Shown piece after piece: positions 1 to 64,000 of a stretch of DNA of 64,000 nt. The notes under the pieces were generated by a model. That model did not search any database. It was not told the origin of the DNA and saw only the letters and a list, made by a program, of their open reading frames with translations. The DNA is from Polytrichum commune (lineage: Eukaryota > Streptophyta > Polytrichopsida > Polytrichales > Polytrichaceae), in the NCBI GenBank assembly GCA_950295325.1, contig OX485807.1, forward strand, positions 18,199,666 through 18,263,665, in the 5' to 3' direction. Numbering within the stretch: the first letter of the stretch is position 1; each line of letters opens with the position of its first letter. The translations under genes and the position numbers were made by a program.

Positions 1-32
1 CGATTTCATCACGGTATTTCTTGTAGGTTTAG

Positions 33-510
33 GTGAGGCTATGTCGATGATCCCGGATATTGGAGCTTGCTGTCAATTCCAAGTAGCTAGCCTATTCTCG
101 GAGGTGAGGAAGATTGTGGGAATCCTATAATAGAAGTAGGGAAATTGCTCTCGGACCACCCCATATTAGAAGCGGTGAATCACTTTCAACAGATATCTTG
201 ATGATCTGTGTATGTCATGGTCAGTACTAACATTCTCAGTATGCAGTTTCACTTTGATTCTTGTTTGGGAGTAGGGGCTATGGTCTCGGATGGAATTTTC
301 TGCTAATTATTCCAAGCAGTCCATTCTCGGAGGTGAGAAGGATTGTGATGAATCCTATGTAAGAAGTAGGGACATTTCTCTTGGATGATCACCTGTAAGA
401 AGCTGTGAATCATAATCAAAAGATGTATTGGTCTCTGTACATGCCCATGGAATCGTCGAGGGTGTTGTAATTTATGACAGTCTTGATGATATATGATGTC
501 ATCGAACATA
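33..510. repeat. Degenerate tandem duplication, two ~240-bp units
   Basis: Two diverged copies lie head to tail, about 33-272 and 273-510. Both share the blocks TTCTCGGAGGTGAG, AATCCTAT and GAAGTAGGGA, and both end near TCTTGATGAT. No coding exon for the downstream phosphatase is recognisable here. The same mode of local duplication occurs inside the introns of that gene. Confidence 0.65.
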
Positions 511-1027
511 GTCTACAGACGAAATGGAAACCGTAGAAGATTTAAACGACATGCTGCATCTACAGTGCAGTTTTTACCCCAAGAGCTGCGACAGAATGAA
601 ACTAAACGAAGTTTTTGCTTAGGTTCTAAAACACTTTTCGAATTCTGGCGGCATGAGCGAGGTGTCAATATTTTATACGAGCAGGATGAGCAGGATTGAA
701 GTATAAGGTGTATTGTGGTGCAGGGAAATATCTTCCCAGTTCTCGATCACCGAAGAATTTCACCAATGGGTTCTATACCGAGTGTAATGTCACTGTTTGA
801 GACATTATCAACACAGACATGCCTTCTTAGGTGGAAATCACATATCAGTGTCTATCCTGTGACAATTCTAGCGACATTTCCGATAAGAACGAATGTCAGT
901 TGTTGACAAATACTAATGTTATTCTGGGGTTATTCTCGAAACCAGAATCGTAGGAGTTGATATTTTAGTGAGAGATTCATCCACGCGCGCATCAAGATGC
1001 AACAATCAATTAATAAATTTATCTCAG

Positions 1028-4000
1028 GTGCATGTGTCATTGGCAGGGCCGAAGCATATGAAAGTGTCATGGATGGCCTACGACAGCAATGTCACCTCCA
1101 CAGTGGAGTATGGCACCGAAGCAGGCAACCTTGGGGAGATTAGCACCATGGGTGTCACCAAAACCTACAGATTCTTGTGGTACAGTTCAGGATGGATGCA
1201 CCATGTGGTGTTGGGACCTCTTCGTGACAGCACGACCTACTTCTATCGATGCGGTGGATTCGGTCCAGTGTTGAACTTCACCACGCCTCCTCCTCCCGGA
1301 CCCAATGTTTCTGTCAAGTTTGCTGTTGTAGGTAATTGCTCATAGCTCATGATCTCTGAACCCCACAAATATGGATGCATTAACTTATCCCCATGCATAT
1401 TTTCTAATTATATGTCAGGTTTGCAATTGTGAAATGGTGCCATTAAAGAACTGCATTCGGTCCGATTGAAACTCTGCAGACATCAGTGAAGGGCTAGGGT
1501 TATAGTTGATAGTCTTCATAGATATTGACACTTTGCTACGAACTGGGATCAAGAGAGTGAATTATTGTTGTGTGGCACAAGCGATTAGAGTTCGAAGATT
1601 ATGTTGTTGTAGGTTGGTCATGACTGATCATCTTAGAACCTTCAAAATGTGGATACATTTACTATCCCCATTTACAATTCCTTCTATGTCCTTGCAATTG
1701 AGCAATGACGCTATTATTAGAGGACTGCGGGGTGGTCGAAACTCTGCAGACATCCATGAAGGGGGTTATGGTTGATACTCTGCATTACCATAGGTATTGA
1801 AACTTTGCTACAAACTAGGATCAAGAGAGTGAAATGTTGTTGTTTGCCATAGGTGACACTAATTTGCTACGACCTGGGATTAAGAAAGTGATTGTTATGT
1901 GATTTAGTAAAATGTAAATGCACTTCCTTGCATGTCCTTGTAGTTGTGATGAAATGGCAGTAGAGGACTGCGGTCCGAAATTCTGCAGATATCAACGAAG
2001 GACCGGAGTTAATTTGGTGCAAAGTCATCTGCACCATGGATGACACTAATTATTTTCTACAAATGACTGGGATTAAGAACGTGATTGTGTTGTGTGGCAC
2101 AGGTGATTTAGTAGAATGTAGATGCGTTCACCCTATGCACTTTACTTCTATCTCCTTGTAATGTGATGAAATACCAATAGAGGACCGCGGTCCGAAACTC
2201 TGCAGACATCAATGAAGGGCTGGGGTTACTTGGTTGAAAGTCATCTGCACCATAGATGGCACTCATTGCTACGAATCAATGGGGTTAGGGTTAGGGTTAT
2301 AGGATTACGGTAAAAGTGCGTGGGGTGAGTGCATTCAGTAAGATGTGGTTGTACTCACCCCATGTACTTTGCTTCTATCTCCTGGTTATGTCATCTGCAC
2401 CATAGCAAAACACCAATTTGCTACGAGTTACCGGGATTGAGAATGCGACTGTAGTTGTGTGGCACACATGATTTAGGTGAAATGTGGATGCATACATACA
2501 CCCTTCTATCTCTTTGGAATATCCTGGTCTGCCAATAGAGGACTGTGGTCCAAAACCCTTCAGACGTCATCCGGGTGTGGGGTTAATTTGGTTGAAATTA
2601 GTCATCTGCACCATAGATAGAGAACACAAATTTGCTACGAAATACTGGGATGGATTAAGAACGTGACTGGGTTTGTTGTATGGCACAGGTGATTTAGGGC
2701 AAACAAACTGGACTGTTTCCACATTGCAGCATGTTGCAAACTACGACTACGATGTGCTTCTGCTTGCAGGGGACTTGTCGTATGCTGATTACATGCAGCC
2801 GATGTGGGATACATTCGGGAAGTTAGTGTCTCCATATGCGAGTTACAAGCCCTGGATGGTAACCCAGGGGAATCATGATGTGGAGAACATTCCCCTGCTC
2901 GTCAACAGCTTCCGATCCTACAACACCCGGTGGAACATGCCCTACCTCGAGAGCGGATCCACTTCCAATCTTTATTACTCATTTGAAGTTGCCAATGTCC
3001 ATGTGCTCATGCTTGGCTCCTACACCAACTTCGGTCCCAATTCTGCCCAGTACAAGTGGCTTCAGGTACATTTCTTTTCTTAGTTGACATGATGCCTATG
3101 ATCATCTGCTCCTGTAATTTTTTCCAAATTCATGGACTACTTCCTCATTGCAATGACCCTATATTTTATCAGATGACCACTTGTTTTTGTTGTCTTCTTC
3201 ATCTTCCTGGGATATTATATAGAGATATCCCCTAAGTCAACATGAGTTTTGGTCTGGAGTTGGTTATTTTGCATACAACACCTTCCATGTTCGGTAAGCA
3301 CATGTGGCTTCAGGTTGTTTTTTCTTAGCTAACATGCCTATGATCATCTGCAGGGTCAATTTTTTCCAAATTCATGGACTGTTTGGACCCATTGCAATGA
3401 CTCTAAATCCTATTATGTGGTCACTTGTTTCTGTCGTCTAAGGTCTTGTTCGTCTCCCTGATTTATGAGTTATCCTTGAACTCAACATGAGTTTCGGTCG
3501 GGAGTTGGTTGTTTTGCATACAGAACCTTCCATGCTCGGTTAGTTTTTGCAGTGTATGCTTGGAGGTGGTAGTGTGGAGGGTTGAACAAAGAACATTCTT
3601 CATCGGTTTTCTGAGGGTTGAACTCTTGGCATACCAGGATGTGCTAAAATGAGTCTGGCCCTCAATGAATTGAAATAGGTTTCTCTTCATTCAATTTCAA
3701 ATGCTACCTCCCGAGCATATCATTGATATCATATGTAAAAATACCAGTGGAAAATCATTGGGGGAACAACCAACTCCCGGAAAAAGTCCCATATGAGTAA
3801 ATGGATTGGATTATTTGCTCCAAATTCTTATTATCCCAGGAAGTGCATTATGGTATGCAGTCACGCAAGATTGGGGTTTTGTTGCAGATTATTATTATCC
3901 CAGAATCAACATACAAGTATAACTTAGTCTCTGATGCTACGTGCAGGACATATTGATAGTTGCTAGGGCTGACGGATCAATCCATGACTTGGGGATGCAT

Positions 4001-5391
4001 GACAGGCGGATTTGGAGAAGGTGGACAGGACTAAGACGCCATGGCTGGTGGCCGTTCTTCATGCACCTTGGTATAACAGCAACTCTGCACATCAGGGAGA
4101 AGGTGACAAAATGATGGGAGCCATGGAGACTCTTCTCTACAATGCTGCTGTGGACATTGTGTTTGCTGGACACATTCATGCCTACGAGCGTTCGGTACTT
4201 ATTCTGATACTTTCTGCACAAGAAACACAGCTTTGATGTTTTAAGATTTTGATCTACATTGAAGTGTAGATATTCTTGATGTGTCAGCATATTATGGGTA
4301 AGGTAGATGGGCCTTATTTAGTTACTTTTTGCTGTTTGTTACCTTATACTACTCAGAGTCGCGAGGTTGCAATTCCTGTGCGTCTACAAATGTATCTGAA
4401 GAAGCCAGCACCGATCCCAGAAAAATTCTGGAGCTTATCTCGAACTGTTATAAATCATCAAAGGCCACTCCATGGGCAGCCATAAGAATGTCACATAGGT
4501 AACCCCCAATTATATTGATTATTGAGCCTAAAATGACTAAAAAAATTTGAGCATGTAGTCCAGTCTCTTTTAACACATGTCTAACTGGTGTCCGTTCTTA
4601 GATCTATACCTAGCCACCCACCACTCAAATATAGGTGTCCGTTTAAGAATAAGTAACCAAATTAGGCCTGCTTACCTTGTAGGCATAAATTTGAATGCTA
4701 CCCAAGATTGTTGCAATGCTTTTTCTGCTTGGAAAGTGTGGTAGAATCAATCTGAAGGGAAGTAACAAGCACTTCTGGACCTGATGAATTTGGAAGAAAA
4801 TTGAAGTCAGGTGAAAGTTTGCAGCTTGTCGCTTCAGTACTCAAGTGGTCGGCTATTTGTGATTGCCACTATTTGTCAATAGGGTTTTAGGTCTTACCAG
4901 ATTGCAAGTGGTAACCTGCGTGATCTGTAGTATTAGACATCGAGCTAACTAGCAATTGATTTTGAGCTATCAACAGGGTCGAGTGTACTTGAAAAAGTCG
5001 AATCCATGCGGCATGTTACACCTCACAGTTGGTGATGGCGGAAATCGCGAAGGTCTTGCCACAATGTAAGTCCTATTCAAAATGTGCACACCTTCATTTA
5101 ACTAATTTCATGCATTCGTGTAACAGAAATCCTGACACTTCCTACCCAAAATGTGACACTGATTGATGAAGGTTGTGGTGTGGTGTTTGCAGGTGGCTAG
5201 ATCCGCAGCCACCGTGGTCTCTCAAGCGCGAGTCAAGCTTTGGATACGGGCAGCTCAATTTGGTGAATGCCACACATGCGCATTGGAGCTGGCACAGGAA
5301 TCAAGATGTGGAGGAATTTGTGGCCGACGAGATCTGGATCACCAGCCTGACAATGGGGACACAATGTGCACAGAAAAAGAAAGAAAGATGA
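1028..5391 (+). CDS. Purple acid phosphatase (plant PAP20/PAP22-like), 5 visible exons, N-terminus missing
   Basis: Metallophosphoesterase that hydrolyses phosphate monoesters at a dinuclear metal centre; plant members are usually secreted or vacuolar. Exons are 1028-1331, 2689-3065, 4006-4194, 4977-5065 and 5193-5391. All junctions are GT-AG and the phases join into one frame of 385 codons plus stop. Metal-ligand motifs appear in family order: GDLGQT (Gly split across intron 1), GDLSYADY, GNHDVE, VAVLHAPWY and GHIHAYERS. The family C-terminal blocks CGMLHLTVGDGGNREG and THAHWSWHRNQD follow. The first visible exon opens at an acceptor (ATCTCAG) with VHVSLAG, which is normally preceded by a signal peptide and ~60-80 residues; no such exon was found in 1-1027, so it is upstream or lost. 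Introns 1 and 2 hold tandem copies of the adjoining exon boundaries. The final codons run into a dispersed repeat that recurs at 8760. Family call is firm, exact ortholog is not. Confidence 0.92.
1345..2688 (+). repeat. Tandem degenerate repeats filling PAP intron 1, with decoy 3' splice sites
   Basis: About five diverged ~210-240 bp units share, in order, GAGGACTGCGGTCCGAAA, CTCTGCAGACATC, TCATCTGCACCATAG, TTTGCTACGA, CTGGGATTAAGAA and TTGTGTGGCACAGGTGATTTAG. The last block is the true acceptor and start of exon 2 (near 2680-2697). It recurs near 1570, 1850, 2092 and 2458, so the intron appears to have grown by repeated duplication of the segment that ends in its own 3' splice site. Confidence 0.75.
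3050..3545 (+). repeat. Tandem duplication at start of PAP intron 2, including the 5' splice site
   Basis: Two ~245-bp copies, about 3050-3295 and 3296-3545. Both begin with TGGCTTCAGGT, which is the end of exon 2 plus its donor, and continue with CCTATGATCATCTGC, TTTTTTCCAAATTCATGGAC, CATTGCAATGAC and CAACATGAGTTT. The second copy is therefore a decoy exon-2 3' end lying inside the intron. Confidence 0.75.
3455..3730 (+). repeat. Dispersed repeat shared with transporter intron 1
   Basis: This stretch matches about 11515-11775 in the same orientation. Shared blocks are AACTCAACATGA, GAGTTGGTTGTTTT, ACCTTCCAT, GAACTC followed by TTGGCAT, GTGCTAAAATGAGT and GGCCCTCAATG. It lies in the phosphatase intron here and in the transporter intron there. 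No coding content is recognised. Confidence 0.65.
4500..4692 (+). repeat. Dispersed repeat R1, copy 1 (PAP intron 3)
   Basis: The segment shares CTTAGATCTA, CACCACTCAAATA, AGGTGTCCG, AAGTAAC and AATTAGG with a copy at 7535-7740. Its reverse complement occurs at 6620-6775 and 7945-8145. Family unknown; there is no ORF, and the length suits a SINE or MITE fragment. Confidence 0.6.
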
Positions 5392-5770
5392 CTCCAATGT
5401 TGCCACTGGCGTGAATTATGGTGTTGCTTCCTCTTCAAGTTGGTCTAATTTGTATGAGTAATCCCAAAACATGCATCACGAGAGTTAGAGGGCCACTAAA
5501 GAATACTGCTGCCTTTCAAAGATGAACAGCTTGAACTTGTGTGGACAAGCTGGCCTACACCTATCTCATAAGGGCAAGCCCCTAGGTTCTCCGACATGGT
5601 TGGTTGAAAGTATCCAGTTCATACAGATACGCCCTAATGATTGGGTGTGACCACAGGTGGTAGGGTGCACCGGAAATCAAGTGCTAGGAAAGTCACCCAT
5701 CCAAGTACTATTTCAGAGTTCCCATGGGGATCCGAATTAAGGCCTTGGATTTGAGCCACCCTTCAATGTG
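5375..5770 (+). repeat. Dispersed repeat R2, copy 1 (PAP 3' end and flank)
   Basis: About 390 bp matches 8760-9165 in the same orientation, with shared blocks GTGAATTATGGTGTTGCTT, GAGTTGGTCTAA, GGGCAAGCCC, GGAAAGTCACCCATC and GAGTTCCCATGGGATCC (the last block with an extra G). The repeat starts at or just before the phosphatase stop codon, so the gene's 3' untranslated region is probably repeat-derived. Beyond it, 5770-6620 is AT-rich and shows no gene. Confidence 0.7.
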
Positions 5771-6619
5771 CATAAAAGTTATGAGGCATCTGACATTCAG
5801 ACTGCCTTGTAACATGGTCATGATTCAACTATTGTAGAGGTATTCATTGGGCGGCAAAATATAGTACCACAAAAGAATAGAATGCACGGCTGCTGCCCTG
5901 CCTTCTACAACAAGGCATCGCTTCTATTATATGCAACAATAAATTGAAGTCTGTCATAAATGCACACTAGAGAGTTTAGGTTCTGAGCAATGCAGCTGAC
6001 TTTGAAAACATTAACCTACGTTAATTTCTTGATTTGATAAGCCTTATGCTACATTCCTTCAATGCATTTTGCCAGCATAAATTCCTTCATGGAATAATTT
6101 CAGGAGTGGGTAAACCCTGTTGTGTACAATTTGAGTGCGATAAGATGCTGTATCAATGCACATCTGCACATCTGCACATTAAATGCGAAAATGTTGGAGC
6201 TCAATAGCTTCTCTTTAACCTGGAAAGGGTTACCTGGCCTGCTATTGGTCATATTTGCCCTAACATTGCTTTGATTAGCAGGGTAAGGACCAAGGTGTGG
6301 CAGGTTGAACAGTGTTTGATTCAACAGCTAGGTCTGAAAGAGATCCCCTTTGTGGCCAAAAAAATGGTTAAGCACATTACATGTGTTTGTGCATTGTACA
6401 AAAAAGTTTGAGAATGCAGGGAACCACAATCAATCTCATCTTCTATGCTCACAAGAAATTTGACATTGTGAGTGATGTAACAAGAGTAACTTTGATCCAT
6501 AACTTTCTTGTATTCACATGTGAGCTGTTTTTGCAGGCATGAATACTGCAAGATTCATGTACATTGTTGTGTCTCTAAGGTACGTGGTCCTTTCATGGTC
6601 TCATTTTTTTAAACAGAAA

Positions 6620-6775
6620 GCTATATTTGAGGGTGTGCGGTTTAGGTGTGGAACTAAGATCGGACACCAAAAAGACATGTTTAAAGAGATTGGGCTACAT
6701 GCTCAATATATGTTAAATCATTCTAGGCTCAATGGTCAAGATAATTGGGGGGACATATATGACCATTTAATGTCG
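6620..6775 (-). repeat. Dispersed repeat R1, copy 2 (inverted)
   Basis: Reverse-complement copy of R1, recognised from GCGGTTTAGGTGTGGA, CTAAGATCGGACACCAAAA, AAAGACATGTTT and CATTCTAGGCTCAA, which also occur in the inverted copy near 8000-8110. It lies just downstream of the transporter gene's 3' end. Confidence 0.6.
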
Positions 6776-6948
6776 ACGAGAATCTTCACTTTGACAATGA
6801 TAAAGGTATTCATATGAGCTCTGAAAACTACAAGGAAATGACTATGGCCACAATTTGGTTTTGCCAATCATCTCGCACAGATACTGGGTTCCATATCCTA
6901 CAAGATGTAGGTGCAGAGCTGAAAGCACCTGTTTGATGCCCACTTACC

Positions 6949-9900
6949 TTAAACATCAGCAAACCATTTGTAGTATTTGGCATCAAGAACTACTTGTCGA
7001 ACTGAGGAAATGCATCCTAGGAACCCAACTAGGCTAAACATTACGACAATGCTCCAGTGGAGCCAGAATTTGGGTGTTCGCGGTGAGGGCCCAAAGGTGA
7101 CTGCATAAAGTAGGAAGGGAAGAACAAAATCTAGTGGTGTGAAGCCAAAGGAACCAATGACGGCATTAATGTCGCCAAAAAATGGAAGTGCTGCAGAAAT
7201 GAAGGTGGCCAGCACAACATATGACGATCGCAAGAGAATCCGTGGAACAAGATTTCGCATGGAAAATTTCCCCTCTTTTACGTCGGAGGAGTGACCTTCA
7301 AATATCTCAAATGTTGGTTGCGAGTAGACCTGCATGCACCCATCAGCATCAATTTCATGCTCAAACCTTATGTAAGGTGAGTGAGCCTAAAATGGACGCA
7401 CCCACTTCTCCTAGCATATTAAACAGGTGATCACCACAAGATGATTAGCAATTCCAAGCTGAGGTCATGGCCATTTTCCTCATAATTTTTGGAGCTCATA
7501 TAAATATCTAATTTAATATCAAAATGAAGATTCTCTTTCTTAGATGTTCATACAGATCAACCCAAGTATGTTGACTACTGAACCTAAAATAGAGCTCAAA
7601 TTTTGAGAACGTAGTCCAATGCCTTTTCTAAAAATGTCGTTTTGGTGTCCTCTCTTAGATCTACACCAAACCCCACACCACTCAAATACAGGTGTCCGAT
7701 TAAGATAAGTAACTCAATTAGGACCGCTTACCTTACTATGACCTTGGACTGCTACGTCAGCAGCTTTGAGACTGGGATTATTTTTGCAATGAAAACCTAG
7801 TGGTCAACTATGAGGTTGTAATTACCGGCACAGGAAATGAAATTGTGAGGCTCAATATTGAAGCAGGTGTTGAAACAAGGTGGCTGGGAGAGAGAGTTTC
7901 AACCTTTAAAACTGCATCAGGATGTGATTTATCAACTGGAAGTGATACTAAGGTAAATGACCCTAATTTGGTTACTTATCTCAATCGGACACCTATATTT
8001 GAGTGGTGGGCGGTTAGATGTGGATCTAAGACCGGTCATCAAAAAGACAATATGTTTTTAAACAAGATTGGAGTACATGCTCAGAAGTTGCTAACCATTC
8101 TAGGCTCAACACTCATCATAATTGGGGAGGGAACCGGGGAACTACCTAGTCATTTTATGCCTCTGGCACTTTTGACATTGAAAAATCATAGCTGCAACAA
8201 GGGAAAATTCCATGGAGTGTTGCTAAAATCGCAGATCACATTTGTGGAGCCAAGAAAATACCTAACTCTGACAATGATGGCAAACAACAAAGACTACGCA
8301 TTTAATACACATTTACTTTATCATAATAACATGAAATGCTTACCAGTGCTACAGCAAATAGCTGGGCGAGAACAAACATGTTGGCCAGATAGATGAGCCA
8401 GTTTGGAACCAGTGAAGGGGTATCTCTCGGTGCAAGGTTGGTGAGTATATAGCCTGCTGCTTGGTTACCAAACGCCCAGTACCCCGAAATTGCGACTGAG
8501 AAGAATGTTGTCACTACCACTGCATAGCAGATTAGAAGGCCCTTGAACATTTTCTTTCCAACTGGTGGAGCCAAGGTTGCCTGAAATTGTAAAACATTGG
8601 CAGTGTAAGGATTCACTTGTCTGATGTTCTGCATGTAACCATTTATATCATCTGTAACAAACTTTCAATCTTGTGGAGTGGGAATGAAGCATAAGTTTGC
8701 AGAAAGCCGCACAAACTCAGATCAAAACATCAAGTGACCCACCAAAAGTGGCATATAAGATGCAAAGAAGAAAGGTAACTCCGATGTTGCCACCAGAGTG
8801 AATTATGGTGTTGCTTTATCTTTGAGTTGGTCTAAGTCTGTATGTAATCCATCCCGAAACGAGCATCACAAGAATTAGTGGGCCCCAAAGACTACTGCCT
8901 CCTTTCAAAGGTGAACACCTTGAACATGGCCGGATAATGAACCTATCTCCCGCAAGGGCAAGCCCTTGGTTCCCACATGGTTGGTGGAATATATCCAGCT
9001 CACCCGGATACCCCCATTATGATTGGGTGGACCATAGGTTGTATGGTGCACCAAAAATCAAAGTGTTAGGAAAGTCACCCATCTGAGCACTATTCCGGTC
9101 ACCTCAGAGTTCCCATGGGATCCTGGTTAAGGCCTTGAGTTTAAGCCACCCTTGAGATCCAAATCTACATACTAAGCAATCACCAGAGTTCAGCAGTTTG
9201 TTCACAAACCAAGGGGGTTTAGATAATGCACCTGTATCTCTGGAATGATGCCATTACCAAATGTTGTGGTGATGATGGCAAGAGAATCGAAAACACCAAA
9301 AACCTTCGAAGCAGGAGTGCCCACAACAGAATAGTCTTTTTCTGGTGCTTGACTCGAATTACCTGCCAATATGTAATAGGGATTATGATTTATCTCAATA
9401 CTTTACAAGTCCAAAGCACAGTCATGGACGCTGAAACACTGCAAAGTTTGAAAGCAAAGCATGATTTGGGATGGCTTCTGACAACTTTGTTTGCAAAGCT
9501 GATTTCTTATTTTAATGCTTCCACAATCGGTTATGGAACAAGTTCATAGTCCCAAAGTTGCAAAAAACACTACCTATTATTAAATACTCTTTTCTGCCTT
9601 GGTGTTTAGTTATTTCCCCTTCGTCACAACATAACACAAATCATAACTCTTCAAGGTATCATGGATACTGGGAAAGCGCTTCTGTACCTGCATAAATGCA
9701 GCCCCCCACCACACAAATAGTGTAGCCCAGACAGAACAACAAAGATGCCAGGTTGATGTAGCGCAATGAATGAAATGACGGCATTTGGGAGAGAACTAGC
9801 ATGACAATCCCAAACAACACAATGAACTCATAGAGTGGTCTTGTGCTATGTGGTTCATAGATGCCATATATCAACTACAAAATCCAAACCAATGTAAGGT

Positions 9901-12111
9901 AAGAACATACTAAATTGTTTTTGCAAAACTATTGCTAAGAAATGTTTGATTGCAATTTTTTTTCAATTCTTGGTGTAGAGTTCAAGTAAGCAAAAGATTG
10001 ATGACACAAGGGATGGGAAAATCAGAAGAACTGCAATCACAAGTGAACTACTTTGTTCCTAAAGAAGGAAGTGATTCACAAAGTTTACCTAAATAATCAG
10101 GCACTTCAAATGGCATTGCAATGCCCTTCTCATGTTTAATATCTGCTTTCAGTAATGCGAAAGGGGTTTCAGTCGGGTAATCACCTTCATACTTTGACCG
10201 CCAATGATCCCACTGCCTATGACAGTGCCCAAGCATACAACAATTTGAATTATTGCTATAGCATAGTAGCCCCAATACCCTGCCAAATTAAACAGTTGGA
10301 AATCTCGGTCTTGTTAGTTCACGAGTACACTGCCACAGGATGTGTCTACACTTCCTATTTGTAAGTGCAAGTTTGAGAATGCGAAATTACATACCAAATA
10401 TATATCTGCCCAAATCGCGGAACCGGAGGAATCGGTGGCCCTGGTGGTCAGCATACTCCAGGACTTGTGAGATAATTGTGTACGCATAAAATGAGACACC
10501 TGCACAAACAACAAGTGCCAAAATTCCAGCCACCCATCCCAAATCGCGCAGAGCAAATGGCAAGCTCAGAAGTGCGGGTGCGGCTATTGATGTTGTCAAA
10601 TGAAAGCCAGCATGTTTCCAGGTCCCTGTTTCACACCCCAAGCAGAAACAGTCAGAAAACCTACTACAACCAATGGCAGGGTGACATGTGTTCATTTTGA
10701 ACAGCCATGGTAAGGTCGTGATTAGAGGTGATAATCTGCCTCCTTGTGTCCAATCGGGAATAATAGACATGTCCATGAAATCAATTGGCCTAAACATTAC
10801 ATCCTGAGTAGAAATTCCAACTTCTTACAACACTATGGAGGCACATAATTATGGAGATGCAGGGGTCCCAACACAAGATGGGTGTTTTCTAAGGAGTGGA
10901 GGAATAAAACAATCTCCAAACAATCTCCTACTGGTCATTGCTTCTTGTGAACTACGGGGAGAAAGCACCAATTGCAGGTGAACTTGAATCACATGTGGAT
11001 ATATGTAGTGAGTAGGGATTCAAATAATTTCCAAGTAGGTTAGTCACCACAACACTTAGATGCTTAAGAAGTGGAGCCAAGTAGGTGAGTCACCACAACA
11101 CAAGATGGGTGTTTTCTAAGGGGTGGAGAAATAAAACAATCCCCTATTGGTCATTGGATTGGTCATTGCTTCATTTAAACCTTGTGAACTACGGGGAGAA
11201 AGCACCAATTGCAGGTGAAATTGAATCACATGTGCATATTTGCATGTAGTGAGTAGGGATTCAAATAATTTCCAAGTAGGTTAGTCACCACAACACTTAG
11301 ATGCTTGAGAAATGGAAGGTTGGCGCCAAGTAGGTTAGTCACCAGAACACTTGGATGTGTGAGAATAGCACACTTATAAGAGAGCATCAATCTTGTTCAC
11401 AAGGATAATCTTCTCCTTTGCACTTGAGCCATGTGACTAGGGCATAGGTACTTTGCTTTTGTCAGGAAGTGGATCCCTTGCCCTTTTGCTAAACCTTTTT
11501 GGCATGAGAAAGTGGATTTATCATTGCCAATAGAGTTATCCTCTAACTCAACATGAATTTTGGTCAAGAGTTGGTTGTTTTGATACAACACCTTCCATAC
11601 TCGGTAAGTACTTGGTTGCATGCTTGGAGGTTTGAATGAAGGACATTCTATATCGGTCCATTCAGTGTCGAACTCATTTTGGCATGCCAAGAGGTGCTAA
11701 AATGAGTTTGGCCCTCAATGGACCTCATAGAATAAGGTTGCTCTTCATTCGGATTCAGAGACTACCTCTAAGCATGCAGCACCAGTGGACAGAAATTATT
11801 GATATTGTATACACAACAACCGATAGGAACTCAGAGGGGACCAACTCATGAAAAAAAGCCTCATTGAGTTGAAGGATAACTCTACTGAATCAAGCCCATT
11901 TTCCTTCATAAAAAAACTGGCAAAATGTACAAGACACTTGGACGCAAAATAAATAGGCCAAAGGTGAGGAAGAAATTTGTGAACCTTTGGACTCCAGAAC
12001 AAACAAAGCTCCTCCATCAGTATTCTCTGGTGCAATCTCAGTTAGTGAGAATGCGTTCCCATCATCTTCCAATGAGAAATTTTGCAGTTTTGTGTATCCC
12101 AGTCCTTTCAT
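6949..12111 (-). CDS. GABA/amino-acid transporter of the AAAP family (GAT1-like), 7 exons
   Basis: Membrane carrier of the amino acid/auxin permease family; plant GAT1-type proteins import GABA and related compounds with protons, usually at the plasma membrane. Exons in transcript order: 12111-11985, 10625-10395, 10279-10185, 9874-9688, 9362-9232, 8580-8344 and 7329-6949. All junctions are GT-AG and the total is 463 codons including stop, which fits the family (~450 aa). Family landmarks appear in order: GGALFVLESKG, WKHAGFHLTT, GYWGYYAIAIIQ, QMPSFHSLRYIN, FGNGIIPEIQATLAPP, AISGYWAFGNQ, NLVPRILLR and LPFFGDINAVIGSFGF. About 10-11 hydrophobic segments are seen. An in-frame Met at 12141 could add ten residues. 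Intron 1 (1,359 bp) carries a tandem duplication and other introns hold R1 and R2. No damage is seen. The substrate is inferred from family only. Confidence 0.93.
7535..8145. repeat. Inverted pair of R1 repeats inside a transporter intron
   Basis: R1 at 7535-7740 faces its reverse complement at 7945-8145 across ~200 bp, so the intron transcript could fold into a long imperfect hairpin. Matching arms include CACCACTCAAATACAGGTGT against ACACCTATATTTGAGTGGTG, and TAAGTAACTCAATTAGG against CCTAATTTGGTTACTTA. The spacer shows no gene. It is either a fold-back element or two insertions in opposite orientation. Confidence 0.65.
8760..9165 (+). repeat. Dispersed repeat R2, copy 2 (transporter intron)
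   Basis: Same-orientation copy of the segment at 5375-5770, lying in the intron between transporter exons 5 and 6. The spacing from R1 to R2 is roughly similar in both places (4500 to 5375 and 7535 to 8760), so the two may have been copied together and then diverged. Confidence 0.65.
10865..11350. repeat. Tandem duplication (~226-bp unit) in transporter intron 1
   Basis: Two copies, about 10865-11090 and 11095-11330, share ACAAGATGGGTGTTTTCTAA, GTGAACTACGGGGAGAAAGC, ACCAATTGCAGGTGAA, GAGTAGGGATTCAAATAATT and AGTCACCACAACACTTAGAT. A partial third end follows near 11330-11360. Non-coding. Confidence 0.8.
11515..11775 (+). repeat. Dispersed repeat shared with PAP intron 2
   Basis: Second copy of the segment at 3455-3730, located in transporter intron 1. 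Both copies keep the run from AACTCAACATGA to GTGCTAAAATGAGT and GGCCCTCAATG. Confidence 0.65.
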
Positions 12112-13520
12112 CTCGACTTGCTTCGGAATGGTATTTTGCATCCTCAATATTGCACCTTTTGCATAGTTACTGACCACGAAATTGGTGAGGTTGAGGCCAA
12201 CATTCTGAAAGGGGAGGAACAGCAATCCTGAAAAGATCGTACAAAATTCCTCAATGTCCAGACCAGTATTGGACTGATAGGTATATAGATGCATGCAAGG
12301 TATCAAATACACAATATCAATAATTGCATCTTTTACTTATCAAATAATACAGTCAAATATTGATACTTGGTGGATATCACAAGAAAATATGAGAGAATCA
12401 TTGCACACCTGAGTTATCATCTGCTTCAAAACCATCCTAATATCATGTTGACAGCAGGATCATTTTACCTAAGTATGAAGGTTCTTGTATGGTATATAGA
12501 TGCAAAGGGTATCAAAATCAAAAACATCCTCAAATACCTATACCCTATTGGTATCAAAAAATGCAACAAACAATTTATGTATACCCAAATGGTATGTAAA
12601 AAAAGAGGTGATACGGGACCAGTCCAACACTGGTCCAGACCTTTACCCAGCTTGCAAATGCACTTCTGGAATCCCCAATAAGTTGGATTCCTAAATTTTC
12701 GGGTCCTCCATAAACCTATTTCTTTGTTAGAGAAATACTAACTATCCTGGTAAGTGAGTTCAGAGCTAGGCTTCAAATTTGAAAGAAAAATATCCAATAC
12801 ACTATAGATTCTTCGAGCAAAAGCTCTCTAGTCAAGTTGATTTTTGATGGTGTGCGGCTATATCGACAACGTGGAACCCACATTCTCTGATCCATGCGTA
12901 CAAAAATCTCCAACAGGCTCACTTGAATCTATTGTTTGATCTATTGGTTGATCTCCATACCATGGATGGTGTTTCGTTGTTCGATTCTTCCATTTCGTGA
13001 GCTCCAAACCTCATTTTCATCTTAAACCCTTGCAACCTAGACTCCTCTTAACTTATGTCATTGAATGTGGATTAAACTCCTCTTAAAACTCTTTTTCGAT
13101 TCCAAAGGTAAAAAAAGTTGTTGTTTCACGGCTAACAACCACGAGCACTCACTAGAATTGCTGGAAGACTTTTGTGAGAAAGAGAAATGTTTCCAAGAGA
13201 GTGATCTCTGCCATATAATAAAAATTCACTCATAAATCTCGGTGGACTCTTATAAGTTTTATTTCAAATGCCTCAACCCATCTTATTACATCCCAGAGCC
13301 ACACAATCTCCGCCGAGGAGAATCTTAAGCCCTTTTCTTAGCTCCTTCAACGAATAGATGGACACATGCAACATAGAAGTTTTTCTTATCATCATGGGTG
13401 CAAGCCAGCAAAAGAACAGTTTGACTTACAAGCAACTTGGAAAATTTGTTACACCACTAACTTAACTTATTTTGATGGAGAGACTCACACTTGCAAGCGT
13501 TCGAATGTTTATGATTCTTC

Positions 13521-13700
13521 ACCCTTCTCTCCCCATGATTTCTCCAACTCGGTCTTCTTCTGCACCAGGGTTAACTTGCTTGCAAGAACGATCATATTGT
13601 TCTTCCAGAGCATCCCAACTTCCCCCAAAACTGCAAGCCGCAGCATATTCGGTGAGACTGGTCATCATAGAGGCCTCAAAACTTCTAGGACCAGCAACCT
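13521..13700 (-). other. Exon-like open frame, unidentified
   Basis: On the minus strand a frame of about 60 codons opens right after a possible acceptor (CACAG at 13705-13701) and reads through residues such as SLTEYAAACSFGGSWDALEE to a stop near 13521. Composition looks protein-like, but no family is recognised and no flanking exons could be linked. It may be a relic exon. The rest of 12142-14858 shows no gene, only AT-rich sequence with scattered ATATGAC motifs and an A/C- or G/T-skewed stretch next to element E1. Confidence 0.25.
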
Positions 13701-14858
13701 CTGTGATTTTCTAATGCAGTCTAACGTCCTTAATACGACACTTGTTTATACAACACCCTCGATATTACGACACATTTTTGCGATACCAAACTTTTAAGCT
13801 CAAAACTCCCTCTTTTAAACGACTACAACACTTGATTATGCGACATTTAGAATCTCCATTTTGTCATATTAAAGAGGTTGTTAATGTTAAATTTTCTTTC
13901 ATCTATGTTATGTATATCTTAAATACATCCATTTTCACTTGGGAATACTTGGGAACTTCACTTATCATTGGGAACTTAATGATAATTAGGGTTACTAGTG
14001 GAGAGTGGACATGGTTAGAGAGGCCTCCTACATAGTATGTTGCCTTGTACACAGGTGATATAGTATCACCAATATTTTGATGTTAAACGTCATGCATCAT
14101 TGTTGTCTAGTTTCTTATTAGAGAACTCTTTATATTTTGGTGTTAATGAAATTATTAACTTCAAAAATTAGTAGGGAATTTAGATAAGATGGCAATTGCT
14201 AACTTGGGTAGGCAACACCATAGACCTTTGGACTCCTATTTCAAGACTTCTTGAGAATATTTGTATTTGTTTGGAGTTATAAGTTATTATTTCGTACCAT
14301 CTATATTGCTTAAACTCGTTGTATATATATTTTTAAGCTCATATTACTTATGTTTTTGTATTCCCTCAATAATATGACAACTATACGCCATTTGTCATAT
14401 TAATAAGAAGACAACACCTCGATAATATGACCTTTTTGGTGATTTCCAAACATGTCATACTAAAGAGGGAGAACAATTTGGCACATGACATTTCTCATAA
14501 GCCTATGAAATGAAATTGATAAAAAGAATAAAAAGAACGTGGGGTATTACACCGACATGCGTTGTCTGTTCACCAACCCCCTTGCCCATTTATGTGTGGA
14601 CATGGGGACAAAGGTGGCTTGGTGCCTACTTGTAACAAGTGGACCGGATGTTAGTGTTAATCTATAGGTTGATTGTTTTAGTCTCATTGTATTGGTGGTT
14701 AGTTCTTTTCTAATTTTCTTTTGTAAGCATGATGTGTGTTAGATATTTAATGGTTGTTGTGAGATTTTTTCCATTAGTTTGTTGATTTTGTATTGTGGTA
14801 TTTTGAGGTTGATTAAGTGCTCAATTGTTGGATTGTGTATGGAGACCTTGATGGTTGC

Positions 14859-14869
14859 GGCGATAATGA
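14859..14869. repeat. Left target-site duplication of element E1
   Basis: GGCGATAATGA immediately precedes the GGG end of E1. The same 11 bases follow the other end at 28425-28435. An 11-bp duplication is typical of Mutator-like elements (8-11 bp). Confidence 0.88.
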
Positions 14870-14937
14870 GGGAAGCTAGCATGTGAGCATTGAGCAGTGA
14901 GCAGTGAGCAGTGAGCGGTAACATGTGAGCAGTCAGC
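14870..14937 (+). repeat. E1 left terminus with subterminal GAGC heptamers
   Basis: The end reads GGGAAGCTAGCATGTGAGC and is followed by tandem 7-mers of the type TGAGCAG/TGAGCGG, then GGTAACATGTGAGC. Such clusters are candidate transposase-binding sites. Confidence 0.75.
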
Positions 14938-15261
14938 AAAAAAATGACCAATTATAGGATTTGAAAAGAAAATATTCCAAAATATTTGGATTATATATTA
15001 TGAAAATAACATTGTGGGAAAAAAAAATATTGAACTCGGCCCTATTACCATGGAATTCAAGAAGTTTGATGATCCACGGTGATAGGCATTTTATTGACAT
15101 GTCAAGTACGCCATTGAAATGGCGAGCACTTTATTGTGACAAACATCTATTTAGTTGTACCATCAGTTTGTGCTACATACATTTCATATGGATGTACACA
15201 AATATTTCTATATATGTAGAAATGATGAATAATTGCATCCATGTCCTTCACCCCTATGCCA

Positions 15262-18200
15262 CTACACCTTTTCTGCAACACCCGCAAGCTCAAGAAGTCG
15301 CATCACCTCATTGTAGCTAAATGTCGGTGCATGAATGAACTTGTCAGTGGCGTAGTCAACTTTGCACAAATACCTGAACACATAATACAAGTGCTTGCAT
15401 GAAACCCACTGACCCCTCTTTCCCACTGCCAAAGACAATATTTTTGCAAAGTCCGGGCAAGTGCATTGCGGGATATCTGCAATGGAGATAAGGTACGTCT
15501 TATCCTCTTTGGAAACTATGGTTATGATGCATCCATATCCAGGGTATGGAATGGGAGTCACACCAACCACATAGTACCCATCCATATGTAACGCGCTCTC
15601 CCACTTATTCCTATGCTATGATAATGGTGCTGCCATGTTTCGTCGAACTGCCTTGGAAAACCGTGTATTTGGATGCACATCTGGGTTTGGAGGAACACGG
15701 AAATGTGAACGAGGGATGGGGAGGTTTGTCATTGTTCTTAATCGACGACGTGGTGACAATGCCTCTTTCTGTTGGAGTTGAAACCCAGCATCTTCCAATG
15801 CAAACACCTCCTCCCGTGTAAGGTTTGTACCAACCTTCACCGGCCACACCTTAGGGAGATTTGGCCAATCAAACACCCATTTCTTCTTGCTCCCCTTCAC
15901 ACATCGATTAATGTCATCTGCACAAAACCAAAAATTTGTTGGAACGTGGTTGTTGGAACGGTATTCCTTCTTCATGCCTGTGTATGTTGGCGCAGGTGTG
16001 CCATGTGTACTTTTCCCAACTTTAGCCCTACATGGATGTCCAGTATTTGCCTGCAATGCTTGACACTCTTTCTTGGACGGATAAGGCAATCGTGAAATAT
16101 GCCATTGGGATTCATGACACTCTAACTCCAACACATTAGTGGTGTGAGACACCACATTTTCATCATGCTTGAAGGAATCATCTATGCGTGCCCTCTTTCA
16201 CCTTGTATTAGGGTGAGGGATGGAGTAGTTCACTTTGTCAGGACGATGAGAATCATACTCAGATCCAGGTGATAAGTCTAGTTTCCTCTTGGTTGATCCA
16301 AACAACTCAGAGCCCTCCAGTGCACAATTCCTTGTATTAAGATCCTCTGCCCCAGGGTATAACCTCATTGCCTCTGCAAGAAGCTTGGGATCACCGGTGT
16401 GTGCTGCAGCTTTGAGCTTCAATGATGCTTGATCTGGCCTTTTCCCTGAAGAACCCCCTTTAAGCCAAGAACGATAATTTGCGATCTGCATGAATGCGCG
16501 GATCATGTCATCCACGGTTGCCTCGTACAAACATGTCATTTTGTTCCCTGATTGTTGCAACCACTTGTTATGTACTGTTTCTGCTAGGTTGCAAGTTGGC
16601 ATCTCAGCACGTTGATCCAAAGTCAAATCCTGCAATACATATTGGGGATATTTTTAGTTTAAAAATGAACTGACACAACAATTTCATCAGTAATAAAAGA
16701 GGGGCACTTGTATATAAGAAAAACTTACAATGAGCATATGACCTCCCCATTGTCTATATCGATAATGCCAAAATCCCAACCATTCCGACAAGCTGTATAT
16801 GCCCTCCTCGGTGGTTGCCCCTGATGACAACCACCATGCCCGTATTACATGGTATTTGATGTCGGCGTCCTCCAAACTCTTGGCATCCTTGTAATCTTTA
16901 CAAAGTTGTTTGTGTTCATGCTGCAATGAAGGTCGGATGTGTTTTTGTGTTATTTTATCCAAATTAGCAGACCAATGAAAAAAACATGCACGCTCACGAC
17001 CCTCGAGGGGAACAGATGGGTCACCATCCCCGTAAATCTTCCTCACAGCAATCTAATTTGCTTGTGCACTGTCCGCCATGAATCCTTTGAAATTAACATT
17101 GGGAATACCATTCTCCAACATGACAGCATTTAAATTTTCCCAAAAAATGATCTGGGCCCGAGCATCCTCCGATTGCATATCACAACATGCTATTGTGAGA
17201 ACCTTGCAATGTTTGCTATCGTAGACATGACACGCCATTGTAGTCCAGTCTCGCAAACGCTTCACATGGTCAAACATGATCCACGAATTTTTCATGTCTC
17301 CTCCATACTGCATGCGCTTCACCAAATCGACTCCGTTTCCAGCAAGATCCACAGACATCTTAAACACAAAGACCTTATCTTTGGATTGCCCTGGAAACCG
17401 ACTATCATGTACATATTTGAACCCAGAGTGGTTTTTCAATGCTATGATGCTATCCAAGGAACCCATTCCACTGCGAATGAAACGTTTGGAACCCGCCACG
17501 AAGTTCCTACCGTTAGGGGAAGCCAAAGTGGAGAATTTATCCATTACCACCTCCAAGGATGCTCCATGAAGATGGTTTTTTTCTCCTAGGAGAGGGGATT
17601 TGAGGAGGTAATATGCCAAAAATTGTTTACTGGCAGTTATAACAATAGCTGAGTTCTTTGCGGTTGGAGTTTTAGCCACCTCATTTGCCACACACTGATA
17701 AGCCATGTCTAGTGATTCACGACACACTCCAATAGACACAGGGTGGTTATGAACACCCAAGTGGATACAAACACGCGACATGCTTGACGATTGTGAATGG
17801 ACGTATATAATTTTTGCATAGCAAACATCAAGACATATAGGAGCGGCATGACAAACCTTGCATTGAACCTTAGATTTCTCTGGCGGTTCAGTACCAACCA
17901 TGAAAGGAGTGGATGTTGTACCGATCCATTCGGTAGAGTTGCGAACTCCACCATTTCGTGAAAGATACTCACACGAGTCGTTAGGGCATTGGAGATGACC
18001 AACGCATGAAGACCTCCGAAAAGTCAAACCAAATTCATTCTGAATGTTTGTTGTTTTGGTTCTGCACCAGGCATGTCCATCGTAAATCTTGTCCATGCCA
18101 TCCATTGCCTTGCCATAAGCATCTGGAATTCCAGTCTTGACCGGCGGCAAAATGAAAATGACATCCCCATTGAAAGAAGACGGCAAATACTTCACATCCT

Positions 18201-18870
18201 CTATAATAATGTTATCAAAGTCAATATTTGTGAGATCTGATTTGGATCTTCTACGACACTTAGTGATTTTAAGGGCTTCCAATATATGGACATTAGCTAT
18301 GGATGACGTAGGATAAACATGAGGTTTTTTGGAGCGTATGTGCTGTTCAAAAATACTCGAGCTCAGTGGCTTGTAAGGGGAGGATACATTGCCATGCGGA
18401 GTTTGTACAGAAGATGGAGAAGCAAAAGAACATGGAGCTTGAAATGGATAAGATGAAGTCCCTGCAATGTCTACTCCTTGGATGTTATCTTCATCTGAAT
18501 CACTAAGGACCACCACATCATCTACCTCCAATTTAACCTTGCAAAGAGAATGAATTTGCGGTGTGGCCGTGATGGATTCATTTGTCAACAACACTGTGGA
18601 TGCATCCATTTCCAATTCGGACAATCCTATGACTTTATACGAGCCCGCGCCCAATGACCAAAAAGAACCACTATCCACTATTGATTTTTGCATCAAAATT
18701 GTTTCGCACAACTGACCAGTTTCTTGGAATAATTCTTGTTCCACATACATGGTACCAAGACGGAAGCTAAACTTTAGACTAAGCAAATTCTCTTGGACCA
18801 CTACAAAACCATCTGCACCCAAAGGAAGAGTGAAAGGAACAGAACAATCTCCCGCTCGAAGAGAGGCCAT
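15262..18870 (-). pseudogene. E1 transposase: MULE-type DDE with WRKY-GCM1-like and SWIM zinc fingers, three stops
   Basis: Two exons, 18870-16729 and 16629-15262, joined in phase 0 (1,170 codons with stop). The order matches E2: a non-conserved N-terminus with an acidic patch (VVVLSDSDED); a Cys/His cluster (SSCVGHLQCPNDSCEY, CKVCHAAPICLDVC, CIHLGVHNHPV) of WRKY-GCM1/FLYWCH type; a DDE-like core (WIMFDHVKR, FKGFMADSAQAN, ACFFHWSANLDK); a conserved middle block (MPTCNLAETVHNKW); and a C-terminal SWIM finger (PQCTCPDF then SCKHLYYVF). Three in-frame stops break it: TAG at 17055-17053 where E2 has TGG, TGA at 16200-16198 and TAG at 15618-15616. No frameshift is needed. The catalytic triad is not assigned residue by residue. 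Confidence 0.85.
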
Positions 18871-19338
18871 CGGAAGATAAATAAATTCAATGCAAACTCA
18901 TAAGAATGAAGAATGGAAATGATGCATGACATAGATATTAAATAATATGGACACAAACAAAAATAACAATACATATTTGCAACCTTTGTATATTCATAAC
19001 ACAATTTGAATAGTACTAGTGTATCCATTATTAGAATTCACGTGGCATACATTTTAAAAAACTTAGAAATATTGCAATGACAGCTCAAGTAGGGTTTGAA
19101 ATAATGCAAGGCTCTTATGTACCTTAAATCAGAATGCCACCACATACAATGTATTTATACACAAATTCAAAATGTGTGACGGCCAAAAATAAGCTATGAC
19201 GTATGAAAATGTGAAACCCTAAGATTCCAATAGTTACGGCATGTTGTTGTTGTTGTTGTTGTTGTTATACAACAATCAAACATGAGACGTTCAATTTCTA
19301 TTTGTTTTGCAAATTAATTTCCAATTTGATTTGTGCAA
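18871..19338. promoter_or_regulatory. Divergent promoter region of E1
   Basis: This 468-bp, AT-rich, ORF-free interval separates the start codons of the divergently transcribed transposase (Met at 18870, minus) and accessory gene (Met at 19339, plus). It includes a (TGT)n microsatellite near 19243-19266. The E2 equivalent is 51982-52200. Promoter function is inferred from position only. Confidence 0.5.
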
Positions 19339-19747
19339 ATGTTCAATGAAGATGTGTCCGCACATTCACAATTCTCAACTCCCTTGAAGAAACGCAGACG
19401 GAAAGGATCCTCCAAGTATTCGACGCGGAAAGCATTAGAGCGGTCGAGGATGGGGAAGAATTTGACTAGAATTACAAAACACGGCATATGTGCGACCACA
19501 CGAACTCTAACATTTGAAGACGCGGACCTCCTCAAAGATGGGATTGATACGGAACAACCCAACATCTATGCACATGAGGATGTGCAAATTATTAGTGAAA
19601 CAAGGCTTGATATCCAAGACATTGAAGAAGAAGTGGAGTCCCAACCCACACTAGAAGTAATTATTTGACCTAATATCTTCTTATTGTTAATTTCCTAGTC
19701 ATTGCCTAGAGTGGAAGTCGAATCTCATTGGTTATTGAGTTTAGGGT

Positions 19748-20206
19748 TTGGAATGGGGTGTTGGGAAGGAGAGGGCGGGTTCTCATTCCGTACGGCCTCA
19801 CTCGATGGCAAAGAATGCTAATGGGAGGGGTAGCACCACAATACCTCTCACCGCCACTTCTCCCCGACCACCATTGTTGCCATGCCGCAGATCAATGCGA
19901 AGACCCATCGGAGTGGCCAAGGAGAAACAAGTCCGGAACATACATGAGGTGACATTGGAGTTAGTTGAGGAGGGCCAAATGGAAGAGGACAAGGAGAGAG
20001 AAGATGAAGACAAAGACGACAATGAGGGTAGTCAATTGAGGGAGGAGGAGGAAGAAGAAGAAGAAGAAGAAGAAGAAGAAGAAGAAAGTGGAGGAGAGGG
20101 CGAGGAGGACGGCAAGCATCATGCCAAGGAGGATAGCAAGAGAGAGGGGGATGATGGAGAAGCGGACAAAACCTCTCCAATCCAGGTTTTCTCCCCCAAA
20201 CCCTGA
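19748..20206 (+). other. Acid-rich open frame in the long E1 intron
   Basis: An open frame of about 150 codons without a supported start. From ~19930 it encodes a strongly acidic stretch with a run of glutamates (GAA/GAG microsatellite, 20041-20092), then a mixed-charge tail. It sits between the first exon and the ParB exon of the accessory gene and could supply a missing exon 2 (PIQ followed by GTTTTC could be a donor). It could equally be microsatellite-driven chance coding. Confidence 0.35.
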
Positions 20207-20318
20207 TTTTACATATAGTTGATGAGATCCTAGTGTTTCCAAGTCCAATAGGTTATATGTTGTCAACTTGAGGGATGGAGGTGTTTATAACCAATTGATT
20301 TTTGATGTACCTGTAGGG

Positions 20319-20381
20319 TGATTGGCCACCAAGTGGCTTAAGTACCATAAAGCAACTTGCTTTTGTCCAATCACCCCCTCC
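20319..20381. repeat. Short inverted-repeat segment
   Basis: The stretch opens GGGTGATTGG and closes CCAATCACCC, perfect 10-bp inverted ends about 40 bp apart. It could be a tiny fold-back element. No target duplication was identified. Confidence 0.4.
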
Positions 20382-20464
20382 CCCTCCCCCCTCCAATCAG
20401 TGCTCGAGAAATTGTTGGGCAGAACAAAATTCTGCCAAATTTTTGGGTTTAGGGTTATTTAGCA

Positions 20465-20609
20465 GACCCATTAGTCTTTCGAATTTGAAGCTAGAGGTGT
20501 CAGAAAAGCTACCACAGGGATAACTGGCTTGTGGCAGCCAAGCATTCATAGCGACGTTGCTTTTTTATCCTTCGATGTCGGCTCTTCCTATTACTGTGAA
20601 GCAGAATTT
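20465..20609 (+). repeat. 25S/28S rRNA-derived fragment, copy 1
   Basis: About 145 bp matches the conserved domain V (peptidyl-transferase) region of nuclear large-subunit rRNA: ACCACAGGGATAACTGGCTT, GTGGCAGCCAAGC, CATAGCGACGTTGC, TCCTTCGATGTCGGCTCTTC and GTGAAGCAGAATT. It differs from the usual sequence in AAAGCTACC for AAAGTTACC and GCATTCAT for GCGTTCAT. All three copies share these changes, so they descend from one already mutated founder and are not functional rRNA. Confidence 0.88.
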
Positions 20610-20669
20610 CTAGAAAATCAGTAAGCTAGAAATACCATAACCCGTGAAAATAAGGTGATTTGCATTGAA

Positions 20670-20740
20670 GATATGGTCTGACAATCATGAGATAATTTTC
20701 CAAGATAGACGAGAAGGATTCATGAAGAATGCAAGAACCA
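20670..20740 (+). pseudogene. Small reverse-transcriptase-like fragment (first of three)
   Basis: Reads DNHEIIFQDRREGFMKNAR in one frame. This resembles the Q-x-GF region of LINE reverse transcriptases; the LINE at 32440-32510 has HQILQDRQEGF. Near-identical pieces recur at about 21818-21880 and 23412-23470, always as part of the rRNA/hairpin repeat unit. Confidence 0.45.
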
Positions 20741-20765
20741 ACCTAAAAATTTTATGCACAAACTC

Positions 20766-20885
20766 TAAATGCACATACTTGGCAGAATTCTGCAAGTGCA
20801 GAATTCTGTCAGGTGTACTTTCGTTGCCGAAGGTACACCTGACAGAATTCTGCACTTGCAGAATTCTGCCAAGTATGTGCATTTA
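20766..20885. repeat. Perfect 53-bp inverted repeat (hairpin) with 14-bp spacer
   Basis: Arms 20766-20818 and 20833-20885 are exact reverse complements around the spacer 20819-20832. Each arm contains two nested GCAGAATTCTG-type palindromes. The hairpin lies directly upstream of rRNA-derived copy 2. A degraded version (GGCAGAA...TTCTGCC) precedes copy 1 near 20416-20436. Confidence 0.93.
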
Positions 20886-20898
20886 GGGTTATTTAGCA

Positions 20899-21000
20899 GA
20901 CCCATTAGTCTTTCGAATCTGAAGCTAGAGGTGTCCGAAAAGCTACCACAGAGATAACTGGCTTGTGGTAGCCAAGCATTCATAGCGACATTGCTTTTTT

Positions 21001-21037
<37 letters not shown>

Positions 21038-21043
21038 GAATTT
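20899..21043 (+). repeat. 25S/28S rRNA-derived fragment, copy 2
   Basis: Same segment and same diagnostic changes as copy 1, directly after the 53-bp hairpin. A shared tail follows (GTAAGCTAGAAATACCATAA to TTGCATTGAAGATATG, ending near 21110). The unit is then interrupted by ~700 bp of unrelated sequence (21112-21814) with no recognised gene. Confidence 0.88.
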
Positions 21044-21908
21044 ATACAAAAACAGTAAGCTAGAAATACCATAACCCGTGAAAATAACGTGATTTGCATT
21101 GAAGATATGAGAACTTAATGGGCTTAGTCAACATGCATGGGTGAGGTGAGTGGAGTGGGTCCAGCTCACCACTTGCCTTCTTCACCCGGTGACTTCATCG
21201 CCGAGATCATCTTCACACGACGTAAAATTCATGGGGACCTCGGCACTCATTTAGGGAAATAATTGGGCTTGCAAATGCCCGCCACCAGCCGGCTGGGGTA
21301 TATGTGATGCCTTCTACATTGCCAATCACCATCTTTCGTTGTCTCGTCCGAATAAGTTATGGCAGCAGGATGACTACTATCGCTTCAACACGAGAGGAGG
21401 ATTGGACTCCCTGGTGTCCTGTTATGTCCTGTCCTTTAAGTAATTGAAGCACCTGAGTCTCGTGATCTTGTCCATGTCGACAAGACTTCTCGTCACACAA
21501 GCTAAAATCTAACCAAACAATCCCAAAGACGTGCAATCAACTCCTAAAGGCCAAGCTAAACTCCTCCCAAATCCGTCCAATACAACTCACTCGTGTTTCA
21601 AAGCTCGCTTCAGAAAATCCAGCAGTTCTTGTGGTAGATCTGATTGTGTGGATCGGAAGTCTTGTGGAATTAAGGATGTTTTTTTACGCAATTTTCTCGA
21701 CTGTTTGTGTGTTGAAATCGGAGGATTCGAACGTAAGCGTGCATGTTGGTGTCGTCGGGCAGCAGCAGCAGTGACTGCCCGGATGTCTTTACTTGATCCA
21801 CTCAAATGTCTGGTGGTCTGACAATCATGAGATAATTTTCCAAGATAGACGAGAAGGATTCATGAAGATTGCAAGAATCAACCTAAACATTTTATGCACA
21901 AACTTTTA

Positions 21909-21960
21909 TGCACAAACTTGGCAGAATTCTGCAATTGCAGAATTCTGCCAAGTTTGTGCA
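21909..21960. repeat. Perfect 52-bp palindrome without spacer
   Basis: The 52 bases are their own exact reverse complement, centred on GCAATTGC, with TGCACAAACTTGGCAG at the edge. It precedes rRNA-derived copy 3, in the same position as the 53-bp hairpin before copy 2. Confidence 0.93.
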
Positions 21961-21976
21961 TTTAGAGTTATGGAGC

Positions 21977-22079
21977 AGATCCATTAGTCTATCGAATTTG
22001 AAGCTAGAGGTGTCCGAAAAGCTACCACAGGGATAACTGGCTTGTGGCAGCCAAGCATTCATAGCGACGTTGCTTTTTT

Positions 22080-22116
<37 letters not shown>

Positions 22117-22122
22117 GAATTT
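21977..22122 (+). repeat. 25S/28S rRNA-derived fragment, copy 3
   Basis: Third copy with the same substitutions, followed by the shared tail to about 22189. The order palindrome, rRNA fragment, tail, RT-like piece defines a composite repeat unit. Confidence 0.88.
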
Positions 22123-22419
22123 ATACAAAAACAGTAAGCTAGAAATACCATAACCTGTGAAAATAACGTGATTTGCATTGAAGATATGGTCTGATAAGGC
22201 TTTACTCGATGGAGTAAAGCTGATGAATAGCTGAGTTGGGAAATGATTCTTCCGTACCTTGTCTCTCACGATTTATGAGCTGGAGCATGATCAACTTACT
22301 CTTGTACAGTCTATATTCCATAATCATAACCATAAACTGGTGGCCTCTTCAAATTGGTAGTCTCGTGGGGGGTTCCCTCACCCCCACGAATTAGTTTCTG
22401 GTGTCGCATTTATATTAAC

Positions 22420-23000
22420 TGCTTATGAATAACTTTGTCATTGTCCATGCTTACTGGGGGAGCCTCAAATTGCTGGGTAGGATGCGTGACACTCAAGAAA
22501 TTTGTTGGAAATAATTCAATGAGCTGTGGAAAGGAGCTTTCTGTGAAGTCCTTGATCAGGTCTTTAATCAAAGCTTCAACACACCACCTGTACATTAATG
22601 GTTATGTATATTCAAGGCATTATGATAATATGTAAAGTTAGTCCTTATTTAACTTCAGGCGATTTTCTTGAATGTGTTAAATTACTAATTTTTGCGTGAA
22701 CCATTTGTCCCATTTCCTTAATCAATTGTTACAAACCCACAATGATATTCTAGGTCTTTGTATGTAATTCTCTTTGAAACCGTTAGGGTCAGGAAGGAAA
22801 TACAGTCTGACAATGTTGTGTCTTGAATCGCTATTGATGTTGGCAATGTTTTTGTCTGCATCTGGATCCTTCATGCATCTCATTACCTGCAGCATGAATC
22901 TTTGCTTTGATGCAATCATTAGCTGTGGAAGACATTTTGTGATGATTTCACATGCTTGAGAAGAAACTGTAGTCAATTGCAGTTCACTAGAGCTTGGAAT
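22420..23000 (-). pseudogene. Probable captured host-gene fragment (two exon-like segments), unidentified
   Basis: On the minus strand, about 22990-22880 encodes SSQACEIITKCLPQLMIASK and ends at a plausible donor (CTGCAG|GTAATG). About 22590-22450 encodes ALIKDLIKDFTESSFPQ with TNFLSVTHPTQQFEAPP and ends at CCA|GTAAGC. The amphipathic helical composition resembles a HEAT/ARM-type repeat protein, but I cannot name it. Lying inside a MULE, it is best explained as gene capture. The flanking DNA to 23950 shows no other gene. Confidence 0.4.
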
Positions 23001-26000
23001 GTTCAACACTGTGTTTTAGTTGTGGTCACATATCTTGCACGTGCTACTCTGGGCTTAGCTGGTACTTCTGCCTGTCCACAACCTTGAGGTTCTTGAGCTT
23101 GTGTTGCTAGGTATATTAGTATATGCTTGTGGTCTTCTGGTTCAAATTGGGCCACAAAACCAATTTGCATTTAACAATTTCGGTTTATTCCTAATTTCCA
23201 AACAGCATGTGGTGATGGTGAATAGGGAATTATTGGACACTTCTGAGTTCAAAAGCTTAGAATTCAACATTTCTTACTTCAGAGGAGAATTGATCACAAG
23301 TTTCTCCAGGATGGGACGTTTGGATACATACCATGCATGCGTACTTGATAATAACTTACCGTTGCTGCTCGATTGTTGTATTTTATGTGTTGTTGTATCC
23401 ATTGAAGATATGGTCTGACAATCATGAGATAATTTTCCAAGATAGACGAGAAGGACTCATGACGAATGCAAGTTGTCAAAATACTTATCAACCTAAAACT
23501 TGAAAGTAGCTCACACAGCTATGTTCATACTCATAAATGTTAGTTTCTCATCAACTAGCGAAGGAACCATTATATAGCACAATGCAGTGATACACACTTC
23601 ACTTCCTTGCAATTCTATGATTCACAAATTACACGTTGATATCTTAGGTTTTGCTTCATTCGTTGCAGGTATATTTTCTAGATTTATCTAAAGTGGATAT
23701 GTTAGTATTCTCTAAAGTCTTGACCTCCAATCTGTTGTTTTTTCAAACTCAACTAGGGAGGTTTTTGGAGATAGTCACACTTGATCATAGTGTTTCCAAG
23801 TTCAATTGGTCACGTGATATGTGCTAGATTTGCTTTGTTTAGTGCAGGTACATTGTTAGAATTCATAGCATATTATGAACATGTTGTCCAATTTTGTTTT
23901 GGTGAGTTCAACAAAGTTGGTTCAATGGGTTTCTAATTATTTTTCTTTGTTATATGGATGTTAATGTTCAAGGTTTGGAAGACAAGGATTATGATGCCCG
24001 TAGGTTGAAAAGAACGGATTTTAATTCTATCATTAACCAACTGCGGGCGACCCCATATGAGAAATCGCGATTTTGTGTCCCATTGTGTCGTCTTGTGGTT
24101 TTACCATTGGTTAGACCAATCCTTGAGGGTGATGTTCAATTACTAGAGACTGAATTTTCCAATGGATACATGGAAGGAGATCGTGTTTTGTATGTGTCGA
24201 TTGCCAAAAATGATGGTTCTTCTCTTGATGTTACGGATGAGACAATTAGCTCTTGGGACCAACATTGGCAACGTGCAAATCATCGTTTTGAGAAAGAATT
24301 GGATAAGGACAAAGATTTGCATAAATTTAAAGGTAAAATGTTTTATGTTTGGGAGGGTAACCATCGAGTGACGGCGTGGTTACGCCACATTGAACGCCAT
24401 CATTCTGATGAAGAACGATGGCATTATTCAGTGGATTGCATTTTTTTGGATCCAAAAGGCTCGGTCGGAGTACTCCTCAATGCTATGAATGATGTCAACC
24501 GGTTAGTAACAATCATCATATCCCAACATTTTATTTGATATTTCTTTTTTGTTTCAAGTTCATTTTTAATCATTTATTTGTTGTATGCATATCAGATCCA
24601 CTGAGAACGATAATGTGAAAACCAATTTACCCCACAAGCTTCATCGCATACGAAATATAGGCATTTTGAAGCTTGATGAATTTAAAGATCTTATTTCTTC
24701 TGAAGACTACGCAAATTGCGTAAAAAAAAATCAAGGACTCCGTGGTACCCTTTGACGATCGATGTGTTTGCAACTTTGGTTTACAAGGTACAAATTTAAA
24801 TTTTGTTCGTTTTTAATGTTTGCTTTTAAAAATGTTAAGTGTGTAATTGCTATTGGTTTATGACTCTTATCTACAGAGAGAGGTGGTGGCTGCTGCTGAT
24901 GAGGCATCCAGGTTGTACAAAGAAAAGACTCCAATCAAAAAACAATCTGCGAAAGGAGAATGGGAAGAAATGGCCAAAGCTACAGCTGCAGTTGTCAGGT
25001 CGTTTAGGAAAAAAGAATTTGAGAAGATGCTCGCAGTAGCGGATCCTACAAATGGAGATGATTTCATGGTGGAGGTATGTTCTTATGCGAAATTTTCTAA
25101 AATCATTGTAATGTGTTTCAATTTTGTTTTGTTTTGATTTATGAATGTTTTTGTATGCAGATAAATAAACACTGGACATCCAACTCTAAACCAGAACTCA
25201 CGTTGGAGAAGCTTCAGAAAATAGCCACTACTCGTGTACCTGGCCAATTTAAAGCTAGATGGCTCAAATGGTGGAATTCTAGTTCTATGTCCCGGGTTTC
25301 CCTACATTTGACTTCAAATGATACCAAAGACTCCGAACTAGATGTATGGTTGTCAAAAGCATCATTTTGGGCTCAGGTACCTCTATTTTCATTGATAATA
25401 ATTAGTTATTTTGAGAAATGTATGATTTTGTATTGGGATGGATAATGTATTGATGTGTTGATATGTTTTTTTATATAGGTGGAAGCAGCTGTTGTTAATG
25501 AATTTGAATCCATGAAAGCTGAAATTGGAAATATCGAAGTTAACACAAGCGTGCTATCGCTTCCAGATTACATTGAAAAGTGGAGAATTTTGCTATGGGG
25601 AAAAACATTTTTGACAATAATGAAATGAAATCCTTCATTTACAAAATTTACGCAGCTCACAAAAATTCATGAAGCAGATTCAATCATTAAGCGTGTTCTT
25701 TACAGGTTAAAATTGTATTGAAATTTGATTATTATTATGCTTATCACAACGCTTTATTCTTGATATAATTTAATTATGAAAGTCCATTTATTTTTTTTAT
25801 GGTTATTTGTTTGAAATTAATTTTAACTTCTTCTTATTGAAATTTGGTGTAGGTATTTACGACGAGAATTGATAGCAAAGGGAGCTATTCTTGAACAAAG
25901 TTTGCCTCAATACTTGGCAGCGTGGGTTGATAAATCAAGTGATCTTTGTATTTTCGAAGCATCACATATGGAAACATGGCCTCTAAGAATTTTGCAGTCG

Positions 26001-28375
26001 TGTCCATGGTTTTTAGAATGTGCGCTCACATTTTGTACTGCAGAAGAAAAACAAGAAAGGAACTCTATTGGCGATGATGTTTCTCTTCCAACCTTAACTC
26101 CTTCAGAAGTTGTTCATATTGTTGTTCCAGAGGTTCGTGGAAACCGCAAATGCGGTTTGAAAGTAACTGACACTTCTTCTCAAGAAAATGTGGTTTTAAG
26201 ATCATCAGGAACAAAAACACCTATGGTGTCAGGAGCATGTGCAAGTGAGGATCATGTGGACCTTTCGCAGTATGATAATTGTGTGCAGATGACCGGGATA
26301 TCAACATTGGAAGTATTGCCTCGGACCTCTGCTCAATTTATGTTGGAAAACACTTCCGTTCTTAAGGTTGTTACTGGAGAATCTCCCGGTGTGTTGTTAA
26401 AGACAAACGAATTTATCAAACAAGTAAGCATTTTGCCAACATTTATATATTTTCACGTTGTCAATTTTGAAAAAAAAATTTAAGTTTGATTATAAGCGAT
26501 ATTGATAATTTTTTATTGTTTGCAACAGTTTGACGATTTGAGAACTGCAAATGTGTCCAATGACACATGCCCGCATCGAGGTTTTGATCTGTTAATTGCA
26601 GACTTACCTGAAGGTCTCCCTGTGCCGCATATTTCTTTTCCTCCTTCAGTTGTTCCAGAATGGAATAAGCATAACACCACCGAAATTGAAGCAATATTTG
26701 AATTTGCATTTTCGTTCCTTCACGACAATGCATTCATTTTGGTGTTCATTTCGGAATGTAAACATGTACGTCAAGATGTTCGTACATATTCGGCTACTTA
26801 CGGCTTCACTTTATTGAAAGATTGGTGGGGTGTAAATGGCATGAAATTGTGCTCTGGTATCGATATTTCTGCCACAGTAAGTACAATTTTTCTTCTCAAC
26901 ATTTTCAATGGATTTTGAATTTATGCAAAATCAATTTTTTTAAAAAACTAATATGTGTATGTTGTTTGTTTGTGGCAGTCACGCAAGTTCCGAATCTTGT
27001 TATATTGCCGTGAGAAGAATGCACATGTGAAAGTATCATTCAACAAAAATCTTGAGTTCGAAAAGCAAGGTGTATGTGTTGGTGAAGACGATGTTTATTT
27101 TAATTACACAACTGAAAAAACTCAACTAATTAATGGTTTTGTGCCTTGGCGAGGAGCGCGTGAAAAACATCATATCTTAATGCAGATGTTTATTGAGGCT
27201 TTATGTAAGCCTGGAGCGGTAGTCATTGATGTCACAGCTTCTTCCGGTGGGTTTACAATCTTAATATCTACCATCAACATTCAATTTTTCTACCTTAATG
27301 ATTCAATAAACTTTCTTTCATCCAATGCATTGTAATGCTTATAAAACATATACTGAATTTTTTTTTTTAATTTTCATTTCAGGTGCCTCTGTCCACGCAT
27401 GTCGTAAAAGTGGACGCCATCTTGTTGCTTATGAGGCAGATGATCTAATCTTCAATAAGATACTTCAACCGTTTCGCGAGCTTTCATCTCAAAACCCCGT
27501 AGTTGGTCAATCATCACAACCACCTTCATTGGAGGAGGAGGATGAACCTCCTCGCAAAGTAGCAAGGAAATCACGTTTGAGTACGTGAGTTTTGCCCAAC
27601 CTATTGGAATTTATGATTATTTGTGAACTTGTATATCGTCAAAGTTACTAACCCTCATTGTGTATATCTAAATGTAGTGTTGGCAAGATGATGGAGCAAT
27701 TGTCATCTCCTCCGAGGTCGTTGTTGCTTCGTGTATATGCGGAGAGCATTGCTCTTGCACAAGCGGCCACATCAACACACGTCGGCCAAAGTCTCGCAAG
27801 TTTAATTCCGATGTGGAGATGTTCTTTCATTTAGAGGCATCAGAGGACAATGGAGGCATTTAGATAGTTGAAAATATCATCCACCATATGTTGGATTGGA
27901 TTGGATTGGATTGGATATGGTTGGTTTGAAATGTGAAATGACATTGAATTTGGCATTCCAATAAAACAAAACAAAAATTAAATCCACTCTTTGCATTATT
28001 TTTGAATTACCACAACTAGTGGAGACTGATTCTATGTGAGCAAATTCCTCTTATTCATAAACGATATGCACAAATAATTTAGTCCCCCCCCCTCCCAAAC
28101 GCCTCCATCAATTCATTTCTCAATACTTGAAATGTGTTTGCATTTGTTGTGTTGAATCTAGCAACAATGTTGAGATTCATCATGAAATTCTCATGCTAAT
28201 CTTGTGGTTATTGATTTTGAAAGTGGAAACGTAATAAATTCATTAGGTTCGTTGCATTTTGTTTGCACTACCCACTTCTAATATTATAGAGAAATACATA
28301 ATCAATTATGCCAAAATACCACGGTTATAGGATAATATTGGGTGTAATTCCAAATATTTTTTCCACCCTCCCTTC

Positions 28376-28424
28376 TCAAAACTTACCGCTCATTGCTCAC
28401 CGCTCACATGATAGCACCCCCCCC
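28376..28424 (-). repeat. E1 right terminus with subterminal GAGC heptamers
   Basis: Read inward on the minus strand: a run of G, then TGCTATCATGTGAGCGG, TGAGCAATGAGCGG and TAAG. It mirrors the left end (GCTAGCATGTGAGC) and is followed by the 11-bp target duplication at 28425-28435. Between the accessory gene's stop and this terminus (27835-28375) only AT-rich sequence is seen. Confidence 0.75.
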
Positions 28425-28435
28425 GGCGATAATGA
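28425..28435. repeat. Right target-site duplication of element E1
   Basis: GGCGATAATGA, identical to 14859-14869. Confidence 0.88.
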
Positions 28436-29423
28436 TGGGAGGGAGGACATTCCATCCTTGTTGTGTTGGTAGTAGTTGGAGTATGTCATATTTTTCTAGT
28501 TTCCAGGATGTTGCTGCTTCTTAGAATCTATCATTGCAATATGTGAATTTTGAGGTTGGCATTGGGGGCAATTGGTGGTTTGGCACTAGGTGAGTGCATG
28601 ATATATAGAACACTTGGGCATAGTCAGGCGGGGCATTTGCATTGTGGGAGGTAGCATGTGCATGGGAGGATCCATGATGGGATAGTGTTATCGGGCATTC
28701 TTTCCTTGTGGGTTCCTACATTTATTAATGTGAAGCAACATGTGTTTGGGTGCACCATGAGGGTGTTAGTTAGTTCGTGGGTTGCCTTGTTATGTCTATT
28801 GATTCATAAGTTGTTTATATGTTTACTTATGTAGCATGAGAGTAGGTGTAGGCATGTGTCATTTTCTCTAAGGTTGCAAAGGTTACATAACGGGGAGATA
28901 TCATGTCTTAGTACTTCCTTTCTTCCACATATGTCCATATATTGACCATATATGAATTTTAGTACTTGTGATAATTGTGCGTCTATAATCCATTTGGCGT
29001 CCTAGAAGGTGTTTGAGATGTTTGGGTGGAGGTTTGTGTTTAGAGAGGCATTTGTTAAGGCATGGGTAGGTATTAGCTACTAGGAGAGATTATGGCACTT
29101 TTATATTCTTTGTCTATGTATCATTTGAGGTTTTGGACGGAGCTGTCATGTTGGTGGGATGGCAGGCCAAAAGGGTGTTTGGTGGCTTATTTAGATGAAA
29201 GAAGGTTTATTGGATATGGGGTTTATGTGAGCCTTGTTTGGCAAGTTTACCTGCTTTGTTGTTACCCGATGTGTTTGTGTGCGATTTGCCTTTATGGATT
29301 GTAATGTTATGTGGGGAGGACTTGAGGGTGGCTATGATATGTGCAATAAGTAGTTTGTTTAGGTGGTTGTATTATGAGGAGGGGTGTTTAGTGTGGTTAA
29401 GAAGAAGATAGATATTGTTTAGA
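28436..29423 (-). pseudogene. LINE fragment with degraded RNase H domain (minus strand)
   Basis: The plus strand is G/T-rich; its complement has the A/C-rich coding bias of the LINE copies at 30.6-33.9 and 57.2-59.6 kb. Near 29290-29225 the minus strand reads AHTNTSGNNKAGKLAKQGSH, matching the RNase H end of the other copy (AHANIKGNEEADTLAKEG). Stops are frequent. The copy appears to continue at 30376-30590 beyond an inserted inverted-repeat element. Confidence 0.6.
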
Positions 29424-30375
29424 CTACCGTAGTTTAATAGCAGGTTCGGCACAAAATAATTCTAAAAATAGATGCCTAAACTTTTGGAATATTATTGGCA
29501 TGTTTTGCCGAATATAAAATTAATAATTTTTCAAAATGGCCGAAAAGTAAGAAATTTTTACTTCTCACTAGAGTTTTACTTACAGTAGAAGCATATGTGA
29601 ATTTTGAAAGAGAGAAGGTGCTCCTTTTGTAATCAAGCTCACTTACATTAGTCCACAAAGAATATGGGTTAAGAAGTAGCAAGACTCTAGGTGAGGCTTT
29701 TCAAATGTGTTGTACACAAATTTTTGGAGTCCAATTGAGCATAGAAGATGAAGTTTTATAGAATTTTGTCCAACTAACAAAAGTTGAGAAATCAATCCTT
29801 CTTCCACCTCCAACAAGTTTTGTGTCAAAATAAGTCTTTATGCAAAAGATATGGACAAAACATTGCAGCCGTGTAAAGATCAAAAAATTAAAATGCGTTC
29901 ATAACAGTTTTTCGGAGCTCATTTGTGCATAGAAGATCAACTTTTTTGGAATTTTGTTGGTCTAAGAAAAGTTTAGAAATCAAGTAATCTTTCACCTCCA
30001 ACAAATTTTATGTCATTTGAAGACTCTATGCAAAAGTTATGCGTGTTATAAAAATGAAGTCTAACTCGGTGCTTCACCTCAAAGTTTACATATCCCATAT
30101 GCATTGTTGAACACAACTCCACTCTACTTGCATAAAGCACAGAGCATTCTCAACTCTTCACTCACATCTTACTTGTCATTCAATACAAGAGAGGTGTACA
30201 AGATATAAGCTTAAATAGAAAATTAAAAATGAATTTAAGCCAAATTTTTAAAAATTAAAAGAGAAAATTGCTGAAAATATGAATATACTATTTTTAGGTG
30301 CTGAACCTACTTTTTGAACTTTAATTAATTATTCGGCTAACATGTGTCGAACCAGCTATGAACCTACGGTATCGG
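29424..30375. mobile_element. ~0.95-kb non-autonomous element with ~27-bp terminal inverted repeats
   Basis: The left end reads CTACCGTAGTTTAATAGCAG then GTTCGGCAC. The right end, read inward, gives ATACCGTAGGTTCATAGCTG then GTTCGACAC, i.e. about 24 of 29 matches. Inside, a ~190-bp segment is tandemly duplicated (about 29725-29860 and 29915-30045, both with GCATAGAAGATGAA-like and CACCTCCAACAA blocks). No ORF of note and no clear target duplication. It splits a LINE fragment. Confidence 0.6.
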
Positions 30376-30639
30376 AGAATATGGTTGTGTCCGTGGTAAG
30401 GGATTTGGTGTGTTATACTACTCATAATGTTGCATAGAGTCGATCCAAAAGTATGTTGGGGTAGTTTGGGAGTCTAGCAGCTATATGTGTTTGTAGGGGT
30501 CTATTGAATGTTCAAGAGCATCTTATGTTTCCGTTTCCTTTGTTAGTTGGTGGTGTGAACAAGTCGTCTATGTAGTTTTCTTGAGCGGCCGGGGGGGGGG
30601 AGGGGGGATTATCTTAGTGGGTGAATGATGGTTACCCCC

Positions 30640-33600
30640 ACCGCCACCCCCACCACCACAACATAGCCAAAATACTAACCACCACACTCAAATCATAACA
30701 TGGAATGCCTCACCATTAAATACAACCCAACGTATAAGACATTATTCACCACTCACACAACATACTAGCCATAATCATCATACAAGAAACTAAATTGATA
30801 ACAACAAAATCAACCAAATACATTCAAAACCTATTCCCACAATATAAACTAATCTTTAATAACACACATGCGCTAACCAAGTTCATCCAACATAATTATC
30901 CACATAAAAAACAACCCACTAAAACCGTGGTTGTTACTCCATATGTACATGTCATCACATGAAGAAGACATTAGATTAATCCCCAATATAATGCACACCA
31001 TAAATACACAGATAATTGCACACCCAAACCACACACACACACCCTATGTGGTGATTTCAACATAGACATTGCACTAATAAGTAGGCAAAATGAACATGGT
31101 ACCACCTTCCCACAAGAAGAGGATCTTATGTGGAGAACACACATCGATAATCTAGCACTTACCTATATCCCCACCAACACAACATACTCATCAATCACAC
31201 TCCAAGAACAAAACCTAAACTCTGACCATTTACCAATTATTCTAAAAATACCACCCAACACCCTAATAACCCGAGTACCGCATTTTTCACCACTCCAAAC
31301 AACCAAAATTCTAAATTCCATTCCACAAGAAAACCTTGAAAATTTTCACACCAAGTTTTTTGAAGAAAACGCAATCCGACTTAATGAAATAACCATCCTA
31401 CTATCTAATGATCACTTAACAAATGACCAATAGCACCAACCATGTACACAAATGGACAATATCACCCAAAAGATTTCAAAAAACATAGAAGAGATGTGTT
31501 GCATCACCCCCATACCTATACTAACCAACAGAACGACTCAACAAGGAGGTTACCTGCCCAGAAAAACCCAAAAAACATGGAAACAACACATAGCAACCTA
31601 CCACCTAATAAGGAAAACAATATACATCATAAAAAATACAATGAATTGGTGCATGCACCCAATAATTGCTACACTAAGGATCATAGCTGCATACACGTAC
31701 CCCTCCCCCCCCCGAAGACGACTTATTGCTAAACACATGGATTAAAGAAATAGCAACATTAGCCAAAACATCAAAATTACAAGCCAAAAAAATCACCACT
31801 AAATGCACCAAATAATGCATTAAGAAAGTCATATCCAAATATGGGAAACTATATGAAACCAATACCAAGAAAATAAATAAGAAATATATTTAAAAACTTT
31901 GAGATTCCACCACTAGACCACATCACTGACCGTAATAATAATATACTCATGAACCTAGAAGACATAACAAATGAAATACACATACAACAATCCCTCGGTA
32001 ATAGACCCACCGTACCCACATATTATTACTTACCAAACCACCCCCTGGAGAATACGTGCGCAGTTAGACTATACACACAACACGATTTAGAAGAACTTAT
32101 TCTTGAAAAACGTGGTGACCCACAAACACCCTTACATACATATTTTGATCTAGAAACTTACAACCGCTGCCTCAAAAAACCTAGTAACAAAACTCCAGGC
32201 CCTGGTAGAATCCCCAACTCCATACTAAAAAACATGCCCCAATAATTCTAACATATATTGTTCTTACTATTCACACACTGTTATAAACAAAAACAAATCC
32301 TAGCCTCTTGGAAAACCAACCTAACAATACTACTCTATAAAATATAAAACAAAAATAAAAATACCTCCCTACTACCCAACCATAGATCTAAAGCACTTGC
32401 TAACACTATATACATCACTCTAACATTCATATTTTCAACATATGGAGAGAAACACCAAATATTACAAGATAGACAAGAAGGATTTACAGCAAAAAAATGC
32501 ACATAAAGACAAATACAAATGCTAATAGAAGCACTAGAAGATGCCCAATTCACCAACCAAGACATTTATTACCTTTACATTGATTTCAAAAATGCATTTG
32601 GATCAATAAATTATACACACCTATTAGCTATCACGAAATACTTAGGATATCCAAAAGACGCAATCAAAGTAATAGGTAACATATACTCACACTCCAATAC
32701 CATTTTTACTAGAGAATACTTCGGCCAAACAAAAGAAATACCAATACAAAGAGGTACTATACAAGGAGATACCCTTAGCCCGTACTTCTTTATCATATTT
32801 TTGGAACCACTGCTAAGATGCTAAGGAAATTATGGATACACCTTTGGAACATCTAAAGCCACAATTAGCTTTGTAGCATACACAAACAATTTAATAGTAA
32901 TTACCAACAAACTCACATCACTACAATCATAACTAAACAAATTAGATAAATATTGTGAATGGGCCTGTATGGACCTTGGAATATCAAAATGTCCAGTCAC
33001 AAGGTGTCCAAACAAATCCAAAATGAACCAATAAACATTTAAAACACAAATACAAACCGCCAATATCGCATATCGAAACCAACCCATCCCAGTGCTACAC
33101 CAAAGCGAATCATATGTATACTTAGGAATCCAATTCGTCCTATCCCTCAAATGGAAAATACAAATACACATCACAACCACCAAAGTTATCAGCCAATGCA
33201 ATCAATTAGCAAACTGTCCAACAACAATCAAACAAAAATTCAATATGGTAGGTACAATTTTCAGAGCAAGAATTTTATACAACTTCTATGCAATACCATA
33301 CTCACTACCCAAAATCGTAAAGCTAGATAAAAAAAAATAGCAATTCAACAAAATAAAAAATGGACTCCTTAACTGCACACCAAACATGGTCACCCAACTA
33401 CCCCATGATATGTTTGGAATGAAAGCATTCTCACTAAAAACGCCTACCTTAGGTGTATCGGAGAACAACTCTAGAATGCATTAAATGACAAAGACAAACT
33501 TGGAACAATACATAGGGGTTTGACACACTATATACTAGCTAAATATGGGGGTGCAGAAAGTATACCCAGGATCAAACACTACAATAATAATTGATCACCC

Positions 33601-33850
33601 ACCAATAGAACAATGTACCTTATCAAAGCACAAGTGAAGCCCATCTCAAAAGCAAAATAGAAAAATTTCCCCTAGAAGCAACACCACTTGAAAGAGAATG
33701 GCACAAACTATCCACAACACCACCACCCCAAAAACTTTCTTCTTAAAACCTAAAATACATACACAAATTACTCCTAGAAAACATATATGACAGAAAACAA
33801 CTCACCTCGGGGGAGGCACTGGCGAAAAACGTAGGAACTACGTGCGATAA
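30640..33850 (+). pseudogene. Non-LTR retrotransposon (LINE) with endonuclease and reverse transcriptase remnants
   Basis: APE-type endonuclease motifs appear as TWNAS (~30700), IIQETKL (~30780), GDFNIDI (~31050) and NSDHLPI (~31220). Reverse-transcriptase blocks follow: KTPGPGRIPNSILKNMP (~32190), QDRQEGF (~32470), YIDFKNAFGSINYTHL (~32575), IQRGTIQGDTLSPYFFIIFL (~32745), AYTNNLIVI (~32875; the catalytic site is normally AYADD) and YVYLGIQFVLSLKW (~33115). Several frames and stops interrupt the coding path. Coding strand is A/C-rich. RNase H is not found downstream in this copy but is in the 57-59 kb copy. 33850-34030 shows nothing clear. Confidence 0.82.
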
Positions 33851-34036
33851 AATATAGGGTCTTGTATAAAAATTTGGCGTAAAATTTGTAAAATTATTAG
33901 ATGTAGTATAGGGTGCTCTGGGATTGTGAAACATGATTATATGTAATATAGCATTTGAAAAAACATGATTAAATTACCTGAGTGGTACATATAAAATAGC
34001 ATGGAGAAAAAGCGATAGTTTCAAAAATTAAATACT

Positions 34037-34381
34037 TTGCCACCAAAATATGGCATGTTCTATATAGGAAGGGTTCAAAAGATAAGGGTGAAGGTTGGTA
34101 CCAAGTGGGGAAATTGTTGGCAACCCATTGACTTGATGAAACGTGCAGTCCAGAACGGAAATAGAGAAACACTCTTCCCAACTGCTATGGCTTACCTCCA
34201 TTGGTTCAAAAAACAGCCGGGTCTCAACAAATATAAGTATGTTGAGAGTGATTGTGTGTGGGTTGATGTGGATGCTATTATCTCAACTATGTCTCTAGTG
34301 TATGAATCAACTAGCAAAATCTACACCTTAGATGAGGTAGATGCAAACTCATTGAGTGAGTTCATTTCAAATAAAAAATAA
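34037..34381 (+). CDS. Partial ORF resembling the C-terminus of KDZ-superfamily transposases
   Basis: A 114-codon open frame without a good Met start encodes MFYIGRVQKIRVKVG, WGNCWQPIDLM, YKYVESDCVWVDVDAIIS and YTLDEVDANSLSEFIS before a stop. The spacing of a YIGRV opening, an aromatic-rich middle and a D-x-x-WVDVDxII block resembles C-termini of plant and algal KDZ (Kyakuja-Dileera-Zisupton) transposases as I remember them. The catalytic region is absent, so at best this is a truncated remnant. The following 34382-35142 shows no gene. Confidence 0.4.
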   Translation: MPPKYGMFYIGRVQKIRVKVGTKWGNCWQPIDLMKRAVQNGNRETLFPTAMAYLHWFKKQPGLNKYKYVESDCVWVDVDAIISTMSLVYESTSKIYTLDEVDANSLSEFISNKK

Positions 34382-35142
34382 AACCTGCTAAATTTGTACT
34401 ATCTCACACATGTGGAGATATAATTTGGAAAAGGGCTGAATGATCATTAGTATATCTTGAAATGTGTAGTAGTCATTTTAGTTCGAGTACCCTCATATCT
34501 CCCACATGTGTAAATGGTAGCCTAGCTAGTTTAGGTGGATTTTGCTTGCATGGCGTGGGATTTTCCTCCAATGTGTAGGATTGGAAGATCAAGGCATCAA
34601 CTGTAGGGCTTCTGCAAACCTTGTAAATGTGACTTTGAGACACATGTGGCTGGCCTGCTCCCTAAGACCTCAAGGTTTCTAATTGTGTTATCCAACACAA
34701 CTTTTATTCGTTGGCTCGTGTTGCTTAATGACACGTAATTGCAATCTTTTGTTGTTATTGTTTAGTGTTTTGCTTTGCCCGGACTTCAATGTGACCCTGA
34801 ACCCTAAACCCTAGTAAATGTTTGTTTCTCTTACTCTGTACACGTGCTTCTAATGAGAATTCTACTGTATCATACACTTTAAGGAATGGGGGCAATCATG
34901 GGAAAAAAAATTACATATAAGTAATATAGGGTACCATAAAATCAACCATCCAAGAATTTATAATTACCAATAGGGTGCAAATAATCACAACAATTTACCA
35001 TTATTTCAAAAATTAGTATCCCTTATAATCCTTTCTCATAGGTAAATAGCCCCCATTTTAATAGGTCATTATCGCAGGTGTATGCAAAATATACAAGGGA
35101 GTGCCCCCCCCCGAGCAACTCACTCTACCAAATGGCACACAC

Positions 35143-35151
35143 TTGATGTCA
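35143..35151. repeat. Left target-site duplication of element E2
   Basis: TTGATGTCA directly precedes the GGG end and recurs at 57144-57152. A 9-bp duplication is the commonest length for Mutator-like elements. Confidence 0.9.
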
Positions 35152-35208
35152 GGGAAACTTAGTAGTGTGAGCGTAGAGCAGAGAGCGGAGATTGGAGAGC
35201 GGAAAATT
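35152..35208 (+). repeat. E2 left terminus with subterminal heptamers
   Basis: After GGGAAACTTAGTAGTGTGAG come 7-bp units of the type GAGCGTA, GAGCAGA, GAGCGGA. The right terminus holds the same series in reverse complement. Confidence 0.78.
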
Positions 35209-35531
35209 TAGATTTTGTTGGGTAATTTTAGGAGAAGCAGTGCCTTTTTCCGTGGAATTAGAGATAGTTTGAATTCTATATTTGGAAAGGCACCCCATTC
35301 CCGTGGACATAATAACCCAAAATTGTTCGAGAAACCAACGGATCCTATAGGCGTGGAAGATTGCATTTGTTATCAAACATCTTATAGTATATGTTTCATA
35401 TTAAATTAGGGTTGACGTCACAAATTGAAATCAAAATACCATACACAAAATATTTTATTGGCCAACAAAATGTAGCCAACCTCAAGACTTACAAAAATGG
35501 GTAGTCAGTTCAAGTAGCTATATACTCTAGT

Positions 35532-36134
35532 CTAGAACATGCCATAGATCTCCACCGCACCATAACAGCCTTCCAATTCATCCCTAAGCTTAGCCAAAGA
35601 ACCCAAAGACAAATCCCCCAAGTCCGACCTCAAAATCCTCTTGGAAATTTTTGGGTTTAGGCGGCGGCTCTGTGAGAACAACATGAAGTTCAATTTAAAA
35701 AGTTTGACGAGGTTATGTTCACGTGGCAAACACAACAGTGGAAGAGCATGTGGACCCATGGAGTACTCATGCGCCGCCAAACGAAGAGCATTGTACTCCA
35801 CAGTGCTATCCACAATCCTTTTCCATGCTTTGCAACATAGCCTCAATTTGCCGATTACCAACAAACGACGTTTGGTGTCAAAGGCCCTCTCCCGGCTCGC
35901 ATAATCCTTTGCAGCACCCACCACTAAGTTGGGAACTAATACGGACAATTGTACATCTAGGTCCAGATGCAATACGTGTGGCACGATGACGTGGAATGCG
36001 CGCGTACTTGCGTTACCTGATGAGTCACACAAGGAGACACATTCATAATAAAAGAAAATCAGAAATTGGGGTAAGAGGTCGAAACTTCCAGCCTCTCGGA
36101 ACTGAGACATTTGCCTAACTACATAATCCAACAT
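35532..36134 (-). CDS. F-box-like ORF, cargo of E2
   Basis: A 200-codon frame whose middle reads KLRLCCKAWKRIVDSTVEYN, followed by ALRLAAHEYSMGP. The LRLxCKAWKRIVDS pattern resembles the second half of plant F-box motifs, which recruit SCF ubiquitin ligases. The usual LPxxL/IFxxLP first half is weak here (VPNLVVGAAKDYASRERAF). A possible intron acceptor (ATCAG|GTAACG, about 36021-36012) suggests the true 5' exon lies elsewhere and the N-terminal third may not be coding. There is no E1 counterpart. It is either a captured host gene or an element-encoded factor. Confidence 0.5.
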   Translation of the reverse strand: MLDYVVRQMSQFREAGSFDLLPQFLIFFYYECVSLCDSSGNASTRAFHVIVPHVLHLDLDVQLSVLVPNLVVGAAKDYASRERAFDTKRRLLVIGKLRLCCKAWKRIVDSTVEYNALRLAAHEYSMGPHALPLLCLPREHNLVKLFKLNFMLFSQSRRLNPKISKRILRSDLGDLSLGSLAKLRDELEGCYGAVEIYGMF

Positions 36135-36289
36135 AAATAAGAAATAAAGTTCAAAATGTATGGTAAGGGCCGAATCAACTTACCTACCCACATGATTCCG
36201 AATGTGGTGAGAGGGCTTGATTCCTCCAATAGCCAAACATGAACTCAACATAAATGAAATCTGGAATTTGGCCGAGAGTTAGCCATAAT

Positions 36290-37600
36290 CATATGTACTA
36301 AATAATCATAATTTCAAGTGTAAAGCACTCACATTGAAAAACAAACATTCAACCTCACAAGTCTAAATTCTGGCCTACACATACATACCCAAATTCAAGT
36401 ATAAAGCACCTACCCTCACAATACCAGATTTCAAGTGTAAAGCATTGACATTGAAAAACAAAAATTCAACCTCACAAGTCTAAATTCTGGCCTAAACATA
36501 CATACCATAATTCAAGTATTAAGCACCTACCCTCACAATACCAGATTTCAAGTGCAAAGCACTGACATTGAAAAACAAACATTCAACCTCACAAGTCTAA
36601 ATTCTGGCCTAAACATACATACCAGAATTCAAGTATGAAGCACCTACCCTCACAATACCAGATTTCAAGTATAAAGCACTCACATTGAAACACAAACATT
36701 CAACCTCACAAGTCTAAATTCTGGCCTAAACATACATACCAGAATTCAAGTATGAAGCACCTACCCTCACAATACCAGATTTCAAGTATAAAGCACTCAC
36801 ATTGAAACACAAACATTCAACCTCACAAGTCTAAATTCTGGCCTAAACCCTCACAATATCAGATTTCTAGTATAAAGCACCTACCCTCACAAATCCAGAT
36901 TTCAAGTATAAAGCACCTACCCTCACAATACCAGATTTCAAGTATAGAGCACTCACATTGAAAAACAAACATTCAACCTCACAAGTCCAAATTCTGGCCT
37001 AAACCCTCACAATACCAGAATTCAAGTATAAAGCACCCACCCTCACAAATCCATATTTCAAGTATAAAGCACCTACCCTCACAATACCAGATTTCAAGTA
37101 TAGAGCACTCACATTGAAAAACAAACATTCAACCTCACAAGTCCAAATTCTGGCCTAAACCCTCACAATACCAGAATTCAAGTATAAAGCACCCACCCTC
37201 ACAAATCCATATTTCAAGTATAAAGCACCTATCCTCACAATACCAGATTTCAAGTATAGAGCACTCACATTGAAAAACAAACATTCAACCTCACAAGTCT
37301 AAATTCTGGTCTAAACCCTCACATTATCAGATTTCTAGTATAAAGCACCTACCCTCACAAATCCAGATTTCAAGTATAAAGCACCTACACTCACAATACC
37401 AGATTTCAAGTATAGAGCACTCACATTGAAAAACAAACATTCAACCTCACAAGTCCAAATTATGGCCTAAACCCTCACAAGACCATAATTCAAGTATAAA
37501 GCACCCACCCTCACAATACCAGATTTCAAGTATAAAGCACTCATATTGAAACACAAACATTCAACCTCACAAGTCCTAATTCTGGCCAATCCAGCCACAT
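36290..37600. repeat. Satellite array S2 in E2 (composite ~37-bp and ~110-bp units)
   Basis: Tandem units alternate the short module TCAAGTATAAAGCACCTACC/CTCACAATACCAGATT with the longer module CACTCACATTGAAAAACAAA/CATTCAACCTCACAAGTC/TAAATTCTGGCCTAAAC. About ten long modules are seen, with small differences. Non-coding. 37600-38040 beyond it holds a short duplicated segment (GATTACACAAGATTAATGAG at two places) and no gene. Confidence 0.85.
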
Positions 37601-38156
37601 AAACATAAAGAAAAGGCCGAACCTCCAACATGCAACCTTCTTCAAATGTGTATCCTCCAACATCCAACCTTCTTGAAGTGTGGAACCTCCAAAATCCCGA
37701 GCTTATTGTTAAGTGGCCGAGAGCTAGCATTAAGGTCCATTTATTATGGGGTTGGTAGTATTCCAATGTGAAAAGGGTGAACAAGGATGTGACCATCATT
37801 GGTGTGATATTAGTTTCGATTACACAAGATTAATGAGATGAATCCTTACTTGATTGGGAGATCGGCAATAATACAAAATCTTATGATCAGGGAAGCAATC
37901 ATGGGGTGATATAAGTTTCGATTACACAAGATTAATGAGATGAATCCTAACTTGATTGGGGGATCGGCAATAATACAAAATCATATGATTGGGGAAGAAA
38001 TCTTTATAATGATGAATATAAAGCCACATGGACATATTTGGTGCATAACCACAACCCCCGAACCCCTAACCCCAAACCCTCAACCCCCAACCCCTTAACT
38101 TGAGTAATATCAACCCTTGAACCCAACTAAGAATCTGATGCATACCCCCAACTCGT

Positions 38157-38182
38157 GGACCCTCTCGGAACCGAGAGGGTCC
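38157..38182. repeat. 26-bp inverted repeat containing the satellite palindrome
   Basis: GGACCCTCTCGG-AA-CCGAGAGGGTCC has perfect 12-bp arms around AA. The core CTCGGAACCGAG is the palindrome in every well-preserved unit of satellite S1, but this copy stands outside the arrays, ~0.5 kb past the 3' end of the accessory gene. The surrounding 38040-38560 is C-rich low-complexity sequence (CCCCAACCCC-type runs). Confidence 0.85.
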
Positions 38183-38689
38183 CGACATTGTCCAACCATT
38201 AACTTGCGACACATCAACCCAACCACCAAAGAATCTAACCGTCAACCCGAACCTCTCTAAAGAATTAAAATTAAACACCAACACAAGTAAAATCAGGAGT
38301 CCAACCGAAACCACTTAGCCAAACAAAACTTTTGTGCATATACGGAACACTCAACCCCCAACCCCTTAACTTGAGATTCAACCCGTCTACCCGAGATTAC
38401 GTAGAAAACCAAAAATCTGGTACATTCATGGTCCAACACATGAATAAGACACATTTCAACTCAAACACCAAAGATTACATCCACGAGCTCAAACATATCT
38501 AGAAAATTGAAATCAAACACCAACATAAGATGAATAAGGAGTTGAATGGGGTTTGCAAGAGGAGAATGGAAATCCAACAAATAAACTTAATGGAAAATTT
38601 AAAAAAACAATACATATGGGATGGACAATTTGTTACCGCACGAGGCGTAGTCAAGAATGTGGACTACCATGTCTATCACTATCCTCACC

Positions 38690-41600
38690 CTAATCGGCCT
38701 CTATATCAAGGAAATCCAATACTAGTTTGTTAAAGGGGCGGGTACGACTAGGAGGTGGGGACGGTGCTTCCGCCAAGAGATTGGCAAGCTGAGCAGCATA
38801 GGAAGGGAGTTCAAACGTCGTCGAAGGCGTTGCAAACATGTCCGCATTAAGAACGCGGATGGGGCTGTCATTTTGAACTCTGCACATGAAGGAAGAAAAA
38901 CAAATGAGCAAAAGTCCAAAGGTCGAAGACGAAGAGATGGAAATGCAAATAAGTTAGAATACAAGAACAAACTTACTCACAGAGCAAATCGAAATTGCGC
39001 TTCGCCATCTTCCGGGGAGGAGGAGCAAAAACGGAGCCTCGGTGAGGGGCGGCGGGTCGAGAGGTGTGTTCTTGCTTAGGCTCACGAATGGGGAGGATGA
39101 TGGACTTGAAGATATCAACATCCGAGTCAAGCGCCACAATATGACGTTGAATGGAGCGGCATGCAATGATGGAACCTCCTAAAACAAGACAATTCGGATA
39201 GGTGAGGATAAGAGAATGAATGTAAAATTAACAAAGTATGAAAAAAGTTAAAACATAAAAAATCAAGGGCATGAAAAACAAGGAAAGTAAAGATCGAACC
39301 AAGGCCACATTGCCAATCAAATACAATGTCGTCCTTGTCCGTGAGGGCGGAGAAAAGGATGGAGAAAAACTCGGGACGTTTTTCACGAGCTCCTCTCCAA
39401 GGTATCCCGTCGTCCCTTACGGATTGGTTCTTCACATCAGTGAAGCTATTGAGCCAACCATCTCGTTTAAGATTGTAGCCCATATCCTCGAAGTCCGAGG
39501 TCCGGACTTTCAAAACCGATTCGTTGCGCACAAGTACTTTGATGAAAAACTTGCGAGTCTGCAAGAAAAATGAACGGTGCATTTAAGAAAATACAAAGTA
39601 GCCGAATCCTCCTACCTCTCAAACCCGAGACCCTTAGTCTAGACACATTATCAACCTTAAAACAAAATCAAAAGCTGGTCCAAGTGACCGAATCCTCCTA
39701 CCTCTCGGAACCGAGACCCTTAGCCCACTCACAATATCAACCACACACAAAGGCCAAAATCTGGTATATGTGCCAAATCCTCCTACCTCTCGGAACCGAG
39801 ACCCTATATCTATACACATTATCTACCTTATCACAAATCAAAATCTGGTCCAAATTTACGAATCCTCCTACCTCTCGGAACCGAGACCTTGTATCTATAT
39901 ACATAAACAACCTTATAACAAATCAAAATCTGGTCCAAGTGGCCGAATCCTCCTACCTCTCGGAACCGAGACCTTGTATCTATATACATAAACAACCTTA
40001 TAACAAATCAAAATCTGGTCCAAATGGCCGAATCCTCCTACCTCTCAGAACCGAGACCCTTAGTCTAGACACATTATCAACCTTACAACAAAATCAAAAT
40101 CTGGTCCAAGTGGCCGAATTCTCCTACCTCTCGGAACCGAGACCATTATTCTAGACACATTATCAACCACAAATAAAGTCAAAAATATGGTATATGTGCC
40201 GAATCCTCCTACCTCTCGGAACCGAGACCCTTAGTCTAGACACATTATCAACCTTATAACAAAATGAAAATCTGGTCCAAGTGGCCGAATCCTCCTACCT
40301 CTCGGAACCGAGACCCTTAGGCAATACACATTATCAACAACAGATAAAGTCAAAAATCTGGTATATGTGCCGAATCCTCCTACCTCTCGGAACCGAGACC
40401 CTTATTCTAGACAGATTATCAACCTTATAACAAAATGAAAATATGGTCCAAGTGGCCGAATCCTCCTACCTCTCGGAACCGAGACCCTTAGTCTAGACAC
40501 ATTATCAACCTTATAACAAAATGAAAATCTGGTCCAAGTGGCCGAATCCTCCTACCTCTCGGAACCGAGACCCTTATTTTAGACAGATTATCAAACACAA
40601 ATAAAGTCAAAAATATGGTATTTGTGCCGAATCCTCCTACCTCTCGGAAAAGAGACCCTGTATCTATACACATAATCAACCTTATAACAAATCAAAATCT
40701 GGTCCAAGTGGCCGAATCCTCCTAACTCTAGGAACCGAGACCCTTTATCTATACACATTATCAACCTTATAACAAATCAAAATCTGGACCAAGTGGCCAA
40801 ATCCTCCTACCTCTAGGAACCGAGACCTTGTATCTATACACATAATAAACCTTATGACAAATCAAAATCTGGTCCAAGTGGCCGAATCCTCCTACCTCTA
40901 GGAACCGAGACCTTGTATCTATACACATAATAAACCTTATAACAAATCAAAATTTGGTCCAAGTGGCCGAATCTTCCTACCTCTCGGAACCGAGACCCTT
41001 AGGCTATACACATTATCAACCACAGATAAAGTCAAAAATCTGGTATATGTGCCGAATCCTCCTACGTCTCGGAACCGAGACCCTTATTCTAGACAGATTA
41101 TCAAACACAAATAAAGTCAAAAATCTGGTCCAAGTGGCCGAATCCTCCTACCTCTCGGAACCGAGACCCTGTATCTATACACATAATCAACCTTATAACA
41201 AATCAAAATCTGGTCCAAGTGGCCGAATCCTCCTAACTCTAGGAACCGAGACCCTTTATCTATACACATTATCAACCTTATAACAAATCAAAATCTGGAC
41301 CAAGTGGCCGAACCATCTACCATTTCAAACCCGATACCATTAGTCTAGACACATTATCAACCTTATAACAAAATCAGAATATGGTCAAAGTAGCCGAATC
41401 CTCCTAACCTCTCGGAACCGAGACCCTTAGTGTATACATATTATCAACCACAAATAAAGTCAAAAATCTGGTATATGTGCCGAATCCTCCTACCTCTCGG
41501 AACCGAGACCCTTAGTCTAGACACATTATAAACCTTATAACAAAATAAAAATCTGGTCCAACTGGTCGAATCCTCCTATCTCTCGGAACCGAGACCCTTA

Positions 41601-44600
41601 GTCTAGACACATTATCAACCTTATAACAAAATGTAAATCTGGTCCAAGTGGCCGAATCCTCCTACCTCTCGGAACCGAGACCCTTAGCCCACTCACAAAA
41701 TCAACAAGAAACAAATTCAAAAATCTGGAATATGTGCCGAATCCTCCTACCTCTCGGAATCGAGACCCTTCACCCACTTACAATATCAACCACAAACCAT
41801 TTCAAAAATCTGGAATATGTGCCGAACCATCTACACTCTCCAAATCACAATGGATGAAGGCGAAAACGAAGTACCAATTCTCCAGGAGTAGTAGGCGATT
41901 GAAGGTCGAGGTCATTCATGCCAAACCAGTCCTCGGCAACATAAAATTCCTCTGTGTGAGCCCAGTTATGAATTGATCTCGAAACTTCAGGATCGGCAGC
42001 GTGCGCAAAGACGAGGACACCATCGTCATGAAGGTTGGCATTCGCAAATGCAAACAAAACCTCGAAGTAAGTGGAAGAGCGGATGTTCCACTGAGGAACA
42101 TCCGAGGATGAGGCCGAGATGCCCGGCACACGTAGGTTCTCGGGCACATCTGCGAAGAGGAGATCAATGCCTGTGTGAACCTTAGGCTTGGTGTTGGGAC
42201 GAGTACGGCCCGCTCCAACCTGAAAGGAAAAATGGCTAAGAAAGTGAAAAACCATAACAAATGTTAAATTACAATGAATGAAAGACAACAAAAACAAGAT
42301 GAAACACAGACCTTGGTTAGGAAGTCTTGTATGCGGCGGTAGGCAAGAGGGGGAACCTTCGTCTTCATGAGATCTTCAATGAGCTCTCCCATGTCCACAT
42401 TCTCAATCAAAGAAAGGCTAGATGACCTCTCTGAGGAAGTTGCCGATGTATCCGGTGCAACAGCCTTCCTCTTGCGAGGCACGGAAGGGATGGTTGCGCC
42501 GCTATGAGAAGGAGCGACAACATGTTCCGAGGGGGGAACAGAAGGAGTGGCGGAAGGACTTCCAACCACGGTGGTGGTTGGAGCAACAGTGCGTTGAACG
42601 GAAGCCTTAGTGTAAGAACGAGTAGAAACTTGAGAAGAGGCATGAGGGACAAGCTTCCTACCCTTGCCCTTACCTTTGATGGGCGGAACATCCTTCTCAA
42701 TGGATTGTGGAGCGGGCATATCTTCTTCCGGCTCCTCCTCCAATTCAATCACCTCATGCGCAAAGCTTACTAGGCTGTTGTAAAGGGATTCTTCCTCATC
42801 GGGCACAAATCCACGAGAGCAATCCAAGTACCAACCACCAGCCTCCAAGTGCACGTGTGGAAACTTTGCAACTTGCATGGCCGTATAGACACACAGATTG
42901 GAGTTCACGTCGACCCAATCTAAGAAGAAGGTTGGCAAGCACGAAGGAGGCAAAGCATTCTTGAGAACGAGCTCACGATGAATGTACCTGGAATATGGAG
43001 AACATGACATAAGAGAATGGTGGTGAAGAATGAAGGAAATGAAAATCATATGCACGAAATGAGAATTGAGAAATTTACCGATAAGCAACACGTTTGATTG
43101 CTACTGGGCCTTCATCGAACTCCGTGAGGTCAAGGCCTTTAAGAAATTTCAAATCGCCTTTATCGTCAAAATATACACGGAAAGCCTTGTCCCACAAAAG
43201 GAGCCTCCAATGCTCAACATAATTCGACGGTTGCAAAATCTCCGGAGAAATCCAATCAATGTCACCCGAGCACTCGTTCTCAAACGATGCGATCTCGGCC
43301 TCAACCCCTTTCTCCAACTATGTGAAGAGAGACCAAAAGTTAGGAATGGCAAAGGAAGAAAAAACAGACCAAAAACAAAACAAAAATGACGATGTACATG
43401 TGCCCAGAATGAAGCTTTGTTAAGCCAGTCATCAAGGACTTTCTCACGGAGAGGAAGAGCCGAGGGGAATTGGTTTTTGATTTTGACATCGGCGGGAGAA
43501 TTCCACCACCGAAGCCACTTGGCTTTGAAGGAGGCGTCGACGTGGGTGGTTGCCACCTTTTGAAGTTTCTCTATAGTCATATCGGAGACGAGGAATGTGG
43601 AAAAATGACGGTCAATCTGCAACAAATGCGACTGTTAGAAGAGATAGAACAAGTAGACAGTGAAGATGGAAGAACAAGCCAAAAAGAAGGAAAGAAAGGA
43701 GGCACACCTCGTAGAAGAAATCATCGCCATTATCCTTATGGGCGACGGAAATGAACTTCTCGAAATTTCGAGACCGAATACTTTTGATGAGTCTATCTTG
43801 AGCTTTATTCATAGTATCCCAAATCTCGGGAGCGGACCGAAGTGACTCGGGTGTCCTCTCGCGGTACAACCTTGCAGCAGTGTCGGCTGCGTTTGATAAC
43901 TCTCTCTAAAAACCAAACTAAAGAGTGTAAGTGTATGGCCAAAAATGAGAAAACAAAATAATCTGGTATAAGTGCCCAAATCCTACTACCTTTTGGAACC
44001 GAGACCCTTAGCCCACTCAAAATATCAACCTTATACAAAATCAAAATCTGGTCCAAGTGGCCGAATCATACTACCTCTCGGAACCGAGACCCTTAGCCCA
44101 TTCACAATATCAACCTTACACAAAATCAAAATCTGGTCCAAGTGGCCGAATCCTACTACCTCTCGGAATCGAGACCCTTAGACTAGGCACCCCCTCAACC
44201 AAAACAAATCCAAAAATCTGGTTTAAGTGCCCAAATCCTACTACCTCTCGGAACCGAGACACTTAGCACACTCACAATATCAACATTATACAAAATCAAA
44301 ATAGGGTCCAAGTGGCCGAATCCTACTGGGTCTAGGAACCGAGACCATTAGACAAGGCACCCCCTCAACAACAACAAATTTAAAAATCTAGTTAAAGTGC
44401 CCAAATCATACTACCTCTCGGAACCGAGACCCTTAACCCATTCACAATATCGACCTTATACAAAATCAAAATGTGGTCCAAGTGGCCGAATCATACTACC
44501 TCTCGGAACCGAGACCCTTAGCCCATTCACAATATTTTCCTTACACAAAATCAAAATCTGGTCCAAGTGGCCGAATCATACTACCTCTCGGAACCGAGAC

Positions 44601-47600
44601 CCTTAGCCCATTCACAATATCGACCTTATACAAAATCAAAATGTGGTCCAAGTGGCCGAATCATACTACCTCTCGGAACGGAGACCCTTAGCCCATTCAC
44701 AATATTTACCTTACACAAAATCAAAATCTGGTCCAAGTGGCCGAATCATACTACCTCTCGGAACGGAGACCCTTAGCCCATTCACAATATTTACCTTACA
44801 CAAAATCAAAATCTGGTCCAAGTGGCCGAATCATACTACCTCTTGGAACCGAGACCATTAGAAAAGGCACCCCCTCAACCACAACAAATTTAAAAATCTA
44901 GTTTAAATGCCCAAATCCTACTACCTCTCGGAACCGAGACCCTTAGCCCATTCACAATATCGACCTTACACAAAATCAAAATCTGGTCCAAATGGCCGAA
45001 TCATACTACCTCTCGGAACCGAGACCCTTAGACTAGGCACCCCCTCAACCAAAACAAATCCAAAAATCTGGTTTAAGTGCCCAAATCCTACTACCTCTCG
45101 GAACCGAGACCCTTAGCCCATTCACAATATCAACCTTACACAAAATCAAAATCTAGTCCAAGTGGCTGAATCATACTACCTCTCGGAACCGAGACCCTTA
45201 GCCCACTCACAATATCAACCTTACACAAAATCAAAATCTGGTCCAAGTGGCCGAATCCTACTACCTCTCGGAACCGAGACCCTTAGACCAAGCACCCCCT
45301 CAACCATAACAAATCCAAGCTAGATACCCTCAAGCAAATACCCTTAGTGTAGACACAATATCAACATTAAACAATATCAAAAACAAAGGATTGGAGAAAT
45401 ACCTTATACAAGAATTTGACGAAGACGTCCAAGGTAAGGGGATACCAAGTGGGATGTTTATCCATTTTACCTTGACACGTCTTGTAGTCGGCGGGAGAAA
45501 TGAGGTCCTTGAACTCCTCAAGTTTCATCTTACCGAATGTACGAATGCGGAGTAACTTGGCGGGAAGGTTGTCCTTGACATGGTCATGCTCCGTGGACCT
45601 ACAAAAAGAAGAAGAACCAAATAAGAAAAACATTCAAAACAAACAGCAAACAAGAGAAACCAAAAATTCAACAGACTTACCAGTTGATATCATTCATCGC
45701 ATTAAGGAAGACGGCGGTGCAGTTTCTTGGGTCGACAACAATGCAATCGACGGAGATGTGCCAATCTTTGTCCATGGAATGGTGCTTGTTAATGTGTCTA
45801 AACCATGCTGTCAATCGATGATTTCCCTCCCACACGAAAAACATCTTCCCAACAAGGTGAGAGAGGTCGGAGTCATTTCGAAGCATGGAATCAAACTCAT
45901 CACTAGCTTGCTGCCATAATAAACTCCAGGAGGCACGAATGTCGTCGGAAACATGAAGGACCTCATCAAGGTTGTTGTAGGGAGAGACATACATCGCACG
46001 GTCACCTTCACGGTAACCCATAACGAACTCGTTTTGCAAACGAGCTACATCGACCTCGCTTATGGGCCGAACAAGAGGAAGACAATGCAAGCGGCACAAA
46101 GGAATGGAGAAACGTGACTTTCCAAGAGGTTTCATTCTAACCCGATGTATGACAGCATTAGAGTCTTCTTTTTGAGTTCTCCGAATCAAGAGCTCAGTCT
46201 CATCAGGGTTGGACTCATCAAGAGGACGTACAGAGTCCTGATCAGCAGATGAATCATTCTACAAGGTTGAACACAATAACATGAGATAGAGGCCAAAATT
46301 ATAGAAAAGAAAATACCCCAAGTGATTGGAAAGCAAAGGAGGAGGTTTGTAAGTACACACCTCTTTCCGTACAACATCAACTATGTTCCTAACTCCCAAC
46401 AACGGAGCATCCAACTGCACATGAGGCTCCTCTGTAGATGGCTCCTCGGAGAGAATGAGATCCATAGCTTGCGATTCCTACGGAATAAGGAGGACACACC
46501 AAAGCAAGGAAGTCAAAAATATGGTCCAAAGAGCCATATCCAGTTGGGTCTCGGAACCGAGACCCTAACCCCACTAAAATATTGATCCACAAAATAAATC
46601 AAAATTTGGTTTGGAGGGCCGAATTATTGTACCTCTTGGAACCGAGACCATGGGCCTACACAAATACTCTTCCACAAAAAATGCAAAATCGAGTGAGGAA
46701 AGGTGAAATACTCCAAGGTCTCGGAACCGAGACCCTTAGCCCATAAATATATTGAATCACGAAAAATACGAGAATCTGGTTGAAGGGGACCATTTCTTAT
46801 ACCTCTCGGAACCCAGACCCTTGGCTTACACACCATCGACATTAAAGACATTATCAGATTCTGGTTCAAAAGGCCGAATCCACTACCCTCACGCCCCTTA
46901 TACTATTAACCTAGTGATGATCAACCACCAAAAACATCAAAATCTGGTGTAAAGAGAAAAATCCCCTACTTTGAAGGAACATAAACCAATAAAAAACACA
47001 AAATGCGTAAAAAAAACCTATTCCAAGTGGCCGAATCCTCCTACCTCTCGGAACCGAGACCATGAATCTATACACATTGTCAACCTTATAACAAATAAAA
47101 ATCTGGTCCAAGTTTCCGAATCCTCCTACCTCTCGGAACCGAGACCCTTAGTCTAGACACATTATCAACCTTATAACAAAATCAAAATCTGGTCCAAGTG
47201 GCCGAATCCTCCTACCTCTCGGAACCGAGACCCTTCGTGTATACATATTATCAACCACAAATAAAGTCAAAAATCAGGTATATGTGCCGAATCCTTCTAC
47301 CTCTCGGAACCGAGACCCTTAGTCTAGACACATTATAAACCTTATAACAAAATCAAAATCTGGTCCAACTAGCCGAATCCTCCTACCTCTCGGAACCGAG
47401 ACCCTGTATCTATACACATTGTCAACCTTATAACAAATCAAAATCTGGTCCAAGTTTCCGAATCCTCCTACCTCTCGGAACCGAGACCATTAGTCTAGAC
47501 ACATTATCAACCTTATAACAAAATCAAAATCTGGTCCAAGTGGCCGAATCCTCCTACCTTTCGGAACCGAGACCCTTAGTCTAGACACATTATCAACCTT

Positions 47601-50600
47601 ATAACAAAATCAAAATCTGGTCCAAGTGGCCGAATCCTCCTACCTCTCGGAACCGAGGCCCTTAGTGTATACATATTATCAACCACAAATAAAGTAAAAA
47701 ATCTGGTATATGTGCCGAATCTTTCTACCTCTCGGAACCGAGACCCTTAGTCTAGACACATTATAAACCTTATAACAAAATCAAAATTTGGTCCAACTGG
47801 CCGAATCCTCCTACCTCTCGGAACCGAGACCTTGTATCTATACACATTGTCAACCTTATAACAAATCAAAATCTGGTCCAAGTTTCCGAATCCTCCTACC
47901 TCTCGGAACCGAGACCCTTAGTGTAGACACATTATCAACCTTATAACAAAATCAAAATCTGGTCCAAGTGGCCGAATCCTCCTACCTCTCGGAACCGAGA
48001 CCCTTAGTCTAGACACATTATAAACCTTATAACAAAATCAAAATCTGGTCCAAGTGGCCGAATCCTCCTACCTCTCGGAACTGAGACCCTTAGTGTATAC
48101 ACATTATCAACCACAAATAAAGTCAAAAATCTGGTATATGTGCCGAATCCTCCTACCTCTCGGAACCGAGACCATTAGTCTAGACACATTATCAACCTTA
48201 TAACAAAATCAAAATTTGGTCCAACTGGCCGAATCCTCCTACCTCTCGGAACCGAGACCCTTAGTGTATACATATTGTCAACCACAAATAAAGTCAAAAA
48301 TCTGGTATATGTGCCGAATCCTCCTACCTCTCGGAACCGAGACCCTTAGCCCACTCACAATATCAACCACACACAAATTCAAAAATCTGGTCCAAGTGGC
48401 CGAATCCTCCTACCTCTCGGAACCGAGACCCTTAGTGTATACATATTATCAAACACAAATAAAGTCAAAAATCAGGTATATGTGCTGAATCCTTCTACCT
48501 CTCGGAACCGAGACCCTTAGTCTAGACACCTTATCAACCTTATAACAAAATCAAAATCTGGTCCAAGTGGCCGAAACCTCCTACCTCTCGGAACCAAGAC
48601 CCTTAGTCTAGACACCTTATCAACCTTATAACAAAATCAAAATCTGGTCCAAGTGGTCGAATCCTCCTACCTCTCGGAACCGAGACCCTTAGTCTAGACA
48701 CCTTATCAACCTTATAACAAAATCAAAATCGGGTCTAACTGGCCGAATCCTACTACCTCTCGGAACCGAGAGCCTGTATCTATACACATTATCAACCTTA
48801 TAACAAAATCAAAATCTGGTCCAAGTAGCCAAATCCTCCTACCTCTCGGAACTGAGATACTTAGCCCACTCACAATATCAACCACACACAAATTCAAAAA
48901 TCTGGTCCAAGTGGCCGAATCCTCCTACCTCTCGGAACTGAGACCCTTAGTGTATACACATTATCAACCACAAATAAAGTCAAAAATCTGGTATATGTGC
49001 CGAATCATCCTACCTCTCGGAACCGAGACCCTTAGTCTAGACACATTATAAACCTTATAACAAAATCAAAATCTGGTCCAAGTGGCCGAATCCTCCTACC
49101 TCTCGGAACCGAGACCCTGTATCTATACACATTGTCAACCTTATAACAAATCAAAATCTGGTCCAAGTTTCCGAATCCTCCTACCTTTCGGAACCGAGAC
49201 CCTTAGTCTAGACACATTATCAACTTTATAACAAAATCAAAATCTGGTCCAACTAGCCGAATCCTCCTACCTCTCGGAACCGAGACCCTTAGTCTAGACA
49301 CCTTATCAACCTTATAACAAAATCAAAATCTGGTCCAAGTGGCCGAATCCTCCTACCTCTCAGAACCGAGACCCTTAGTCTAGACACCTTATCAACCTTA
49401 TAACAAAATCAAAATCTGGTCCAAGTGGCCGAATCCTCCTACCTCTCGGAACCGAGACCCTTAGTCTAGACACCTTATCAACCTTATAACAAAATCAAAA
49501 TCTGGTCCAAGTGGCCGAATCCTCCTACCTCTCGGAACCGAGACCCTTAGTCTAGACACCTTATCAACCTTATAACAAAATCAAAATCTGGTCCAACTGG
49601 CCGAATCCTCCTACCTCTCGGAACCGAGACCCTTAGTCTAGACACCTTATCAACCCTATAACAAAATCAAAATCTGGTCCAAGTGGCCGAATCCTCCTAC
49701 CTCTCGGAACCAAGACCCTTAGTCTAGACACCTTATCAACCTTATAACAAAATCAAAATCTGGTCCAAGTGGCCGAATCCTCCTACCTCTCGGAACTGAG
49801 ACCCTTAGTGTATACACATTATCAACCACAAATAAAGTCAAAAATCTGGTATATGTGCCGAATCCTCCTACCTCTCGGAACCGAGACCCTTAGCCCACTC
49901 ACAATATCAACCACACACAAATTCAAGAATCTAGTCCAAGTGGCCGAATCCTCTTACCTCTCGGAACTGAGACCCTTAGTGTATACACATTATCAACCAC
50001 AAATAAAGTCAAAAATCTGGTATATGTGCCGAATCCTCCTACCTCTCGGAACCGAGACCCTTAGCCCACTCACAATATCAACCACACACAAATTCAAGAA
50101 TCTGGTCCAAGTGGCCGAATCCTCCTACCTCTCGGAACTGAGACCCTTAGTGTATACACATTATCAACCACAAATAAAGTCAAAAATCTGGTACATGTGC
50201 CGAATCATCCTACCTCTCGGAACCGAGACCCTTAGCCCACTCACAATATCAACCACACACAAATTCAAGAATCTAGTCCAAGTGGCCGAATCCTCCTACC
50301 TCTCGGAACTGAGACCCTTAGTGTATACACATTATCAACCACAAATAAAGTCAAAAATCTGGTATATGTGCCGAATCCTCCTACCTCTCGGAACCGAGAC
50401 CCTAAACCCACTCACAATATCAACCACACACAAATTCAAAATCTGGTCGAACTGGCAGAATCCTCCTACCTCTCGGAACCGAGACCCTATATCTATACAC
50501 ATTATCTACCTTATCACAAATCAAAATCTGGGTCAAGTTTCCGAATCCTCCTACCTCTCGGAACCGAGACCCTAAACCCACTCACAATATCAACCACACA

Positions 50601-51981
50601 CAAATTCAAAATCTGGTCGAACTGGCAGAATCCTCCTACCTCTCGGAACCGAGACCCTATATCTATACACATTATCTACCTTATCACAAATCAAAATCTG
50701 GGTCAAGTTTCCGAATCCTCCTACCTCTCGGAACCGAGACCCTTCACCCACTCACAATATCAACCACAAACCATTTCAAAAATCTGGGATATGTGCCGAA
50801 TCCTCCTACCTCTCGGAACCGTTACCCTTACTCTATACACCCCCTCACCCACAAACAAATTCAAAAATCTTGTCCAAGTTGCCGAGTCCTCTTACCTCTC
50901 AGATCCGAGACCCTTATTCTAGACACCCCTCACCCATACACAAATTCAAAAATCTGTTTCACGTGGCCGAATGTTCCTACCTCTCGGAACCGACACTTAG
51001 GAGTACCCACATTATCAACCCAACATAACTTCAAAATCTGGTTTAAGTGCCGAATCCACACATCCAGCCAAAACTTCAAAATCTGGTGTAAAGGTTGAAT
51101 CCATACCTCCAAAAGAACCTTCAAAATCTGTTGTGAAGGCCGAATGCTCTCTATCTAAGAAAACCCCACAATCGGTGTATGTGTCCAAACCCTCTAAGCC
51201 CTCCGAATCGTTACCCTTAGTCTCGACACTATCTTATCCAAAAGTCTTGTCTAAGTGGCCGAGTCCTCGGAAACACATCCTCGGTATCCCCTAGTTCTAA
51301 GTGGCCCAAGACTATAGCCTCTCGGACCCTAAACCCTTCCCACATGATCATCCCACTATACTTTTAAACCATGTCAAATATACCTAAACCCAGGGGCCCT
51401 TTCACCTTAACACCGACATTAAACCATTCCGAAATGTGACCATGAACTACCCTCTCGGAACCGAGAGATACTCCTTAATAGAAATATACAACATGTCTGC
51501 TTTGTGACCTTTACACACATATACATTATTTCCTGAAGGTGGCCTGGATTTCAACAATAACGCAAACATTCATGTCGTGTTTCCATTCCACTCAATCTTC
51601 AAATACCCATTATTCATATATCCACAACATCAATCTTACTATAAGAATGGAATCATCTCTTGTCTCCTCGCGAGACCCGCTTTGATTGGAACAGTTGAGA
51701 TGCTCGCTCTCTGCCATAGATGGTGCGGCTGAATCACTGTCCTCCCGGTCTTCCTCTATCGCCTCGAGATTTAATTGTCTTTTCGAAGATCCTCTCTTGC
51801 TCTCTCCACCTATGTTTTGCAAGTCTGTTGGGGTGCCTCTTCCCTCTATGTATGATTCCTCCTTCTTCAGTTCTCTCCGTCTCCTCTGTTTCGAATTGCT
51901 GAAACTCGTGCCTCCTTTTCGCTTCTTTCGCTTCCTTCCTGTATCTATTGTGGAATCTGTATTGTGCTCTGGTTCCTTCAT
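38690..51981 (-). CDS. E2 ParB-like / beta-class amino-methyltransferase fusion protein, 12 exons, ~1,186 aa
   Basis: Exons in transcript order: 51981-51640, 46477-46361, 46258-45681, 45598-45403, 43905-43708, 43616-43398, 43317-43079, 42987-42312, 42219-41875, 39558-39300, 39178-38977 and 38879-38690. All have GT-AG borders and matching phases and sum to exactly 1,187 codons with no internal stop. Residues 1-115: nuclear-type basic stretch (GRKRKKRKGG, KQRRRRELKK), then acidic. Residues ~185-345: ParB/sulfiredoxin-like, PLCRLHCLPLVRPISEVDV then MFFVWEGNHRLTAWFRHI. Residues ~345-630: conserved with E1, unknown (FKAKWLRWWNS). Residues ~630-855: variable, basic and Pro/Ser-rich linker. Residues ~856-1125: methyltransferase order IV-X-I, with GIDLLFADVPENL, GIPWRGAREK and IVFDWQCGLGGS...RHIVALDSD. 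Motif IV is DVPE rather than DPPY, so activity is uncertain. Exon 1 assignment rests on phase, position and its E1 counterpart. Confidence 0.8.
39592..41850. repeat. Satellite S1 array A (intron 9 of the E2 accessory gene)
   Basis: About 26 tandem units of ~86 bp. A consensus unit runs CGAATCCTCCTACCTCTCGG, AACCGAGACCCTTAGTCTAG, ACACATTATCAACCTTATAA, CAAAATCAAAATCTGGTCCA, AGTGGC. A second subtype replaces the middle with GCCCACTCACAATATCAACC or with GTATACATATTATCAACCAC. Each good unit contains the palindrome CTCGGAACCGAG. The array fills nearly the whole intron. Confidence 0.92.
43955..45320. repeat. Satellite S1 array B (intron 4 of the E2 accessory gene)
   Basis: About 16 units of the same family, mostly of a subtype with CGAATCATACTACCTCTCGG and CCCATTCACAATATCGACC, plus a subtype with GACTAGGCACCCCCTCAACC. 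The palindrome CTCGGAACCGAG is kept in most units, although a few have CTCGGAACGGAG. Confidence 0.92.
46500..51480. repeat. Satellite S1 array C (intron 1 of the E2 accessory gene)
   Basis: The largest block, over 50 units of ~86 bp between exon 1 (ends 51640) and exon 2 (starts 46477). Homogeneous in the centre (47,000-50,800) and diverged at both ends. Higher-order repetition is visible at 49,760-50,780, where a two-subtype dimer of ~172 bp repeats. Open frames inside it, such as 49769-50575, are by-products of the repeat. Confidence 0.92.
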
Positions 51982-52200
51982 GTGTGCGTCACAGATCCCC
52001 TCTGCTTCCCTTTTCCTGCTCTCTACTCTCTCAGCATCCCTTTCCTTCGCTTCCAAAAGGACATTTTCCCAACCCTCTCTGACCTATATAGTGCCACTGT
52101 TCAAGGTTTAGGGTTTACAATTTTTGGTCTTTGTGACTACCCTACCCTTTTTGATCTATTTTCATATTCCCCCCTCTCTTTGTCCGTGGCTTCGTCGTCC
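51982..52200. promoter_or_regulatory. Divergent promoter region of E2
   Basis: A 219-bp interval separates the start codons of the accessory gene (minus, Met at 51981) and the transposase (plus, Met at 52201). A TATA-like CCTATATAGTG occurs near 52082, followed by GGTTTAGGGTTTACAA near 52105. The E1 counterpart is 18871-19338. Function inferred from position. Confidence 0.45.
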
Positions 52201-55200
52201 ATGGCTTCCTCGTCCACCGTGCCCTCTGTATCCGAAATGGTTGAGCTCCGTGCCAATGGCCTCGGAATCCCTATTCTTTTTCCCGTCGATGCCAACGGTG
52301 TTGCATCTGTCTCTTCTCTTCACCTTAGTATCAGATTTTCTTTGCAAGATAGTACAATATGGGTCGAACGCGAGATTTATGATATTACTACTTCCATGTT
52401 GTCATTGACCGTCTGTGAGAATCCTAGGGTTGCCGACAACAGATCCTCAACGTGGGAACTCTGCTCTGGTAAATACAGGGTGTACGGACTCCCAGGTCCT
52501 TGCACGAATGGATCCACGGATTTCCGTACCCCTCCCCATTCCTCTGCCTCCACTTTCAACATTCCTCCCCTCGTCAAAGTTAAGATTGAACCCGGTGTTC
52601 ACACTGTCATCCATCTTTCCGATTCCTCCGATGGTGATGAGCCCCCCGTATCCACTCCCATTCGCGAGCCATCCCCCTCCTCCCTCCATTCCGCCGCTGT
52701 TACCCCTCCTCTTTTGTCTCCTCTTCCTCCCTTTCCAACCAAACCCCCCTATTCCATTCTTCAATGTCTACGTTCTCTTGCTTCCATGCCCGGTAGGAAG
52801 AACATCCTCAAGAAGCTAGATTATGACACCTTACAAATTCAAGAGGTGAATTTCCTGCCGCCACGCTTTGATGGTGATCTCATGTTTGTCCTACCCCCAC
52901 TCGGTCTTTCTTCTTCTCATAAGAAGGCCCAATCCATGGACGGCATGGACAAACGCTATGACGGCCATGTTTGGACTAAGACCCAGACCACCAATATCAC
53001 CAATGTCATGGGCCTTGTTTTTCGCTCCTCCAGTTGTGTTGGCCACCTCGAATGCCAAAATCCTCAGTGCGATTACCTGCAACGTGCTCATCGGACTTCC
53101 CTCGTCAATGATACTGATTTCGACGGTTTCACCAAGGATCCCTTCCCCGTTGGTGGTCCCTTGCCTTTGGGATCCACTCTAATGTGCCGGATCTGTAAGG
53201 AGCCTCCCAAATGCATTGCACCATGTCACGCCAAAATCTTCTACGTCCACGGCAATACCACCACTCAGCATGCCTGTATCCATCTCGGCAACCATCATCA
53301 TCCCGTCAAGGTTGGCAATTGCAGAGATAGCCAACAGCGCATCGACGCCCTCATCGAGGAGCTCGTCGAGCGAACGCCCCAAGCCACGCATAGCAAAATC
53401 GTCCTTGAAGCCAGCAAGGACCTTGTGGGTGAGTTCCTCCTCCGCAATGATACTGATCCTCATAAACTCCTTTCTTTGGAAGAACTTGAGCCCGTTTTTG
53501 ATCGTTGCAAGGAGTTGCATTCCCCCCACCTCCGAAACAAGGTTACCACTTTCAAATACTTACGTAGATTGGGGGTTATGGATGGCATCGCCAAGCTTCG
53601 AGGTGTCAGCACCTGGGCCTATGTCCAGCGGAATCAATTCCCAGGCCAGGGTGACGATACGGACAAGGTTTTCGTTTTCAAGATGTCCGAGGTCGGCCCT
53701 GGTAGTGGGGTCGACTTGGTTAAGCGCATGCAACCTGGCGGGGATCTCGAGCACGCTTGGATCATGTCCGACCATGTCAAACGCGTCGCCAAGTGGACCA
53801 CCATGGCCTGCCACGTATACGACGGTACCTACCAGCACGTCATGACCATCGCTTGCTGCGACTTCCAATCCGAGGACAAGGATGCTCAAGTTCTTTTCTG
53901 GCATAACCTCAACCACGTCATGGCCCGCCATGGATTCCCGAAGCCCCACTTCAAAGGCTTCATGGCAGACAATGCCCAAGCCAATTGGAATGCCGTCAGG
54001 ATTGTTTACGGGTCCGGAGACCCCAAGGTTCCCATCGATGGGCGTGAGAGAACCTGCTACTTCCATTGGACCCAGTCTTTGGAGAAACACACCAAGCTCT
54101 ATATCAAGCATGACTTGCAAGACCAACACAAACGTCTCTGCCTGCAGTATCGCGACGCATCCTCTATGCTCGAGGCGGAAACGAGGTACCTCGCCATCAA
54201 GGCCTAGTGGGCTTCGTCTAACTGCACCTCCGAGGAGGGGCTCAAACACCTTCAGCTTTGGCTGGCCTTCTGGCACTTTCGTTATCCACAATGGGGTGGC
54301 TTCATGGAATTGGTGCGTCTTTAGTGTTATTCCTCTTTGTTTTCTGTTTTTTTTTTTTTTTCAAGCTTTTCTTATTTCTTGCACACCCTTTCCATTGCGC
54401 AGGAGAAAATCATGACCGCCGAGGAATTTGCACAAATGCCCAATTGCAACCTTGCCGAGTCCATTCACAACAAATGGCTCCAAGCTTCCGGCAACAAAGG
54501 TGGCGATCTTTACGTGGCCACTGTGGATGACTATATTCAAGCCTTCCTCCAAGTTGTGGCGTACCATCAGTTTCTTAAGGGTGGCGTTGGGGGCGATGGC
54601 CCTAGCAAAGAAGAACTCAAGCTTCGTGCTGCTCAACGTCGTGCTCAACGTACTGGTGACCTCGCTGTCCTTCAAAAGGTTCTTCTCGACATGCCTGGCG
54701 GTGAGGAATTTTGTACTCGTAGTCCCCACCTTGAAGGTGCCGAAGTCTTTGGCTCCCAGAAACGCAAGCCTGACACACCCATTGGTGCTGATGATGAAAC
54801 CCACCGCCCCGACACCCTCAACTTCTCTCGCCCTCGTGTCGCTCAGAGAACCACAAGATCTCACGCTTCACCTTTGCCTACCATCGTCGAGGAGTCCTCC
54901 CCGACAGTGATCGAGGTTCCACCACCCCCTCCTACTGGATTGGATTTCTGTCGTGTCACTGCCGTACAAGAATCCAATGTGGACGAGAAGCTCTGGCATA
55001 TTGCTCGCGTTCCTTACAATTCCTCCAAAGCATGTTGGGCCATGCATACTGTCACCAAGAAGAAATGCACTGCCAAAATCGTCTCCAACTCCAAGAGCAC
55101 CCCTGCACCGGCATACGTTGGAGTTTGGAACTATTACAAATTCACAACACCTAAGGTCGAGAAGTTTTTTTTTTGCCCGGACGACATTGAACGTTGTGTC

Positions 55201-55859
55201 AAAGGATCCCGTCGCAAGTGGGTCGACAAATTCTCCGCAGACCAAGAAGGACCTCCAATCCCGCCCGTGTGGCCTGTCAAAATTGGTACCAACCTCACTC
55301 GTCCGGAGATCCTTAAGCTTGAGAACGCCGGCTTTCAGCTCCCACAAAAAGAGCGCATCACGCCCACTCGCCTCTTCACCACATCCACTCCTCCACTCGA
55401 CCTCTCTGGAGTGGACGTTCCTGCCAACCCAGACTCGTATCCTTCTTCCAGACAGTCCAAGACTACGAGACGGTCTGCCACCGCACCATCAGCAAAACAA
55501 ATGCAGATGGTCGCATCTGCCCGAGCTATGGAAGGGACCATTTTGAAGGTGACCATGATTCCACGACCTGGATTTGGTTGCGTTATCATGTTGCAGTCCA
55601 AACCTGCACCTACTCAATCAATTACCAACTCACAGTCAGTTCCCTGCCCGAGTGTAATTGCCCAGCCTTCAAGGATATGATATCAAAGTTTGGCCGTAAA
55701 CGAAATTCGTTCCTGCATTGTAAGCACCTCTACTTCATATTTGTCAAGGTCTCTAATGTAGACCCCGAAGTTGACTTGTTCATTCATGCCCCTACCTTTA
55801 GCTTCAATGAGGTCAAACTCATCCTCGAAGGGGGCCTCTTGACACAGTCTACTTCCTAG
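52201..55859 (+). pseudogene. E2 transposase: MULE-type DDE with WRKY-GCM1-like and SWIM zinc fingers, one stop and one frameshift
   Basis: Exons 52201-54312 and 54403-55859, split at the same place as in E1. Residues ~245-385: Cys/His cluster (SSCVGHLECQNPQCDYLQ, CRICKEPPKCIAPC, ACIHLGNHHHPV) of WRKY-GCM1/FLYWCH type. Residues ~530-650: DDE-like core (WIMSDHVKRVAKW, FKGFMADNAQANWNAV, TCYFHWTQSLEKH). After the intron comes MPNCNLAESIHNKWLQASGN, then a region shared with E1 (VWPVKIGTNLTRPE). C-terminal SWIM finger: PECNCPAF then HCKHLYFIF. Damage: TAG at 54205-54207 where E1 has TGG, and a one-base shift near 55590-55610, just before the SWIM domain. GC content is higher than in the E1 gene. 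Apart from these two lesions the frame is open. Confidence 0.88.
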
Positions 55860-56076
55860 AATTACTCTCATCCTAGCACTACATTTTGTCCTCATGGATG
55901 TGGTCAGTTCTGGACCGAATGTGAACTCATAATTGATTGCTATAATAAATATAATCTCATAGATTATTTTTATTCCCTTCAAAATTTTGTATTACAATAT
56001 TCAAATGTGTCATGTGTCTCTCTCCCGGTTGAACATTTCATTTTCAATTTTAAGGTGTTACCTATCTCTATCAAAT

Positions 56077-56589
56077 CTACTTCCGTTTCGCCAACCTTCT
56101 AGGTGTTTCATCGTCCCTTCTTGATGGAGGTAGACCCGGTCGAAGCAAATCAATGTATGACACCGTTTTATCCCTCATTCGATCCTTCAATGGACGAGGA
56201 TGCGGCAACAATCCTCTCATCCTCTCGCGAAATGACAAAGACCTCGAAGATTCGCCTACTACCTTCACCTCATCCTCCCCGTTCGTCGTCTTGTCTTCAT
56301 TCAAATCAGCGTCTTCATTCATATCAACGTCCTTCTCCTGCACATCCGCTCGCGTTTTATTTTTCTTTGCATATTGTTTCTGCTCCTCCTGCATCCTCCA
56401 CCTCCAAGCTTGTGTGGACTGCGAAAATGGAGTGAGTTCGTAGTCATCACTACATTGCTTTCCAGCACCTTTGTCATGTTCCGGCGATGGATTAAAAGGA
56501 ACATGGGGATCTCCTAGACTCCTAATCTCCTTCTCCCATCCTAGGCCAGCGAACGTGTCTTTCTCCTCTCCCATTGTGTCCCTAAACAC
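56077..56589 (-). CDS. Hydrophilic basic/acidic ORF near the right end of E2, unknown
   Basis: 170 codons from an ATG at 56589, convergent with the transposase. The product is strongly charged: acidic middle (MNEDADLNEDK), several basic clusters (KKNKTR, SRRDDETPRRLAKRK) and no hydrophobic segment, suggesting a nuclear protein. FRERMRGLLPHPRPLKDRMR is a notable repeat-like stretch. No family recognised and no E1 counterpart. Codons look ordinary, but purifying selection cannot be judged from one copy. Confidence 0.4.
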   Translation of the reverse strand: MFRDTMGEEKDTFAGLGWEKEIRSLGDPHVPFNPSPEHDKGAGKQCSDDYELTPFSQSTQAWRWRMQEEQKQYAKKNKTRADVQEKDVDMNEDADLNEDKTTNGEDEVKVVGESSRSLSFRERMRGLLPHPRPLKDRMRDKTVSYIDLLRPGLPPSRRDDETPRRLAKRK

Positions 56590-57064
56590 TCTACATCCGT
56601 ATTGGGTACGAGTCTACCTTATGTCCTTATATATTTTGAGCTGAAGATAATCTCTTCAAACAATAATTGTGCGAGTCCAAGCTCTATAGTTGACTCACAC
56701 ATAGGACAAATATAAAAGTGATGGAATAAAAAACTAAGCAAGGTGGTCGCCATTTGTATTTTCTTTGACTAAATCTTCAATTATACCAAACTCGATAAAA
56801 TCATTTTAAAATCTTCTTTTTTGGAATCACCCTTGGTTTAAATCATATACTTATCTATTTTATCATAATTCTTATATCATTTTTGCACTTCCCGTATTCT
56901 AAATTTAACGACTACATTTCAAATTCAGATCATTTTCATTTAATGTTGGACCTATCCATTCCACAAAAATAGGTCATACATTTTTGGTATTTTTGGTAAA
57001 TTCTGGAATATTCCAGGTATATTCTTTTCTATTTAAATTTTTGCTAAATTTAGTCTGACAAGTT

Positions 57065-57143
57065 TGCTATTTTTTCTTCATCTCCGCTCTCCGCTCTCCA
57101 AATCTCTGCTCTCCGCTCTACGCTCACATAGCTGTGTCGTCCC
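57065..57143 (-). repeat. E2 right terminus with subterminal heptamers
   Basis: Read inward: GGGACGACACAGCTATGTGA, GCGTAGAGCGGAGAGCAGAG, then GAGAGCGGAGAGCGGAG. Followed by the target duplication at 57144-57152. The region 56590-57064 between the last ORF and this end is AT-rich with no gene. Confidence 0.78.
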
Positions 57144-57152
57144 TTGATGTCA
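57144..57152. repeat. Right target-site duplication of element E2
   Basis: TTGATGTCA, identical to 35143-35151. Confidence 0.9.
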
Positions 57153-59640
57153 CACATTGAGTATTCAAATTATTAAAAAAAAACCCACACACTTGATAAA
57201 ACAAGCATTAAAAACAACAAAGCAACTATTCTGCCACCCAAGATGCAATGAAAATTGTCAAGAAACATGCCAAGACCATCACTCACCACATACATTAAAA
57301 CAAAAATACATTATATTGGAACATAACATAGAACCACTAAATAGAAAATTCTCACACACCCACCTGATCCACCACATCTAGCACATTTGACCACACCTGC
57401 ACACATAAAAAAAACAACCCAACAAGATACCCTATACACTCAATAATAGACCACTACATAAAACCAACCAAAGGTAAACACAAAATTATTTAAAAAAACA
57501 AAAAAAAACCAACACACATACCTATGCCAATGGATACTACCCAATGGCACAATCTACAAAAAAAAATCCAAAAAGAGTATTATTTCCTTATAATCTCCCA
57601 AAAGTCATACATCACAACACACGTATAATACTCATATACTATACCAAAAAAATACAATATACAAAAACACCATAAAAATGAATTTTTACCCAAAACAAAG
57701 ATCCAAGACACATACCTCCACCCCTAAACATCCCTCTTGTGAAAATCTCAACACATGAATGCAACCCTGTAAAACATATTAATACTAATACAAACAAAAT
57801 CCAAGTACAAAACAATACCGCCCACATACATGATGAAATAGACAAACACCTTATCACCATTCCCTACAACAGACATGTATGGTTGTGGAACCAATACAAT
57901 TGAATGCTACACCAACCACACTACTCAATACCCCCCTACCCAATCATTTGAAATTGAAATAACATGGCTATATCAAAGATATAAACACATAATCCCAAAA
58001 TATGACCCACTCAAAAATTCATACCACGCCCTACCCAAAGCACTACTAGACTACATTACAACGTCCTTTAAAATTACATACTCCTACTTCTCCTCACAAG
58101 TCACATGCTCAACTCATCTAACAAAGTTCTTCTCACCATTTCCTAGAGATAAAATCTTTGGGTCTCTTGGTAACGCACTCTCACACAGATGGCAAGGAAT
58201 AGGTTATGCTCACCCTCACAATAAAATTGAAGCCCAAACAATCATCCACTGGGCCAGACTAGCAGCTAAACATGACCCACATACCATCACAATACTTACC
58301 ATCCCATATATAAATTGGTATCAAAATTTCACCTCACATTTAGGCCCCTTCCTAGACACATATGTAATTACTCACATATCAACATACACTACTAAATACA
58401 AGGAACCAACAAAACCACAAGAATTCAACGAGCCACATATAGAACCACTCATTATAAGATTTTTTGAGTACATCACCAAAATAATAGTATCGGTACTACA
58501 AAACAACTAGATACAATTAAAATTATATGCAACAACCTTAACATAACCCGCATAATCACACAAATTGCCCTTCCTACCCCACAAAATATAGAAGTCAACA
58601 AAAGTAAAACATGGAATGCCCTCACCTACCCAATCCCAAATACACACCCACATAACACAATCCCACCAAATCCCAACTATGAAAATGAAGTACCCCTTAA
58701 TATTATTTTTGAACGGTGAGATCCTTTAACCCTCCAAAAAAAATAGGAGATATTTGGCCACGGGAAGAAGTTGGATACATTATATATAGCCATGAAAAGA
58801 ATATTAAACTTGCAATACAACTACCAGGCCTGTAAAACATATTTAGGGCGGAATTAATGGCCATTCACCACACCCTCACAATAATAAATAAAGATTTCCC
58901 AAATGAACATGTACATATCTTCACATACTGCCTAAATGGTCTATATGTGATCAAAAACCAAATAAAACACCCCACACTACACAACAACCACCTTGATAAA
59001 ACCATCATAGAATAAATAATTAACTCCCTTATACAAAGAACTCAACCCATAACATAATACAAAGTAAGAGCACATGCAAACATCAAAGGAAATGAGGAAG
59101 CCGACACACTTGCTAAAGAAGGTACGTCAAAAGAACACTCCAATGCCTCACAACCACATGAATTTGCCCACTCAACACCGTACTACTACCAAAGAGACGA
59201 ATGGCCATCAATGGGAATCACTCCCGACAAAGGACCTATTAGATTCCTAGAAAAACATCTCACGAAATACGATAAGAATATAAATCTAGAATTGATCCCT
59301 ATACTGTATCCCAACATAGATAAATGAATAGCCAACGAGAAAATAAATAATGAGCTATCAAATAAATTTTGGACAAACAAAAACATAATTAACTCTCAAA
59401 AAAACGTGTCTTCTAAAACTGAGATATGGTCAATATATGGGGAATGCCAGGAAACAATTGTTCTTTGGTAAGGAAGCCTTTCCATCAATCACATGCCCTA
59501 TATGTAACTCCCCATACCCTAATACATGGCTACATGTACTTCTAAAGTGCAAACAACACCACACACATGCCCTCCAAACCAAAAGACACAAAAAAGAGTA
59601 CGGGACATACTGAGGTCTTTAAAAACGGTCAACTAGTAAA
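57153..59640 (+). pseudogene. LINE fragment with extra conserved-looking domain and RNase H
   Basis: A/C-rich coding strand as in the 30.6-33.9 kb LINE. An RNase H domain lies at about 58845-59140 (FRAELMAIHHTL, then AHANIKGNEEADTLAKEG). A zinc-finger-like end follows near 59490 (CPICNSPYPNTWLHVLLKC), typical of the C-terminus of such elements. Upstream, a 211-codon frame at 57875-58510 forms a separate domain. Stops interrupt the rest and no reverse transcriptase core is recognised here. 59640-60010 shows nothing clear. Confidence 0.7.
57875..58510 (+). CDS. 211-aa open frame inside the LINE, uncharacterised domain
   Basis: Open from ATG to stop although its surroundings are broken. Landmarks: FFSPFPRDKIFGSLGNALS, WQGIGYAHPH, IHWARLAAKHDPHTITILTI and a following INWYQN. 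An aromatic-containing SPF-like turn, then a helix, a hydrophobic strand and a PxxNWY motif would suit a Rossmann-type N6-adenine methyltransferase such as the PCIF1-like group, but the signature NPPF is not intact. Treat this as a hypothesis; it may be a normal module of this LINE family. Confidence 0.4.
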   Translation: MYGCGTNTIECYTNHTTQYPPTQSFEIEITWLYQRYKHIIPKYDPLKNSYHALPKALLDYITTSFKITYSYFSSQVTCSTHLTKFFSPFPRDKIFGSLGNALSHRWQGIGYAHPHNKIEAQTIIHWARLAAKHDPHTITILTIPYINWYQNFTSHLGPFLDTYVITHISTYTTKYKEPTKPQEFNEPHIEPLIIRFFEYITKIIVSVLQNN

Positions 59641-60019
59641 AGACTCGCAATGTCATTTTAATAACTTCAAACCTACAAATCATTTTCTGACCAACTCAAT
59701 TACTAACACCAAATAATTACTACTACTAAATAGACTATTCGGTAGTAAAACAATATAAACCAACTAGTGAACGTTCTTACCACTAATTGCATTAGGGACA
59801 GATTTGACGTCCATTAGTAAACTGACATTTTTTGGCCTTTTGACAATTTATGACCAACTAATCAGTTTTTGACGGGTTGGTTTACCATGAACATGTATGT
59901 TCTTAAAACATAGTGCTAACTACTACCTTAACAAAGGCAATCAACGTCATCGCCATACAACATGCTCACCCTAAACCTCTACAACGCATAAGGGTGGGGG
60001 TTTATGGCTGACACTTGCG

Positions 60020-60460
60020 TTGCTGGAATTTTTTTTGTTAAAATGACGATGGCCCGGACGATGATAATTCCACGAGAGATTTCTGTTTACTGTGTCCTAA
60101 GGAATAGAGTTCCCGGGTATGGACAACATAACATTCCCGGGTATCGATGACCCATATTGTTTGAGGGACTGGATAGGAGCAAGTATAAGATGTAATATGG
60201 AAGCTCCATTGTCAGGCTGTGATATGAACAAGGCACAATTTGAGTTGCAGACGTGCTCCTCGACATCTGATATAAAGGATGAGAAATGTGCTTGATGAGC
60301 CTAGTCTTTTTGATAAAGTAGATTGTTGTGTGACAGCTATTTTGAAGTTATCATGCCCATGAAGATATCGAATGGAAGAAACCCAGTTCATGGATCGATC
60401 TAAGCAACATGGATCGGTGATGAAGGAATTAGAATGCAACTTTCGATCGATCAAGAGTGC
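60020..60460. repeat. Direct repeat D, copy 1
   Basis: About 430 bp matches 62578-63010 at high identity and in the same orientation. Shared blocks include GGCCCGGACGATGATAATTC, TTTCTGTTTACTGTGTCCTA, CAACATAACATTCCCGGGTA and ATGGATCGGTGATGAAGGAA. It overlaps the 3' part of the glycosyltransferase fragment on the minus strand. Confidence 0.88.
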
Positions 60461-60775
60461 GGTTGTGCCCAAGAGTGCCGGAGTTGTTGAGTGGATCTCC
60501 GACGGAGAGGTTATAAAATGCTTGAGGAATCTGGACATAAAGGACCCCCGGGGAGTTCTCGATGTGTGGTAACACTCTTCGGAGATAACTTGGGCGCAGG
60601 ATCATGTCTGCGTCCATAATGTCGACGATGTACTCAACCGCCAAGAATTTCAACCTGTGGTTCAAGTTCCCGCACTTCAAGTGGTGTGGGATGCCTTCCT
60701 TCTTCTCGCTCCTTAGATACTCAACTTGACCTTCTGTCTCCACAAAAACCGAGTTGCAAACACTTTGAGCTGCAC
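60212..60775 (-). pseudogene. GT2 glycosyltransferase (cellulose-synthase-like) fragment, frameshifted
   Basis: After an acceptor (ATCAG, exon start 60775) the minus strand reads EGIPHHLKCGNLNHRLKF, YIVDIMDADMILRPSYLRR and GVLYVQIPQAFYNLSVGDP. This is the nucleotide-sugar-binding DxD block and downstream Q-x-PQ-FYN block of processive GT2 enzymes. The frame then stops at 60429, while another frame carries on with GTTALLIDRKLHSNSFITD, where GT2 proteins have a G-T-x-x-x-x-R block. A one-base shift near 60440-60500 is therefore likely. The later part does not fit the family well. Only this piece of a normally >500-residue protein is present, so it is a relic or captured fragment. Confidence 0.65.
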
Positions 60776-60798
60776 CTGATAATTCAAATAAACTATAA

Positions 60799-62577
60799 AT
60801 GAGAAATTGCTTACCAAACTTAGAAATGCTCAATCCATTTGAGGTTGTTAGCCGAGTTTTATGGGAGTTTGATATACACCAACAAATCATTCAACTAGGA
60901 AGAGCACACATAGCGTTCGGACTTGGACATTATCAAGCACTAGAATTTGATGGAATATTACAATGTCGGCCAAGAGAGCAAATGCAAATCGATATTCATT
61001 TGCAAATCCAAATTTACATGTTAAATTTTATGTAATATATGAAATGGATTAGACATGCAATTGCATATTGATGACATCAGATCGTCACCTCCTACCTCCT
61101 TTAAACCAATATGAAAATCAGAGATGAGCCAGAGACACCATAATCATCTATAATTTGAAATAATGTTTAGTTGTGAAGGTTGGCTAAACTAGGATCTGTA
61201 AAGTGTTTAAACCTAAATGAAGCAAAAAAGACTAATGAACAAGAGTTGTGAAGGTACATAAGAAGATACAAGTGTGAAGTAAAATCTCAAGTTTTACAAG
61301 AGAAACGGCTTGGGGACAACTTCATCATGTTTAGAGGTATTGAATCACGAGAACTTAATCGACCTCAAATTTTCTTCAGGAGTTGATTCAAGCAAGAGGT
61401 GCTTTGTTGTTGTTGTTGTTGTTTATCCTTCAGTCAAGGACTCATCTATTGCTACATAATCTAAGCTCATCAAGAACATAATCTAGTACTCAAGCAGTTG
61501 CCCATTTCCCCCGCTCACCCACATGTCACACACAACACCAACAACACCAACACTAATGCAAGCCCAAGCCCCCTTGTGGCCCTCAAACCCTCGGACTAAA
61601 CCATGCCCTAAGTCCCCCTATAAGTTGGCCTTCTCTGAAAAATTTAATAAAAATATATATGAAAGAGAATAGATAGTTGGGGTCTGGATGGTGACCCTTG
61701 CATAAGAAAAAGATACTTATAATAAATTCTAAAATTAATTTTTGAAGGTAAAAAACTTTTCTAATTAGAACGTTTATGACATCATCGGATTCCTCTCAAC
61801 GTCTTCTTTCTATGCATGTTGTTTGTCTTTGCATAATAACAAATTGTAAACTCTTAGATGCATTAGAAGAAGGGAATAATAAGGAGCTGCTTTTGAAAGA
61901 AGAGTTGCCACCCTGGGCTCGCAACACTAATGGACACACATACTAGTAGTACGCTTGAGAAGGGTTGGATGAAAATCGCTAATCGATTTGAAGAATTTAA
62001 CTTCGGAGGCGAGATGAAGGAAGATCGACCAATTTGAAGCTGATGATAACTTCAAAATAGCTTTCAAACAACATAACACTTATTATCCAATGGAAGATAT
62101 TCTCATGCCCATGATCATTTGTTACCTTCATAGGCATGATAACTTCATGTGGAATTGAGAGTAGTATCCTCGCCAACGCCCACAAGAGGTGGAAGAATTC
62201 CACGAATTGCAATCGTGTGTGTAGACTAGGGAGACTAGGGAAGTTGGATGGGGGGGGGGGGGAGGAGGTGGAGATTAAGAAGAAAGAGGAGTGGGGGAAA
62301 GGGATGTTCAATTTTGTCACCGATAACGAGAGCAGTAGGGGCGCCGTTCAATTGCCCAACACGCCTGCGCAGGATGGGAAACCTCGGCCAAATGATCTCG
62401 ATACAATTACCACAAATTTAAACACATTTATCTGTTTCTGGAAATGATGATGATGGTATTTCTCTTGTAATTTGAGGGAGGATTCCTCGTCAATGATTAC
62501 TTGTATTGCTCTCTAAAATGGACTTTTGTGTGTATGTAGCTGCTCCCTCGTGAAATTTTGAGAGAGAGTTTCTTGTG
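60799..62577. other. Intergenic DNA between the two D repeats
   Basis: No gene recognised. It contains a (TGT)n microsatellite near 61400-61425, a poly-G run at 62241-62254 followed by GA-rich sequence, and several frames under 110 codons with no protein-like features. Confidence 0.5.
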
Positions 62578-63010
62578 TTGCTGGAATTCTTTTTGTTAAA
62601 ATGACGGTGGCCCGGACGATGATAATTCCACGAGAGATTTCTGTTTACTGTGTCCTAAGGAATAGAGTTCCCGGGTATGGACAACATAACATTCCCGGGT
62701 ATCCATGACCCATGTTGTTTGAGGGACTGGGTAGGAGCAAGTATAAGATGTAATATGGAAGCTTCACTGACAGGCTGTGATATGAACAAGGCATGATTTG
62801 AGTTGCAGACGTGCTCCTTGACATCTGACATGAAGGATGAGAAGTGTGCTTGATGAGCCTAGGTTTTTGATAAAGTATATTGTTGTGTGAAAGCTAATTT
62901 TGAAGTTATCATGCCCATGAAGGTATCGAATGGAAGAAACCCAGTTCATCGATCGATCTAAGCAACATGGATCGGTGATGAAGGAATTAGAATGCAACTT
63001 TCAATTGATC
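62578..63010. repeat. Direct repeat D, copy 2
   Basis: Same-orientation copy of 60020-60460, including the tail of the GT2 fragment on the minus strand (SFITDPCCLDRSMNWVSS near 62985-62930). It lacks the DxD region that lies next to copy 1. The sequence diverges sharply after GATCGAG at about 63010. Confidence 0.88.
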
Positions 63011-64000
63011 GAGACTTCGTGATAAGTACTGCATGACTAACACATGGTGATCTAATATCTCATGGTGGCAGCTCCCCCAGGCTTCAGATTAACAGTTTTC
63101 CCTAGATTACTTGTTTAATGAAGTACAAATTCTAATGAATAAGTTGGTATATTATCATCATCTCACAAACAGGTGTTACATGTTTGGAAAGAGCAAGGGA
63201 GGCATTGAGAGTAATGCATTGATACCATAGTCATGGGTGTGACATGATGTCTCAATCAGAAAAGGCGAGGCTACAAATTTACACTTGTAAATATGACATA
63301 TTTAAGTAAGTTTGGACATATTTTCAAATTTTGAACTTTGTGGTTGCTCAATCCTATGGGGGGATCCATCGATACACTTCAACACAAAAATGTGCCTCAT
63401 TTTTAACTACATTATAACAAAAAACGGTGGCATAATCTAATATCTCTAGTGTCAATGGTTGTTTCAAGTATAATTCATAATCGTATTTGAGAAAATCCTT
63501 GAGGTGGAGGTAATCAAGTTTCTATCCTAAGAGATGGAAAGACGTCCACACTTTAGCAAGAAAAAAACTCCTCGATATCATCAAATGCAATTTTGGATGT
63601 GGTTGGGTTGTCATGACAACCCTAGATACTTTGAGCAATGGTCACACAAATCAATGTCCACACATAGTAGTTGTTTAACAAAAACCGAACAATTGCTACA
63701 CAAATCCAAAAACTTGCTCACTAATCATTGCCTTTGTGAATCCTTCTATAAAACTCCTTCAACTAGTTTGATCATCTTTCATCGCATCATTGTCTTCACT
63801 ATCACTAGCATGACCATCAAACTCCTCTGCCTCTACATCCATAAATGATAAGATACGAATAGCATATGCCTTGCTTAATAACTTGCCTCGGGATCACACA
63901 CAAACTCGCGGCTATGACTAAGGTTCTCTCTCTCTCTCTCTCTACACTTTGATTATTCCTTGCCCACAAATGAACCTGCACGGTAACTTTATCTAACCCC
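63011..64000. other. Window end, no supported gene
   Basis: AT-rich sequence. A 104-codon frame at 63534-63848 has no recognisable motif. A (CT)n microsatellite lies at about 63928-63943. Confidence 0.45.

Follow-up and report, generated by a model that had tools for sequence, protein, structure and literature searches.

What kind of element occupies this locus, and what does the second gene beside its transposase do? The window analysed here is the whole 64,000-nucleotide stretch of Polytrichum commune DNA. An initial annotation had placed two Mutator-like elements (MULEs) in it, E1 and E2, with target site duplications (TSDs), GGG ends and GAGC clusters, and TSD sites and density peaks confirmed these features. 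E1 (14870–28424) and E2 (35152–57143) were both complete elements with GGG...CCC ends and heptamer clusters, and their TSDs were 11 and 9 bp, respectively. Their boundaries were as follows.

14859–14869, no strand: E1 left TSD, GGCGATAATGA
14870–14938, plus strand: E1 left end, GGG and 7-bp tandem units (GTGAGCA-like)
28381–28424, minus strand: E1 right end, inverted heptamers and a C run
28425–28435, no strand: E1 right TSD
35143–35151, no strand: E2 left TSD, TTGATGTCA
35152–35203, plus strand: E2 left end, GGG and heptamers
57080–57143, minus strand: E2 right end, inverted heptamers and CCC
57144–57152, no strand: E2 right TSD

The whole window was searched for both TSDs. GGCGATAATGA was found only at 14859 and 28425, and TTGATGTCA was found at 35143 and 57144, with one extra copy at 27226. 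With one ambiguous C counted, the E1 TSD is 12 bp. In the window, GAGC density peaked at the left ends of E1 and E2 and GCTC density at their right ends. Terminal inverted repeats were present but short (GGG, about 11–14 nt, inverted heptamer clusters). A third complete element, E3, was found elsewhere in the genome. It was 16,665 bp long with a 9-bp TSD, ends of the same kind and the same divergent transposase/accessory pair.

The transposase genes of E1 and E2 were both damaged.

15262–18870, minus strand: E1 transposase, 2 exons (16729–18870, 15262–16629), 3 in-frame stops
52201–55860, plus strand: E2 transposase, 2 exons (52201–54312, 54403–55860), 1 in-frame TAG and 1 frameshift

The two proteins were 45% identical, and their differences at codon positions 1, 2 and 3 were 0.435, 0.342 and 0.677 (880 codons). 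A bacterial genome scan with the transposase gave one match, L012. D541, D590, C619/H622, E723 and CxC...CxH (E2 numbering) were kept in the E1, E2 and L012 transposases, and we take these conserved motifs to be MULE-type (zinc-finger, DDE-type and SWIM-type). MULE transposases are of the DDE type and often carry a zinc finger; Pfam searches with whole transposases and their parts returned no MULE, SWIM or zinc-finger match. For part of the first transposase exon, the AlphaFold2 model (pLDDT 35.5) was too poor for use. A TSD of 8–11 bp is described as a feature of the MULE superfamily (PMC6446971). The TSDs of E1, E2 and E3 (11, 9 and 9 bp) fell within this range. Judged by TSD length, ends and motifs, all three are probably MULE-like DNA transposons.

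The accessory genes encoded proteins of about 1,000 aa.

23954–27588, plus strand: E1 accessory gene, 9 exons, frameshift-broken; ParB-like exon 23954–24501, methyltransferase-like exons 26529–27588
38690–46465, minus strand: accessory gene of E2, intact and coding for 1068 aa in 11 exons, of which 45681–46258 is ParB-like
41875–42219, 39300–39558 and 38977–39178, minus strand: methyltransferase-like exons of the E2 accessory gene

The E1 gene had a frameshift in exon 2 and an in-frame stop in exon 5; the stretch with the stop can be read as two compensating shifts. Among the four transposase and accessory genes of E1 and E2, the E2 accessory gene was the only intact one. All 19 introns listed for the gene models were GT-AG. 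The gene models confirmed the divergent two-gene plan claimed earlier for both elements. Strong divergence with matching exon phases had also been claimed and was found: the accessory proteins were 37% identical (353/950), and the 8 introns of the E1 gene corresponded to E2 introns 2–9 in place and phase, allowing for frameshifts. Accessory differences at codon positions 1, 2 and 3 were 0.430, 0.347 and 0.665 (582 codons), so that the two genes showed equal E1–E2 divergence by codon position. The ParB-like exon scored at at least 150 places in this genome, and the effect on the host genome may therefore be large. Its median dN/dS was 0.18 (221 of 435 pairs among 30 copies), which indicates purifying selection on it.

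Over their full lengths, the three elements E1, E2 and E3 each showed a TSD, ends of the same type and a divergent gene pair. In the upstream 10 kb of three further accessory copies, a whole divergent transposase was found once (E3), an N-terminal piece once and none once. Transposase and accessory genes were also both present in a single foreign set of contigs, though not on the same short contig. The view that the pairing is old and kept is thus supported by E3, the equal divergence, the purifying selection and the foreign contig set. A distant accessory relative, L021, was 25–42% identical to E2 by exon; intron positions 6–8 were not kept in it. No relatives were found in the viral contigs scanned. 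A scan of bacterial genomes with the accessory alignment gave no match, yet one of those genomes later yielded accessory genes, indicating that such pattern scans miss relatives.

The C-terminal domain of the accessory protein matched beta-class amino-methyltransferase profiles. Its motif X/I (SAM-binding) region matched PHROG phage DNA methyltransferase profiles, with E-values of 1.1e-8 and 1.1e-6 for E1 and 0.0036 at best for E2. The Pfam N6_N4_Mtase match for E1 (0.0012) did not reach the family cut-off. Against phages, this part gave weak matches only, many of them annotated methylases (lowest E-value among the matches listed, 0.006). The catalytic motif IV, [DNS]PP[YFW], was absent from all five accessory proteins, which carried D[LVI]PE instead (DLPE in E1; DVPE in E2, L021 and L022; DIPE in E3), and motif I was likewise off consensus. 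This is probably a methyltransferase domain without normal catalysis, and the altered motif IV suggests a domain for binding, not for ordinary methylation.

For the N-terminal part, a GNHR motif was present in 29 of 32 copies of the ParB-like exon. GxHR was common to most of 11 ParB-like proteins and is presumably the ParB/sulfiredoxin active-site motif; GNHR aligned on it in hhalign, where the comparison of the exon with the 11 proteins was not significant (P 0.24–0.44). The exon had no match in Pfam or in phage, plasmid or PDB collections, and its AlphaFold2 model (mean pLDDT 44.8) was too poor for use. Of the initial protein labels, the methyltransferase was backed by profile matches, the ParB assignment is putative at the motif level only, and the transposase kept its motifs with no Pfam family behind them.

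In many copies a palindrome, CTCGGNNCCGAG, was arrayed in tandem next to the accessory gene, and the repeat units that contained it were unrelated. It occurred 63 times in E2 and nowhere else in the window, E1 included, and none of 62 exact 14-mers of the palindrome lay in an exon. The features concerned were as follows.

18900–23953, no strand: E1 spacer between the two divergent genes, containing a hairpin, six GCAGAATTCTGC-like palindromes and three repeats that include 25S rRNA-like fragments
38157–38182, no strand: isolated 26-bp palindrome, GGACCCTCTCGGAACCGAGAGGGTCC
39596–41770, plus strand: intron 8 of the E2 accessory gene, array of 85-bp units holding 25 palindrome cores (at most 3 mismatches)
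43960–45290, plus strand: intron 3 of the E2 accessory gene, array of 85-bp units holding 16 palindrome cores (at most 3 mismatches)
46536–46875, plus strand: four degenerate units directly upstream of the E2 accessory ATG
47022–51057, plus strand: 85-bp array in the E2 divergent spacer, 47 palindrome cores (at most 3 mismatches)

Near E3, 32 copies were found in 25 kb, all between the two genes. Among the 30 best copies of the accessory gene, 13 (E2 included) had at least three palindromes within about 1.5 kb upstream of the ParB-like exon, and 15 had no exact palindrome there. With E1 also lacking it, the site is either not universal or located elsewhere. The core was kept while the units varied: 85 bp in E2, 96 to 486 bp in E3, and about 95–107 and 139 bp in others. 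In L021, units of about 107 bp containing TCTCGGATCCGAGA lay upstream of the accessory gene. Isolated palindromes outside arrays were exact, with longer arms (up to 12). The degenerate units were 96% identical to the intron-3 consensus in the core and 57% in the rest, a contrast partly selected for, since the block search that found them included the core. A 6+6 palindrome arose in 2045 of 20000 shuffled units, so that symmetry by itself is not striking. The six near-exact copies of GCAGAATTCTGC in E1 were considered as a second target type and dropped, as they lie inside the hairpin and rRNA-fragment repeats. CpG o/e was 0.75 in E2, 0.61 in E1 and 0.36–0.50 in three adjoining stretches; another E2 array (36311–37587) had a value of 0.0. 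Young age or array homogenisation alone may cause the CpG excess.

The palindrome arrays and the accessory gene look like a self-recognition system. We give an even chance to the explanation that these are two-gene MULE-like elements whose accessory protein binds the CTCGGNNCCGAG arrays as an element-specific anti-silencing regulator, a functional analogue of VANC. The protein would bind CTCGGNNCCGAG as a symmetric dimer, both in the spacer and within the introns of its own gene; once bound, it would keep the element's promoter region open against host silencing. Its methyltransferase-like domain would serve binding instead of ordinary methylation. The elements, the gene pair, the selection on the accessory exon and the recurring arrayed palindrome are observed, whereas we infer the binding, the countering of silencing and the loss of catalysis. 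The kept palindrome core, the raised CpG o/e of E1 and E2, the low dN/dS and the altered motif IV speak for this explanation. The copies that lack the site and the non-significant ParB comparisons speak against it, and the palindrome binder could instead be the transposase or a host factor. The arrays might also be satellites that evolve neutrally, or sites recognised by the transposase or by host factors, while the accessory protein has a role unconnected with them. Large transposons commonly carry tandem repeats, and the exact site is missing upstream in E1 and in half of the sampled copies. We consider this reading improbable, as one core recurs across differing units and in the distant L021, and isolated copies are exact with longer arms.

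An active N6A/N4C methyltransferase marking its own palindromes or ends would account for the phage-profile match of the motif X/I region and for a symmetric site resembling modification targets; retrotransposon DNMTs are able to methylate CG sites de novo (PMC5890265). The altered motifs IV and I make such activity quite unlikely, and a rotifer 4mC enzyme lost its activity without the Ser and Tyr of SPPY (SPPY to APPA; PMC8885841). A role in transposition, with the protein assembling the ends or spacer DNA or nicking through its ParB-like domain, is only somewhat conceivable. In Bce_0392, a bacterial ParB-methylase, the ParB domain nicks DNA (PMC5512222), and maize mudrB, suggested to be such a transposition factor, is apparently needed for integration (PMC6446971). 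The palindromes found, however, occupy noncoding DNA such as the spacer and introns and are absent from the terminal repeats, and the element ends carry an unrelated heptamer. Also doubtful is a bacterial-type ParB-methylase captured by a MULE lineage and acting as a parS-like self-recognition system, which would load on the arrayed palindromes, spread and keep the element open or hypomethylated; flanks and arrays would co-evolve and subfamilies would recognise themselves.

Several known systems resemble these elements in part. Among bacterial ParB-methylases and phage ParB proteins, Bce_0392 joins ParB and an adenine methylase in one protein (PMC5512222), whereas the ParB-like exon here had no match in the phage, plasmid and PDB collections. 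Maize MuDR (mudrA/mudrB) is also a two-gene MULE, in which the role of the second gene is unclear (PMC6446971). TET/JBP fungal DNA transposons and SET oomycete MuDR elements also carry an epigenetic-type enzyme gene, but the enzyme families and hosts differ, and the available text mentions no arrayed target site (PMC12730594). Dinoflagellate and charophyte DNMT elements are mobile and encode a DNA methyltransferase; unlike E1–E3, they are retrotransposons with a C5-methyltransferase of shown activity (PMC5890265). In the open-licence literature searched, no MULE was found to carry a gene for ParB or for an amino-methyltransferase. E2 and its relatives would be a case of a ParB/methyltransferase-like fusion put to use in a eukaryote.

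There is also a likeness to the VANDAL/VANC system of Arabidopsis, a MULE with an accessory gene and a short arrayed motif; the targets of VANC are repeated in tandem within the introns of VANC and VANB and also upstream of VANA, the transposase gene (PMC5735166). A candidate counterpart, the arrayed motif in noncoding parts, was seen in E2, E3 and the 13 copies described above (E2 being one of them), and was absent from E1. The likeness drawn initially, which allowed for a quite different accessory protein, is strengthened by the palindrome arrays that E2 has in its spacer and in the introns of its accessory gene. VANC has DUF1985/DUF287 and 8–9-mer motifs in one orientation (PMC5735166), whereas a ParB/methyltransferase-like protein and a symmetric palindrome are found here; Pfam DUF1985/DUF287 had no match in the E1 or E2 accessory protein. 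VANDALs are described as non-TIR (PMC13317346), whereas E1, E2 and E3 have short terminal inverted repeats. The accessory protein and CTCGGNNCCGAG form a concrete, testable candidate protein–DNA pair. If the reading is true, VANC-type anti-silencing is no longer one invention: a different protein would have arrived at the same layout of arrays in spacer and introns.

The genome that contains the window comprised 64 contigs (407.8 Mb in total). The neighbor genes in the window were of plant type (a purple acid phosphatase and an amino-acid transporter), with weak matches to glycosyltransferases in addition. The two large elements, E1 (14870-28424) and E2 (35152-57143), both started with GGG and ended with CCC. 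They had target site duplications (TSDs) of 11 and 9 bp, respectively, and repeated GTGAGCA-like 7-bp units near their ends, and the boundaries drawn on these features in the initial annotation held. The highest density of GAGC or GCTC in the window was found at their four ends. Blastn comparison of E1 with E2 gave six short matches, each in opposite orientation, in or across exons and collinear in order. Judging from TSD length, ends, and transposase motifs that we take to be those of MULEs, the elements are putative MULEs. Three of them (E1, E2, and E3, found elsewhere in the genome) were followed from end to end.

Profile matches pointed to LINE-like sequence to the left and right of E2:
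57842-58507, plus strand, with further parts at 32507-32821 and 59058-59324: LINE-like sequence flanking E2.
It matched a reverse transcriptase (2.6e-9), an ORF matched PCIF1_WW above the cut-off (3e-8), and an RNase H end fell below the cut-off (0.0015). PCIF1 is an N6-adenosine methyltransferase. E2 may lie inside a LINE that has a PCIF1-like domain.

Each element carried a transposase gene and an accessory gene pointing away from each other, as initially annotated for E1 and E2; E3 had the same divergent pair. The E2 accessory gene was open throughout its 11 exons (1068 aa), and stops or frameshifts were present in the E1 transposase, the E1 accessory gene, and the E2 transposase. Between E1 and E2, protein identity was 37% for the accessory protein and 45% for the transposase. 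The reported agreement of exon phases and order was borne out: each of the eight E1 accessory introns had a counterpart of the same position and phase among E2 introns 2-9, and in the transposase, too, the one intron agreed between the elements. Codon-position divergence was almost the same in the accessory gene (582 codons) and the transposase (880 codons). This fits joint descent of the two genes and is supportive, not decisive, because third positions were almost saturated.

The E2 accessory exon with the GNHR motif (the ParB exon) was compared with its own genome. From 1287 first-look candidates, 150 places were scored, each with E < 1e-73, and 109 of them had no internal stop by hand count. 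The 30 best copies gave a median dN/dS of 0.18, calculated from the 221 pairs (of 435) whose dS lay between 0.02 and 1.0; 96% of these pairs were below 0.5, and other pairs were omitted. The median was 0.32 for 44 close pairs (dS < 0.15). On these sequence comparisons, the ParB exon is maintained by selection during amplification.

E3 was found in 25 kb around one of several equal-scoring accessory copies of 64% identity. It was 16,665 bp long, with TSD CCACCCGAG and ends GGGAAACTCAAGTATGTGAGCG and CGCTCACATACAAGTGTCGTCCC. Both exon stretches of its transposase were open (71-74% to E2), and one in-frame stop was seen in its accessory gene, in exon 5. The upstream 10 kb was inspected for three accessory copies. 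A whole transposase was present in E3, and a divergently placed piece matching residues 6-238 (81%) was the only transposase sequence upstream of L054; for L053, no transposase was found within the 10 kb. A gypsy-like reverse transcriptase frame, its letters read by eye, lay at about position 3000 of L053, upstream of the accessory copy.

Scanning bacterial genomes with an alignment of the transposases gave one contig, L012, assigned to a cyanobacterial MAG. Its transposase had two exons with the same GT-AG intron, was open from the contig edge to the stop, and was 55% identical to that of E1. Two other contigs of this MAG carried accessory genes. In one, L021, the region of exons 6-9 was a single open frame of 548 codons, indicating that introns 6-8 were absent; the interruption inside motif I was kept at the same place. 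L012, L021, and L022, whose transposon genes contain introns, belong to an assembly deposited as a Synechococcales MAG (AVDCRST_MAG81). The three contigs are likely mis-binned eukaryotic DNA.

In the N-terminal part of the accessory protein, 29 of 32 copies had GNHR, which we take to be a ParB/sulfiredoxin-type motif. Because GNHR was present but profile comparisons of this part gave no significant match, its ParB-like identity is a reasoned guess. In the motif X/I region, the C-terminal part could be aligned with amino-methyltransferases of the beta class; there, E1 matched a phage methyltransferase profile at 1.1e-8 and E2 more weakly at 0.0036. Opposite the catalytic loop of an enzyme with a solved structure (LIVADPPYGL), the accessory stretch read LIADLPEGL; this piece on its own scored -1.3 bits (not significant), and what gives it weight is its position in the motif order. 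D[LVI]PE was present in all five accessory proteins read, indicating that the change is a family trait. In a rotifer enzyme, an SPPY to APPA change was reported to abolish activity (PMC8885841). By analogy with that mutant, the motif change makes ordinary methylation by the accessory protein unlikely, and we infer a loss of catalysis.

Arrays of 85-bp units were located in accessory introns 3 and 8 of E2 and in the spacer separating its genes. Their best conserved block contained the palindrome TCTCGGAACCGAGA. In an alignment of 88 units, the best 33 columns were 96% conserved versus 82% elsewhere, a contrast matched by 0 of 20,000 column shuffles. The window had 62 exact copies of the palindrome, all inside E2 and none in exons; four were not part of an array, and three of the four had longer arms (8, 9, and 12). 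Four degenerate units next to the E2 accessory start, detected with a core-containing block, retained the 85-bp phase and were 96% identical in the core and 57% in the rest. The E3 spacer had different units (96 to 486 bp) and 32 copies of CTCGGATCCGAG, every one between the genes. Upstream of the L021 accessory gene, 25-42% identical to that of E2 by exon, were four units of ~107 bp, three with TCTCGGATCCGAGA and one degenerate. In the ~1.5 kb preceding the ParB exon of the 30 best accessory copies, including E2, CTCGGNNCCGAG occurred at least three times in 13, once in 2, and not at all in 15. Near-exact palindromes numbered 23 and 20 in the upstream 10 kb of L054 and L053, respectively. The palindrome of the E2 and E3 arrays was not found in E1. 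A 6+6 palindrome appeared by chance in one unit in 2045 of 20,000 shuffles, so it is not rare; the evidence is that one and the same core recurs in units that differ.

Other repeats were also observed. E2 had a separate 36/117/156-bp array at 36311-37587 with 0 CpG. In the E1 spacer, a 273-nt repeat containing fragments similar to 25S rRNA (best LSU_rRNA_eukarya, 1.7e-18) was present three times at 20403-22188, together with a hairpin with a 63-nt arm. The most repeated palindrome of E1 itself, GCAGAATTCTGC, formed three pairs, 16 bp apart, at 20782-21948.

CpG o/e was 0.75 in E2 and 0.61 in E1 versus 0.36-0.50 in three neighboring stretches, which fits anti-silencing and may instead reflect age. 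In Arabidopsis VANDAL elements, VANC proteins are reported to bind short motifs that form tandem arrays upstream of VANA and within VANC and VANB introns, and to cause methylation loss (PMC5735166; PMC10398659). The VANC-type layout of the present elements favors the accessory protein as a self-targeted regulator, which would bind the palindromes and, by analogy, would most likely act in anti-silencing. The likeness to VANDAL/VANC is the layout of arrayed motifs in introns and upstream, whereas the protein is a different one and the site is symmetric.
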